64,000 nucleotides of DNA, from positions 24,695,384 through 24,759,383 of the forward strand of contig OX388317.1 in NCBI GenBank assembly GCA_947579605.1, given 5' to 3'. Origin of the DNA: Athripsodes cinereus. Its lineage: Eukaryota > Arthropoda > Insecta > Trichoptera > Leptoceridae. Every line of letters starts with the position of its first letter. Position 1 is the stretch's first letter. Both the position numbers and the translations under genes were made by a program. Positions 1 to 64,000 of this stretch are shown one piece after another. The notes under the pieces are model-generated. The model did no database searches and was not told the DNA's origin. It saw only the letters and a list, made by a program, of their open reading frames with translations.

Positions 1-270
1 TGGTTTGTAAAATTGGCTAAAAATGTTTTTGTATACTTTTATTTTATTTTGTTTTATATATGTTGTTTGCTTCTCTCGTTTAGAGGTACATCGAAGGAGT
101 TTAGTCAAAAGATTTCACACGGAGGTTTTGACCGGCCAGCCCTTCAGGCTGCTCACTATGGCGCCTCCATTGTGGACAAGATTTGTTAAGTGTAGAATTT
201 CGGATAAATGGAAGTCCTCAGACTTCTGCGCTATCCGGGTGGTCGGTGGGTCCTTCAATGTACGTTAAAT
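1..270 (+). repeat. dispersed repeat R1 (TCGAAG...AGACTTCTG), copy 1
   Basis: The block with ACATCGAAGGAG, GGCCAGCCCTTCAGGCTGC and AAGTCCTCAGACTTCTG reappears near 3630-3785, 7150-7320, 39230-39370, 39640-39770 and 59695-59755, always in the same orientation. The frame that is open here is not preserved in the other copies, so I regard it as non-coding repeat and not a gene. Confidence 0.7.
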
Positions 271-833
271 GCATTTGATTTGAATATATTTCTTTGTAAA
301 ATTGTTTGTAATCATTGTAAAATAAAGAATAAATAAATGTATTATCAATGTCTTAAGTGTGATGTTTTACTGACTGCCTACCTGCCTCTCGTACACTCGA
401 AAACTTACAGGAAAGAGTGTAAGATCCAATCTTCACTGGGGACTCCACGGGAGAAACATCTTCAGTTCATCGATGAAGTATGCCACCTATCCCGAATTTT
501 TAACTTTAATTGACATGTAAAGGACATCGTGCCTCTTTGTTACGTGCAGTTAGTTCGCTGGCTACCCCACTTGTGGGAGATGCAATCATGGGATGGATGG
601 TATAAAAAGATCTTACATTATAACTACATATAATAAATGTGCTATACAATCATAGTACACCTGCGTTGTACAGGGGCATTCGAAAACTTACGGAAAGGAG
701 TGGGAGACCAATTTAATTTGCCGGTCGCTCCACGGAATGGAACACACACACACATCAAATTATCAAATATAACATTTAATTAAGTTAATTTTTAATTTTA
801 GCTAATTGTTTTCTATAATTTCTTTTGTTTTAG

Positions 834-1084
834 GTGAGGAGATTGAGTTGAAATCCGGAACGAGACTTTACCTCTTAAATGGTTACACGTACAACAGGCA
901 GATCAGTTTGAGTCAGAATAGAGTAAGATGGAAATGCTCCTCCGCAGTAAATCACTGCACAGCCTGCATTCATACGAGGAATGATAAAATTATATTTGTG
1001 AGGATGACGCACAATCACAAGAAACCACGACTTATTAAAGATGAAAATAACAAGTATGTCAAGTTAAGAGGTCTCGAACCCTAA
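834..1084 (+). CDS. mod(mdg4): mod(mdg4)-type alternative 3' exon 1, FLYWCH finger
   Basis: This terminal exon begins after TTTTGTTTTAG (AG at 832-833) and encodes 83 residues, counting the split first codon (G if the donor ends in G). The finger is C35-x6-C42-x17-H60-x-H62, with NGYTYNRQ before it and VRWKC at the Trp-Cys core. The usual Phe-Ile near the exon start is replaced by EIEL, and LLMI is replaced by LYLL, so it is one of the more divergent cassettes. It ends VKLRGLEP-stop. In mod(mdg4) proteins such a C-terminus replaces those of other isoforms behind a shared BTB N-terminus and sets chromatin targets or partners. FLYWCH identity is seen directly; the mod(mdg4) assignment is inferred from the array. 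Confidence 0.82.
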
Positions 1085-2733
1085 GAGGTCAGGAATCCTA
1101 AACGATTATTTAGATTTGGTACTTGGAGTTGCCTGCAATAATTTTTGGGCCCGGTATTTCAACGTGCCCTTAAGGTTACCTTTATCTTTAATAGACGCGG
1201 CTGATAAGTTAAAATAGTAAAGTGCAGTGCAATCATGTGTAGAAAAAATCGTTTTTTTTTTCAAAGCCAAATATTTTTACTATGGAAAAAGTATACATTT
1301 AACAATAATAATCATTTCTTTTTAAATATACAGTAAAAGATAATTAATTCCCTCAAATTTGAGCAGAGCTTGTGCTTTGAGAGATAGTTTCATTATTATT
1401 TACACCTATATTTATTTAGAAAACAATGGAGTAGAATTGCTCTTCGTTACCCACCTTGAACGCTTTAACCTCAGGCCCTGATTGATATCTCAAAAATCGG
1501 AAAGCTTTTATTTATCCATACTTCGACTGCATTACATATTTTCGAATGATCGCTGATTTAGGAATAAGATAAAAAAGTCTTATTGAATTTATAAAGGGAG
1601 TGCGCCGCTTCAACGCTACTCCTACGAAAGAATCGCTGGTGATCCTAAAGTCCACTCTAACACAATTATTTATTTAACTTACCCCTAATATTTTAGATCT
1701 AAATGTATAGAATAAATAGTGACCGTTTTATAATATTTATTAAAATTGTGTTGATTTGCAGGCAAATTTGATAAAAATGATAAGCGAAATGAAAATATCA
1801 TTACATATTGACTGGTAGGTATCACTGAGGGTCACTTTATCTGTCCCTAATATTTAGGTGTAAAGTAATTGTTATAAAATATGAAATTGGTGAAGTTAGG
1901 GTAGCCCTCAGAATAAAGCCACCCTAAAGGCATGTTGAAAAATTGGGTATTAGCAGGTGCCAAGATGGATTATTAAAATATAATTATATTTTAATTAATA
2001 GATATAAGATGCAATTTAATGTAAGAAAATGTATATGTGAATGAAATGTGTTGTATTATTAAAAATGTACTAAAATTTAAATGTTAAACGTAGTCTTAGT
2101 ACCATTTTACTGGATTTTCACATCTGCGTGACTGAAGATATTAAGAATATTACTCAATAGATACTTCATCGGCACAACCAACAGATTGTGCAAGATGTTA
2201 AGGAACAGAAATAGTGTCCCAATACTTAAAAGTCGGCTAAAGTTGGTTTAATTGCCCTTAACTCATTTCACTCATAAATTCGTTTCAAACCATCATGTGC
2301 GACATCTGTTTAGCTCACATGTGAACTAACAGCAACCACCTTTATGATTGCGTTCGAGACTTTTGGTAATTTATAGTTAATTGTCAACCTGAACAATAGA
2401 TGACACCAGAGAACGCTTGTGTATACCAGCCTTAGGCGATTCGTAAGCATCGAGACACTTGTCCTATTTCTAACTAAGTGGAGTTTGCACATACTGTCTG
2501 TTGTTCGAATAAAGTGTATGTTGAGTAATGTTTTTCTTTTTAATAAACTATAGTTTAATTTATATTTACCTTTAAAAAAATTATTATTTAAGTATGTATT
2601 CAAAATTAAACGCAATATAATGAGCGGTGAAATGCTATTTACAAAAACTCCACCCCAAAGATCTTTGAATGTGTAGTAAATATAATAAAGGAAACAAACA
2701 ATAATATTTTGTTAAAATGAACTTTCACAAAGT
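1085..2733. other. exon-free interval 1-2
   Basis: AT-rich intron-like DNA. The only recognisable content is an old inverted-repeat relic at about 2150-2560 (AAGAATATTACTCAAT, CAGCCTTAGGCGATTCGTAA). A related relic lies at 58430-58700. No FLYWCH core, splice-ready ORF or RNA gene was seen. Confidence 0.5.
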
Positions 2734-2912
2734 TCAAAAAAATAAAACAGGTGTTTTATTCTACTAAAGATTATATTTTGTGAGAGAGACGTCTTTCGTC
2801 TTATGAGGACATTGTCAATCACAATGATTGACAATGTCCTCATAAGACGAAAGACGTCTCTCTCACAAAATATAATCTTTAGTAGAATAAAACACCTGTT
2901 TTATTTTTTTGA
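2734..2912. mobile_element. MITE family M1, perfect 88-bp-arm palindrome
   Basis: Positions 2734-2821 and 2825-2912 are exact reverse complements around a 3-base loop. The arms hold AGAGAGACGTCTTTCGTC and end in AAAAAAATAAAACAGG. Related copies are at 14468-14635 (hairpin, diverged), about 9868-10000 and about 10530-10620 (half copies). The absence of any mismatch indicates a young insertion or recent gene conversion between arms. Confidence 0.88.
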
Positions 2913-3379
2913 TATGGAATTCTACTACCTTAACACCGACACAGTGAAGAAATTTCACAAAGTTATTGCGAATATCTGCCATCAATATTAATTATAATTT
3001 TAAATTAAGGCTTTAGTATTAGTGAATGTTTTTAGAATAGTAATTAATAACACGCATTTTACAATAAATTACTTTACTAGCATAAAAATTATGTTGTAGT
3101 TAAAATAAATTACTTTTACTTTATACAATGATCTTTTATTGAAATAAACATCAAATATTATATTACGATATAGGTACAGGTATATTGATCACCAAAAATG
3201 ACTACCAGAAATGGTTACCAGAAATTTTTGTTTGATCTATTCAATGCTTAAAAGGTCCCGTCAATTAGAAAGACTAAATAACAACCCGATTTTTTTTGGA
3301 TATTGTGAGATTAGCGATCTAAAAGAATGAGAGTGAACTCGTAGGTATGTTTTTATATATTTTCTGTTCTTGAAGGACA

Positions 3380-3790
3380 ATGTCCCACTTATATCCTAGA
3401 TTGGGTGAGATATTCCTTCGGGGAGGGAAGCGTTTTCATGGGTGGATCCGGCATCGGCGACTCTCGGGTTGTCGTCCTAAATACTCTAATAAATATTTGC
3501 GGACCCCTCAGCTTGGTGCTCTGCATTCATGTGTATGTTTTATGTTCATTGATATTGTTATGCTCTTTTTTATCTGGAAATGCTTTTATTGTTGTCTTAT
3601 TGTAAGTGTGTATGGTTCTCTCTGCTAGAGAGACATCGAAGGTGTGCAGTCATAAGATTCCGCACGTGAGGTTTTGGTCGGCCAGTCTTTCAGGCTGCCC
3701 ATCATGGCACCTCTTGTGTGGACATATTTGTTAGTGTAGAAATTTATTGGGATAAATGGAAGTCCCCAGACTTCTGAGCTATAAATATTA
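3380..3790 (+). repeat. dispersed repeat R1, longer copy
   Basis: Here the unit extends 5' through GGCATCGGCGACTCTCGGG, which is matched near 39500 by a GGCATTGGCGACTCCCGAG segment ahead of another R1 copy. It ends about 100 bases before the exon 2 acceptor. Two short overlapping open frames exist but neither is conserved among copies. Confidence 0.65.
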
Positions 3791-3888
3791 ATACAGAGTA
3801 ACCTAGTAAAGCTGCAAATGTATATTATGTGTTGGTGATGTGTTTTTTTTTTGTAATAAAATATTATTAATGCGCTGTTTATTTGCAG

Positions 3889-4139
3889 ATGTCGTCTCTT
3901 TCATACAAAACGGTAAAGGGACTATTCTTCTGATGCTTGAAGGGTATACATTCAGTCGACAGGCCAACTTGACAAAGGGAAGAATCAGATGGAAATGTTC
4001 GGCGAAGATGTCCACATGTTGCACAGCTTCTGTGCATACGTTGGAAAACAAACTCGTTTCAAGAATTAATTCGCACAATCATAATCCTCCGAGTTATCGT
4101 TTGACATCAAGTGGGGTTTTAGTCAGAAAGAAGACATAA
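3889..4139 (+). CDS. mod(mdg4): mod(mdg4)-type alternative 3' exon 2, FLYWCH finger
   Basis: The acceptor ATTTGCAG ends at 3888 and the exon encodes 83 residues, starting D-VVSFIQNGKGTILLM. The core is EGYTFSRQ followed by IRWKC. The second zinc cysteine sits in a Cys-Cys pair (STCCTA). Aligned on the invariant C-x17-H spacing, the finger is C37-x7-C45-x17-H63-x-H65, with C44 as a spare cysteine. The tail is basic (VRKKT-stop). An open frame continues upstream into the intron but has no family similarity there, so the splice site and not an upstream ATG defines the start. Confidence 0.85.
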
Positions 4140-4329
4140 TTTTGTGATAACTTATTCAATTTAAACAAAGTTGCATAGTTCGCCAACTGTCATTCTGGTG
4201 TCATGCAACCGACTAAGTATAATTATCGTTAATGATCAAACAAAAATGATTTTATTTGTTTAGTATGTTATTTTATACTATTTTTTTTTGTTTTACCGGA
4301 TTTGAGCACGACATGCATATGACTAAACC

Positions 4330-4521
4330 ATTCAAACACCTCGATTGGAGAACCATGTTTACACAATGTAAAATTGTGAGATATGCGAAAGTGATCACTT
4401 AAGCCAGCCTAGAGCCAATTAGTAAGCGTTGGGACGCCTTTCTCATTTCTTCCGAATCTTCCGATTAGATTTTGCATATTGTTTGGTACATTGTGTAAAC
4501 ATGGTTCTCCAATCGAGGTAT
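4330..4521. mobile_element. MITE family M2, older copy
   Basis: CACCTCGATTGGAGAACCAT followed by GTTTACACAATGTA is mirrored by TACATTGTGTAAAC, then ATGGTTCTCCAATCGAGGT at 4497-4521. The centre (AAGCGTTGGGACGCCTTTC) is shared with the 57.4-kb hairpin. It is diverged internally. Confidence 0.75.
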
Positions 4522-6316
4522 CTGATTGATTTTATTTGTATCTAGTATTTTTTAACTCATAATTGAGTATACCAATAAGTAAAAAAATAGTTTTAGTAAG
4601 CGTACTTATGTATCAGTGGCGTGGCGTGTCTTACATACAAGCCCCAAAGCCGGGTTTCACCTGTTATTTTTTTTTTTTGGAATTATAAAATGATGATAAA
4701 AGTTTATCCATTAAAAATCGGGGAATTTGAAATTTCGCTCTAATCTGGAAAGTGAGTTCGCTCGTTGTTAGAATTAGCTTTTGGCACGCCTCAGTGCAAC
4801 TGTACTTAAGGTAAAGCAAAGTAAGAAATAACAAACAGCGTTCGTCTCGTTTCCACATGTGATTGCTAATGGTGATTAATTCTGTTTTATTTCTGTCTCG
4901 CTCTTAAATGTACTGATACGCTATTATCAGTACTAGAACACGCCAAACATAAATGAATGATGTGCTAATGTAGGTACCTATAGTATTATTTCGCGATGTG
5001 TATATCGACAAAATAATCAAAATTTATTTTATTTATTCATTCGGATTACGAAACATTTGAAAATATATATGAAGAGAAATAATATACAAAATCACAAAAC
5101 AAAGACAATACATTATTCTACTCAACTTTCATCCATAATTTAACACTCGACTATATCACACTAAGTCCACAAGTTTGTCATATATAATAAAAGTTACATA
5201 TTTTACATATTTTTGCAACATAAAAGTCAGTAAATATTGTACATTATTTTTTTCATAAACTGTCTGTGAAAATTATTTTTAACTTATTTTTTCTCAAAAT
5301 GTAAAAGTCGTAGCAGTAAATAAATTAATTAATTATGATTAAGGTCGATTAGAAATCTAATTAGTTTGTACAAAGCTTTTTTACATACCTCTTATTTATT
5401 GTACGTTATATTGTAGTGCCAAATATTAGTACAAAATAGATTTAAATAATTATAGTAGATAGTATTTCATTACATTGAGCTAGTCCACTGGTTACTACAC
5501 TTGTTGTAAACGCTGTGAAGGTATTGAGAATTAGTATTTGTTTAGTAATAGAGTATTAGTTTTTCTGAAGCATTTTATTAGGCATGTGCCAAAGTAAAGT
5601 AGTCATATTTTTTTCTGTGATTTATTTTGATTATAATACATTTATTAATTTAAAAACTAAATATAGTATTAATAATATTGTTGCTATAGCTAGTCTTAAA
5701 TGTTTGAAAGAATTTTTTTTTTGCGAACACAATATATTTTGTTATTTTTTCATAATAATCATTTTTATGTTATATCCCAAAGATGACAATTTTTCATAAA
5801 TAAATGCCTAGTAAATATTGTTTATACCTCAAAAGGAATTTTTATTTTATTTCTTTAAAAGCAAAGCTTTCAAATTCCTCTAAAACTTTACCATTTTCTC
5901 ACCATATTGTAAACTGCTGAGCAGTCTGCGTCCAGGTATATTGTTTTCTGAAGATGAACTCATTGAAAGAAGGGAGCCTGACAACCTGGAGAGATCGATA
6001 GTGATTGGGGCAGTGAAAGGGAGGCGTTGAAGGTTCTGAGTATCAACATGATGGAGTTGAGGAGGAGGAGAATTAGCTGCACGAGGCTCTGCACATGGCG
6101 GAGGATCGCTCGGTATTGAAACGGATGGTCGATGGAACGAGGCACGATGATTGCAATATTTTAAATTGAGGGACCGATGAATTTAATATTAATGAGGATA
6201 TGCATCGAACATTTTTGTGACACGGTCGATAAATTGGTACACAATAAAATAACAAACTGACGCCGAAAAATATAAGATAAATATATGATAGAAAATCGAT
6301 CTAACACCAAATTTAG

Positions 6317-6480
6317 ATATTAATATTGTATCATGGGTTTTAACGGGACGATACATACATACAATGCACGAAACACATAAAAGTGTAACCCAGAACAGTT
6401 ATAGAAAGGTTATGCTTCGTTTTGCTTTGACCGGGAATTGAACCCGAGACATCGTGACTCAAAGGCAAGTTACCTTTACG
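6317..6480 (-). mobile_element. tRNA-derived SINE, same family as at 47101
   Basis: On the minus strand this reads CTTGCCTTTGAGTCACGA, then a B-box-like GGTTCAATTCC, then a body with CTGTTCTGGGTTACAC. It aligns with the SINE at 47.1 kb. It lies in the exon 2 to exon 3 interval and is diverged. Confidence 0.7.
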
Positions 6481-6884
6481 TTTACCCTTACCTTGACGTC
6501 ACACCGGATACGTTTCTATGAATATTTTTTTGCGGTTCACCTAAATTTAAATCTCGTTTGTTTGGCTCAAGTTACCCTCAAAGCTTGGCATCCTTGTATC
6601 ACGACCATTGCTATCTTAATAATAATAATAATAATAACAGCTTTATTGATATAAATAAATTCAATTCTAACATATTCATTATATGATTCACCTAACTAGG
6701 CTACAGCCCGTACTAAGGTAGATCAATTTATGTGTGGTCAAAGAACATTGCTCTTAGTTAAAGTAACGTTAACTAAAAAACTTAATTAATTAACATAAAA
6801 TAAAGAAAAAACTAAATAAAAAGACAGAACAATAATATGCACATTATATACATTTACACCCATGCACACACATGTACTACAGAC

Positions 6885-6945
6885 ACACACACACACACAC
6901 ACACACACCCGCACCCACACACGCCCACACCCACCCACACGATGA
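6885..6945 (+). repeat. CA-rich microsatellite
   Basis: A run of CA dinucleotides grades into CCCACAC-type variants. It lies within an AT-rich stretch with a LINE/SINE-like 3' tail (AATAATAATAATAA near 6610). Confidence 0.9.
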
Positions 6946-7403
6946 GTGTTAAACATTTATAAACGCGTATAAACGCGTATAACCATATAAACATACACAA
7001 CACATATACAAACCCAAGGGCACTGTATGAGAGACGCTCGAAGAGGCTAACATGTCGGAAGATATCTCTTATTGTAGGTTAGCTGTCTCACCGATTCTAT
7101 TTGTACTCCATTTCTTCATTTTTATTGATTTTCTCTGTTAAAACATTTTATGTTAAAAGGAACATTGAAGGCGTAAATTTAGCATAAAAGATTCACACGA
7201 AACGGTCCCCAGTCCAGTCCCTCAGACTGCCCTCTGTAGCCCGCTTGTGAAGACAAAAAAAAATGCTTAGAAGCGCAGATAAATAGAAGTCTCCCAATTT
7301 CTGAGATAACCAAGAATGTGAGGGAGTCTTCAATAGTCTTAAGAGTAAAATATATTGATTTATATTAAATATTGACGTGTTTTATATTTTTTAGTACCGT
7401 CAG

Positions 7404-7687
7404 CATCCTTTATTCAAGTAGCGAACGGAAGCGTTTTACTCATGATCGATGGCTACACATTCAGTAGGCATGTTCAAACACGAACGGGAAGGGCAAAGTG
7501 GAAATGTTCATCAAGAAAGAAAGGCTGTCTTGCCGCAGTTTACACCGTAAACAATAAGGTTGTGGGTGTTGTCAATGCACATAATCATGACACACCCCAC
7601 TTTATCGTAGATAAAACAGGAAATTATATCAAACATACTATTTATAAAAAAAGAACTAAAAAAAACCCACCGACTAGTGATTCATAA
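7404..7687 (+). CDS. mod(mdg4): mod(mdg4)-type alternative 3' exon 3, FLYWCH finger with basic tail
   Basis: Two AG acceptors lie nine bases apart (7393-7394 and 7402-7403), both in the common phase. The second fits the family best (A-SFIQVANGSVLLM); the first would add three residues (start 7395). The finger is C-x6-C (WKCSSRKKGC), then 17 residues to HNH. HNH is followed by DTPHF and not the usual PPP. The C-terminus is extended and basic (YKKRTKKNPPTSDS-stop), possibly a nuclear-localisation or DNA-backbone contact (inference). An AATAAA at 7941-7946 is a plausible polyadenylation signal about 250 bases downstream of the stop. Confidence 0.85.
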
Positions 7688-8713
7688 AGAACAATATCAA
7701 GATCACATTATAAATAGTTTAATCAATGCGAAGTTTCATTGTCGTTCATTGAATCTCGATATTTCTGTGCTTGCAGGTTTTGGTTAATAGGTTCGATTTC
7801 AATCCAATGTTTCGTCCACTTAGGTGACAAACATCTTCAAGAGTTGTCTTATCTTCAATCCCCTCTTTTGTATTCTATTTTTTTATTGTCCTCTGGTAAA
7901 TGAGAGTGTAGTTCTTCTTAAATGACATCTCTTCGATGATAATAAAGTAGAATGCAAAAATATCAGTGAAAGTGCTCATCACAGAAATGAATGAAACTTT
8001 GGGTCGAAATCGGACTCGTAGACCACAGCCGACCCTGGCAAATTTTTACAAATTTATAACTTAATATATTCGTCGTTTGTATTTATTTTCTGTATAAACA
8101 ACTCTAGAATTATATGTAAATAGGGTGTCTTCACTTGTATATATGAAGATTTATCGTTTGTGTGATTTTTGATGTAGGTACAGTATACATTACTGATACA
8201 CATAATATTATTAATAAAATGTTATTCTCTTGTTTTGTTTGTCGATTATTAATATTACAATAATAATATAAATAATAAATAACTACCTTTTGCCTTTTAT
8301 TTTTACATTTTGTAGAACATCGTTTTTTTTAATATTTTTTTCTTGATATTAAATTTGTTCACACTGAGTAAGTGAATTGATTGGAACAAAGCATTAATAT
8401 GAACAATATTCTTTGATTTACCTTTCAAGTCATGAAACTGCATAGAGCAGAAGGCATATCACCATTTGTTCCTTTCGATTTTTGTTTAAAAATTGATCGT
8501 GTGTGTGTCATTAAATTAAGAGCTTTTTTTCGGGACAATGAGTTTCGCGGCACAGTGAAATTAAATTCTGTTTGCGCATGTGTATCGTTAAGGACGTACA
8601 TATTTCCAGGTAAGATGTGAGTTGTTTGGTGGGCACTACCCTCTAAAATATTTTCGAAAAGATTTATATTTACTTAGTGAAATACTAATTTATTGTATTT
8701 AACCGTTTTTTAG

Positions 8714-8949
8714 TGACATTTATCCAATCGAAAAAGGGCAAACCTCTTGTGATGGTCGACAAGTATACCTTCCGACGGCAACGCTCTACAGGGTTTGGGC
8801 GAGATAGATGGAATTGTTCAACAAACGGAAACAAAGGATGTAAAGCATCTTTGATCACACTGAATGATGAGATAATCTCCCTCCAGAATCATCACAACCA
8901 TGAACATCCAAATTTCTGTTATGTCAATGGACAATACGTCAGACTGTAA
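8714..8949 (+). CDS. mod(mdg4): mod(mdg4)-type alternative 3' exon 4, FLYWCH finger
   Basis: The acceptor CCGTTTTTTAG ends at 8713 and the exon encodes 78 residues, V-TFIQSKKGKPLVMV. It has the widest Cys spacing of the array, C-x7-C (WNCSTNGNKGC), with no spare cysteine. It then has 17 residues to HNH, followed by EHPNF in place of PPP. LLMI is replaced by LVMV and the aromatic core is DKYTFRRQ. It ends YVNGQYVRL with no extra tail. The sequence between exons 3 and 4 has no coding similarity, so this is a separate cassette. Confidence 0.85.
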
Positions 8950-9867
8950 CAGCCGTAGGTATATATTCGCAACGAAAATGCATGTTTAGACTTTAGACCC
9001 ATTTACTAAACATTCCCAACTGGTTTCCTGGTTCAAAGAAAAACCTTACTCACTAAACACATGTTCTATGGTTCACATACTCAATTTTTTACCCAAAATT
9101 CATACATTTTTCTATATGAATATTATTTGTAATATCTTTTTTTTAATAACACCTGTTTCATGGTCTGATCAGTTTGTGCCAAAAACATTTAATATTTTTT
9201 AGGAATTATTGTAATCAGATATCAATTCGAAATGTATGTTCTTATGTTAGATTTTACGTTTAGATATTCCAGATTTAAAAAGTTAACATTTACTGGCTTA
9301 TAGATGTGCCATTTTGATCCTTCACCATGCCCGCGGTCGTCTCACCATTTGAGTCGGCAAAGTCGAGCACACATTCGATACGTGAATTAAAAAATTTTGA
9401 ATTATTTTTTTTATATGAAACGTTTTATATTTGAAAATAGCTATGTTATCAAGATCTCAGTAACTAGTCGTACAAAATGAACTTATTAATTCATTTTAAA
9501 AATGCTTACTTTGTGATGTTTGTATGTAATTAATTTAAGATTGATTATGTTTATTACAAGTTGAAGCAATGCTGTCTTTTTTTCTCCCTTTAATTAGCAT
9601 TACTCCACATAGGTCTATTGTTGAACATAAACTCCCCATTTGTCCTTATTTTGAGTACTTTCATTCATATTTTTTTTTCTATATATCATCGAAATTTTTC
9701 CTATACTCCGCCCCCCTGTTTTGTGTTTCGTCTTTTGTCTACTTCCCTATGATATAAATTATGTATTTTTTTACAGTTTATTTGTTATAATTAAGTAAAT
9801 TTTAAATAATCAGCGTTGTTATACTAATTCAAATATTGTAACGAAATTAAAAAACAAATGTAAATCG

Positions 9868-10620
9868 ATTGATAGTATCCTTATAAGATGAAATACGTCT
9901 CTTTCAGCTGTAAAACATAATATTATAGTAGGAGAAAATATTTATTTATTCCGTTATGGAATTATACTGCCTGAACAACGACACTGTGAATCAAATATTG
10001 TATGTATATCTATATTACATTCATTACGATTTCTAAAAATAAATAAATAAATGAAGAATGCATAAAACAGCAGAACTATTTTCTATAATATAATTATTTC
10101 TTCGATTGTGATACATACCTACTTGTGGATGATATGTATAATTATATTTTTAAATATTCTATATTTTCTAGTGTAACTTTGCGGAAATGCATTATAAAAG
10201 ATTATATTTCAAATTTAATTAAAAGATACTGTTTAATTCCACTATGAGAATTGTTTAATTGTTAAAACGTTTTTGACCAAAATGTATTGTACAATACTAT
10301 TGTACTATACATTTTGGTCAAAATCGTTTTTACAATTAAACAATTCTCATAGTGGAATTAACCACTATTTTTTAAATTTAACTTCAAATATAATCTTTTT
10401 ATTATTACCGTACCTGTTTTGTACTGTTAATTACTAAGACATTAGAATATATATTTCAATAATTTAATTATTTGTTTAATCATTCCGTTTTCGTGATTAT
10501 TGTAAACTTTATAATATATTTTTCTGTAAGAGATTGATTGTCATTGATTGACAATGTCCATATAAAACGAAAGACGTCTTTCTAGACAGTAAAACATTAG
10601 AAGAAAAAAATTGATTTCGG
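9868..10620. mobile_element. MITE cluster: two M1 fragments around a second palindrome (10196-10401)
   Basis: M1-like pieces (CCTTATAAGATGAAATACGTC near 9880, GACAATGTCCATATAAAACG near 10552) flank a different hairpin. In that hairpin, TAATTCCACTATGAGAATTG (10234) pairs with its complement ending at 10360, with outer arms AAAGATTATATTT. The second hairpin has a relative at 55595-55890, there split by a short retroposon. Confidence 0.7.
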
Positions 10621-11397
10621 ATTTAGAATCGTCGTTTAACAATTTTCTTTCATTGACATTTTATAATCTAGTCATATCCAATAGTTTTCAACTTAAATGT
10701 TTTTGCGGAATTATATTTAATTTTCTAGAATTAATGCTATAAAATTCAAGGGTGTACTACTAATTTAATCTTTCGTTATAGGTTCACTTTGATATTTCTA
10801 AAAGTCTCTAAAATATTTTTTGTCTTTTCTGTATTTTGTGCTGTATTATTTTTTAACTCAAATGTTTTTTTTTTAAATATAATAATTTATAATGATCATG
10901 GAACGTTTTATTTTATTGACCTCTAATTTTTTTTATTTGTAAATTTATGTTCAATAATGTATCGAAGTGGTGAAAGTTTTGACATAACTCTGATTCTACA
11001 TTTGAGAAAAACATTTCATAAAGTAAATAATGAGGCTGGATGGGACATTTACCTACTTGCTCAATTAAAGGTGTTTTGCTTGTGACGTTTTACGAATGTT
11101 TTACTTTTGCGTTGATACTCGTAAGTATGGAGAAAAGAGCGAGAGAACTTTTATATTTTGAAGATTCGCTATACTCGTATCGTGTAGGTATTAAAAATTT
11201 TACAATACCTATATTTATCTATCATATTTTTTTAGTATTTTCTCACTAGCCACTTTGGATCCACCTTTGGAAATACTTTCCATTTAACTTTCCACTCTTT
11301 TCTATCATGGGCCTGTCGTATCCATTTCCATCCTGCGATTCTCCTAACATCATCCTATCATATAACCTAAAGCCATCAAACGTCTCCCAGGACAGCT

Positions 11398-11600
11398 GAG
11401 GCCTGAGTCAATAACACACTTTCGCGTCACGTTCCCGCTCCGTTAGCGTTCGGGTGCAGACGATGTTGCGCCAAAGTGTTAATTTTCGTAACTATTGTGT
11501 ATCTTAGCAACGAAATTGACACTTGCTTGCAACTTCGTCTGCACCCGAACGCTAACGAAGCGGGAACGTGACGCAAAATTGTGTTATTGACTCAGGCCTC
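11398..11600. mobile_element. 203-bp palindromic MITE
   Basis: The termini GAGGCCTGAGTCAATAACAC (11398-11417) and exact complement (11581-11600) extend into about 73-bp arms with few mismatches (GCGTCACGTTCCCGC, GTTCGGGTGCAGACGA). It sits immediately upstream of the exon 5 acceptor. The elevated GC of the arms contrasts with the surrounding DNA. Confidence 0.88.
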
Positions 11601-11679
11601 TCACCTGTCAACTCCATATTTGAAAGACTTCGATTTTCTCTCTTTGTATTTCTAACATATATTTCTTTCTTACTTTCAG

Positions 11680-11987
11680 GAAGCTACATACATTTACGCG
11701 GAGGGAATTTGTTATTAATGATAAACGGATTCACTTTTAGCAAACAGAAATTTATGCCTTGGTCAGGAAAAGAACGTTGGCAGTGCTCGTCCAGAAAGAA
11801 AGGATGCAATGCATATCTTCACGTCAAAGACAACATCATCACGTATCATGTCAAAGATCACAATCACCCCCCTCCTAAATATTCTCTTTTATCCACCGGA
11901 CATTATGCAAGATCGAGAGAAAAAATTGAAACACTTCCAGCTATGAATGGCGTTCCAGCTAAAATTATTAAAAAACAAGATAAATGA
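11680..11987 (+). CDS. mod(mdg4): mod(mdg4)-type alternative 3' exon 5, FLYWCH finger with long tail
   Basis: The acceptor TTACTTTCAG ends at 11679. With 102 residues this is the longest exon peptide in the array. It opens G-SYIHLRGGNLLLMINGFTF, and the loop before the Trp-Cys core carries a longer insert (KFMPWSGKERW). The finger is C-x6-C (QCSSRKKGC), then x17, then HNHPPPKY. After the finger comes a unique 24-residue, Lys-rich tail ending IIKKQDK-stop. A 203-bp palindromic MITE ends at 11600, only 79 bases upstream of the acceptor dinucleotide, so the branch-point region abuts transposon sequence. Confidence 0.87.
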
Positions 11988-12954
11988 TAGATAAACTCTC
12001 TTAATCCGAAACAAGTAATAGATTTTTAAAATAATCAAATTTGTATTGTTAATGACGAAACATTAAAAAATGTTCAAAATGAAGATAAAAATAGATAAAT
12101 TGATTGCAATCAGTATCAATTTTTGAACGACTCCATTTTGTTTAGGTAGGTACCCCAAAAATACAATGACGATCTTCTCGTTGCAAAGAATATTTTCAAA
12201 CTACTAGTATATTTAGTTTTACTTCTAGCCTGGAGGCAGTTTAAAAGGACGCTAATTATTTGCCCCCCCCCCCTCCCCCTCTTCATCTGTGCCCATGAAT
12301 CCATGTACCTACTGATTTTTAATTATTTTTTACTTTCTGTCTTTTTTTGCTTACCAGATATCATTTTTACATCATTCACTCGGTATCGGGTGCCTTGCCT
12401 CGAGGAAAAGAAAGAAAAAAAACATTTTTAGAAAAGATACATATATTTTTATAAAATTTAGCAGTTTAAGATCTCATTTTTGTACTTTATTATGTATCTA
12501 GATGTAGAATTGATCAAATCAATACTTTTTATATCAATCTTTACCTGTAGAGTTTGTCATTCAATGATAAGTGATTTTAAGACACATCAAAGACATCCAA
12601 AAAATTTAAAGTATTTAGAATCCCCAATATTGTCTTACTTGAATTATTAGTAGGACGACGCCCACCAGGAAGACTTCTAAAACGATGAAAAGAGAACTGG
12701 GTCTCTGCGTTACCAAAAGGAGTATGAACAGATTCTCGGGTCTGAGAAAAAAATAGGAATTAGTTAAAATGATCAAAGAGGTAGGATAATATGATAAATA
12801 CTCACTGTACTGTAGTATGTAAATTGACTAAATTGCTAGAAATTGATTGCCATACTTTTGACAATAGCACTCCACAAACCTTTTAACTAGTCACAATAGA
12901 AGTTTAAGTTTATGTTAAAATAAGTTGTGATTGTTTTATAATATTTTTTTTTTT

Positions 12955-13287
12955 ATATTTAGATATGTCGCCACCAGATGGTTGAATGAGCCAGTTAATT
13001 GAATGGTTAGGCGGCTTGTAAAACGCCGGCATTCAAATGAATGGCTAACAGAGGTCTAGCCGCATTGTTTAACGCAACGTTTATCAATCCGCGCGCCACA
13101 GTGGCAAATAAAGAAACTAGATTTCAACAATCGAACTAGCTTCGTTCGGGCAGAATCTTGAACGTTTGTCGCGTCATTGTGATTCAACGGAACGGCTAAG
13201 CATTCAGTTGAATGCCGGTATTTTACAAACCGTCTGGCCATTTAGTTAACTGGCTTATCTAACTATCGGGTGGCGGTAAATATATAA
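12955..13287. mobile_element. MITE with long imperfect inverted repeats
   Basis: The outer ends ATATGTCGCCACCAGATGG and an inverted near-match ending near 13285 extend inward through GAGCCAGTTAATTGAATGG and CCGGCATTCAAATGAATG with complementary counterparts on the right. Total length is about 330 bp with arms of roughly 100 bp. There is no coding capacity. It lies between exons 5 and 6. Confidence 0.75.
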
Positions 13288-14467
13288 TGATTAATCAATA
13301 ATCTGAGATTATCGGTAGCTTGACAGTGCAGTCTCAGATTACATGATTGTGATTTAAATATCGCTGCCGACTTACGATGCTCAGTCTAATAGTATTCGGA
13401 GTGTATTTGGGTTAATCACAAACCTGAATTAATCATAAAAATATACCAGTGATACGTGATTATTCCGCCATATGAAATAGTAATAAAAATACCTATTGGA
13501 TATTGTACCGGGTAAGTTTATCCTAATTCTGGATACGTTTTTAATATTTTATTTTTAGAACTTTTTATTTTGTAAAGACATAAAAAAAAGTTTTTCATTA
13601 TTTTTTTACGGTCTTTTTGATGTTTTTTTTTCAACTTAGAATGAGCTGCATTAAACTTAAAAATAACTTTTAACTACTTCAATTTTTATTTTAAATAAAA
13701 ATCTGCTTAAGTAGGTATGTATTTTATTCTTTCATAAGTATATTGTATTATTTATTAATTTATTCTGTATTAAAAATCGTGTTTCTTAAACTATCTTTTA
13801 TTTGAAAACATGCCTTTAAAAACAGAGATAACAAGTTTGAAACTCACTATCCAAAAACTTCATCTATAGAAGCGCTCATGAATATTGTCTATTTTCTGCC
13901 AGCGAATATAATATTTTAATGCAAGAAAAATTCACAAAAATACTATGTTTATTTGTATGTGACAACGATGACCTCTTGTCTAACTATCTGATGCAAAGAC
14001 TTATGCCGTAAATGTTTAGAGAAATAAAAAAAAATCCAAGGCTTGGAATGACCAGAGATCCTGGAAACAGTAATGGGCAGATGTCTTTGGTAGAAGGCGC
14101 AGTAGGACTTCATTGATAACTAACGTTTTCTATTTGTAAATTTATACCTAACACAAATGATTTTCTAATTGTTGTTTGCAATATTAAATTCATGTACGAT
14201 AGATGAATCTGAGTATCTAACAATGGTTACACCAACCAAGTTTACTACACTGGAGTTTTTAGTAGTGCAATACAACCTATTTTATTTGTATATTGTTGTG
14301 TGAATGTGTTATATTTTATTTTACGACGTAGAGTTATGTCCTAGAATTGACGAATAGCGCAATATTAGTAAGGTGCTTTGGCACGTAAACGACACTTTAA
14401 TGTTGTCCATTAATATCCTATATTCAACTTATTCACTGTGTCGATGTTTAGGTAGTAGAATTCCATA

Positions 14468-14635
14468 GCGAAATAAATAAAACAAACGTTTTATTCTACT
14501 ATTTGATTAATTAATGAGAGAGACGTCTTTCTTCTTGTTAATTGATTAGATTGACAATGTTATAACAAGATGAATGGCGTCTCTCTCGTTAGTAAATCAA
14601 ATAGTAGAATAAAACATTTGTTTAATTTATTTCGC
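14468..14635. mobile_element. MITE family M1, diverged hairpin copy
   Basis: The ends GCGAAATAAATAAAACAAA and its near-complement bound a 168-bp palindrome with AGAGAGACGTCTTTC-type arms, like the element at 2734. The 5' flank (GTAGAATTCCATA) matches the flank of the 2.7-kb copy, so the full element is longer than the hairpin. It ends 92 bases before the exon 6 acceptor. Confidence 0.8.
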
Positions 14636-14728
14636 TAGATTCAACTTCAAACAATACAAATAAATTCACATGAGTAAGAATCTACCGCAATATTTCGTTC
14701 ACTTACTAACATTTATTATTTGTTTCAG

Positions 14729-15012
14729 TTAAATTCATCACCACGACGAACCAAAACAAATTGTTGATGATCAACGGCTACACCTATTGCAAGTGCTCTA
14801 AATTGTCAGGTGGAAGTATAAGTTGGAGATGTTCGTTAAGAAAAAAGTTCTGCTATGCGTCAGCCCGCACCAAAAATGATGTCCTAGTAATGGTTACCAA
14901 CAAGCACAATCATAAACCCATCCCATTTGTGAAGAACGAGAAAGGAGAGTATAAGAAATGTTCTACACGGAAATTCAAGAAGATGAAGTCATCGGAAGAT
15001 GAAGAAGATTAA
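14729..15012 (+). CDS. mod(mdg4): mod(mdg4)-type alternative 3' exon 6, FLYWCH finger with acidic tail
   Basis: The acceptor TTTGTTTCAG ends at 14728. The exon encodes 94 residues, V-KFITTTNQNKLLMINGYTY. Two additional cysteines occur just before the core (YCKCSK). The finger proper is WRC-x6-C-x17-HNH, followed by KPIPF. The C-terminus is unusual, changing from a basic run (CSTRKFKKMK) to an acidic end (SSEDEED-stop), a possible casein-kinase-2-like acidic patch (inference). A hairpin MITE (14468-14635) lies about 90 bases upstream of the acceptor. Confidence 0.87.
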
Positions 15013-15918
15013 GCAATGAGAGACATTGAATCTTTACATCTATACTTCATACTTCACTTTTAACTTGTTTTTTTAATTTATTTTTTAACAATTACATTGA
15101 TTTCTTTACTTTTAGATTTTTTGTATCCTGAATTAGAATTATAAAATAATTTTAAACATAAAATTAACACTTTTTTGTTTCACAGAGTGTTTACAGTGTA
15201 TACCAGAAACACGCCTAGCGCTTTTCTCAAGTAATTGACACTATCAGGGCTGAGTATATAACTTTTTTCTGAGTATAAAACTTTTCTCAAGAGTGTCACT
15301 TCGTCAATTCATTGGGGAAAACGCCAGGGTGTTTGTGACATACGTTGTATATTTTTTTTGTGGAACAAAAACCAGTGCTCATTTTATATTTTAAAATAAT
15401 TTAAAATGTTGTTCCATAGTGTTAATACTGAGACCTTAAGTTTAATTAGAATTAATAGTTTATTTGCAAGCAAGTCGTGAACATGATAGAAAAGGACGTA
15501 CGCGATATGAATGTTGTGAAGAACGGTATGGAAATGTTGAGAGATGAAGTGAGAAAAATTAAGGAATGACTTGTGTTAAAACTACATAGAATAAGGATGA
15601 GTAAGTTGGTATGATTTGTATATATATAGAGAGAATGACATGGAAAATAATATTGTGTCTAAGGCATGTAAGAATGAGCGGGCATCCGAAAATGGCTTAA
15701 TTTTGTGGATTGAGTCCTCCAGGATGGCCGTTTGTTGAATGAGAGATATCAGTGTGCATACACTAAGAACGGCATGAATGTTTTGGAAGCGAAAATGTAT
15801 GCTAGGATAGAGTCATCTGGTTTCCGTTTACCTCGCAAGAGATGTAGCATGAGGGGATGGGCAAATAGATTTATTTTTTCGATGTTTTTGGCATTAACTA
15901 TGTGATAATTACGCGACA

Positions 15919-16284
15919 TGATTAGATAATGAGTTTAATTCACGATGTATTTAAATTATCACTTGATTTTATATGTAGATCTGCGACCGGTTTCGATACG
16001 CTAGTACCATTCACGAGCAGAATATAAACTGAGTGCAAAAAACAAAAGAAGGGTTCGTTAGAGAGTTATGTGTGTATCTCCAATATTTTTTTAATAATAC
16101 TTCCACCCCCACCCCACTACCCCCTAGCCACACATAACTCTCTAACGAACCCTTCTTTTGTTTTTTGCACTCAGTTTATATTCTGCTCGTGAATGGCACT
16201 AGCGTATCGAAACCGGTCGCAGATCTACATATAAAATCAAGTGATAATTTAAATACATCGTGAATTAAACTCATTATCTAATCA
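15919..16284. mobile_element. MITE hairpin with 156-bp near-perfect arms
   Basis: Positions 15919-16074 and 16129-16284 are reverse complements with very few mismatches, separated by a 54-base C-rich loop. The arms carry GCGACCGGTTTCGATACG and GAACCCTTCTTTTG. GCGACCGGTTTCG-type fragments recur near 48398 and 59353, so this is a dispersed family. Confidence 0.88.
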
Positions 16285-17358
16285 GATTTATTTTTCTCAT
16301 TGATTTTGTGAAGACTTCTTTGAATTTATTTTCAACTTCTTTTTTGGTTTCCTTATAATTAAAGTCATTGTATTTTTTTGATGTTAATACAATAAAGTGA
16401 GTTTGAGATAAAATGTTTTTTTTTCTTAACGCCATTGTTCTATTAACGGAGATAAGCAAATATAGTTTCAATTGTTTATTGATGTTATTTTTACAATTAA
16501 CCATTGTACGAGGTTATATGTGTAAATTTATCACATGAAACTACCATATAAGGCTTAGAAAAGACAACGTCATCTTATTCGATAATGGCCCGGACGGGAC
16601 TTGAACCCACAACCCTACGCTTTAAGTGCACTTAAACCAACCTAATTCGATTCATTAGCATCAAAACACCTTTCGTGTTTTCTGCTAGAGGAAGTTTGCA
16701 GTTTGCATAATCTGTCGCGCAGATTGCATAATCTGTTGCGCAGATTATTCAATAAACCCAAACATTCATTTACATTAGAAGCAGTGGCCGACTAAGATTT
16801 ATCTACATGTGTTAAGTGGTAAAGGACATGCGCTGTAGTATTGTGAAGATCTTGTAAAAGACAGGGCAGAGAAGAGTGGAAAAGAAAAATCAGACTTGTT
16901 GCAGATTAATACAATAAATTATCACTCAGGTATAAGTTAAGTATCATGAAATAATCCCAATTTTAATGAATTTAGGTTTTTCATAAAAACAAGTACTTAC
17001 ACCTCAAACACTCTCACAGAAAGCGATATGCTTGTGGAGTACTCTGGATTGAAATTCCCGAGACACTACCATCAAGCTATTGACCATCTCATTATTGGTA
17101 TCGAAACTAGAATTTGTTTCTTCTTCTTATTCAAGTACCCTATCGGGTCCCCTCAAAGTTGGCGAACCTGTCCCTGTCCTGCACTGCTCATAACAGCTCC
17201 TCCACACTTCGGATGCCAATGCACTCCCCTTATGTTTCTCAGCCAGGAAATCTGTCTGCTACAGGGTCCTCGGCGTCCCTCAATTTTACATGACCCAGAT
17301 ATGAAACTTTGTCTTATTTGCTTTAATTTGTTTAATTTGCTTTAATTATTTCTTTCAG

Positions 17359-17594
17359 TAACATTTATAAACACGATTCAAGGAAAGACATTGCTAATGG
17401 TGGAAGGTTATACATTCAGTTTTCAAGTGAAGATGTCACAAGGAAAAGAACGTTGGCACTGTTCAGGGCACAACCTGCGATGCACGGCTATTGCACACAT
17501 TCTGAATGGTCACGTTATACATTATGTTGGCAAACATAATCATGACCCACCTAGATATGTTAAAACCGGAAACGGGCGGTATTTAAAATTATAA
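17359..17594 (+). CDS. mod(mdg4): mod(mdg4)-type alternative 3' exon 7, FLYWCH finger
   Basis: The acceptor ATTTCTTTCAG ends at 17358 and the exon encodes 78 residues, V-TFINTIQGKTLLMVEGYTF. The finger is WHC-SGHNLR-C, then 17 residues to HNHDPPRY, ending GRYLKL-stop. It shares the SQGKERW segment with later exons. The second half of the loop is His-rich (HILNGHVIHYVGKH), so metal coordination should be assigned by alignment and not by counting histidines. A candidate AATAAA lies near 17689. Confidence 0.86.
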
Positions 17595-17989
17595 AATACT
17601 ATTCCAGCAATGGATCTACATTGAATTTAAAAGCTCATAGAAAAATTGGAGATAATCACCATAAACTTGGGCAGTCTACACATAATTATGAATAAAATTA
17701 CACTATCACGCCTCACACAATTTTTCACCTTCAACTCGCTGTTAGAAAACCTATATAGACTCAAGTATAACAGAGTTTGCAAGTCCGATTTCCAAGATAG
17801 GGTTCTCGGTTTTACCGGACCGGTCACTTGGAATCGCTATCTATTGAAATCGAGAGGTGAGAAATTAAAAACTACTCTTCGTTCTTGAGATAGTCAAATG
17901 GTTTCTAAAATATCAACCGAAACCGTTTTTATCATAGCTGAAGAGTTGATGGACTTTATATCTACTTCTATTGTCACAAAGAAAGGAAC

Positions 17990-18375
17990 ATTCTCATTAT
18001 TGGCGGGGCTTGATTATCTTTGCTAAAAAGTACGATTCGATGTCTCGCCGAAGACAGCGTTCACCTTCGTCACTACGGCCTACAGCTCTACTCGTACACT
18101 GCACTATGAATCCGCCTAAGAGCAGTTTCTGCGAAACCGGCAGAGTGTTATTGCACTACTTAAAAAATATATTCTGCTTCTTTGTTCTTGAGCGTTCTAT
18201 TACAGATTCATACTGCAGAGTCTTGCCCTAAGTATATTGTTTTATGATGCAATTATAAACTGTCCTGCAGTATATAATTACGTCACAATAAGCATTTTGA
18301 AATATATGAAATTTTACTTGATTTCTGATAATCAGTTTTGTTATTAATAATATATTTTATTGATTTTTATGTAAT
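17990..18375 (+). repeat. duplicated inter-exon segment (copy at 19085-19350)
   Basis: TCTCGCCGAAGACAGCGTTC, GTACACTGCACTATGAATCC and CTGTCCTGCAGTATATAATT occur in the same order at 19085-19350, downstream of exon 8. So the regions downstream of exons 7 and 8 share sequence even though the exons are not close relatives. It is non-coding. Confidence 0.75.
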
Positions 18376-18768
18376 GACGGTCTTCATTGAAAAATACAGG
18401 TAAATAAATGGTAATTATTATAAAAAAAGGTGTGTTTTATTAAAAAAAATAGAATGAATAAGTTAGCTAATAAATATGTTAGCCAATAATGGCACACCAA
18501 TTTCCATTCACATTTTTTCACATTATAATAAAAACTTTCATATTTTCGTCTGCATTTTTGGTAACAAATATCGCTTGTATATTGTAAATGCAGAAACACT
18601 AATGTCAATATAACTGGCTGATTTATCACTGCTGTAATTTCCACCAGACAACCAGTATCGTTTCAATTTTATAAAGAAAGTGTTTAGTCAAACCTTATGT
18701 GTGAAGATTTCTAATTCAACTTATGGACCTAAATATTTATTTGATATAAGTATTTATTTATTTTTCAG

Positions 18769-18995
18769 TATTTTTCATTGATACTACAGCTGGAAAAACA
18801 TTGCTGATGATAGACTCATACACATTCAACAAGAACACAGAGCTGACACAAGGCAAAATAAGATGGCAGTGTTCTACTAGACTTTGCGGTTCTTGGGCTC
18901 ACACGTATAACGGACATCTGCTAACTTCCAAACTAAAACATACACACTCTCCACCCAACTATGTGAAAACTCCTAAAGGCTATATGAAACTATAA
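18769..18995 (+). CDS. mod(mdg4): mod(mdg4)-type alternative 3' exon 8, FLYWCH finger (C-x4-C, SW subfamily)
   Basis: The acceptor TTATTTTTCAG ends at 18768. The exon encodes 75 residues, V-FFIDTTAGKTLLMIDSYTF. The first two zinc ligands are two residues closer than usual (WQCSTRLC, C-x4-C), and the second Cys is followed by GSWAH. The C-x17-H-x-H half is unchanged (HTHSPPNY). It ends GYMKL-stop. It is nearly identical to exon 9, including the intron just upstream, so the pair is a recent duplicate. Confidence 0.87.
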
Positions 18996-19879
18996 ATTTA
19001 TCATTGTTACGAGTAAACTACATAAAAATTTACCATTGTTACGAGTAAAAAGACTATGAATGTGTGCAGGTGCAATACAGTTACGTGCAATTCCATATCT
19101 CGCCGAAGACAGCGTTCACCTGCGTCACGACGGCCGACAGATGTACTCGTACACTGCACTATGAATCCGCTCAAGAGCATTTTCTGCGAGACCGGCAGAG
19201 TATTATTGCACTGCTTCATAATATGATGCAAGTATAAACTGTCCTGCAGTATATAATTACACCACAATAAGCATTTTGAGATTATACATGAAATTTGACT
19301 TGATTTCTGATAATCAGTTTTGTTATTAATATATTTTATTGATTTTTATAAATAAACTAGCTGACCCGGCAAACGTTATTTTGCCATATACCTACATTAT
19401 TTCATATACATTAATATAATGCCATATATATTAAAAAAGCAATTAATTAATCAAATAAAATGTTTGTAAGTTTAATAAATATTTTAAGTTCTATTAAGGT
19501 GCTTTTTGAATCAAAAATACATTTTTTTTTGCCTGTTAGAAACCATTTAATTCGACCACTTTGAGATTTTTAATTTTTAGGCCCCAGTAGAGCATAACAA
19601 CGCGCGTTCGCGCTTAAGGGATGCAATATTGTATTCGTGTGCTTATTATTTGACTTACCTTTCACAATGATTAAACACGTGTAGGTATGTTTCTGTTTTA
19701 ATTTAAAACTATTTCCACAAAATGTAAAGCATGATATATACCGGTAAAGTAATGGTAGTTGTTAGCGGGAGCTCAAATCACTTGTTGAATTATGTATACT
19801 TATCAGATTGCTTAATCAATTAAAAGTGAAAACTGTCTTTTAATAAATTAATAAATTGTAAATAAATAATAATAGCACT

Positions 19880-20400
19880 CATATTTTGAACCACTCCAGA
19901 TTAATCATTCCAATTGATCACACTCATCCATAGTCAACCTATTTGAATAAGTATTAACCAGGTAGATACACATACATATGTGAACTTCCTTAAGGAGTGC
20001 ACAACACAAGAGTTTCGACGCTTATGAATCTACTTAAGGCTTGGTTAAGAGTACTCTTTAAACCTAGGTAACATTCCCAATTCCTCTGTGTCATGCTTGT
20101 CACATGACTTGAAATTTTTGGAAGTTGTATATATAGTTCAACTTTGTTAAACTTCCACTTTGAAATCAATCTTTATACGATTTTCCTAGAATTACTGTGC
20201 TTCAAACTGGAAAGACATCTGTTGTAGTTCAATGGATCAATCGGAATGATTAATCTGGAGTGGTTCAAAATATGTTTGACATCTACACTTATAGTAAGTA
20301 AAAAATCCAGTTCCCGACATCCAATTGTGTCAAAATATTCATAACATAAAATAAAAGCACTGTAAAATAATGGTAAATTCACTATGGGAATAAAATTAAC
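19880..20400. repeat. dispersed repeat with inverted ends (GAACCACTCCAGATTAATC)
   Basis: TTTTGAACCACTCCAGATT near 19888 is mirrored near 20255. Related copies are at 27140-27290 and 54495-54760 (GTCAACCTATTTGAATAGG, AACATTCCCAATTCCTCTG, GTTTCGACGCTTATGAAT). It is probably a degenerate DNA-transposon family. Confidence 0.65.
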
Positions 20401-20980
20401 TTGAGAGTTACACTGGAAAATAAAATTGATACGTATAATAGTCTATGCTACGATCGAGGCACAAATAAAATTAAAAAAAAGTGGACGAAAACTGTATAGA
20501 GAGTGAGAGAAAGGAGAAAGAAATCCGTGTTATTGACTGGGTCAGAATCAGAAGTGACACCGGTAGACGCCTGGCAAAGATAACTGACAAAAGATAATTG
20601 ATCAGTTATCGACCGGAGTTGAAAATGATTGAATTACTAGTATAAAAAAATAGGGGTTGATGGTACAAGGGAAAGAAGTTTATAAAACATCGATTTGCAT
20701 TGATTGATAAATTATAGTGTAAAATGTATAGATACCTAACTATGTATGTACTTGCATGCCTATCATGGTTGATAAATACCATGTGCCTGAGCCAATTATA
20801 AATGTATGCCTATATCTATTTGTAAATAGAGTACTAATGTTACCAGTTGCGTTTGCTTGTTTTTTTAATTGATTAATTTTGTGATTGAAGACTGTATAAT
20901 TTTCTTGTTCATGTCGATTGTAAAAAGGCTTTAGCCGTACATTTCATAAATAAATAAATAAATAATTATTTATTTTTCAG

Positions 20981-21207
20981 TATTTTTCATTGATACTGCA
21001 GCTGGAAAAACATTGTTGATGATAGACTCATACACATTCAACAAGAACAAAGATCTGACACAAGGCAAAATAAGATGGCAGTGTTCTACTAGACTTTGTG
21101 GTTCTTGGGCTCACACGTATAATGGACATCTGCTAACTTCCAAACTAAAACATACACACTCTCCACCCAAGTGTAGGAAAACTCCTAAAGGCTATGTGAA
21201 ACTATAA
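20981..21207 (+). CDS. mod(mdg4): mod(mdg4)-type alternative 3' exon 9, near-copy of exon 8
   Basis: The acceptor TTATTTTTCAG ends at 20980 and the exon encodes 75 residues. It differs from exon 8 at only a handful of positions: TTAG to TAAG, NTELT to NKDLT, PNYVKT to PKCRKT, and GYMKL to GYVKL. The zinc ligands (C-x4-C-x17-H-x-H) and the SWAH motif are intact. The PNYV to PKCR change removes an aromatic otherwise well conserved after the PP motif and adds a cysteine, so this copy may be diverging or relaxed. An AATAAA at 21398-21403 could serve as its polyadenylation signal. Confidence 0.86.
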
Positions 21208-21914
21208 ATTTATCATTGTCACGAGTAAAAAAATATTTAAGACCATTAATGTGTGCAGGTGCAATGCAGCTTTGCGGAAATGCTTTTTTAATATCTTGAT
21301 GTTGCTCAGTGAACTTTTAAGGTCTTGGCTAACAATTTCTAAAGCCCTGAAGTTCATCAAAGGGCACCTTACTCAAGAGATATATTATTACAAGCGAATA
21401 AAAGTTTTTATTGTCCACTACCACCCTGTTATTCTTAAATATTTGCCCATATCCTTTCGGTCCACTTTTTTTGTTGATGAAAGCTATTTACCATAGTCGA
21501 TTCAAGTTTTGTGAAACACCTGGTAAACTTCGTGAGTTTGGTTGTCCTGCTAAAGGCCGTTGTTCGAAAAAATTAAGACATTTTACACCTCAAATTCAGT
21601 GATGAGGTTTGCCAACCATCTTGAATGTCTTATTTTTTTGTTATAATGGAGAGGACAGCTTGTATTTTTATTACATGTGGCTGGTTTGCTAGCTACACCA
21701 CTTGAGGGATATACTGTGATGGTGTAGTAGTGGTGGTATAATCCAAGTATATAAGTATTTATTTTTAACTCTTTACTAATTATTTTGTCCATATTTATTT
21801 ATGTGCCGGTGCCGGCAAACTCCCCTTTCACGACACAAGCTTTTAGTAGCTTACTGTGAAAGGTGTATAAGGTTGTATTTGGGTTAATAACAAAAAACCC
21901 AGATATATCTTCTT

Positions 21915-22440
21915 TTTTTTAAATATATAAATAAATCTTTATTGGCCATAATTTTACACAAATACATATACAATAATATTAAACATTACAAAACGTGACA
22001 AGTAACAAAATTAGGCCAAAAGGCGGACTTGTTGCTAAGCAAAGTCTTCCAGTCAACTCTAAACTTTAACAAAAAAAAATAATAACAAGTTAATGCGTAC
22101 CTAAACATTCAAGACTCATAATAAAATAAACAAATAAAAATGCAGAAACCCAAAGTAAAATGTTTAAAAATAATAAATTAATTAAATACCTATATAAACA
22201 TGCATACATAAGATAAAATAAAATAATATAATAAAAACGAATTTTAGGAACCTGCAATTAAGAAATAAATATATACCTATTTAAATGAAATATTGATTTG
22301 ATTATATAATTTAATAAGTTAAAGGTAAGAGTCCTGAGATGTTCTATTTAGACTTATCTCTCTTGGGTCCCTCAATTTGTTTCTTCTATTTATAACTTAA
22401 CTATTTATTTATTTATTTATTTATTAAATTTTATAAAGTT
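21915..22440 (-). repeat. LINE/SINE 3'-tail-like AT-rich sequence
   Basis: Left edges such as TATATAAATAAATCTTTATTG and TATTTATTTATTTATTTAT look like complements of A-rich retroposon tails with AATAAA. Similar edges occur near 5020, 28938, 31510 and 50934. No coding sequence is recognisable. Confidence 0.45.
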
Positions 22441-23068
22441 ATAATTATACCTTAAAAATAACTTATAACAAACATAACTAAAGCTCGATTGTGTAAATAT
22501 TTGCCCCATTAGCCTAGCTGAGCGACAATAATAATATAATGTGATTCATACATTGTATTGTATTTGAATAAATAACTTTACTGAAAATCCGCATCTCCTA
22601 CTATCACAACCAAATAATAATAATAAAGATAGTTTGTATTTTGCGCCGTTTAATGATCCGTGACCATCTCAAGGGCGCCGTGGCTTTTCTTGAAAAGCAG
22701 TGTTTTGAGCTTACTACTGAATGTTGCAATGGGTTGGTTCTGTCTAATTGTGAAAAAATTGTTTTTTTTTTTAATATCTATCTACACGACAAAACCATGA
22801 AGACATCTCAATATTGTGCACAATCTAATGAGAAGTGACTTAGGCATCCCAACGCCTACAGATTGTCTCTAGGCTGTCCTGAGTGATCACTTTCGGTGTC
22901 TATGGACAACGTTCGCCAATTTTCAAATTGAGAATCTGATTGGTTTTGTCGTCTGCGCGTCGTGTCCAAATCAAGTTAAATAAACAAAAAGGAATAGTAT
23001 ATATTCTTAATATTTATCTACATATTTCATTTTATTTGTTAAGATTAACTAGAGACTTTTATTTTCAG

Positions 23069-23295
23069 CTCAATTTATCGTTACCTCACGCAAAAAGAAA
23101 CTTTTGATGGTAGACTCCTATACTTTTAACAAAAAATCAACATTAACTGGCAATAGAATCAAATGGCAGTGCTCTAGGAGACATTGCCCTTCCTGGATTC
23201 ATACGCATGACGGTCACGTAGTAGTGTACAAAAACCAACATAATCATCCACCCCCTAAATATATGGAAACACCTGCTGGATTTGTCAAAGTATAA
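23069..23295 (+). CDS. mod(mdg4): mod(mdg4)-type alternative 3' exon 10, FLYWCH finger (unit A, first exon)
   Basis: The acceptor TTATTTTCAG ends at 23068. The exon encodes 75 residues, A-QFIVTSRKKKLLMVDSYTF. The finger is WQCSRRHC (C-x4-C) with PSWIH following, then x17 and HNHPPPKYMETPAGFVKV-stop. It is the first exon of a two-exon block whose second copy starts near 25.95 kb, with exon 12 as its counterpart. Directly downstream a 164-bp short retroposon inserted with an 11-bp target duplication (23299-23309 and 23474-23484), starting within about 15 bases of the stop codon. Confidence 0.87.
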
Positions 23296-23309
23296 TTAAA
23301 TGCTTGATT

Positions 23310-23473
23310 AAATTTTGGAGGAGCAGAGTGACCCTCACCTACTGCAATGTCCGCTGATGCGGAATGCATGTAATGTGAGTGACCTGATGATGGCGAATGA
23401 CAAGGCGATGTACGTCGCTGCATACTGGAGTGGCAAGGTCTGAAGTCCGGACCCGAAAAGTAAGTAAGTAAGT
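23310..23473 (+). mobile_element. 164-bp short retroposon with TAAG-repeat tail
   Basis: AATGCTTGATT flanks it on both sides (23299-23309, 23474-23484). The body (GCTGATGCGGAATGCATGTA, GGCAAGGTCTGAAGTCCGG) ends in TAAGTAAGTAAG. A second copy at about 55700-55855 has the same tail. Unit B preserves the empty site. Confidence 0.85.
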
Positions 23474-23700
23474 AATGCTTGATTGTATGAAAGGTTACAT
23501 AATTGTGTAAATTCAATACATGAAACTACCGAATAAGGCATTTAATTATCTATCACTACCCAGACTCACCTTATCCCCCTAGGGCACCTACCCATCCGAG
23601 ACTTCCTAAAATATATTCACAGGCAACCTAGTTAACTGTATAGTTACATTTTCAAAGTTTTTTTTTGTGAACTTTAAATTAAAATATTATTGAATTTCAG

Positions 23701-23930
23701 CGACCTACATTGTCACTGTCAACGGCATAACACTGTTGATGGTTGACTCATACACGTTTAACAGAGAAAGAGGAGTGCTGGTCGGAGATAGAGTCAGATG
23801 GCGTTGCTCTACAAGGAATTGTTCTTCTTGGGTTCACGTATGCGGGGTCAATATAGTAGGAAAAAAACTCCAACATTTCCATCCACCGCCGCATTATGTT
23901 AAAACTACAAAAGGATATGTGAAATGTTGA
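23701..23930 (+). CDS. mod(mdg4): mod(mdg4)-type alternative 3' exon 11, FLYWCH finger (unit A, second exon)
   Basis: The acceptor TTGAATTTCAG ends at 23700. The exon encodes 76 residues, A-TYIVTVNGITLLMVDSYTF. The loop NRERGVLVGDRVRW is one residue longer than in its copy, exon 13. The finger is RCSTRNC (C-x4-C)-SSWVH-x-H. The second half contains an extra Cys (VCGVN) and the last pair is HFHPPPHY. It ends GYVKC-stop, where exon 13 ends GYVKF. Its 3' flank runs into a LINE fragment and then the Tc1-like transposon. Confidence 0.86.
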
Positions 23931-24054
23931 ATGTTACTAACTATACCATTTTTTTAATACATATTATGATCGCCTATTCTTCAATATGTATTTTAGTATC
24001 TATTTGTATGTATGTATTATTTATTCATGAAAGAATGACTAAGAAGATAAATAT

Positions 24055-24212
24055 TTGGCCGAGAGGAATGGTGCTCGGAGACGTGGACGTCCGAGGGTCA
24101 AATTTCAAGACCATTTATATCAAATCCTACAGGATGGTCACGTGTTGAGCACATTGAACAGGAGAGCATGCATGAGGAATTGTATAACAGTGACGGAACT
24201 ACTTAAGAGTAT
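24055..24212 (+). mobile_element. RTE/CR1-like LINE C-terminal fragment
   Basis: The frame from 24055 reads RRRGRPRVKFQDHLYQ, then ILQDGHVLS and NRRACMRN. These match, segment for segment, the C-terminal end of the larger LINE at 50.3-52.1 kb (RKRGRPRTTW, ILKDGRVLS, NRRACMRN). It is a 5'-truncated relic broken at its 3' side by the Tc1-like insertion. No full ORF remains. Confidence 0.65.
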
Positions 24213-24220
24213 GTATTATA

Positions 24221-25599
24221 CAGTAGTGTGCGAATTAATGTGAACATGGGTATACAAAACAGAAAAATAATCATTTTTTATATAAGATGAGATTTTAATT
24301 TAAAGAACAGTTTTTTCATATTACTATTTTTTTATTTTAATAGGATGTATGTCCTCCTTTAGCTTTTATTACGTCCTGAAGACTTTTTGGCATCGATTCA
24401 ACAAATTTTTTACAATTTTCTTTAATTTTCTCGTCACGAAACCACACTTGAATTACCGCTTCTATCATCTTCCTTTTAGTTGTACAGTCCATTTTTCGAA
24501 CCCGTTGTTTGCAAATCGCCCATAAGTTTTCGATTGGATTTAAGTCAGGTGAATTTCCTGGCCAATCTAACACATTTATTTTATTTTCTTCAAAATATTT
24601 AATCATCTTTTTGGATTTGTGGCAAGGCGCTGAATCTTGTTGAAACCATAATTTATCGTTAGAATTAATTTTTCCCAATTCCCCATTTAATTTTGTTCCA
24701 ATAACTCTTTATATTTGTCAGAGTTCATCATCCCAACAACAGGCACTAACGATCCTGGACCATAAAAAGAAAAGCAGCCCCAAAACATAACTTTTTGTGG
24801 ATGTTTTACCGTTTGTTCTATGTGAGCAGAAGTGATTTTTTCATTTGAACTCTTTCTTACATAACGTGAGCGCTCTCCTTGGACCAAAAAGTGAGTTTCA
24901 TCAGAAAACAAAACATTTTTCCATTGGTCTTCCGTCCAATCAGCATACTTTTTAGCCCAAATATATCTTTTTTTCATCATATCTGCTGTCAACAAGTGTT
25001 TCTTTTGTGGTCTTATAGCCTTTCTTCCAGATTCAATGAGTCGTTTCCTTTCTGTGGAGTCATGAATTTTCACTCCGTTGGCCTCCAAATCTTGCTGCAG
25101 ATCAAAACTCGTCATCCTAGGGTTCAGTTTACTTTTTCTGATTATATATGCTTCATCCCTTGCTGAAGTTTTTCTTTTTCTCCCACATTTTCCAACTCTT
25201 TTCACATTAACAGACCCAGTTTCCCTTTTCTGCTTAATAATTTTATTGACAGCACCCAGATTAACCCCACACTGTTCGGCAATCTTCCTTTGACTCATTG
25301 AAGTATGCTCACATAAAGTGATAATCTTTTCCCGTTTTCGTGGAGTGATATCCATTGCACAAACTTCAAAAAATCACTAATAAAATCTTGACAAAACAGA
25401 CCGTAGGTAGAAATTGCTTTAAAAAACCTTCAAAATCGCTTTAACTGCACCAAACTCACAACCAAACGACAGCTAATACTCTACACGACTGAAGTAGATA
25501 CACAAAATTGAAAATGGCCGACATATCGTGATTGTGTAGTGTTGCAAACACGCAAAATGTTTTAATTAAGTCATGTTCACATTAATTCGCACACTACTG
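24221..25599 (-). mobile_element. Tc1-like DNA transposon with perfect 28-bp TIRs
   Basis: The two ends are perfect 28-bp inverted repeats starting CAGTAGTGTGCG (24221-24248 and 25572-25599). They are flanked by a TA dinucleotide on each side (24219-24220, 25600-25601), the target duplication of the Tc1/mariner superfamily. The 1379-bp element carries a transposase on the minus strand. It lies inside the first copy (unit A) of the duplicated exon block and is absent from unit B, so it inserted after the duplication or was never copied. Identical TIRs suggest a fairly recent insertion. Confidence 0.95.
24337..25355 (-). pseudogene. Tc1-family DD34E transposase, frameshifted
   Basis: Read on the minus strand from 25355. 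The N-terminus has a helix-turn-helix (SQRKIAEQCGVN) and a basic linker (KRVGKCGRKRKT). The catalytic triad follows: first Asp in LFSDETHF, second in FQQDSAPCHKS, and Glu in PDLNPIENLW. The second Asp to Glu spacing is 34 residues, defining DD34E. The frame breaks near 24687, where the first part stops after LLEQN. The second part is open in another frame through GKINSNDKLW to the end (GGHTSY). A single-base indel in an A-rich run explains this. The protein is probably inactive in this copy although all catalytic residues survive. Confidence 0.9.
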
Positions 25600-26245
25600 T
25601 ATATTTTTGGTTTATATTTTAGTTTCTTTGCATCAACTTAAAGACTTATAATTAATTTATTTTATTTTTATTTGTTTTCGATTTATCTTTTGTTTTATTT
25701 TATTGGGTTAGTTGGAAGATATCGCGTCTCTGTAATGAACTCGCCCACTGTACAAAATTATTTGTTTATACCATGTTGTAATCTTTTTATTTTTATCTAA
25801 ATATTTTGTACAATTTAGTTTATAATAATTATTATTCTTTTATTCTGTACTCACATTATCTGAATTTTTTTACATTGTATTTTCTTTCTTTACTTGCCAA
25901 ATGCCAATAAAGACATGTTTTTTAATCAATTGTTTTATACTAATTGTGATTTTTTTTATATCTATCTACACTACAAAACCATGAAGACATCTCGATTGTA
26001 GAACTAACATTGTGCACAACCTAATTAGAAGTGACCAATGCATCCCAACGCCTAAAGATTGTCTCTAGGATGTCCTAAGTGATCACTTTCGGTGTCCATG
26101 GACAACGTTCACCAATTATCAAATCGAGAGTCTGATTGGTTTTGTCGTCTGTGCGTTGTGCCCAAATCAATTATTATTATATTATTAATATTTATCTACA
26201 TATTTCATTTTATTTGTAAAGATTAACTAGACATTTTAATTTCAG

Positions 26246-26472
26246 CTCAATTTATCGTTACCTCACGAAGCAAGAAACTTTTAATGGTCGACTCCTACAC
26301 TTTTAACAAAAACGCAATATTAATTGGCAATAGAATCAGATGGCAGTGCTCTACGAGATATTGCCCTTCCTGGGTCCATACAAGTGACGGTTACGTAGTA
26401 GCACACAAAAACCAACATAATCATCCACCCCCTAAATATATGGAAACACCTGCCGGATTTGTTAAAGTATAA
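26246..26472 (+). CDS. mod(mdg4): mod(mdg4)-type alternative 3' exon 12, FLYWCH finger (unit B, copy of exon 10)
   Basis: The acceptor TTTAATTTCAG ends at 26245. The exon encodes 75 residues, A-QFIVTSRSKKLLMVDSYTF. Relative to exon 10 it has KKST to KNAI, IKW to IRW, SRRHC to STRYC and IHTHD to VHTSD. The zinc ligands, PSW motif and ETPAGFVKV end are unchanged. Conservative replacements plus an intact frame suggest both copies are under constraint. Its 3' flank lacks the retroposon found behind exon 10 and gives the pre-insertion sequence. Confidence 0.87.
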
Positions 26473-26651
26473 TTAAAGGCTTGATTGAATAAGGCATTTA
26501 ATTATGGATCACTTCCCAGACTCACCTTCTCCCTCTAGGGCACCTACCCATCCGACACTCCCTAAATATTCACAGAACCTAGTTGACTGTATAGTTAAAT
26601 CTTCAAAGTTTTTTTTTGTTAACTTTAAATTGAAATATTATTGAATTTCAG

Positions 26652-26878
26652 CGACCTATATAGTCACTGTCAACGGCATAACACTGTTGATGGTTGACTC
26701 ATACACGTTTAACAGAGAAAGAGTGCTGCTCGGAGATAGAGTCAGATGGCGTTGCTCTACAAGGAATTGTTCTTCTTGGGTTCACGTACTCGGTGTTAAT
26801 ATAGTAGGACATAAACTCCAACATTTCCATTCACCGCCGAATTATGTTAAAACTATAAAAGGATATGTGAAATTTTGA
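26652..26878 (+). CDS. mod(mdg4): mod(mdg4)-type alternative 3' exon 13, FLYWCH finger (unit B, copy of exon 11)
   Basis: The acceptor TTGAATTTCAG ends at 26651. The exon encodes 75 residues, A-TYIVTVNGITLLMVDSYTF. It differs from exon 11 by a one-residue deletion (RERVLLG for RERGVLVG), VCG to VLG (losing the extra Cys), KKL to HKL, PPPH to SPPN and a final F for C. The finger is C-x4-C-SSWVH-x17 frame-HFH. It is separated from exon 12 by only 179 bases, the shortest exon-exon spacing in the array. A candidate AATAAA lies at 27110-27115. Confidence 0.86.
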
Positions 26879-28174
26879 ATGTGCTTAACAATACCTTCTT
26901 TTTTATATCATGTACGCCTACTCTTCAGTATGTATTTTAGTATCTATATGTAGGTATGTATGTATTATTTATTCATAGTTATTTTTTGTAACTTCTGAGA
27001 AGTATGTATAATATTATTACGCCACTGCATATCATCACATTTTTTTCTTATGTTAATTGATTTGTTGATTTTGTTATGTGAATGATGATGTGCAACAAGA
27101 ATAAAATAAATTAATTAATAATATATTTAAGGTTTATATTTTAAACATATTTTGAACTACTACAGATTAATCATTCCAACTGATCACACTCATCCTTAGT
27201 CAACCTATTTGAATAGGTATTAACCCCAAATTAAATCCAGTCCCCGACATCCAATTGTGTCAAAAAATTCATAACATAAAGTTTATATTTTAGTTTCTAC
27301 GTATCATTTTAAAGCTTTATTTATTCTTTAATGTACATTGATTAAAAGCAAATTTACGCAAAAATACATTCAAATAAAATACATTCATACAATCAATATA
27401 CAGAGGACGAGTTTATTGCAGAGGCGCGATTTCTTCCAACTAACCCGATTTCATGTAACTTTAAAAAGAATAAAAAACAACCTAGAAGAAGGAAAAGAGG
27501 AGGTGTAAAGTAGAAGAATAGATAGGAAAAGGGACTAGGAAACAGATGCCAAATTCTGAGTGATAAAGTGGTCCTTAACCGCCCGCTTGAAAGCGTGAAG
27601 ATTAGGGAGCAATCTTTTTCTGGAAGACAAACCATGTCTTTTGTTTTATTTTATTGGGTTAATTGGAAGATATCGCGTATCTGCAATAATCTCGCCCGTT
27701 GTGCAAAATTATTTGTTTATACCATGTTGTAGTCTTATTATTTTTAGCGAAATATTTTGTACAATAAAGATTATTATTATCTTTTTATCAGTATTCGCAT
27801 TATCTGAAAAATTCAACGCTGTATTTTCTTTTAAAGATTTACTTGCCAAATGCCAATGAGGACATGTTTTTTTTTATCAATAAAATTGTTTTTTTATTGA
27901 TTGCATTGATGTTTTTTTTTTGAAACACTACACATTTATTTGTGTAAAAAGCCTACCACTAAAAAGTCTTTCCAGTTTTTCATTAGAGGTTGACCTGGTT
28001 TTGATTTATAAAGTCATTGTAAAACTTGTTAACAAGTGGCAAAACTTAAAAAATATTTTGTTATGATCATTCATTCATTTATATCATTACTTGATTTCCC
28101 ACGGGTGGGGCAGCTAACGAAGATACTGGAAACTTATGTATTGAATAAAAGTATAAATAATCTGCCCCTATCAG

Positions 28175-28292
28175 TGAGCAAACCCCACTTAGCGATCGAA
28201 TACTGAAGAACTTTTCGATAATCTACCTATGCGTCATTGTTGCGGTTATTATCGAAAATTCGTTTTTAGTCGATCGCCAAGTGCGGATTGTC
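28175..28292. mobile_element. MITE family M3 (CACTTGGCGATCG), copy 1
   Basis: CCCCACTTAGCGATCGA and AACTTTTCGATAAT are mirrored by ATTATCGAAAATTCG and TCGATCGCCAAGTGCGG. The same family occurs at 42387-42520. It is non-coding and lies between exons 13 and 14. Confidence 0.7.
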
Positions 28293-28475
28293 TAGGGGGT
28301 CTGGTTTCTATATGTTATGTCTTTTTCAAACTCATGTCGAAACCAGGTCACTAAAATAAAAGTACATCGTAAAATTCTTCAAAGTTTTTTGTTTTATTTA
28401 CATTAAAATATGGAGTTCTACAAAATAAACAGTAGGTAATAGAATACAATATCTTATTTTTTTTCTGTTTTTCAG

Positions 28476-28708
28476 CGCAGTTTATAACTACGTTAAAGGG
28501 CAAAAGATTGTTAATGATTGACTCTTATACATTCAGCAGAGCATCGATATTAACTGGAGATAAAGAAAGGTGGCAGTGTTCATCGTTGAAGAAGAAATGT
28601 CATACCTGGGCCCATATCAAAGACGATCGTGTTGTGTTGTTTACTGGAGCTCATAATCATCCACCTCCAAATTATATGAAGACGTCAAATGGATATGTTA
28701 AAATATAA
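28476..28708 (+). CDS. mod(mdg4): mod(mdg4)-type alternative 3' exon 14, FLYWCH finger
   Basis: The acceptor TGTTTTTCAG ends at 28475. A second AG at 28479-28480 would break the frame, so it is not the site. The exon encodes 77 residues, A-QFITTLKGKRLLMIDSYTF. It bridges two groups: spacing is the common C-x6-C (QCSSLKKKC), but the second Cys is followed by HTWAH as in the SW subfamily next door. The second half reads IKDDRVVLFTGAHNHPPPNY and it ends NGYVKI-stop. Confidence 0.87.
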
Positions 28709-29852
28709 AATCATTCGATGGCCTGGATATTTGATTTTGGCCTGGGCATTTATTCCCGCGATTAGAGTAATGTCGTCAGTCCATCTCCTTTGTGGTCTGC
28801 CGATGCTTCTTTTGCTACTCCGATGAATATAAGGATAAAATATAACTCATAATAGTGAATGGAAACAATTATAACTCTAGATTTAACATAAATAACATAC
28901 AAGTAGACCACTGAATTTAACACATGCTTATATGATTTATTTATTTATTTATTTATTTATTTATTCATTTACATGGTACACAACAGATGAAAGACACATA
29001 AATATAACATGTAAGCGACAAAAAAACATTCCAATAGTCTTACATCCAAACAGTGCACACTTCAGCAATAACACACAAAACTATCATAGAAAATCTTACA
29101 CACAATACATTCATTCACAATACATCCATTCACCCAATTTCGCACACATAATACATTCATTCGCACAAACACATTCACACTTCCTAAATGTACCTATGCA
29201 ATAACAATACAAAACAAACTCTAAAAAAAGGAAAATCAAAAACTTTAAAAAGAGACTAAAAACAAATGATGGGTTAATATGTTGAACCCTGAATTTAGTC
29301 GCAATGGACAACGAAAATATAGCATATTTCGGACTTATTTCACATGCCTATTTTTAAAGCTATAACTTTCAGACTTATTTTTTCTGGATTTAATTTTTTT
29401 TTGTACTGCATAATTATTATGTTTATTATTTTTTTTATTAAACATTCTCTTTAATATCAAATTATTTATTTTTTATTGCATTTTCCATCGATATACCTTA
29501 TTATAAACTAATAATATGACCAGGGTCTTAATCTATCCTATTCAATTGCTAAAATTGAAAATTAAACGATTTAATCATTGTCTTAAATCTATAAAATTTG
29601 TGTTGAGAGTTGTGTCTCTGACTTTCTTTGAAGTTTTCGAAATTTCTGTAAATAGCAGACGTTCGTATCATCATGAATGTGACATTAAGTATCTTCAATT
29701 CAACGATGAGGTATGCCAACCATCCCAAATACTTATTATCTTATTGACACAAGCAGGAGAGGTTGAGTCTCCTGGCAATCCATGTGCGGGATATGCCGGA
29801 ATCGTGCAGTTGTAGTTCTTTTATTAATATTATTTTTTATTTTATGTTTTAG

Positions 29853-30106
29853 TTCAATTGATAAGCACGGTGACTGGAACAACTTTATTGATGATTAATT
29901 CATTCACATTTAATAAACACAATCAAGTTGGCGGAAAAGAAAGATGGAGATGTGCATCGAAGAAGAGAAGGTGTAAGGCCACTGTATATGTTAAAGACAA
30001 TGTCGTCGTTAAAGGATCATTAATTCACAATCATTCACCACCGAGATATGTTCAAGTTGCCAGTGGAGCCTTCGTAAGAGTTTCATATAGTGGTGATATT
30101 GAATAG
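29853..30106 (+). CDS. mod(mdg4): mod(mdg4)-type alternative 3' exon 15, FLYWCH finger
   Basis: The acceptor TTATGTTTTAG ends at 29852. The exon encodes 84 residues, V-QLISTVTGTTLLMINSFTF. The finger is WRCASKKRRC (C-x6-C), very basic, then x17 and HNHSPPRY. The tail is VRVSYSGDIE-stop. The conserved Phe of F-I is Leu here. It is the last exon before the largest exon-free interval (5.97 kb), and its 3' flank carries the TTCCATG-type repeat cluster. Confidence 0.86.
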
Positions 30107-30159
30107 TGGATATAATAGAATCGAGTGTTCTTTGACCATCAAATGACTATGACTATTCA

Positions 30160-31140
30160 AATAAACTATTCCATGTCCATTAAATAGTTGTATACAACCG
30201 TTCCATGTTCATTAAATAGTTTAATCAATTGTTCCACGTCTGTTAAAAAGTTATGATCATTATTTATGTTTTGTTCGTTGAACACTTCAGCTATGTTGTT
30301 TGTCTGTTCTTGTAGCGAGTCACAAACTGTTTATATTTGAAAGAAATTGTAAATTTCTATTTTTCGTTGTGTTCTACTTAGTTTTTGTGAATAATCATGT
30401 ACAACGATTGTTGCGTGATGCTTACTTTCTTACAGCTATGTTCTACTGTTCCATGTTTATTAAAAATTTGCTTCGACTCTTTATTTACATATAAAAATAA
30501 ATATATGATGATCAGTTCACTTTAAATTTATTTTGCAACAATTTCGATTGATATAAAAAAAATATGCCTTACTGTTTCATATCGGTTAAGTAGTTATTAT
30601 GCCTTATTGATTGTTTGTAATTAAATTATTCCAATCAACTGTTCCATGTCTTTAAAGCAATCCAAATAAACTATTACTTACTCATAATGATAATTAATTT
30701 AGTTTTAATATATCTTAGGTGATTTACTACAAAAATTAATTGGTGGAAGTTCATATAATAAATAGTTTTTAAATAGTAATGTGAAGTTTATTATTTCGCT
30801 TTTTATTTATTAATTTGACGTCCGGTTTTCGGGATCGCAAAACTAAATAAATGTAAATTACTATATGTTCATAGTTTTATTTTATATTTGTGTGTACTTC
30901 ATATTTTATTATGTAGAATTTATGATTTAAGTTTGTACTATTTTTGATTTTTTAAGTTTTTTTTAATACTTAATTATATAATGCACCAATAAGTGATCAA
31001 TTTTTCATCCGCCCGCACATTAATGATCAAATCAATAAATAATATAATTGCTTTTCCATGTTCGTTAATTATTTATTCATCATGCATCTGTTCCATGTTC
31101 AGTAAGTCATATCGATAAACTGTTCCATGTTAATTATGAA
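30160..31140 (+). repeat. cluster of about nine TGTTCCATGT-type short repeats
   Basis: Variants of TGTTCCATGTTCATTAA recur near 30168, 30200, 30230, 30448, 30573, 30640, 31053, 31090 and 31121. They are irregularly spaced (about 30 to 400 bases) in very AT-rich DNA downstream of exon 15. A single further match occurs near 46640, downstream of exon 21. The irregular spacing is unlike a microsatellite; the cluster could be a decayed satellite or a set of binding sites. No coding potential is seen. Confidence 0.6.
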
Positions 31141-31872
31141 TATAAAAGTTTTATATTTTGTGTTTACATTGCTTATTCATAATTAAGACTTAAAAAATAT
31201 TATACTTATTAATAATAAAATGTGTGTTTTAATATTTACATTTTCCTTCTTTACATACACGAACGACTACAAACTTTGGGATAAAATTAGTCATCCACGC
31301 TATTAACATTGTCGAGTATCCTCGCCTGACCTATGACATTACAAACCATGTGCTCGCGAGATTTACGCCCGATTCTATTTCATTTTTAGTGTGCACTAAC
31401 TAAAATAGGAAATATCCAATTTTAGTTAGTCTACATTGGTATTCTGTAAACTCTAAGTGTTCCTAATTAGAGTTAAATACAAGTTAGTTCATTTTGGTAT
31501 TCTATAACAGTTTTTTTTTATTTCAATATACGGCGTTAGCCATTAACATGTTTAAAATATATAACAGACATAAAAAAGTACATAAAAGTAAATTCAAACA
31601 AGACAGGAGTAACTAAGACAAAAAATAATAATACATAATCCAAATAAATTTTAGTCAATTTTAGTGCATTTGTATGTTAAAACGTTCCAAACTATAGTTA
31701 ACACCTAATTGTACACGACTAAATATCTGATATTTTTATAAAAAAAAAGGCTTTTATAGCTAATAAATGTTTTTTATATCACTGGAAATTCGTAAAATAA
31801 ATAAATGCTGTTTTTCGAAGATATGACAAGTCTCAAATTAGAAATGTATAAATCGAGAGATGTTGTGGCGTC

Positions 31873-32409
31873 ATGAAGGGTCGCTTCAGATGTCTCTTAA
31901 AATATCGCGTCCTCCATTACAAACCAGAAATGGCAAGCAAAATTATTTATGCGATGGCCAAGGTGCACAATATTTGTATTATGAGGAATGATCCATGCCC
32001 AGATGAAAGTGGTAAGTTAAATAAAAGGAAAGTAAAAGAAAGATGTATAAATGTAATTAAGTCTAAGAGAAAAAAACATGCATTTATTTACTGTAAAAAT
32101 AATACAAATATAAACAAAAATAAAGCAAGATTTGTTATTTATTTACTTTTAACAAAAATAATACAAATCCAACAGTATAAAAAAGCAAAATATATTATTT
32201 ATTTACGTACATATCCAACAGTAATTGGATTCTCAATTAATGTCTTAACATCCATATCATGCTCACGTTACACACATTTAAATTATATAACTTTTTCAGG
32301 AACAGAAGAAGACCATGACGAAAATGTAACAACATCACCGGTCGACAATAATTTCCTTGCTGCAGGTCTCAACATTCGGAACAATTTAATCAGAAAATAT
32401 TTTAGCTAA
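31873..32409 (+). pseudogene. Harbinger (HARBI1-like) transposase C-terminal remnant with an intron
   Basis: The first exon reads MKGRFRCLLKYRVLHYKPE and then KIIYAMAKVHNICI, the signature end of the DDE_Tnp_4 nuclease (KGRFRCL...HN). Immediately upstream the same frame gives the expected ERCCGV and then meets a stop, so the catalytic N-terminal part is missing. A 288-base in-frame intron is suggested at 32012-32299 (GTAAGT donor, TTTTTCAG acceptor). It joins DES to GTEEDHDENV and the end IRNNLIRKYFS. It is a non-functional fragment. Confidence 0.75.
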
Positions 32410-32723
32410 TTCTGTAATTATATTGTAAGTTGTATATGACGTCTGGCAGCATTGTGTTTTGTGTAAATTTTGTAATTTTTCTCAAATAAATGTGTATAAA
32501 CTTTGTATTTTTTTTTTATAAAGGTGTTGAATAAACTTGGACTTTATTTTAATTAAATTAACTCTTATAAAATTATATAAGCTTTGGATCTTTCTCTGGT
32601 TTCTTTACATTAAATAACCTCTTATTAAATTATATTAAATTTGGATTTCTTAAATTATATTAACTATGCATTTAGTAATTTAAAATAGATAATAAAAAGA
32701 ACTAATTATTCCTTTTGGTATTT

Positions 32724-33750
32724 GCCATGAGTGCCACACTTATAAGCCTCATTCCTTCTAGCGTTTTATCACCAAGTGAATGTATTGCATTGCATAGATT
32801 TTCTCAAAGATTCTTCAAAATCTTTATTGTGCAAAGGTTGCTTGTTATTATTTTTGGATGTTAATGGTAAGGATTGTGTAGATGTTGATGGTTTAGGTGG
32901 AGACGGAGTCGGCGAATTTTCAATCGTTCCTTCAACTCGTGTGACCTAAAAAAAATTACATCAATTTAAGGGTCGATCCATTTAAGGGATAGAGAGAAAT
33001 GGAGGAGGCCAAGGCTCATATCGAGCTGTAGAGCCAATGAGGATGATGATGATGATGCTTTGTTCGTCACAATAACATTGATTCATTCAATTTGTTAAGC
33101 GATTTATAATTTTGAGATTTTTACCCCCGCTTCTCGTTGCGTATCTCATTTACACATGTGGGTCCTTCTATAGATATTGTTTTTTTTTCTATGGAAGTTA
33201 ATAGATCATCCACTCCTTCGCTGGAGCCTGTTCTAATAATATTTCTCGCCTTCACCTTCGTCTTCCTCGCCAATAATTTATAGGTCTGATATTGAGAGAA
33301 ATGTATATTTCAACATCACAGTTGAATTATGCATTGTTTTCAATAAGAATGCATAATTTAAGGGATAAATTAAGGGGTGTAAAATAGCAATATTCAAATA
33401 AAATCTAAAAATTATTCAGGTACAAAAAGCGTATATTTTGGCTCATTTGTATTATTTTTCTGAATCGCTATTTTTCTATACATATCTCCATCCACTCCCG
33501 ACGACTCTTCTGAATACCATATGCATTCAGCTGGTTAGTTATGTTCGACCATAACCTCTGGACCGCCGGATCCATTCTGTTTCCTACGATACTTTGTAAC
33601 TTGTCACGTTTTCGGAATACAGCATTCAAATACTCAATTCAAATAGGAATAACACTTGATACACTACTTACCATTTACCATAATTCTATTTTCCATAATA
33701 AATGAGACCAATGTCTCCATTTGAACTTTTTTGCCTCGTTTAACGGACAT
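32724..33750 (-). pseudogene. Myb/SANT-like accessory protein of PIF/Harbinger, broken
   Basis: Minus-strand segments read MSVKRGKKVQ and LVSFIMENRIM (start at 33750). After a probable small intron come KRDKLQSIVGNRMDP, LWSNITNQLNAYG and SRREWMEMYRK, a Myb/SANT-like DNA-binding domain as in Harbinger accessory proteins. Further segments after probable introns read YKLLARKTKVKARN and, near 32940, EGTIENSPTPSPPKPSTS. The final piece (IHSLGDKTLEGMRLIS, ending near 32724) is in a different frame from the segment before it, so at least one frameshift is present. Confidence 0.6.
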
Positions 33751-34110
33751 AATTATCTGTAACCTAACTGACAAGCGTATTTGTTTGAAAACAACAACTT
33801 GCGCATGCTCGATATAGAGAATTATTATAAATAATTTTGTTTATGGTGAACTAATTTTATTTCTTTTAGTTTTTAGAACACAGTACATTATAGAATACCA
33901 AATTTTGGTTCAAGTGAACTTATGTAATTATAAAATTTAGGTACGTTCTTATTTTAGTTTGAATCAATATAGAATAAGGGATATTATCTTAGAGGTAATA
34001 TAAGGAATAAAGTGTTACCCGCAATTTCATATGTGAAATGGAGTAATTTATGTCTTACACATGTGAAATGGCTGCTCACACATCACTTCCCTAAATTCCC
34101 TATACCACAG

Positions 34111-35342
34111 TGTCGTAATTGATGGAATTTATATAAAATAAACTTTTATTGGTTATTTATGGAAAATATTAATTAAATCTATAAACTTTGATATGGGGGG
34201 GTGAGATGGTGAAAGAATGGTTTTGGTTGAGGATAAAATAAATAAAATATTATGCCAAAAATGCCAACGGCTGAGACTCTACTGGGCTACCCACAGCACT
34301 CCAGGAGTTAAAACAATGAAAAAAATAAAATGGTCTCAATTAAATATATAGTGAGGCTATATAAATAAGAGACGACAAGTTATTTGTAAATAGATGAGCG
34401 AATGTATAAAAGGCAAATTTAAATTTCAAACAAACATTTTAATCAAAATAAAAATTGCTTACCACTATTACAAACACTCAAAACAAGGCTAGACAATACT
34501 ACGACTTACTCACTACCCCGTATTGTCTGTGCACACGTAATTATCCCCATTAAAAATAATTAACACACTTGATAACTAGTTCAATTAAGAAACGAAGCAC
34601 TTTCAAAATAAATTAATTTTCACTTTACGCTGACGAGCAAACGGATCCCACGTTGAGGGGGCCTCAAGCATGAAAATGCTTAAAGGCAAAACAAGTTGAA
34701 GGAGGCGCCCCTGGGCGCAGTGCTGGTAGGGCGAAGCCCTACGTCCGAGGCTTCTGGAGGCAATTAACAGCCTACACAGGTACGAAGTTGGCACGTCATG
34801 GCTTCAGGAGGAGAATATCTCAACTCAACTGAAGCCCAATGACTAGAGACACTTGTCTCTCTGAAGGTCAGCTGATGAGTGATGGCAGGAGCGATCCTTA
34901 TACCAAGGACGCCTGTTTACGACTCACTGATAACGACTGTTGACGACTGATGGCTGATGGAGACTTCCTCCTGTTCAAGGACATCTCTCTACTGTTCCTT
35001 GAGTGGTGTAGAGAGGGGTTGGTCATATACCCCTCCTACGCTGTGATGCATCTCTGTGCAGCGCCGTGATTGGCTAATTGAATACCAATACACGCTCACC
35101 GCAAGTTCCATTTTATTGCGAGTACACCTGCACCCTTGTCTGCATTCCAGGAATTATGTACATAAATATTTACAAATAATATTTTAAATTGTATAGCGTC
35201 CAATACACTGATTTATAATAAATAATTGATTCACATGTAAATAATTAAAGTGTCTCTTTCACTGATATTAATTTCGAAACAATATTTCTAGTGTCCGTTA
35301 TCACTGTTCAATAATTATATAACAAGCGTCCATTCCGCAACA
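34111..35342 (-). mobile_element. candidate solo LTR or LTR-like segment (GC-richer island)
   Basis: A clearly GC-richer stretch (about 34620-35110) stands out from the AT-rich surroundings. On the minus strand the block could run from TGTTGCGGAATGG (35342) to ATTACGACA (34111), i.e. TG...CA termini. It holds a TATAAGGA box near 34900, followed by GC-rich transcribed-leader-like sequence. No second LTR, no gag/pol ORF and no clean target duplication were found. It could equally be another repeat or a promoter segment. Confidence 0.3.
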
Positions 35343-36075
35343 CAAATAACACATCTTATATCTATTACATATGTCACAATACAACCCTTTAGGTAGATAA
35401 TTAAATACTCAAACTATGTATGTTACAATTAAATTATAATTCATACCTAAAGAGCTGTTTACATAATTCAACACATGTCACCGATATCGACACTCAATAT
35501 CTCGAAGCGTAGGTATAAAAAATCCAACCAAGCAGATACTAAATAATAATGCGCAGACATTCTGGAATATTCATTAAATAATTAAAAAAAAAACAATTAG
35601 CGAAGTCCATAATGAATGCGGCTCTTAATCCTTTGTCGAATAATTATTTTTATTGCCCCTGTTGCTATGTAGGTACAAATAAAAATAAACAATGATAATA
35701 TTTTGAATACAGGTACGAAGATTAGCAAACAATAATAATATTAATAAATGCAGGTACCTTTTAAGTGCAGCTATATTTTTAATGTTTGGATTTCATATTT
35801 CTCATGAACTACATTGTTTATTTCGGTATTTCAGTACCACTTTCTAAAGAACAATTATAATTTTTAATGATAACTTTTCGGCACAAAACCTACTATACCG
35901 GGCATATCAACTTTTTCTTCATAATACTACTCAATCAATTCTAGTAAACAGACATATGTATTTCTGTCTAACTTTTTTTTATTAGTATCTTATTAGTTAA
36001 TTAGGTTACAAACACTTTTGTCTGCATGTATCAATTGATTTGAAGAAAATATTAATACAGTTGACATTTTTTCAG

Positions 36076-36338
36076 TTGACTTTATTAATCTTGGAAACGG
36101 GCGCACTTTACTCAGGATAAATTCGTACACATTCAGCAAACACGTGAGGATAGGAGATAAGGAGAGATGGAGATGCTCCTCAGAGAAGAAGCACTGTAAA
36201 GCTATCGCCAATGTTATCGACCGTCGTGTCGTACATTTCACCGATCAACATGTCCATCCTCCGCCAAAATATCATTTGACGTCACAAGGATACTATAGAA
36301 TAAAAAGAGATAAAGAAGTACCTACTGTAAAAAGTTAA
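36076..36338 (+). CDS. mod(mdg4): mod(mdg4)-type alternative 3' exon 16, FLYWCH finger
   Basis: The acceptor CATTTTTTCAG ends at 36075. The exon encodes 87 residues, V-DFINLGNGRTLLRINSYTF. The normally invariant Met of LLMI is Arg, a single-base change (ATG to AGG). The finger is intact: WRCSSEKKHC (C-x6-C), then x17 and HVHPPPKYHL. The tail is Lys-rich (YYRIKRDKEVPTVKS-stop). It opens the second half of the array after the exon-poor interval and belongs to the KERWRCSS group. Confidence 0.86.
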
Positions 36339-36339
36339 T

Positions 36340-36960
36340 TATTGAGTTCCTTGTAAAAGGCAGGTGGTGTTCCTAGGACATCACGAATAGGACAATTGGC
36401 ATCTTCAATGCAACGACGAGTTATTCCATCTGATCTGAATGTATTATGTTTATTACTGGTGCGAAGACGACGATCTGCTTGTTTATTACGTGTGACTGGT
36501 TTGCTGGCTGCCGTATGGAAATTTTCGACTAAATTGTAAAAGGCAGGTATTCGTAAGACATCATGAAAAGAACATTTAACATTAAGCCACCGATGGGTTC
36601 TACCATCTGTCCTGAATCTCTTATTTGACTTATTGTTTTGCGCGGTTGAACTGCTGGCTCCACTTGTGGAAGATGCTTTAATAGTACAAAACAGATCAAG
36701 ATTTTTAATACTATATTAATTTTACTCTGTCAAATCCCCGGTAAAGAAATGGCCTCTCTCTTCTTTGTAAGTTTTCCAGCGTCCTGTAAAAAGCATTTAT
36801 TCGTGAAACATCACGTATAAGACATCAAACATCTTTAATTTAACTATGAGGAGCTTTCCATCCTGAATATCTATAACATCCTGAATGTTGTTTTCTTTAT
36901 TTTTACATGCAATTAGTACGTTGGCTAACTTACTTATGAGAAAGGCTGTAAAGGTATAAA
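36340..36960 (+). repeat. inter-exon repeat R2, three tandem degenerate copies
   Basis: A unit of about 200 bp runs from TTGTAAAAGGCAGGT through GACATCACGAA, TCTTCAATTCAACGATGAG and CCATCCTGAAT to GTTTGCTGGCTGCC. It occurs at about 36350, 36535 and 36770. Single copies lie near 370-590, 21590-21740, 29640-29820 and 46960-47370. It is always in the array orientation and found only between exons, so it could be a repeat family or a relic of an ancestral duplication unit. Confidence 0.6.
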
Positions 36961-37914
36961 TTAATGAAATTTGCAATAAATAACAAAATTTTGTAAATGT
37001 TTATTGTTATTATTAACTAATAAAATTTTATACAAATGTGATATACACCTAATTATAAGTTTTATATAAAAATATATTACAAAATTGTAATAAATATAAT
37101 GTGATTTTTTTTAATAAATAAGTTATTACTTGAAATACACACATCACTCTGTGGGAAGGATTGCCTAATTATAGAACTAATTAATTCTACCCTGTTTTTT
37201 TTTAATTAAATTAAACAGTATATTGTAAAAGAGAGGCTATCGGAAATTTTGTGGACTAAAGAGCAATTATCTTGTCGGTTTACTATTATTGGACATTCTC
37301 AATAAAATATAACCTAGTCAAGACTATCATCTATCTCTCTGAGAGTCTACAGATTTTTGCGGAGTTCGTTGGCACATACGTAGTATCATTAGTCTGAATC
37401 ATTTATTAAAAATTTGTTTTTTTATGGAGCACAGCGCAAAAAAGGTGCCAAGCGAGATCAAAATGAAACGTGTAATACATATTTTTTAAATCTAACAACT
37501 CTGTCTGCCTACTTTTGTGTTTATTACGTCATGTGGCACCTTTTTCGTGATGTGCTTAAAGAAAAATTCAAACTTAAATTTACTTCACACATCCGTGATC
37601 CAGGTTGATGTTCATAAAAACTATCGTCCAATATCCTCGTATGACCTCCACTCGCTCCCCTCACCACCATCCTCAACTATCCCACCACATAATTTTATTT
37701 ATAATTATCATAGGTTTAAGTTTGTCTCTATGTTTTTGTTTAGTTTGTAAGGGTCAGGCACTGAAGATGAACTGGTTCCGGAAGACCTCTGCCATTCAAT
37801 TCAATTATAAAGTGAAAAAAACAGTGTTTTTTGTTTTACCCGTTTTTATCAATTTTTGAAATTAATTTTCATAATAAGTCGACGTTTATTTTGTAAAACT
37901 GCATGTTTAAATAC

Positions 37915-38053
37915 GGAAAAAAACACAATTGGTTTTAGTTTTTTTAATTAAGTAGTGACCTGGTTTCGATGTTTGACAATGACTTTTTAAGTCGAAACCA
38001 GGTCACTGTCAATGAAATATTAAGTCAAACTAAAACCAATTGTGTTTTCTTCC
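37915..38053. mobile_element. MITE hairpin with GACCTGGTTTCGA core
   Basis: AAAACACAATTGGTTTTAG and its complement at the right edge enclose AGTGACCTGGTTTCGA and its inverse. Fragments with the same core occur near 28000, 28335 and 61810. It lies about 110 bases ahead of exon 17. Confidence 0.8.
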
Positions 38054-38162
38054 ATATATTAACTTTCATAGTTTTTAACACTAAGAAACTCAAATCCATA
38101 TCATCCTAATATTCTCGAATATAGAAAAATAATTTAAACGATACATTATTTGATCTTTTTAG

Positions 38163-38419
38163 GAAAATTTATTCAACTTGATAATCGAACCATTTTATTG
38201 ATGATCAACTCGTTCACATACAACAAACACATCAAAACTGGAGAAAAGGAGAGGTGGAGATGTTCATCGCATGGTTGTAGAGCCATTGCATTTGTGGTTG
38301 AGAATCAAGTTGTTCATTATACAAAAAATCACACACATAAACCTCCAACTTTAGTGAGAACACCACAAGGATATTATCAAAAAATTAAATGTAATAATAT
38401 TTTGTTTCCGAAGAAATAG
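38163..38419 (+). CDS. mod(mdg4): mod(mdg4)-type alternative 3' exon 17, FLYWCH finger (shortened Cys loop)
   Basis: The acceptor TGATCTTTTTAG ends at 38162. The exon encodes 85 residues, G-KFIQLDNRTILLMINSFTY. It is closely related to exon 18 (KHIKTGEKERWRCSS shared) but has lost two residues between the cysteines (CSSHGC versus CSSQLKGC). It therefore has C-x4-C spacing independently of the SW subfamily. HTHKPPTLV follows. The tail is KIKCNNILFPKK-stop. A MITE hairpin (37915-38053) lies about 110 bases upstream. Confidence 0.87.
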
Positions 38420-38696
38420 ATAATATCCATCTGCTACGATTTATTAAAATAGTGAATTAATTTAACTGAAAGTAATTAATAAGCAAAAATAAATCGCTTC
38501 AATATTATACTTCCGCGGGACTTTTTTGATCGCGACCTGACTTTCGGGAGCTTCCGCTCTCATCATCAGGCTGGCGTAAAGTTCTCGCAATCAATGAAGT
38601 TACGTGAGAATGGGTTCTCGCAAAAGAGTTTTATTTTTATTATTTGCTTGTAAAGTATGTCGTCATTTGACGTTTTTGCGCTCCATTGCTCAAACT

Positions 38697-38870
38697 TTGT
38701 AAATTCACACATGAAACTACCATATAAGCCTTAGAAAAGACAACGTCACCTTATTCGGTAGTGCCCTGGACGGGACTTGAACCCGCATCCCTTAACCATG
38801 TCGCGAGGAGTGCTTTGTCCAATTAAGCTATCGGGCGACTTGCCGAAGGTTCCGATATTCTCTCTTATAA
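38697..38870 (-). mobile_element. tRNA-derived SINE, second family
   Basis: On the minus strand a B-box-like GGTTCAAGTCCCGTCC precedes a body with AAGGTGACGTTGTCTTTTC and ATGGTAGTTTCATGTG. Other copies: 16550-16640 (minus), 44680-44800 (minus, diverged) and 49000-49150 (plus). The tRNA-like part does not form a convincing functional tRNA and there are multiple copies, so it is not called a tRNA gene. Confidence 0.75.
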
Positions 38871-39229
38871 ACCCGATGACAGCTTCATGTGTAGGTATTG
38901 TTCTGAGATACCTAGTATGGGTATCCCAAATATCAATTTTTTGAAATGTTCAAAATAAAAAATAATATACTAATTTAAAAATTGTTTTATTTAAAAAAAA
39001 CTTCATAAACTATTTTTAAAGGCTCTCGCCTTGTGGCATCTTCATGTAGATGTCTCTGGATGCCTGACCTCGGCCATCTTTTATTCGCCAATCTGTATAT
39101 ATATTTTCTCATTTATGGTTTATTACTATTTATATTATTCTTGTCCTACTTTAGTTAATTTTTAAATTTTTTCTTTATGTTCTTTTTTAAACAAATTTAT
39201 TTACCTCCAAAAGGGACTATGAAGAGTAG

Positions 39230-39790
39230 TAGTATAAAAGATTCCTACGACGAGAGTTTTGGCTAGTCTGCCATTTGGGCTGCTCAATGGCCCTCCTGTG
39301 AGGACAATTTTGGTTTTAATGTGCGGATAAATACGGATCTACGACTCCTGAGATATCCGGGTATAAAGTGGGTCTCTCTTCAGTCCCTCTCAAATTTTAC
39401 ATGTCCCCCCACCAAGGACAGTCTTAGGTCTGGATGAGATGTCCCTTTAGAAAGGAAAGTGTTTCTTCTGTAACCCTGGCATTGGCGACTCCCGAGCTTG
39501 CCGTTCTGAATACTCAAGGAAGTTTTCTGGACACTTTAATTCAGGGCTTTAGACTAATAAAATAATTTGCTACACATCACGTTTCATTTGTTTTACATTT
39601 ATTGTTTTTTGAAAATCCTTTTCTTTGTTGTTCATTCATCAAAGAAATGTAGTCAAAAGATTCCACACGTGGTGGCACCACTCGAGTGGACAAATATACT
39701 AATATAGAAATAATAATAGGATAATTGAAAGCCCCCAGACTTCTGAACTATTCGCGTGGTCGGTGGGTACTTCAATTTGTGCCTCCCTAA
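39230..39790 (+). repeat. dispersed repeat R1, double copy upstream of exon 18
   Basis: Two R1-type segments (39230-39370 with GGCTGCTCAATGGCCCTCC, and 39640-39790 with AGCCCCCAGACTTCTG) flank the GGCATTGGCGACTCCCGAG block. This suggests a partially tandem arrangement. No coding potential is seen. Confidence 0.6.
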
Positions 39791-40157
39791 GAATTGGAGC
39801 ACTTGTCAACATGTCCTGCCCATAACTATTTATCGATCATATCAATTTATAAATTAATTCTTATGCAGCCATTCCTGTCCACTGCTGAACATAAACCTCC
39901 CCCTGTGTCTCTACTCCTTTTATCTTCACGGGGTCTCCACTCCACTACCCTTTTTATAAATTTATACTTTACTACTATACCCTAAGCCACGTAGTTTTCA
40001 GACGTCCGCGCTTTATCACACCGCCTCTTTCAAATAAATACACTCCATTCGTCAGCCTTGTTAAATTTATTAGAAAAAATATATTTTAGACTTCGTATTT
40101 CTACTCTGAAGATTCCAAGGGGATAAATCTTAAATGGTTCATATTTTATATTTTTAG

Positions 40158-40414
40158 GAGAATTTATTCAACTGGACAACGGAAGCACTTTGTTGATGAT
40201 CAACTCGTTCACATTTAGCAAGCACATTAAAACTGGAGAAAAGGAACGTTGGAGATGTTCATCACAGTTAAAAGGATGTAAAGCCATTGCATATGTGATT
40301 GATAATCATATTGTTCATCATACAGCTAGTCATGCACATCCGCCTCCCACTTTGATGAAAACATTCCAAGGGTATTATAAGAAGATAAAGGGTTTTAATG
40401 TCCCCCCTCAATAA
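40158..40414 (+). CDS. mod(mdg4): mod(mdg4)-type alternative 3' exon 18, FLYWCH finger
   Basis: The acceptor TTATATTTTTAG ends at 40157. The exon encodes 85 residues, G-EFIQLDNGSTLLMINSFTF. The finger is WRCSSQLKGC (C-x6-C) and x17 through a His-rich stretch (NHIVHHTASHAH) to HAHPPPTL. It ends KKIKGFNVPPQ-stop. It is the paralogue of exon 17 by sequence and position. A candidate AATAAA at 40500-40505 lies about 85 bases past the stop. Confidence 0.87.
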
Positions 40415-41404
40415 AAAATGTCCTTTCATTCATTCATACATACCATCACTAAATAAGACAATGGATTAACTGCATGTAATAAAAACGAATCTCTGTGCCA
40501 ATAAAGTTTAAGTATATTCTCAATAAAAAAAATTAATAATACGAACCTTTCATCTTTAATTTTTTCCTGTAGGTACACTGAACACGTTCATATTAAAAAA
40601 AAATCATGATTCCATCAAACCGCTTCCCTTTCAGGGTCGGTAGAGAGGATTGTGTGCTATTTATTTGCTTCCTCGCACACCCTTTTTTCTATTACAACAT
40701 TTCTGCAGTTCCTCATCCAGGTTCCCTTATTTATTATATAACACAACATAACATGTATAGACAATCACACATACCGAGCTTGTCCACATATTCCTTGAGT
40801 GTATGGTTTACGTGATCAAGTCATTTGAATATCGGGTGAACGCGTCTCCAAATAGTAGAATAAATGAAGACGAGAATTTCTGTGTACTGATAGTTCATTG
40901 TCAATGGCCTTCAGCGTCTTCTCAAATTTATGAGATTTCAAATGATTTAAATGATCCTTTTTAATTAGTTGTCTTAGTTGTCTCTTATTATTATTACTGG
41001 CAATAAGGCGATTCTTAAGGATATAGAAGAATAAGGATCATTGCAGTTGGAGGTCAATGTGATTCCAGCAAATAAGATCCCAGAATATTTATTCATGTTT
41101 CACTGAATATGTAGTACCAAATTTGTTTAAGGGAGCATTTATGCGGTATACAGTGTTCAGTAATTGGGGTTATTGTTTATTATATGTGTCTGAATCTTGG
41201 CTCCGGACATATTCGGAATGTGAGGTGGATCACTTTTCAATGGTCAGCTCTCAATGTCGCTAGTAATTTATGTAACTCCTGAATTTCAGTTCACTATTTA
41301 TGTGAAAATTGAATGTTTCTCATGGTGTCCTCTTTCTTTTTCTCTCTCGAAACACAAACTGGTAAAATATATTGCTTATATTAAAAAAATCATTTTTATT
41401 TCAG

Positions 41405-41673
41405 CTTCATATATAGTGACTGTTTCTGGGAAGAGATTACTAATGGTCAATTCGTTTACATATAATAAACATTTTCAAAATGGTGTAGATGTGAAATGGA
41501 GGTGCTCTTCTCAAAGTAAAGGTTGCAAGGCGCGAGTCCAGGTGATAGATGATAAGATTGTGAAAATGTCTAATGAACACTTTCATCCACCACCAAAGTA
41601 CAGACTATTAAGTTGTGGGAAATATATTAATCTCTTCAGACCTGGTGTCCATTCCAATGGACATAGATTTTAG
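41405..41673 (+). CDS. mod(mdg4): mod(mdg4)-type alternative 3' exon 19, FLYWCH finger
   Basis: The acceptor TTTTTATTTCAG ends at 41404. The exon encodes 89 residues, A-SYIVTVSGKRLLMVNSFTY. The finger is VKWRCSSQSKGC (C-x6-C), then x17 and HFHPPPKYRL. A distinct tail follows (INLFRPGVHSNGHRF-stop). Its start (SYIVTVSG) resembles exons 11 and 13 more than its immediate neighbours, while the core matches the local KxRWRCSS group. This hints at exchange between cassettes. AATAAA occurs near 41955. Confidence 0.86.
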
Positions 41674-42386
41674 TAATATTTTTTACGCTCCCGTCTATTC
41701 CTTTTTTCTAATATTAATATTGAAAATTATTGGTATGAAGTCTATTTTATCGACATATTTTTTTTGCGCCATTTGTCAAAGTAAACTATACTTTTTACTT
41801 AATTATTTGTCAACGAGTCTACGCAAAGTGTCACTGCCAGGTTTTAGGTTGAGAAAATTAAAGATATATTTACATAGTTTGTGTTTAATTGTACTGGAAT
41901 TTTTTTGCAAAGTTAAATTTATTCTTTATTTTATGTTAATCAATTAATATATATCAAATAAATTTTAATTAACATTTCAGAAACCTCATTTTTATTTAAT
42001 GTCCATTCCAATGAACATATTTATTTTCGCAAATCCAGAAATCAAAAAAATTTCAAATTATCTGAAACTTGTTATTTAGAAGCCAAATAACAAGATTTTA
42101 AAACAAAATATTTTTTTCTACTCACACAATTAATTCAGGTCTGACGAGGTTAAAGAAAAATGATGTTGCCTGATGGTAGAGACTCGCACTTTGCTGCTTT
42201 TTTTGGCTTACTAAACGCGTCGGTTCTCGTCCGATCATCAAAGTTATGTAAGGTTGGGCGCAGTCAGCTCTTGAATGGGTAAACATTACCATAGCACTGC
42301 TGACCTACCCGACATTCAAACATGTCGCTTAGTGTGAGAGTTTTTGAGGTGTACATATTTGTGTTATTTAAAATCCAGACCCCATA

Positions 42387-42520
42387 GACAAATTGTACTT
42401 GGCGATCCATTACAAATGAATTTTCGACAATAACCGCAACAACAACGCATAACTTCACGGTACATTGTAGGTCGATTGTCGAAAAGTTCGTCAGTAGTCG
42501 ATCGCCAAGTGCGGTTTGTC
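42387..42520. mobile_element. MITE family M3, copy 2
   Basis: GACAAATTGTACTTGGCGAT and its inverse, ending ATCGCCAAGTGCGGTTTGTC, enclose complementary AATTTTCGACAA-type arms. Flanking CCAGACCCC-type sequence is shared with the 28-kb copy, so the true ends are slightly further out. Confidence 0.72.
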
Positions 42521-42922
42521 AACGGCCCACAGGGCTTGTCTACCTTTGATAAAAGTAACAATATTTTTTATTTCGCTTCATCAATTTATTTAAGCAAAGT
42601 AAACAAATTAGTATAAGATTTGCAGTGGCTGTAAACACGATTGCATTCCATACAATATTATTATTAAGTTTTTTTTTTCTATTAAAATTTAAATTATTCG
42701 ATTTCATTTATAGATTTTCTTTTTATTATCCTTATTGTTTTTAGCAGAAGAACTTGTTTGATTCCTTTTTATAACATTATGTTTTAGATTTGGCTACCTT
42801 ATTTCTTAAGAGCAATGGTAATATAAATACACATAGAAAATTAGTTTTTTTTATCATCTTAATCTAAGGATTGCAAGAAAATGTCTCAAATTATCTATGT
42901 TCTGAGGCGACATCTAGTGCTC

Positions 42923-43204
42923 AAAACTATGAATATTGGATAATCAACAGCTGTAAAAAGGTGGTTGCTATTTGTTGGTGTACGTACTCAACAGATGTTG
43001 AACAGAACACATTATTAAAACTATGAATATTGGATAATCAACAGCTGTAAAAAGGTGGTTGCTATTTGTTGGTGTACGTACTCAACAGATGTTGAACAGA
43101 ACACATTATTAAAACTATGAATATTGGATAATCAACAGCTGTAAAAAGGTGGTTGCTATTTGTTGGTGTACGTACTCAACAGATGTTGAACAGAACACAT
43201 TATT
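42923..43204 (+). repeat. tandem repeat, three copies of a 94-bp unit
   Basis: Copies start at 42923, 43017 and 43111 and each begins AAAACTATGAATATTGG and ends ACACATTATT. By eye the copies are identical, which implies very recent amplification or an assembly-level expansion. There is no coding similarity to the exons. It lies between exons 19 and 20. Confidence 0.9.
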
Positions 43205-43646
43205 TCGTAACAAAAATTTTATTATTTATTTTAATTTATTTTTTATTTTACAAAATTCACGACATAAGTCTATTACATGTCGAAATACATATACATAACA
43301 TTTTCAAGTACAACAGTGACAGTTTTAATCGAATAATATATCAGTAAATTTAAGGAAACCAAATGAGCAAACAGAGAACCAATTTCGTGTGATACATGCA
43401 ATGTGAGACAATATAAATAAACATATTATACATATTATATACGCACATAAATACATTGATAAACACATAAATACAAATTGACGAATATATCATAGTTAAA
43501 GTATACCAGCCTGAGCCTATCCGTAAGCATCAGGACAACACTCTTGATTTACACACTACGTACTGAACAGAAAAGGGACATAATAATTTGAAGCAGGAAT
43601 TTGTAGTAGTGATGGACACATAATTTATGTAAAGCGCTTTTGAATC

Positions 43647-43854
43647 ATAAAATTGTTTGTGTAAGTTTCTTATAAACCTTCGCTTGAATAAGCCAGAGTT
43701 TCACACTTCAATAATGTTGTAAGTAAATTTGTTATATGAAAGTAGTTGTTATAAAATTGTTTGAGTAAGTTTCTTATAAACCTTCGCTTGAATAAGCCAG
43801 AGTTTCACACTTCAATAATGTTGTAAGTAAATTTGTTATTTGAAAGTAGTTGTT
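43647..43854 (+). repeat. tandem duplication, two copies of about 104 bp
   Basis: The segment ATAAAATTGTTTG...AAAGTAGTTGTT occurs at 43647-43750 and again at 43751-43854 with only a few substitutions. It ends about 50 bases upstream of the exon 20 acceptor, so the intron end has been locally expanded. Confidence 0.85.
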
Positions 43855-43907
43855 GTGTAATGTTGTAAGTTCCTTGTGAAATTCTAATCATTCATTATTC
43901 TTTTTAG

Positions 43908-44161
43908 GAAGGTTTATTAGTTTTGAAAATGGAAAAACTTTGTTGTTAATTGATTCATTCACATTTAGCAGACATGTCATATTAGGAGTAAAGGAGCGAT
44001 GGAGATGTTCTTCACAGAAGAAAGGATGTAAAGCCATCGCTCATGTTATCAATAATCAAATTGTTTATTATACAACTAATCACATACATCCACCTCCTAA
44101 ATTATTTATAACAAATGAAGGACATTATAAAAAAATCAATTTGCATTATACGACCCATTAA
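43908..44161 (+). CDS. mod(mdg4): mod(mdg4)-type alternative 3' exon 20, FLYWCH finger
   Basis: The acceptor TTATTCTTTTTAG ends at 43907. The exon encodes 84 residues, G-RFISFENGKTLLLIDSFTF, with Leu replacing Met in LLMI. The finger is ERWRCSSQKKGC (C-x6-C), then x17 and HIHPPPKLF. The tail is KKINLHYTTH-stop. It is close to exons 17 and 18 (G-xFI start, KAIAxVIxNxIVxxT segment), marking 36-44 kb as a local duplication series. Confidence 0.86.
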
Positions 44162-44260
44162 AAATATTTTAAAAATCGTCATAAATTCCGTATAAAGATT
44201 TAACTCCATTTGCATACATGTTGTTCAAGAGACAAACAAGAAAAACTAATGTTCTCTATG

Positions 44261-44660
44261 TAAATTTGGTCAATTTCTACTATAGGTTATCCAATAGAAA
44301 CCATTACGAAAATATATATTGATGATCATAGTTGTATTTATTATTATTATCTTTCACTGTATACCGTTACAAGATATCATAGAAATGCTCAGATGGCAAT
44401 ATGGGGGCGAGGGAGTGCATCTCGCCCAGTGAATGCAATATTATGTAAATGCATAATTATGTTATTTAATTCAAGTATTTAGAGGAATAAATCATCATGT
44501 AGGTTTAAATTGTACCCCTCCCCTAGCTCATATCTGGATGCCCCATGATATCTTGTAACGGTGTACAGTGAAAGATAATAAAATAAATACAACCATGATC
44601 ATCAATATATGTTTTCTAACTAGATAGGATAACCTATGGTAGAAATTGACCGTAAATTTA
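44261..44660. mobile_element. 400-bp inverted-repeat element between exons 20 and 21
   Basis: TAAATTTGGTCAATTTCTAC on the left and its near-complement on the right bound long arms (GGTTATCC, ATCTTTCACTGTA, ACCGTTACAAGATATCAT) with a central AT-rich section. There is no ORF. Confidence 0.8.
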
Positions 44661-45519
44661 GCTATAATTTAATATTTTGAAAATACATCACCTTATTGGT
44701 AATTCCCAAACAGGGCACAAACCCATAACTTACCTTTTCTTGAGGTGTGCTTTATCCAATCAAGCTGATGAGTGACATTTTTTATACACCTTTGTGCCAA
44801 CTGACGTCGTGCCACGCCAAAGGTTTCAAAATTCGGTTTAATAAACTACAATAACACCTTCATGTTTAAATAACAATGAAAATAACTTCGCTAAATAATG
44901 CCTTCTATACGAACTCTCATTCATTGAACATGTTTTTGAATAATAACATTACATAATTATATCTGTCTTATTTTTTGACACTTATTATGAAACCATGTTT
45001 CTATGTGCCTTGAATTCTTTTTTTATCAATTGATTTCTGAATGAAAGGAATATAGTCGTCTTTGAATTCAGAAATAAGAGATTATTGAAAATAAAGGACT
45101 ATTTGTAAATGTAAAATAAAAAATGTAAATATTATAAATATCGATATTTTGAAAAACTTATATAATAAAGTGATATTATGTTCTTACGTGAAAGTGTCGC
45201 TACCTGAGAAATTGGCACTTATAAAAAATATATTAAATATAAGAAAAACTTTTTACAAGTCAAATAAACAAAAAGAGAGTTAAGGAAATTTGACCTTACG
45301 AATATAATAAAAATAAATACAAAAACTATTATCTTTTATTTTATCAATTAGTGTAAAGATGCTCTGAGTGTAGGAGGCTGATTTCTGCCCTATGCTCCTG
45401 GAAGGAGTGTTGAGGTTGATTAGTTTAGAAATGTCTAATTTATCAATAAATAATATAAAAACGAGAAAGACAGTTTCTATTTTGTTAACCAGATAAACAA
45501 ATCGAAATGTTTTGTATGT

Positions 45520-46080
45520 TTAACTGGATTTGGGCACAACCGTAGATGACAAAACCAATCAGACATCTCTGTTGGAGATCCATGTTTTTACAATGTCATC
45601 ATCATCAACGCTCCTCTCGAGAGCACAGGGCAGAAACCAGCCTCCTCCATTTAGAGCGTCTCTGCGCCAATTACGTCACCTCTTTCCACGACATTCCCTG
45701 CGCTCTGATGTCGTTGTCATAGGAACGGTGTATTGTGAAAGAGGGACGCCCGGGCTGACGCAACCCTTGCGGACGGAAGAACAGTGCTGTTTTTACAATG
45801 TAACATTGGCAAAATCTAATCCGAAGAAGTGAGAAAAGCGCCCAACGCTTACGAATTGGCTCTTGACTGGTGGTGACGAATTGGCTGTACACTGGGAAGT
45901 GATCACTTTCGGTGTCCACCGACAACGTTAGCCGATTACGCCATTCTCACTATCACGATATAAGTTTCAAACCAATCGATAAATTTGTATCGCAAACCAT
46001 AGAAGCAACAAACAATATAACAACAAGAAAAGCGTCCCAATCGTAAACAATGGGACGCCTTTCTCACATCTTCCGATTAG
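45520..46080. mobile_element. MITE family M2 copy with a nested repeat
   Basis: The outer M2 segments (AACCAATCAGACATCTC, CGCCCAACGCTTACGAATTG) are split by a block, CTCCTCCATTTAGAGCGTC to GCGCTCTGATGTCG. That block reappears at 61600-61715 as a stand-alone repeat. The opposing open frames here are by-products of the repeat and not genes. Confidence 0.6.
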
Positions 46081-46298
46081 ATTTTGAAAATGATTTTTTT
46101 TAAATGTATCAGGGTTTTTGTAATAAACCTAAATACAACCTTATACATCTTTCACAGTAAGCTGAAAGCTTGTGTCGTGAAAGGGGAGTTTTCCGGCACC
46201 TGGGATCGAACCGCGATTTTGCATTGATTGTGTATGTAATGCAATCCTTCACGACTTATTTATAATTGTTTCTGTGTTTTTTTTTATTTATTTTATAG

Positions 46299-46543
46299 TT
46301 AAATTCATCAAACTTACTACCGGAAGGACCTTGTTAATGATAGACCGTTATACATTTAGCAAACAGATGTTTGTTGGAGGAAAAGAAAGATGGAAATGTT
46401 CATCTCAGAAGAGTGGATGTAGATCTGTAGCATATATCAAACAGAACTGTCTTGTGAATTACATAAATGTTCATGATCACAAACCGCCAGGATACGTCAA
46501 GTGCAAATCAGGAATTTATAGAAAATGTAAACATGCAAAATGA
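46299..46543 (+). CDS. mod(mdg4): mod(mdg4)-type alternative 3' exon 21, FLYWCH finger
   Basis: The acceptor TTATTTTATAG ends at 46298. The exon encodes 81 residues, V-KFIKLTTGRTLLMIDRYTF. The finger is ERWKCSSQKSGC (C-x6-C), then x17 and HDHKPPGY. The end is cysteine- and lysine-rich (VKCKSGIYRKCKHAK-stop), giving two further cysteines after the finger. AATAAA candidates lie near 46729 and 46886. Confidence 0.86.
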
Positions 46544-47100
46544 TTATTTGAGAAATATAAAACAATAATTCATATTAAAATTATCTTTTTCTTTGACAAC
46601 CATTCATACCATTACCGTGGAACTAAAAATTTAATTCAATATGTTCCATGTCATTAGCATTATATTGATATAACATCGTTGCGTATTCAATAAGGAACAT
46701 GTGAATTCATAAATGTTTTGACATTTCCAGAATAAACTGCTTATAATGACATCACAACCATTTTATAGAGTGATTCTTAGAGACAAATATTAAAATTCAA
46801 TACTTCAAGAATAATATCACATGCCAATTAAAAGTCCAAATTGCAATTTTAATGCCTTAATGAACAGTTTTAAAAGAGTATGACCAAATAAAGCTGTGCG
46901 CACATGACTCTTTTTGAATATGCAATGACGATATCCGAATTTCTCTCTATACCTTTGAGTCCCTTGTAAAAATTTGGTCTCCCACTCTTGTATCACATAT
47001 AAAACGATTAACGTTTACAATTCAGCGATGAAACATGCTGCCTACTCTTAATATTTTATTTTTTATTGATACGGAGAGGACAATCTACATGTTTATTATG

Positions 47101-47303
47101 ACCGGTGTGGCGCGGAGGCTAACGCACTTGCCTTTGAGTCACGAGGTCCCGGGTTCGATTCCCAGCCAGGGCAAAATGAAGAATGACCTTTTTCAGATTG
47201 TCCTGGGTCTGGGTGTTACATGTATATGTGTATCGTCGTGTTAGTACCCATAATACAAGATTCATATCTTAGTTTGGGACTAGCTCGGTCTGTGTGAATT
47301 GTC
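47101..47303 (+). mobile_element. tRNA-derived SINE
   Basis: An A-box-like TGGCGCGGAGG (47108-47118) and a B-box-like GGTTCGATTCC (47152-47162) are correctly spaced for a Pol III promoter. A tRNA-unrelated body (TGTCCTGGGTCTGGGTG...) follows. An imperfect 15-bp flanking duplication is visible (around 47086-47100 and 47306-47321). The SINE is nested within a copy of the inter-exon repeat described at 36340. A second, reverse-oriented member is at about 6317-6480. Confidence 0.8.
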
Positions 47304-47782
47304 TGTACATGTTATGTTATGTGCAGCTAATCCTCTGTTTACCCCAATTGTTGGATATGCTGGGATGGTGTAATAGTGTAAATAATAGCAATTTCTCTCG
47401 ATTCCTTTGCGGGGCAATGGTTCAATTATTGATATTCTCTTTTGCTATTTTAATGTTAAAGTATCTAAAGTTTAAATAAAGTCATTTATGTGACAAATGT
47501 TAGAGAAAGTAAAAACTTTGTCAATTTGAAATCAAAAATGCAAAATTTAGTTATTTATGTGATGTGTATTACAATTAATGTAACAATTTTACTGTGCTCT
47601 TTCCATTCTGCGACTATCATATCAAACAGCCAAAGTTTGGTAGTCACAAGATGGGAACCTGGTGTGCTATTGGTTTTTTTTCAGCCTCTTATATCACATG
47701 TATTTTCTATATTGTACCACTGATAAATAATAATGATTTTAACTGTTAAATAGTAATTTGTATACCTTTAAATTATTTTCAG

Positions 47783-48015
47783 TTCAATACGTACAATCGA
47801 TGAGAAACAAAACACTGCTGATGATCAATTCATTTGCATTCAACAAACATTGTATTATTAATGGTAGACAAAGATGGACGTGTAATTTTAAGTCAAAAGG
47901 GTGCAAGGCCTCAGCTTACGATTTGGACGGTCGAGTACTCAAATTCACAACAAATCACAATCATGCTCCGCCGAAATATAAACATGTCAAAGGATATCAC
48001 ATTCTGGAAAAATAA
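47783..48015 (+). CDS. mod(mdg4): mod(mdg4)-type alternative 3' exon 22, FLYWCH finger
   Basis: The acceptor TTATTTTCAG ends at 47782. The exon encodes 77 residues, V-QYVQSMRNKTLLMINSFAF. It has Ala in place of the Thr of (Y/F)T(F/Y), and NF instead of SS after the first zinc Cys (WTCNFKSKGC, C-x6-C). x17 and HNHAPPKYK follow and it ends YHILEK-stop. It is divergent but the ligands are complete. The last third of the coding sequence has been tandemly copied downstream (48041-48310). Confidence 0.85.
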
Positions 48016-48040
48016 TCAGACTACGTGATCAAATTCACAA

Positions 48041-48313
48041 GTACTCAATTTCACTAGCAATCACAATTATGCTCCACCGAAATATGCACATGTCAAAAGA
48101 TATCACATTCTAGAAAAATAATCAGACTACGTTATCAAATTCACAAGCAATCACAATCATGTCCCACCAAAAAAAACGTGTCAAAGAATATCACATTCTA
48201 GAAAAGTAATCAGACTACGTGATCAAATTCACAAGTACTCAAATTCACAAGCAATCACAATCATGCTCCACCGAAATATACACACATGTCAAAGAATATC
48301 ACATTCTAGATAA
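48041..48313 (+). repeat. mod(mdg4): three degenerate tandem copies of the exon 22 3' end
   Basis: After the exon 22 stop, the segment containing AATCACAATCATGCTCC, AAATATACACATGTCAAAG and ATATCACATTCTAGAAA recurs three times, at about 48041-48145, 48146-48233 and 48234-48313. These copies include the HNH-PP region and the C-terminal codons plus about 35 bases of 3' flank, but lack the acceptor and the cysteine half. They cannot encode a finger and look like unequal-exchange debris. In the copies CTGGAA has become CTAGAA. Confidence 0.85.
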
Positions 48314-48999
48314 ATAATTCTCATACAACATTTACTATTGAATTGAGTTATTAATGAGCTATTTACTATGTTGATTACTATTTGATATAAGGTTTGTTTG
48401 CGACCGGTTTCGGTACTTGCACATACCATTGTAAATAGACAGCTATTGAAACTGGGCGCTGATAAATCTATCATAATGTTATAATTAACATATTTTGTAT
48501 GTAACAAACTCATTTTTTTAATTATTATGAATTCGGCCTGGATAATCTCAAAAAGTATGTATGAAAGTTTCATTAAAATAAAACAATTTAATCGAAATAG
48601 TTCGTTTTTATTTCAGAATTTGAACATACTAAACATTCAAAATTCATCCCTATTAGCTAGTTTATTATTTTTTGTTTGGCGTATTTCATGTACTTGTATG
48701 ATAGCTTATTCGAATGAACTCTGCAATTTTGTATGACAGTTTCAATAAAAGAAAAACTTCAATCAAAGAAACTCGTGATTTTATTTCTGAATTTAAACCT
48801 AGTTTTCATCTTAATTCATCCCATCCCGAGTAAACACACTATTTTTATTTCTAATAAATATTGATAGAGGTCAACTTCTACACTTCTATCAGCCTACACT
48901 TGGAAGTATCGAGCATGTGGTATCCTCACTAGGTATTCTGTAGCAATACCTACTCATGAATCTGTCATTGGGGTTTTTAATAGAGAAAATCGGAATCTT

Positions 49000-49150
49000 C
49001 GACATGTCGCCCGGTAGCTTAAAATGAAAAAGCATTCCTCGCGAAAGGGATAAATTGCGGGTTTAAGTCCCATCCAGGGTATTACCTAATAAGGTGACGT
49101 TGTCTTTTCTAAGCCTTATATGGCAGTTCCATTTGTTAAATTTACAAGTT
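49000..49150 (+). mobile_element. tRNA-derived SINE, second family, plus-strand copy
   Basis: It reads TCGCCCGGTAGCTTAAAATG, a degraded B-box GGGTTTAAGTCCC, then AAGGTGACGTTGTCTTTTC. It lies between exons 22 and 23. Confidence 0.7.
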
Positions 49151-49356
49151 CACACTAATCTCTATTCATACAGAAAAATTATTTGCGATGTGTAAGCCCA
49201 GCTGTACTTCCAGCGTTTTGAGAATCTTCCTGTGGTTATTCCAAGATAGATCAAACATTACTAGAATGAAATATTCTAATCTTTTATTTTTGTTTAAGTA
49301 TAAATAAGTAAATAGTCGTTATTTGTCTAATACAGATTTTTCACAAATATTTCTAG

Positions 49357-49589
49357 ATGGGTTTATAAACACTGTTAACGGTACGAGATTGCTCATGTTG
49401 AAGTCATTCACATACAACAAACATCATTTTGTCAAAGGTAAAGAAAGGTGGAGATGTTCATCTCGTCTTAAAGGATGCAAAGCCAGAGTTCTTGTGAAGG
49501 GTGATCAGATTGAGAACTGCATCAAGGAACACAATCATTCTCCACCAAAGTATATGAAGTTGTCTAGTGGATATTATATGAAATTGTGA
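49357..49589 (+). CDS. mod(mdg4): mod(mdg4)-type alternative 3' exon 23, FLYWCH finger
   Basis: The preferred acceptor is CAAATATTTCTAG, ending at 49356. The exon encodes 77 residues, D-GFINTVNGTRLLMLKSFTY. An earlier AG (49334-49335) is also in the common phase and would add seven residues. The finger is ERWRCSSRLKGC (C-x6-C), then x17 and HNHSPPKY, ending SGYYMKL-stop. AATAAA at 49703-49708 is a good candidate polyadenylation signal. It pairs with exon 24 by the SSRLKGCKA core. Confidence 0.87.
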
Positions 49590-50251
49590 TTACTTAGCTA
49601 AAACTGTGAAACTTTATAACAACTAACTTTACAAAATTGTCAAAACTTTGTAATTCTAATGTTTGTACATTTACAGAATGAAAATGCATGATTACAAATA
49701 TCAATAAACACAGAGGACTCTTGAGAATGTCAAACTGAGCTTTTGACGAAAGCGCTCGAGTTTTATTAAAAAAAATTAGTGAAAAATTATCTGTGTTTAT
49801 CAATATTAATATTTGCTTAGATTTAATTTAATATTTGCTAATTTTGTTTAAATTCCTAGAAAAGTTAAGTTTTTAAAGCACTTATTAATAAAAATAATTT
49901 ATTTTTATGGTTGAAATGTGTCACTAGCATTATTCTTTTTAAAATTCTATTATTTTTTGGATGAGTCATCGGTTTTTTACCATTTAATGGTGGTTTTATT
50001 TCAACTACCAACATTAATGAATCTTGATAGCCCATTATGAGATGCCCCTTAATGAATGAAATTCTCTTTTTTGTTTTGTTTTGTAAATATTGGTGTAATT
50101 ACTTTAATATTTATTTATTTTTTTGTTGTCCTCACAAAAAAAAATACTTGATTTAAATCATTTTCATACATTTTGTTAAGGGTTTCTATACTAATGGCCT
50201 AACTGTATGTATAAAACTGTTACAGATTATTCCAAAGCAATTACAACTTAT

Positions 50252-50627
50252 ACTTCCTAAATAAACATATTCGTCCACTTGCTCCAAACATTCATTTCCA
50301 ACCTTTATTTCACACATTGTTCTTTCACTCTCTCTTTCAAATACCATCACTTTCGTCTTTGTCACATTCATTTTCATCCCATTCATACTGCAACTTTCAT
50401 ATACAACTGACACAATCTTTTGTAAATCACTTTCACTCTCAGCCATTAATACCAAATCATCTGCATACATCAACGCATTCACACGGTTTCCATTCAGTTC
50501 AATGCCAACATCCATCTCTTTCAAAGGACGCATACAGTAGTCGAAAAAAAGGTTGAACAGCCATGGAGACATGACACAACCTTGCTTCACTCCTTTGGTG
50601 AGGACAAACCACTCGGAGAAGGCGTTA
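50252..50627 (-). pseudogene. LINE reverse transcriptase fragment (inverted 5' part)
   Basis: The minus-strand frame reads NAFSEWFVLTKGVKQG, SPWLFNLFFDYC and then LMYADDLVLMAES, with the YADD catalytic motif of reverse transcriptase. It continues through VYESCSMNGMKMNVTKTK to VDEYVYLGS. The N-terminal RT motifs, any endonuclease and the 5' end are absent, so this copy is dead. The open frame on this strand extends past 50627 only by chance. Confidence 0.88.
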
Positions 50628-52046
50628 TTAAGGGATGGTAGGTACGAAAGGGACATTGAAAAAAGAAAGGTGGCTGGTGCGAGAGTGAACGGTGCACTCC
50701 GAGCTATTGTTAGCAATAGCAATGTCTCGAACATGGCTAAAATGCTGGTGCACAACGCCATCCTCGTACCGACACTGATGTATGCAAGCGAGACTTGGAC
50801 ATAGCTGAAGAAGGACGAGAGTGGAATAAATGCAGTGGAGATGCGATCACTGAGAAGAATGGTAGGTAAAACATTGCGTGATAGAGTAAGAAATGAGGAT
50901 ATTAGAAGAATGAGTGGATGCAAGAGGAGTGTTTATTTATTTAACTTCTTTACACGGCAAAGCCTTTTACATGTTGAACAATAAAATAATAATAACAATT
51001 AAAACAATTTGACAGACGAAGACATTATACAGTTACAGTTTCATGCAAATAAATTAATGAAAAAAAGATATATATAATCTAAAACAAACTTCACATGCAG
51101 GTACAAAAGATTAATTGAATTTAAAATGATTTAAGACAAACAAAAAAATATATATATATACAACAAATGAGTGTGATTTATCAATAAAAATTAAAATATG
51201 TATACCTAGGACTAAAAATAAATTGTCAAAAGAAAATATTGTCAATTATAGTTTTAGAATCAAGAAATAAAATAGTCAATTTCGAAAAAAGTATGGTCAA
51301 AATAGAAACACAAAATCTTGAATTGAATTAAACTGAAATTATACTAAATAATTTGGAAAAGAAAAAAAAAACAAAAATGTGATCGATAAATTATGAAGAG
51401 ACGAACAAAAAAACAAATTTCAATATCAATATTTGAATTATTTAAAATTAAGGATATTTATATGTAAGTAAAAACAAATTCTGGAATATTTCAAGGTCAA
51501 CACAATATATGCAATCAAACAATAATGATGTAAGTCTCGAACATGGCTAAAATGCTGGTGCACAACGCCATCCTCGTACCGACACTGATGTATGCAAGCG
51601 AGACTTGGACATAGCTGAAGAAGGACGAGAGTGGAATAAATGCAGTGGAGATGCGATCACTGAGAAGAATGGTAGGTAAAACATTGCGTGATAGAGTAAG
51701 AAATGAGGATATTAGAAGAATGAGTGGATGCAAGAGGAGTGTTGTTGATAGAATGCGTGTAAATAAATTGAGATGGTTTGGTCATGTGGAACGAATGGAT
51801 GGTGTAAGATTGACGAAGAGGGTGTATTTATCTGAAAGAGAGGGTGTGAGGAAGCGCGGGCGTCCGAGAACCACGTGGCTTAACCACGTGGATCAAATTC
51901 TCAAGGACGGTCGCGTGTTAAGTAAGAGGAATCGGCGTGCATGTATGAGAAACTGGATGAATGTAGAGGAAGCGAAAGAAGTATGTAAGGATAGAGCGAC
52001 ATGGCGTTCCGTTCTCTCTGCCTACCCCACCTGGGACACGGCGTGA
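50628..52046 (+). pseudogene. LINE ORF2 C-terminal half, interrupted
   Basis: The plus strand reads RDGRYERDIEKRK, NGALRAIVSNSNVS and LVPTLMYASETWT, followed by a TAG stop where Trp is expected. It then reads INAVEMRSLRRMVGKTL, and after the nested insertion continues RMRVNKLRWFGHVERMDG, RKRGRPRTTWLNH and NRRACMRNWM, ending TWDTA-stop. The RW-GHV-RM and GRPR motifs are typical of the C-terminal region of RTE-like LINEs common in insects. Because 210 bp are duplicated around the nested insertion, the segment from VSNMAKML to CKRSV occurs twice. Confidence 0.85.
50934..51533 (-). mobile_element. 600-bp AT-rich retroposon-like insertion flanked by a 210-bp direct repeat
   Basis: The insert is bracketed by apparently identical copies of 210 bp of LINE sequence (50724-50933 and 51534-51743). 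Its left edge, TATTTATTTAACTTC, is the complement of an AAATAAATA-type 3' tail, so it is oriented minus. No ORF is visible. If this is a target-site duplication it is exceptionally long; unequal exchange is the alternative. Confidence 0.75.
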
Positions 52047-52864
52047 GGGTATAGTATAGTAGTATAGTAATTACAACTTATTCTAATACTGCGTCAGTGA
52101 TATGATATGTAATTCTTCCTAACATTAGTTTACAAAACTGTAACAAATTCACATAGTACTGTGACAGTTATATACAAAATCATTATTTACTTTCATTATG
52201 AATTTTTACAGAATTGTCATTCTTGTCATATTGTGTGGAGCATTATGCACTATTCAACTAAACTGTAACTATCCTAATTATTTATTTTATTTTAAAATAT
52301 TTGTACTTAATATCTAACCAAATTTATTAATTGTAATAACTTCATCAAAGGTTTATTTGTATTTAACTGAATTTTTATTTTTTTAGAGGATTATTTGTTA
52401 ATTTAATTAGATTTTTTGTTTTGTATTTTGAGAATTATTTATGTCAATTTATAGACTTAAATTATTAACACGTTTAATAAATAGAGAAAAATGAAATGAT
52501 ATTGTATTATTTGAACCAATCATAATCACTTTATACTGCAATAGTTTTCGAGTGTTCTGAAAAACGAAGAAATCTCAAAGCTTACGTGTTATGGAGCGAT
52601 TTTTATTTTATATACAGTTTTATACAGGACACATTTTGAAGTGTCCCTAAACTGACCATATCAAATATAATTTACGTGATATTTTACGATAACAGTACAC
52701 TCGAAAATTTAGAAATCTATTGAATTCTGGGCATTCCAAGATTTGACCCTAGCACTACTCACTATAAAATCATATAATCTAACTTATTAATTGGAGTATT
52801 TTTATATTCTCTTTTTTGTGCACTGAAAAACGTCGAATTGAAATGGTTTTATTTTTATTTTTAG

Positions 52865-53097
52865 TCAAGTATATATCTATCGGAGGCGGAAAGATATTGC
52901 TAATGATAGACCTATTCACATTCAACAAACATAACCTGTTCGCTGAGAGACAAACTTGGAGATGTTCATCTCGGCTCAAAGGATGCAAAGCTGTTGCCCA
53001 TATAAGGAATGACCATCTCGAGCAGTTTAGTGGTGACCATAATCACCCTCCACCTCAATATGTTAAATTATCTAACGGCAATTACGTCAAATTGTAA
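52865..53097 (+). CDS. mod(mdg4): mod(mdg4)-type alternative 3' exon 24, FLYWCH finger
   Basis: The acceptor TTATTTTTAG ends at 52864. The exon encodes 77 residues, V-KYISIGGGKILLMIDLFTF. The finger is QTWRCSSRLKGC (C-x6-C), then x17 and HNHPPPQY, ending NGNYVKL-stop. The Arg before Trp, kept in nearly all cassettes, is Thr here (ERQTWRC). A candidate AATAAA lies at 53433-53438. The LINE insertion lies between this exon and exon 23, its closest relative. Confidence 0.86.
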
Positions 53098-54916
53098 AAA
53101 AACATATTTCGGCGTTCTCTTTGTTATTTGTTGTATTGTTGTTTTTATGCTGCCTAGCAAAAAATACTATAATGGAAAATATAACATATTTTGACAAATG
53201 CTACATGTTAAAAACCTGGAGAGAGAATTATTGTAATGTGAAAGACCAACCATGTAAAGCAGACCCCCTCAATCTGTAGAGTAATGAATACAAGAGAATA
53301 GCACAAAGTGATTGATATATTTGTCAGAAGATCGTTATTCTCAATTATGTGGAAGTCTACGAAAAAGACGGAGTGAGAATATACATGTAGTAAAACAAAA
53401 GTCGAACTAATGTTACGTGTAACTAATCTCGAAATAAACTAATGTTACACACAGTGATCATGAAACGAACAAATGTTAATTATTGTAGTATTAATTTTAC
53501 TATTAATTGAATTCTGATAGGTATTATTATATTTTTATTTTATGTTATATTTTAAATTATTGTTGTGTCAGATTTCTCAATTGTAATATAATTGATTTTA
53601 ATTTGAATTTATGATTTGGCAAAGGACAATTAGTGTATTGTGTCTGATTTCGATGTTTGATCAAACTTGTAACACTTTTAAAGGATTTTTGTGTTAGCTC
53701 CAATAGTAAGTTGTTAATTCCACATACTTGGAATGACACATACAAGAACAGATGTGTATCTATAATGTTTATGATATGCGATATGCTTACTGGTTGTAAC
53801 AGGGGACTTTGCTGGTCCTCCTATGTATGTGTATAATTATGTCAACATTATTTGTGATCTGACTGTTTGTATCCCTGTTAAAGATGTAAATAAATAAATA
53901 ATATAAAAACACAAAAACAACAAATTAATGTTATAAGATATCGAAGTACTAACTAAACAAATGTTGCGTTTAGCAAAACACAAAAGGAACAAATTTAATC
54001 AGTAGTTAACTAGTAGAAAACGAAGACAAGTGTTAAATGCAGTAGCCCAAAACACTGAAATGTTACATTCAGCTGCATAATTATTATATTTCTTTAGTAT
54101 TGTAGCAATTTTGGCTACTTTATTTTTTTATTTTTGATATTTGAAGATCTGACTTCGTAGAAATTCATTTTGTGTTTTGTTTAAATACTAATGTTATTAT
54201 TTTGCTTTTATGTTTAACTGTACTATGCACTAAAGCATTTTTATTAATTGTTTGTAAGTTATAACTTTATATAGAGAAAAAATTATAACTCAATATTGAA
54301 AAAAAAATAAAAAGCAAATGAACTTAAAAACAAAACCACAGTTTATTATTTCAATTACCTTAAAATCAGGGATGCTTTTTATCTCGAATGATTCAATATG
54401 ATGATGTGCAAGAGGAATAAAATAAATAAATATTTTTCTATGAAACACAGGAGATTTTTGATGCATAATCTTTTTGTATATGTATTGTTTATTATATTTT
54501 GAACCAGTCTAGATTTATGATTCCAGTTGATTACACTCACCGATAGTCAACCTATTTGAATAGGTATTAACTAGGTAGGTATGTTGTACGAGTATATGGT
54601 ACACATACGTATGTGAATTTCCTTTTAGGAGTGCATGACATGGAGTTTCGACGCTTATGAATCGACTCAAGGCTTGGTTAAGAGTATTCTTGTTACCTAA
54701 GTAACATTCCCAATTCCTCTGTGTCATGTTTATCACATGACTTGATTTTTTTTTAAATTTGTATATATACGAGTATAATATTCATATCGATATTCCTGTG
54801 TTAGATTTATAGATCCTACGCTTTTTCCCATCGATTTGCATTATCAGGAAATTTTGAAAAATGTCTATTTTGAATTTTCAGTGATTTTACTAATATAACA
54901 CTTATCCAATTTTCAG
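53098..54916. other. exon-free interval 24-25
   Basis: AT-rich DNA with one copy of the GAACCA-type dispersed repeat (54495-54760). The segment 53395-54070 repeats the phrase AACTAATGTTAC/AACAAATGTTAA several times, a weak degenerate repeat. Nothing coding is seen. Confidence 0.45.
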
Positions 54917-55158
54917 AAGCAAACTTTATTCGCACATCAAACGGCAAGAGATTGCTGATGATTAATTATTACACATACAGCAAACAAACAAATATGGCTG
55001 GAGGAAAGGAGAGATGGACGTGTTCGTCTCAGAAGAAAGGCTGTAATGCCATAGCACATACAATTTACGGCATGGTGGTCTATTCTACAAATTACCATAA
55101 CCATCCACCTCCTAGATATGTAGAGTCATCTGATGGAGTTTACATCAAAGTTTCATAG
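54917..55158 (+). CDS. mod(mdg4): mod(mdg4)-type alternative 3' exon 25, FLYWCH finger
   Basis: The acceptor is a NAGNAG tandem (TTTTCAGAAGC): AG at 54915-54916 gives E-ANFIRTS, and AG at 54918-54919 removes one residue, both in phase. The exon encodes 80 residues with NGKRLLMINYYTYSKQ. The finger is ERWTCSSQKKGC (C-x6-C), then x17 and HNHPPPRY. It ends VYIKVS-stop. It is a near-duplicate of exon 27, although exon 26 lies between them. Confidence 0.87.
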
Positions 55159-56280
55159 AAAAATATTTAAAAGTTTTTCTGTAAAAGTATTCGAGAAATT
55201 TTCTTAATAATGTATATCAATTATTACTCACTAATTCAGCCAATATTGTTGGCAAATGGTGCTTGGTGGAAATTCATGTTGAATTTGTAAAAATGAAATA
55301 TTGGTTTTGCTGTTACAAGATTTTATTGATTAATGACTTTTTTATTATTATTTCTGGACAACATTAAAATGACGTTTACACGGCAAAGCATCTCAAGGAT
55401 ACTGTACAAATTATTTTGCAAATAAATATATACCTATTATTATTTTAGCCTGTTGATGAGAGTGAAAGTTTTTGAAAGCCGGTATGTGAATAATAAAGAA
55501 CTAAATACCGGTATTTTATTTTAACAATAACTTTAGGATTCTGTTAGCCTTCATTTTTCTTCAATTTTAAACATACTTAACCAATGAAATGTGTGTAAGT
55601 ATTCTATATTTTCTAGTGTAACTTTGTGGAAATCCATTGCAAAAGATTATATTTAAAGTTAAATTAAAAACACTTTCATTCCACTATGACTGTGACTGCA
55701 GAGTGATTCTCATTTATTGCAATGCCCGCTGATGCGGAATGCATGTAATGAGAGTGACCTATTGATGGCGTCGGGAATGACAAGGCGATATACGTCGCTG
55801 AATACTGGAGTGGCAAAGTCTAAAGTCCGGACCCGAAAAGTAAAGTAAGTAAGTATTCCACTATGAGAATTGTTTTAATTGTTAAAACACTCTCAACTAC
55901 AAGGTAGTCATCATCAGTAACATTACCTACTATTGTATCATAGCGGAATGTTAGTGTTTGTTTATTTAATTTTAAATATATTCTTTTATCTTTGAAATGT
56001 GTGTTTTCGTTTTGACAATTATACATGATCGTTGTTGATATTGTAATTATTAGTTCGGTGTTATTAATTAAAAATACATCCAAATTGAATGCAACACGTT
56101 TAAAGGATATAACTTATTAACTTTTTTAATGTTTTTTTTTAATATATTTTATATTAAATTTGTATATTATAAAAACTAACATGAAAAATATAAAAATCGT
56201 TGTGTGCTGTTTTATAGAGAAAGATTTTATGTATTTTGTTAATTATAATGTGTTAAAATATTGTTGTGATTAGAATATAA

Positions 56281-57218
56281 CACCCGAATTCATAGTCGTT
56301 ACTAGAGTATTCCTTGATACTTGAGTGCTAGCCAAGTAGCGTTTTTCATTTCATAGTCATATAAAACTAACCCAAGTAGTACTCAAGTACCTGTGAACCC
56401 CAAGTCGTCGACGGACACGACTAAAGTGTTACTTAGAAATGTCAAACGCCGTTTGATGTATTTTATTTTGCCTTTTTCTAGTAATTTACCTTAAATAAGG
56501 TATATAATGTGCAAACATACTATTTATAAATTAAATTATTTGCTAAATAAGTAATAAATACTTACATTATTAATAAATGTTTTAACAAAACATGATCGTC
56601 ATGTCAGATAACAATGCAAATGTTACATTTTGTCCAGATATTCGGCACTAATCTTTTTAATAATTAATGATTAATTTGCTAAATATGAATAAATCCATAA
56701 TTTATTTTAAACAAATTTCTTATATTATAATCTGAAACGCAAAACAAAACAAGACAACGGGACTGACGACAGGGAACCATAGAACAATAAACTTAAGTAC
56801 GGGGAACGACGACGGTTTGTCGTTTGTGATTTTTGAGGTTATGTTAAATGGCAGGCGAAGTGATGTATACTTCTTTTTCTATAATATAACAATAGTGCGA
56901 GGTTGTACATTTAATTATAATTTTATGTTTAAATTTACTTTAAAATGTTACGAAACAATATTTAGAAAGTACTAATCGAAAAATAACACAAAAATATAGA
57001 GTATAACCGTGTTTTTTATGCTTTAAACATAATTAAAAATACATTTTGTTTAGTGGCAATACGCCACAATTATATTTTCCCCACGACTCAAGCGTTAACT
57101 TAGCAAAGTAAAGGAGCAGTGTTTGTCTATAGAATGCATCCACATCTTGAGTATTGTTTTTTTACTTGAGTGCTCTTCGGCCAAGTATTACTCAAGTAAA
57201 CGACTATGAATTCGGGTG
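56281..57218. mobile_element. non-autonomous DNA transposon with TAA target duplication
   Basis: Matching inverted ends (CACCCGAATTCATAGTCGTT and its complement) bound a 938-bp AT-rich element flanked by TAA on both sides (56278-56280, 57219-57221). A TWA target duplication suggests the PIF/Harbinger superfamily. Sub-terminal ACTCAAGTA/TACTTGAGT motifs repeat at both ends. No transposase frame is present. It lies between exons 25 and 26. Confidence 0.85.
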
Positions 57219-57392
57219 TAAGTTTACTGTATTCAGGTGCATTATTTATGGGTGATTGGAGATCTATTCGAAGTTTACGAAAAGCTGGTAGCTCTGCTAA
57301 AAAGCTATCGATTTGTATGATTTTGGGTTTTCAATTTCGTTACTATTAGAAGTGCTTTTTACAGGCCGTGGTCTCGATAATTTATTACTAAA

Positions 57393-57609
57393 ACCAATCA
57401 GATATTTCGATTGGAGAATCATGCTTACACAGTGTAACATTGTGCAAAATGTAATTGGAAGAAGTGAGAAAGGCGTCCCAACGCTTACGAATTGGCTCTA
57501 GGCTGGCTTAAGTGAAAGCGTTGGGACGCCTTTCTCACTTCTTCCTATTACATTTTGCACAATGTTACCTTGTGTAAACATGGTTCTCCAATCGAAATAT
57601 CTGATTGGT
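57393..57609. mobile_element. MITE family M2 hairpin (ACCAATCAGAT ends)
   Basis: The arms of about 95 bp (ACCAATCAGATATTTCGATT, CAAAATGTAATTGGAAGAAG, GGCGTCCCAACGCTT) are nearly exact complements. Less regular relatives are at 4290-4540, 22771-22975, 25957-26165 and 45520-46080. They share CCAACGCTTACGAATTGG, GATCACTTTCGGTGTCC or CCAATCGAGGT-type segments. Confidence 0.82.
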
Positions 57610-58784
57610 TATTTCATCTTCACCCAAATCTGGTTAAACAATAAAAAATATTAGTAAATGTTCTAAACATTTATTACTAAAAGTTTCACCCACATCTATG
57701 ACAGCCATCTACAAGGTTGAGACTGTACGTATCTCTTATACTCGCAATAACAATATAAGGAACTGAAGAGACAACGGCCTGGAGGAAAACATTTCTAATA
57801 GTAGAATTTTTTGATTAGAGCTATAGAAAGCAAACATACATGTAGCATACCTAGCTGTGGAGCAGTACTTTTATAGGTAACTGTTTGTAATGAACATAAA
57901 TGCGCCTTTAAAATTGAAATTTTGTTGTTGAATGAGCAATGCTAGTTTTTATGTTGGTTCATAGTAGTCTTATTTTGTAAACACAAATTGACTTGTTATG
58001 ATTGTTTATTGGAACAAATGATACTTACTTATATTTGCCAGTTTTATTTTCAAAATGTCTTGCGTATTGTCAAAAACTTTAAACTTAGTAATTTGTAATT
58101 ATTATTTTAATATTTAATTGTAATTAAATATACACTGTTTTTTCACTTTTATGATGTTATTTTTTTCTTGATTTTTTGAGGGTAATTTTATTCACCATAC
58201 TGGTACATAAAAAGCAATTTTCTTTACTGGACGAAATCAAATTCCATTATGAGAGAAACTTTTTGCTAAAAAAAATCATGCTGGAAGGCTTTTGTTTTTC
58301 TCTCTGTCTTTTTAACGAACAACTTTAATATTAAGTTTCAATTTTTTTTATTGTCTGTGTAACTTCTTTTTAGTTTCCTCGTCAGCTTTCAACTGATATT
58401 TTATTAATATTTGAATCCCTTGGCCAAGAAGTTTGCCAACAACTTTCATAGATTTTGAGAATATTACTCAATCTTATATTTAAAATAGGAATGGTGTCCC
58501 GACGACTACGAATGGATTAAGGCTGGTTTAAAAGCATTTTACCTACAACTGTAAGTTGACCAATTCCTGTTTAGAACCATTATTTTCGACATCTGACATT
58601 GCGTATGACAGCAACTATCTTTCATGTTTTCTACCAAAGGGAATTTGGACAATTTGCATATTGTTCAGATGAAGTGTCTGTTGAGATTCTCAAGATATTT
58701 TTTTAGAAAAATGTAGGAAAACTAAGTTATCTAACTGCCATAAATTACCAGATGGAGTAATAATACATTTGTTTTATTTTTTAG

Positions 58785-59017
58785 CTCAATTTGTATACAC
58801 TACAAAAGGTAACAGATTACTGATGATAAATTCTTACACATACAGCAAGAATGTCAATATGGTCGGAGGGAAAGAGAGATGGTGTTGCTCATCCCAGAAG
58901 AAAGGTTGTAAGGCTTCAGCGCACACCATAGATGGACTTGTCGTTTTTACCGCTAATCCTCATACACATCCACCACCTAATTATTTTATATCCAACGGAA
59001 TTTATATAAAACAATAA
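58785..59017 (+). CDS. mod(mdg4): mod(mdg4)-type alternative 3' exon 26, FLYWCH finger
   Basis: The acceptor TTTATTTTTTAG ends at 58784. The exon encodes 77 residues, A-QFVYTTKGNRLLMINSYTY. The loop NVNMVGGKERW marks membership of the exon 25/27 group. The finger is WCCSSQKKGC, with an extra Cys immediately before the first ligand (C-C), then x17 and HTHPPPNY. It ends GIYIKQ-stop. It was probably part of the same duplication series as exons 25 and 27. Confidence 0.87.
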
Positions 59018-59469
59018 AAAAAATTGACGACTGATGGGGTTTTGAGAATTATATATTTATTTTGAAATAGAGTTTATTATTTATCAACAAGTTTTGTTTC
59101 AATTCAATTATTCAAAGTTTTGATGTTTGTACCTGTAAATACGCATATTTCTGTCTGTTAAAATTCTTAGAAAGATGTTAAAGGTTCACGCCGAATATTG
59201 AGGATAAATATAAAAAAATTAAAGATTGATAAATGCATAGATAAACTTATAAATTTTTCTTTACTGTTACGAAATCACAAGTGGGTAAACCAGTATAGTA
59301 AAAAGTAAACAAATATGAGAAAAAAAAAATTATGGCTTATTAAGTTTAATAGCTCCGCGACCGGTTTCGACACGTGTCATTTATGAGCAGATTTAAAACT
59401 GCAATCAATAAGAAAAACGCAATTATCACTCTGTGAATGCTGAAAAAATAGAGAAAAAATAAACTTGTA

Positions 59470-59650
59470 CATATTTTTTTTTTAAGATATATCTGGGTTT
59501 TTGTTATAAACCCAAATGCAACCTTATACACCTTTCACAGTAAGCTACTATAAACTTGTATCGTGAAAGGGGAGTTTGCCGGCACCTGGTATCGAACCAC
59601 GGACCCCATGTTCACGAGGCCGAGACTCTACCTCCAGGCTACCAACGAAC
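59470..59650 (-). mobile_element. SINE-like repeat, third family
   Basis: CACCTTTCACAGTAAGCT, GTGAAAGGGGAGTTTGCCGG and a minus-strand B-box-like segment (CCTGGTATCGAACC) are shared with 46105-46240 and, in opposite orientation, 21800-21910. A tRNA-like head and a CCCAAATACAACCTTATACA body are visible. Confidence 0.65.
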
Positions 59651-60027
59651 TCATCGAACTCGAATAATCCACAGTTATCTAAAAAATGTGTGTAGTAACT
59701 AGAATTGGATAAATCGAAGTCCTCAGACTTCTTCACTATCTGGGTGGTCGGTGGTTCTTTAATGTTTTAAGTTATTAAAAAAAATACATGACTTCCACAC
59801 GACGCGCTATCCCTATTTGCGATTTCTTTTTGAAATCACATCTCAAATTATTGAATATTATAGAACCTTAGGTAATGGCAATCTCTAATAAAAAATACAT
59901 GGATCATATTTGATGTCACTGTTTTGTGTTTAATCAGTTGTCTCACAAAACTGAGTATTTTTACCAGAGTATATTAAATATATAATAATTATTGATATAA
60001 CTAATATAACATTTATAAAATTTTCAG

Positions 60028-60266
60028 TGGCAAACTTTATACGGACATCAAAAGGCAAGAGATTGCTAATGATTGAATATTACACGTTCAGCAAACAAAC
60101 AAATATGGCTGGAGGAAAGGAGAGATGGGCATGTTCGTCTCGAAGAAAAGGCTGTACTGCCATAGCACATACCTTTTATGACATGGTGATCTATTGCACA
60201 AATTACCATAACCATCCACCTCCTAGATATGTGGAATCATCCAATGGAGACTTTGTCAAAGTATAA
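60028..60266 (+). CDS. mod(mdg4): mod(mdg4)-type alternative 3' exon 27, FLYWCH finger
   Basis: The acceptor AAAATTTTCAG ends at 60027. The exon encodes 79 residues, V-ANFIRTSKGKRLLMIEYYTF. It shares the loop KQTNMAGGKERW with exon 25 and differs from it mostly by conservative changes (WTC to WAC, QKKGCNA to RRKGCTA, DGVYIKVS to NGDFVKV). The finger is C-x6-C-x17-HNHPPPRY. The similarity extends into the intron (TAATATAACA... before both acceptors), supporting a duplication of genomic DNA, not convergence. Confidence 0.87.
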
Positions 60267-62122
60267 TAAATATAATTTGTTGTTGAAGAACTATAAATGT
60301 TCTTGTTGAGATGCGACTCTTCAGAAAATTTTCCCTTCGACTTTCCCATTTCCCTTTCATATTAGCCACACTTTAATGTCTATGTATTTGTGTGTGCATA
60401 AGATTAATTTTATTAATTTTTTCGAATCTATACGATTTTTATTATCTTGCTTTTTGTTGATTTATTTGATTGTTTCATTTTTAGCTTAAGTTGATTCTTT
60501 ATCTTTACTGCATATTTATGAGTCACTTATATTATTTGTAATAATCACAATTATGTACTTTTATTTATTTCTATCGTTTTTGAGTTTTTATTCTTCTCTT
60601 GAATTTTGTATGTATGTACAAATACACATATTGTGCAGTCTGTAAATAGGTTAATATGATTTATATTGTTATATATTATTATATTTGTATAATACTTACG
60701 GATGTGCCAATGAAATAAATTAAAATCAAGAATAGTTGGCAAAACTTTAAGCGATGGGATTAAGAATGGTTGGCGAACGAAATGAATGGATGGATGCGTG
60801 GCGTCTGACGTCAGAAGTGGATAGTCTGAATGATTCACGAGGAAAAGAAATCAGTAAGGTTGTGTTAAAAGCTATTGAAAAGAATCGTTTGCAAAGCTTT
60901 GAGAGGTGGGGATAAAAATGTTGTAAAGATTAGAATAATGAGCAGATGCGTACTGTGTGAGGTATGAAATATTCTGAAAAACGATCTATATAATTATGAT
61001 ATATGTTATTATGCTTTTATTAATGTACATCAAAATTTATTCTTAAATCACGTATTTATTTCCTGACAGATATACCAATTGCGTACTAACTTTGTATTCA
61101 ATTCTTATTGAGAATATTTTAATATACTTCTTAATGAGAATATTTCAATAGAGGTTTTGTGGATTTTTTATTTTCAATTTTTTTATGAAGTGTTCATATA
61201 ATGTAATATCTTATTAATGTAAGAGGTGTAATCGCCGTTAATGATAGAAATATATTAATGATATGGAAGTATTCAAGGATGAAATTTTCTGTGTACTTTC
61301 CTAAGTAAAAGAGTGTGAGAAAATAAATGTATGATAGAAATATCTGCGTGTATTTATTTCTACATTACATCACAATAAATTATATTTAAGAGTCATCGTT
61401 TGATGTTGGTTAAATTATTCTTGAGTCGAAATTCGGGACACTGTAGGTATTAGTTTTAATTATGAGATAAACAATAAATAAAATAATACAAAGTTATCCA
61501 CGATTTTCATTTTAAGTTTTACCACTTTTTAATGAAATCTTGGAAAGTCATTGTCAAACTGTTTTTAATACATGCCGTGTTGTTACTTACAATATCATCA
61601 TCATCTCGCCTTTCAACTCTTAAACCAGTCTCCTCCATTCAGAGCGTCTGTGCGTCACTTGAGTCACCTCTTCCTACGACATTCCTAGCGCTCTGGATGT
61701 CGTAATCATACATGTTTCTTATGTCATTATTGTTTTAATTAAGGCGTAGTTTTTAAGTAATGACACAGCATGTAATAAAAACAGTTTGACAATGATTTTG
61801 TGAGTCGAAACCAGGTCACTCATTTATAAAAAAGTAGAAAAATATAAACCATAGGTGTTTTTTTTACATAAATTTTACAATTTCATCTTCAAATAAATCA
61901 ATAAACAAAAAAATTGATGTTGATTTTTTTTAAGGCATAATTGCCATCTACACTTCTCAGCATTATATAACCAGATAAATCTTCATATGATCAGTCATGA
62001 TCACACAAAAACTCAACAGTCTAATATCGAGAAAAATTCACCTGTATATTGAATACTTTAAAAAATCAACAATTTTTATTTTCCATAAATGTCTATTCAT
62101 GTAATTATCTTCATTGTTCTAG
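60267..62122. other. exon-free interval 27-28
   Basis: AT-rich. It holds the GAGCGTCTGTGCGTCA repeat (61600-61715, also nested at 45.6 kb), a GACCTGGTTTCGA-family fragment (about 61810) and a possible LINE remnant at 60740-60960. No exon core is seen. Confidence 0.45.
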
Positions 62123-62361
62123 CTCAATTTATTATCACAGTTCAAGGGACGACATTACTCATGATAGATTCTTTTACATTTAGTAAAAAGCATCAACCAG
62201 TTGCAAATAACAGGGAAATCTGGAGATGTTCATCACGATTTAAAGGTTGCAGAGCTATTGTGTTTGTCAATGGAGGACAAATCAATTGCCATTCGTTAGA
62301 ACACAATCATCAACCTCCTACATACATGCAAGTAGCCGACGGTCGTTACGTCAAATTGTAA
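62123..62361 (+). CDS. mod(mdg4): mod(mdg4)-type alternative 3' exon 28, FLYWCH finger (last in window)
   Basis: The acceptor TTCATTGTTCTAG ends at 62122. The exon encodes 79 residues, A-QFIITVQGTTLLMIDSFTF. The loop before the core is longer and atypical (KKHQPVANNREIW), with Ile replacing the Arg before Trp. The finger is WRCSSRFKGC (C-x6-C), then x17 and HNHQPPTY, ending GRYVKL-stop. An AATAAA starts about 20 bases after the stop (62381-62386), which would give a very short 3' UTR if used. Confidence 0.86.
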
Positions 62362-62789
62362 AAACTTCTAAATTAATGACAATAAAATATTTATTAGTAA
62401 ATTTACTTTTTCCTCCTCCACCATGTTTCAAATCTTCGTTTGTTTACTGCTTATTGATCTCAAAGCGTGCAATTTTATCAAAAAATGCATTTAAATTAAT
62501 ACAATCAGTATTATACAGAGGGCGAGTTTGTCACAAAGGCCCGATCTCTTCCAACTATGAGGAGATTGCACTTTGCAACAATAAACTCGCCCATTTTATG
62601 TTTATTACTGCGCTGGATTACATGATATTTTAAAAATATTTATTTCTTTTATTTTATTCTTCACTGTACATTGGTTATAAAGTATCATAAATATATCAGT
62701 TATACGATTCAATGTACAGAGGGCGAGTTTATCGCTAAAATGGGATGTCATCCAACTAATCCGGTTATTCAAATTAAAATTTAAAAAAA

Positions 62790-62837
<48 letters not shown>

Positions 62838-62842
<5 letters not shown>

Positions 62843-62932
62843 TGAATGTTTTACTCCATTTCACTGCGTACAGTCTGGCAGAGACTTGGCTCTTGACTGT
62901 ACGCAGTGAAATGGAGTAAAATATTCATCTCA
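62838..62932. mobile_element. short hairpin element beside an AT microsatellite
   Basis: TGAGATGAATGTTTTACTCC and its complement close a 95-bp hairpin (TTTCACTGCGTACAGTC arms). It is directly preceded by a pure AT dinucleotide run (about 62790-62837). A further short AT run lies near 63030. Confidence 0.75.
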
Positions 62933-63044
62933 CATTATCTCTTGCGTAAAATTACATGATCTTTCATTAATGGAATGCATGTTGCACATGCATTTCGAAT
63001 GAAAATTAGATCATACAGTCTTTCATATATATATATATATATAC

Positions 63045-63322
63045 ATCAAGGTTGGCCAACCCGCGGGCCACATGCGGCCCGTTGGGTGTCTACGTGCGGC
63101 CCGCGAAGCATTACATACTTTTTTTAATAAAAGTCGGTACAAGTACCCGTTACTTTTTTGAAAGAGGTATTTTCAGAAAATATTCTTAAAGAAAAACGAT
63201 GAGTTTTGAAACATTTCAAATTCCTATACCATTTTGAAAATTTGGCCACGGGGGGGGGGGGGGTAGGAAATCTCTTTTTTGAAATTTGGCCCGGCTGCTA
63301 AAAAGGTTTGGCCGCCCATGAC
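63045..63322. mobile_element. hAT-like non-autonomous element
   Basis: CAAGGTTGGCCAACCCGCGG at the left and an inverted match (GGTTTGGCCGCCCATG) at the right resemble hAT-type termini. The interior has GCGGCCCG motifs and a poly-G run near 63251. No 8-bp target duplication was certain because the flank is AT repeat. Confidence 0.55.
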
Positions 63323-64000
63323 AAACATATATATTTCTATAGTATAGGTATGTCACTGGCGCCCTTGAGGTGCCTAGGGACTATTAAACGGCGTCAAAAA
63401 TAAAATCATCCAAAATCGTCATCATCCACCTATTTTTGAGTGTCTTATTTTTATTGCAAGCCAGAGACAACCTTTTATGGGTTTTTCCCACCACTTTCCC
63501 CTGGATGTTTCAAGAGCAAAGCTCCTATATCATCCAGACTCAACGAAACAAAATATTTTTTTTTACAAGGAAGGGCTCAGGGTTTGCCAGAAGGACTCCC
63601 CCCAACAAAAACCTCCCTAAAATTACAAAAACCCTTAATGTCCCTTGGAGGAGATACTCACTTCAAGGTTCTACTCACTACTACAATATTCTTACAAACT
63701 ATATTCTTACAGTTACGTATTGCTACGTACTAAAACTCTTAACCCTAGGGACAACACTTTACAACTTATTTACTAGTGTTAGCACAATTAGAAATTTACT
63801 TACCACTATACTCACCCTTTCATGTAAACAGAATTCTCCTTATAGAAAAGGAAAACAAAGAAGAGAAAAAAAAAAAAAAATCGCAACCAAGGCTGAAGGA
63901 TAGTGGACTGTGATGCAATCCTGAGAGAAAAAAAAAGAAAAAAAGGAAAATCCTCCAAGGGACAAAGTTAAAGTTATTTAAAAGCCACCTCCAATAAGAG

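What the first reader, a model, noticed from the sequence alone, without database searches (positions are those of the whole stretch)
834..62361. Phase-locked array of 28 alternative FLYWCH terminal exons in 61.5 kb
Twenty-eight consecutive exons on one strand each have an acceptor, one FLYWCH finger and a stop. All 28 acceptors leave bases 2-3 of a split codon, so all are interchangeable behind one donor. Seen directly: acceptors, phase, C-x4-7-C-x17-H-x-H pattern. Established knowledge: this is the mod(mdg4) design. Inference: the array continues beyond the window and the total isoform number is higher.
Basis: partly seen in the sequence, partly recalled or inferred. Interest (0 to 1): 0.88.

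Follow-up and report, generated by a model that had tools for sequence, protein, structure and literature searches.

The report
Giant mod(mdg4) alternative-exon array
The window is a slice of a moth-like mod(mdg4) gene in which one shared front half appears to be joined to any one of more than three hundred interchangeable zinc-finger tail exons spread over 2.4 million bases, far more than the few dozen described in other insects.

Summary
All 28 exons are present, on one strand, each with one FLYWCH finger (28 of 28 by Pfam), its own stop and a phase-2 acceptor. The mod(mdg4) reading also holds and goes further, because the window's own genome is held. The shared 5' part lies 1.75 Mb upstream on the same strand: a BTB exon plus a 75-nt exon ending CAA-G|GTAGGA (splice sites predicted), the phase the 28 acceptors need. 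In all 120 listed relatives (of 1,760 found) the common part ends GDAQ and the next residue is V, G, D, E or A, i.e. a GNN codon. The array is much larger than the window: at least 337 FLYWCH units in two blocks of this chromosome (22.95-23.50 and 24.65-25.33 Mb), 320 on the donor's strand and 17 opposite. Of 114 units read, 111 are intact with an in-phase acceptor. Published counts found are 9-41 per species. Opposite-strand units and megabase distances argue for trans-splicing, as reported in flies and other Lepidoptera, but no RNA was available. The kind is known; the scale looks new. Function is inferred from Drosophila.

The parts
834..1084 (+). terminal exon 1: acceptor, FLYWCH, stop
3889..4139 (+). 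terminal exon 2
7404..7687 (+). terminal exon 3 (further in-phase AGs nearby, e.g. at 7395)
8714..8949 (+). terminal exon 4
11680..11987 (+). terminal exon 5
14729..15012 (+). terminal exon 6
17359..17594 (+). terminal exon 7
18769..18995 (+). terminal exon 8 (young duplicate of exon 9)
20981..21207 (+). terminal exon 9
23069..23295 (+). terminal exon 10 (duplicate of exon 12)
23701..23930 (+). terminal exon 11 (duplicate of exon 13)
26246..26472 (+). terminal exon 12
26652..26878 (+). terminal exon 13
28476..28708 (+). terminal exon 14
29853..30106 (+). terminal exon 15
36076..36338 (+). terminal exon 16
38163..38419 (+). terminal exon 17
40158..40414 (+). terminal exon 18 (used as reference; joined in silico to the donor, reads through to its stop)
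41405..41673 (+). terminal exon 19
43908..44161 (+). terminal exon 20
46299..46543 (+). terminal exon 21
47783..48015 (+). terminal exon 22; its last ~100 bp is repeated in tandem downstream to about 48318
49357..49589 (+). terminal exon 23
52865..53097 (+). terminal exon 24
54917..55158 (+). terminal exon 25 (alternative in-phase AG at 54920)
58785..59017 (+). terminal exon 26
60028..60266 (+). terminal exon 27
62123..62361 (+). terminal exon 28

Best explanation
The 28 exons are alternative 3'-terminal (acceptor) exons of the mod(mdg4) locus of a moth or close relative. A single donor pre-mRNA supplies the BTB-containing common part from two coding exons 1.75 Mb upstream. Its last common exon ends in one base of a codon (G), and any of the acceptors, each starting with two bases of a codon, completes the codon (G+NN = V, G, A, E or D) and adds one FLYWCH finger and a stop. 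The window is about a twelfth of an array of at least 337 FLYWCH units in two blocks over 2.4 Mb. Shown from sequence: exons, phase, a fitting donor, both strands, intactness of the units read. Predicted: the donor's splice sites (read by eye, agreeing with relatives). Inferred: that joining is mostly by trans-splicing of separate donor and acceptor transcripts, and that each FLYWCH tail directs the shared BTB multimer to its own chromatin sites or partners.
For: Exons and phase. Pfam 28 of 28. Own-genome place. Only BTB match (E <= 0.001) between 22.9 and 25.4 Mb of that contig is at 22948666-22948947, just before the first FLYWCH units. Donor end and in-frame joint. A T as last donor base would make 13 stops among 111 units; A, C or G none. 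120 of 120 listed relatives continue after GDAQ with a residue of a GNN codon. At least 337 units, 17 opposite. 111 of 114 units read are intact and in phase. Branch-point-like CTRAY ahead of the acceptor in 28 of 74 units against 12% of random stretches. Pooled dN/dS 0.45 in 7 independent close pairs. Lepidopteran mod(mdg4) trans-splicing, 14 of 18 isoforms tested by RT-PCR in Danaus confirmed: PMC4667647 section 8.
Against: No RNA evidence from this organism. Cis-splicing cannot be excluded for the 320 same-strand units. Three of 114 units read fail: 24664106 lacks the second His of HxH; 25211348 has only a weak in-phase AG (-0.6 bits; a better one 33 bp up is cut off by a stop); 24676236 has no near acceptor, though a good phase-2 AG (11.7 bits) lies 530 bp up its long frame. 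Three units of 25-35 bits were left out of the 114, one in phase by the near rule; one of them (23044090, the best Pfam match of the genome) has a phase-2 AG 248 bp up its frame. A FLYWCH frame at 24642748-24643389 (-), above the Pfam cut-off, was below my threshold, is uncounted, and has no good acceptor. No shared upstream motif was found, and poly(A) signals are not enriched (71 of 74 against 97% in random stretches). 20 of 120 relatives' tails lack C..C..HxH.
Confidence: 0.93

Rival explanations
1. Same locus, but the same-strand exons are reached by cis alternative splicing of one giant transcript that starts at the donor.
For: 320 of 337 units lie downstream on the donor's strand, and cis-spliced mod(mdg4)-like genes exist in a beetle, two Hymenoptera and Daphnia (PMC4667647 section 8).
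Against: It would need introns of up to 2.4 Mb. 17 units are on the opposite strand. A four-copy gene-like family sits on the opposite strand inside block B. About 1.15 Mb without a counted unit separates the blocks.
Confidence: 0.1
2. A cluster of independent small FLYWCH genes, unrelated to a common donor.
For: 33 of 111 intact units (4 of 28 in the window) have an in-frame ATG upstream of the domain in their frame.
Against: 24 of 28 window exons have no such ATG; acceptors are uniform in position and phase; a fitting donor lies on the same chromosome; the 120 listed relatives carry this kind of join.
Confidence: 0.03
3. Mostly dead copies left by runaway tandem duplication, with only a few dozen functional tails.
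For: The youngest duplicates (dS < 0.25) show dN/dS of 0.39-1.09; exon 22 is followed by decaying tandem copies of its end; a - strand piece at 25163287 looks like a fragment.
Against: 111 of 114 units read keep the ligands, an open frame and an in-phase acceptor. Pairs with dS 0.44-1.07 in the window and beside it give 0.21-0.49 where dN is clearly below saturation. Median pairwise identity is only 33%, so most intact copies are old.
Confidence: 0.07

Closest known systems
mod(mdg4) of Drosophila melanogaster (31 variants)
   Same: BTB-containing common 5' exons plus one of many terminal exons, most with FLYWCH; exons on both strands; trans-splicing (PMC12692577 passages; PMC9723646 passages).
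   Different: 31 tails there, at least 337 units over 2.4 Mb here; four common exons in the fly, two common coding exons found here (5' untranslated exons were not sought).
mod(mdg4)-like loci of Lepidoptera (Danaus 40, Plutella 41, Bombyx 9 combinations)
   Same: BTB exon 84-85% identical in the 120 listed relatives; same GDAQ+GNN joint; tails on both strands, over 550 kb in Danaus (PMC4667647 section 8).
   Different: About eight times more units than the largest count I found in print. 106 of 111 tails score higher against a neighbour here than against any of the 120 listed relatives' tails.
lola (BTB gene with alternative zinc-finger tails)
   Same: Trans-splicing of a common front part (PMC4667647 passages); BTB front part and many alternative terminal exons (recalled).
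   Different: As I recall it, lola tails carry classical C2H2 fingers, not FLYWCH; the donor here matches mod(mdg4)-type proteins.

Membership tests
mod(mdg4) locus | common 5' exons with an N-terminal BTB domain | tested here: met
   Pfam BTB E 3.9e-25; donor region read
mod(mdg4) locus | orthology of the common part to annotated mod(mdg4) proteins | tested here: met
   84-85% identity over 100% of the query to lepidopteran isoforms, some named mod(mdg4) (Aphomia), most named 'tramtrack, beta isoform'; no tree was built
mod(mdg4) locus | many alternative terminal exons, most with one FLYWCH finger | tested here: met
   28 of 28 in the window; 113 of 114 units read have C..C..HxH; tails without FLYWCH were not sought
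mod(mdg4) locus | all acceptors in one phase, matching the shared donor | tested here: met
   112 of 114 by best nearby AG; donor phase 1 ending in G
mod(mdg4) locus | tail exons on both strands | tested here: met
   320 on the donor's strand, 17 opposite
mod(mdg4) locus | mRNAs made by trans-splicing | not testable with these tools
   no RNA reads from this organism
mod(mdg4) locus | isoform-specific chromatin binding or insulator function | not testable with these tools
   seen here only for Drosophila
FLYWCH zinc finger (PF04500) | sequence match above Pfam cut-off | tested here: met
   28 of 28 match at E <= 0.001; scores were shown for four of them, all above the cut-off
FLYWCH zinc finger (PF04500) | FLYWCH fold | tested here: met
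   model of exon 18 only, pLDDT 90; best match 2rpr E 3.1e-4, TM 0.62
lola | terminal exons with C2H2 fingers (recalled) | tested here: not met
   the only Pfam family among the 28 exons is FLYWCH

The most novel reading that the evidence does not exclude
In this lineage mod(mdg4) has become an open-ended, fast-turnover repertoire of more than 300 chromatin-targeting tails behind one BTB scaffold. It grows by local tandem duplication and diversifies at one beta-hairpin of the finger (codons 20-27, picked after seeing the variability: dN/dS 0.85 against 0.40 elsewhere at similar dS), comparable in logic to KRAB zinc-finger clusters and possibly driven by transposable elements. It is assembled by trans-splicing across 2.4 Mb.
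Probability: 0.2. Interest if true: 0.88.

Novelty: new variant of a known kind. Interest (0 to 1): 0.66.

Why it matters
mod(mdg4) is the one intergenic trans-splicing case that a multi-order insect survey found conserved (PMC4667647), with a few dozen tails per species. A locus with at least 337 tails, nearly all of those read being intact and in phase, would be among the largest alternative-exon repertoires of any gene (recalled comparison). It would let one ask directly how one donor finds hundreds of acceptors, what sets the tail number, and whether it follows genome size or transposon load. It also suggests that annotated isoform numbers can be far too low: in the 120 listed relatives numbering stops at X50, which looks like a ceiling (inference).

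Tried and rejected
Rejected: chance pattern (28 of 28 Pfam hits on one strand); uncollapsed haplotypes (highest amino-acid identity between two intact units read is about 0.90); spread as a transposable element (17 equal-scoring dispersed FLYWCH copies exist elsewhere in the genome, but lie outside the array); exon-to-exon splicing (1 of 111 has a phase-1 GTRAG donor before the stop). Against a simple story: young copies evolve fast, but pooled dN/dS does not exceed 1 in the hairpin or the rest. The hairpin rests on 8 synonymous differences and was chosen after looking; its enrichment (21 of 107 replacements in 8 close pairs, recounted) uses pairs that share exons.

Led nowhere: upstream 8-mer counts gave no convincing shared element. 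Poly(A) signals are not enriched over background. The exon-18 tail found no full-length relative at E <= 0.001 (5 candidates). The four - strand ORFs inside block B have no Pfam hit above cut-off, and their model is poor (pLDDT 42). The paper on the fly's intronic trans-splicing element is not held, so the donor intron was not tested for it. The 1.15-Mb gap could not be read.

It saturates (128, 233, 280, 309, 317, 330, then 337). In the contiguous 259 kb the searches recovered 67 of 74 units read independently; in the other pieces 40 of 40, but those were picked where hits were known. So it is a lower bound of FLYWCH units, not of proven exons: 114 of them were read base by base, and their intactness may be biased upwards by that choice. 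From, 22 of 150 matches lie outside the interval and were dropped, 7 of 145.
Full report
What was claimed.

A six-frame scan finds the 28 C..C..HxH frames on the + strand at the stated places and only one unrelated-looking match on the other strand. Each exon has an AG acceptor a few bases before the domain that leaves two bases before the first full codon: 28 of 28 with acceptors chosen by eye and 28 of 28 by best score in the open frame, with a matrix trained on those same acceptors; a 190-bp search gives 27 of 28. All 28 match Pfam FLYWCH. Six alignment columns are invariant, including both Cys and both His. The predicted structure of exon 18 is confident (pLDDT 90), and its only match with E <= 0.001 in the PDB fold search is the fifth FLYWCH finger of human FLYWCH1, 2rpr.

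The donor. The window's genome is held without a name: 716 Mb in 160 contigs, the window being G000:C13:24695384-24759383. A BTB search gives 79 matches genome-wide. The only one between 22.9 and 25.4 Mb of this contig is at 22948666-22948947 on the + strand, next to the first FLYWCH units. Reading 10 kb there shows a start codon at 22948600, a 763-nt coding stretch with the BTB domain (Pfam E 3.9e-25) ending in a good donor (A|GTAAGT), and then a 75-nt exon (22949448-22949522) ending CAAG|GTAGGA. These splice sites were read by eye; the protein they give agrees with relatives across both joints. Spliced together they end with one base, G, of a codon. Joined in silico to exon 18 the frame runs through to that exon's stop. 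A final T would have made 13 stops among 111 intact units; A, C or G make none.

Independent support for the joint comes from relatives. The BTB exon finds 1,760 proteins at E <= 1e-10, of which the best 120 are listed. They are lepidopteran where an organism is named, 84-85% identical over the whole query, and mostly carry BTB plus FLYWCH (20 of 120 tails lack C..C..HxH). Most are named 'tramtrack, beta isoform', some 'mod(mdg4)' (Aphomia sociella), a few hypothetical. In 120 of 120 the common part ends GDAQ and the next residue is V (40), G (30), D (23), E (16) or A (11), i.e. always a GNN codon. So the predicted donor and phase are those of annotated moth and butterfly isoforms.

The array is far larger than the window. 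Six own-genome searches with the Pfam family and five different exons, merged with profile hits in pieces I read, give at least 337 distinct FLYWCH units between 22.953 and 25.333 Mb: 118 in block A (22.953-23.496 Mb) and 219 in block B (24.651-25.333 Mb), with no counted unit in about 1.15 Mb between; 320 lie on the donor's strand and 17 on the other. One more FLYWCH frame, above the Pfam cut-off but below my threshold, lies at 24642748-24643389 (-) and is not counted. In the 343 kb read base by base there are 114 units of at least 35 bits. 113 have C..C..HxH, 112 have an in-phase best nearby acceptor, and 111 pass everything. The failures are 24664106, 24676236 and 25211348. On recheck 24676236, and the left-out 23044090 (-), are longer exons with a usable phase-2 AG further up their frames (530 and 248 bp), while 25211348 has only a weak one.

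How it evolved. Among the 72 intact units of the contiguous 259 kb the nearest relative lies within two units for 33; permutation gives 3.9 on average and 14 at most. So the array grows by local duplication. The highest identity between two intact units is about 0.90 and the median 0.33, which speaks against uncollapsed haplotypes. 106 of 111 tails score higher against a paralogue here than against any of the 120 listed relatives' tails, although only 120 of 1,760 relatives were compared. Seven independent close pairs give pooled dN/dS 0.45: the exons are under selection as protein. The end of strand 3 and the turn after it (codons 20-27 of exon 18) are at 0.85 against 0.40 elsewhere with similar dS, and residues 22-25 take 21 of 107 replacements in 8 close pairs. 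The region was picked after seeing the variability and the 8 pairs overlap, so this is suggestive only.

How it works. Shown here: one BTB donor, hundreds of interchangeable tail units, both strands. Inferred: trans-splicing. The 17 opposite-strand units cannot be joined in cis, the window's exons lie 1.75 Mb from the donor, and a four-copy gene-like family sits on the opposite strand inside block B. Trans-splicing of mod(mdg4) is reported for Drosophila, Anopheles, Bombyx, Danaus, Plutella and Aedes, with 9-41 exon combinations and donor-acceptor distances of 0.95-1.28 Mb in what reads as Aedes (PMC4667647, sections 8 and 9 read). In the fly all mod(mdg4) mRNAs are said to arise by trans-splicing from alternative 3' exons with independent promoters (PMC12692577, passages). 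Tails give isoform-specific binding: the N and T isoforms have non-overlapping ChIP peaks (PMC9723646, abstract and passages), and the unique C-terminus of Mod(mdg4)-67.2 gives its link to Su(Hw) (PMC5666082, passages). That the moth tails do likewise is extrapolation.

Novelty. The kind is known. The largest count I found in print is 41. Searches listed no paper that, from its title, abstract start or the passages named, reports more; most subscription papers are not held. The scale, about eight times larger and in two blocks over 2.4 Mb, is what would surprise a specialist. Whether other Lepidoptera are as rich could not be tested; isoform numbers in the listing stop at X50.

Organism. The named relatives and the nearly equal distance to pyralid, tortricid, noctuid and nymphalid species (family names recalled) suggest a lepidopteran outside those groups, or a close relative; this is inference.

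Noticed in passing
window 47934-48318 (+): The last ~100 bp of exon 22, coding end and stop included, is repeated in tandem downstream of the exon.
   Followed up: partly
L017:3855-4721, L017:7326-8159, L018:8014-8859, L019:8145-9065 (-): Four tandem open frames of 278-307 aa, 23-53% identical to the longest, with only four matches in the genome, all on the opposite strand inside block B. Low-confidence helical model, no Pfam hit above cut-off; possibly insect chemoreceptors (recall, unproven).
   Followed up: partly
G000 contigs C1, C3, C6, C9, C10, C13:26086080, C14, C16, C19, C20, C23, C25 (17 places): Dispersed FLYWCH frames with identical score (56.6 bits), 16 of them 129 aa long, probably carried by a transposable element; separate from the array.
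   Followed up: no
G000:C13:19162374 (-) and 19173412-19175532 (-): A FLYWCH match 11 kb from a BTB match split in two on the same strand: a possible separate, ordinary BTB-FLYWCH gene.
   Followed up: no
L006:5660-6511 (+): The 284-aa frame of unit 24676236 has a long acidic and basic stretch before its FLYWCH finger and the letters GDAQ right before it, the same four that end the common part; coincidence or a retained piece of a donor-like join is open.
   Followed up: no
window 24687-25373 (-), 50186-50932 (-), 31852-32409 (+): Transposon remains between the exons: Tc3-like helix-turn-helix, reverse transcriptase, weak DDE_Tnp_4 match below its cut-off.
   Followed up: no
window 42923-43204: Three perfect copies of a 94-bp unit in tandem, between exons 19 and 20.
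   Followed up: no
L021:9094-9390 (-): The FLYWCH unit nearest the donor is on the opposite strand and has the best match among the listed relatives' tails (60% to P0079, Loxostege), a likely old member.
   Followed up: partly
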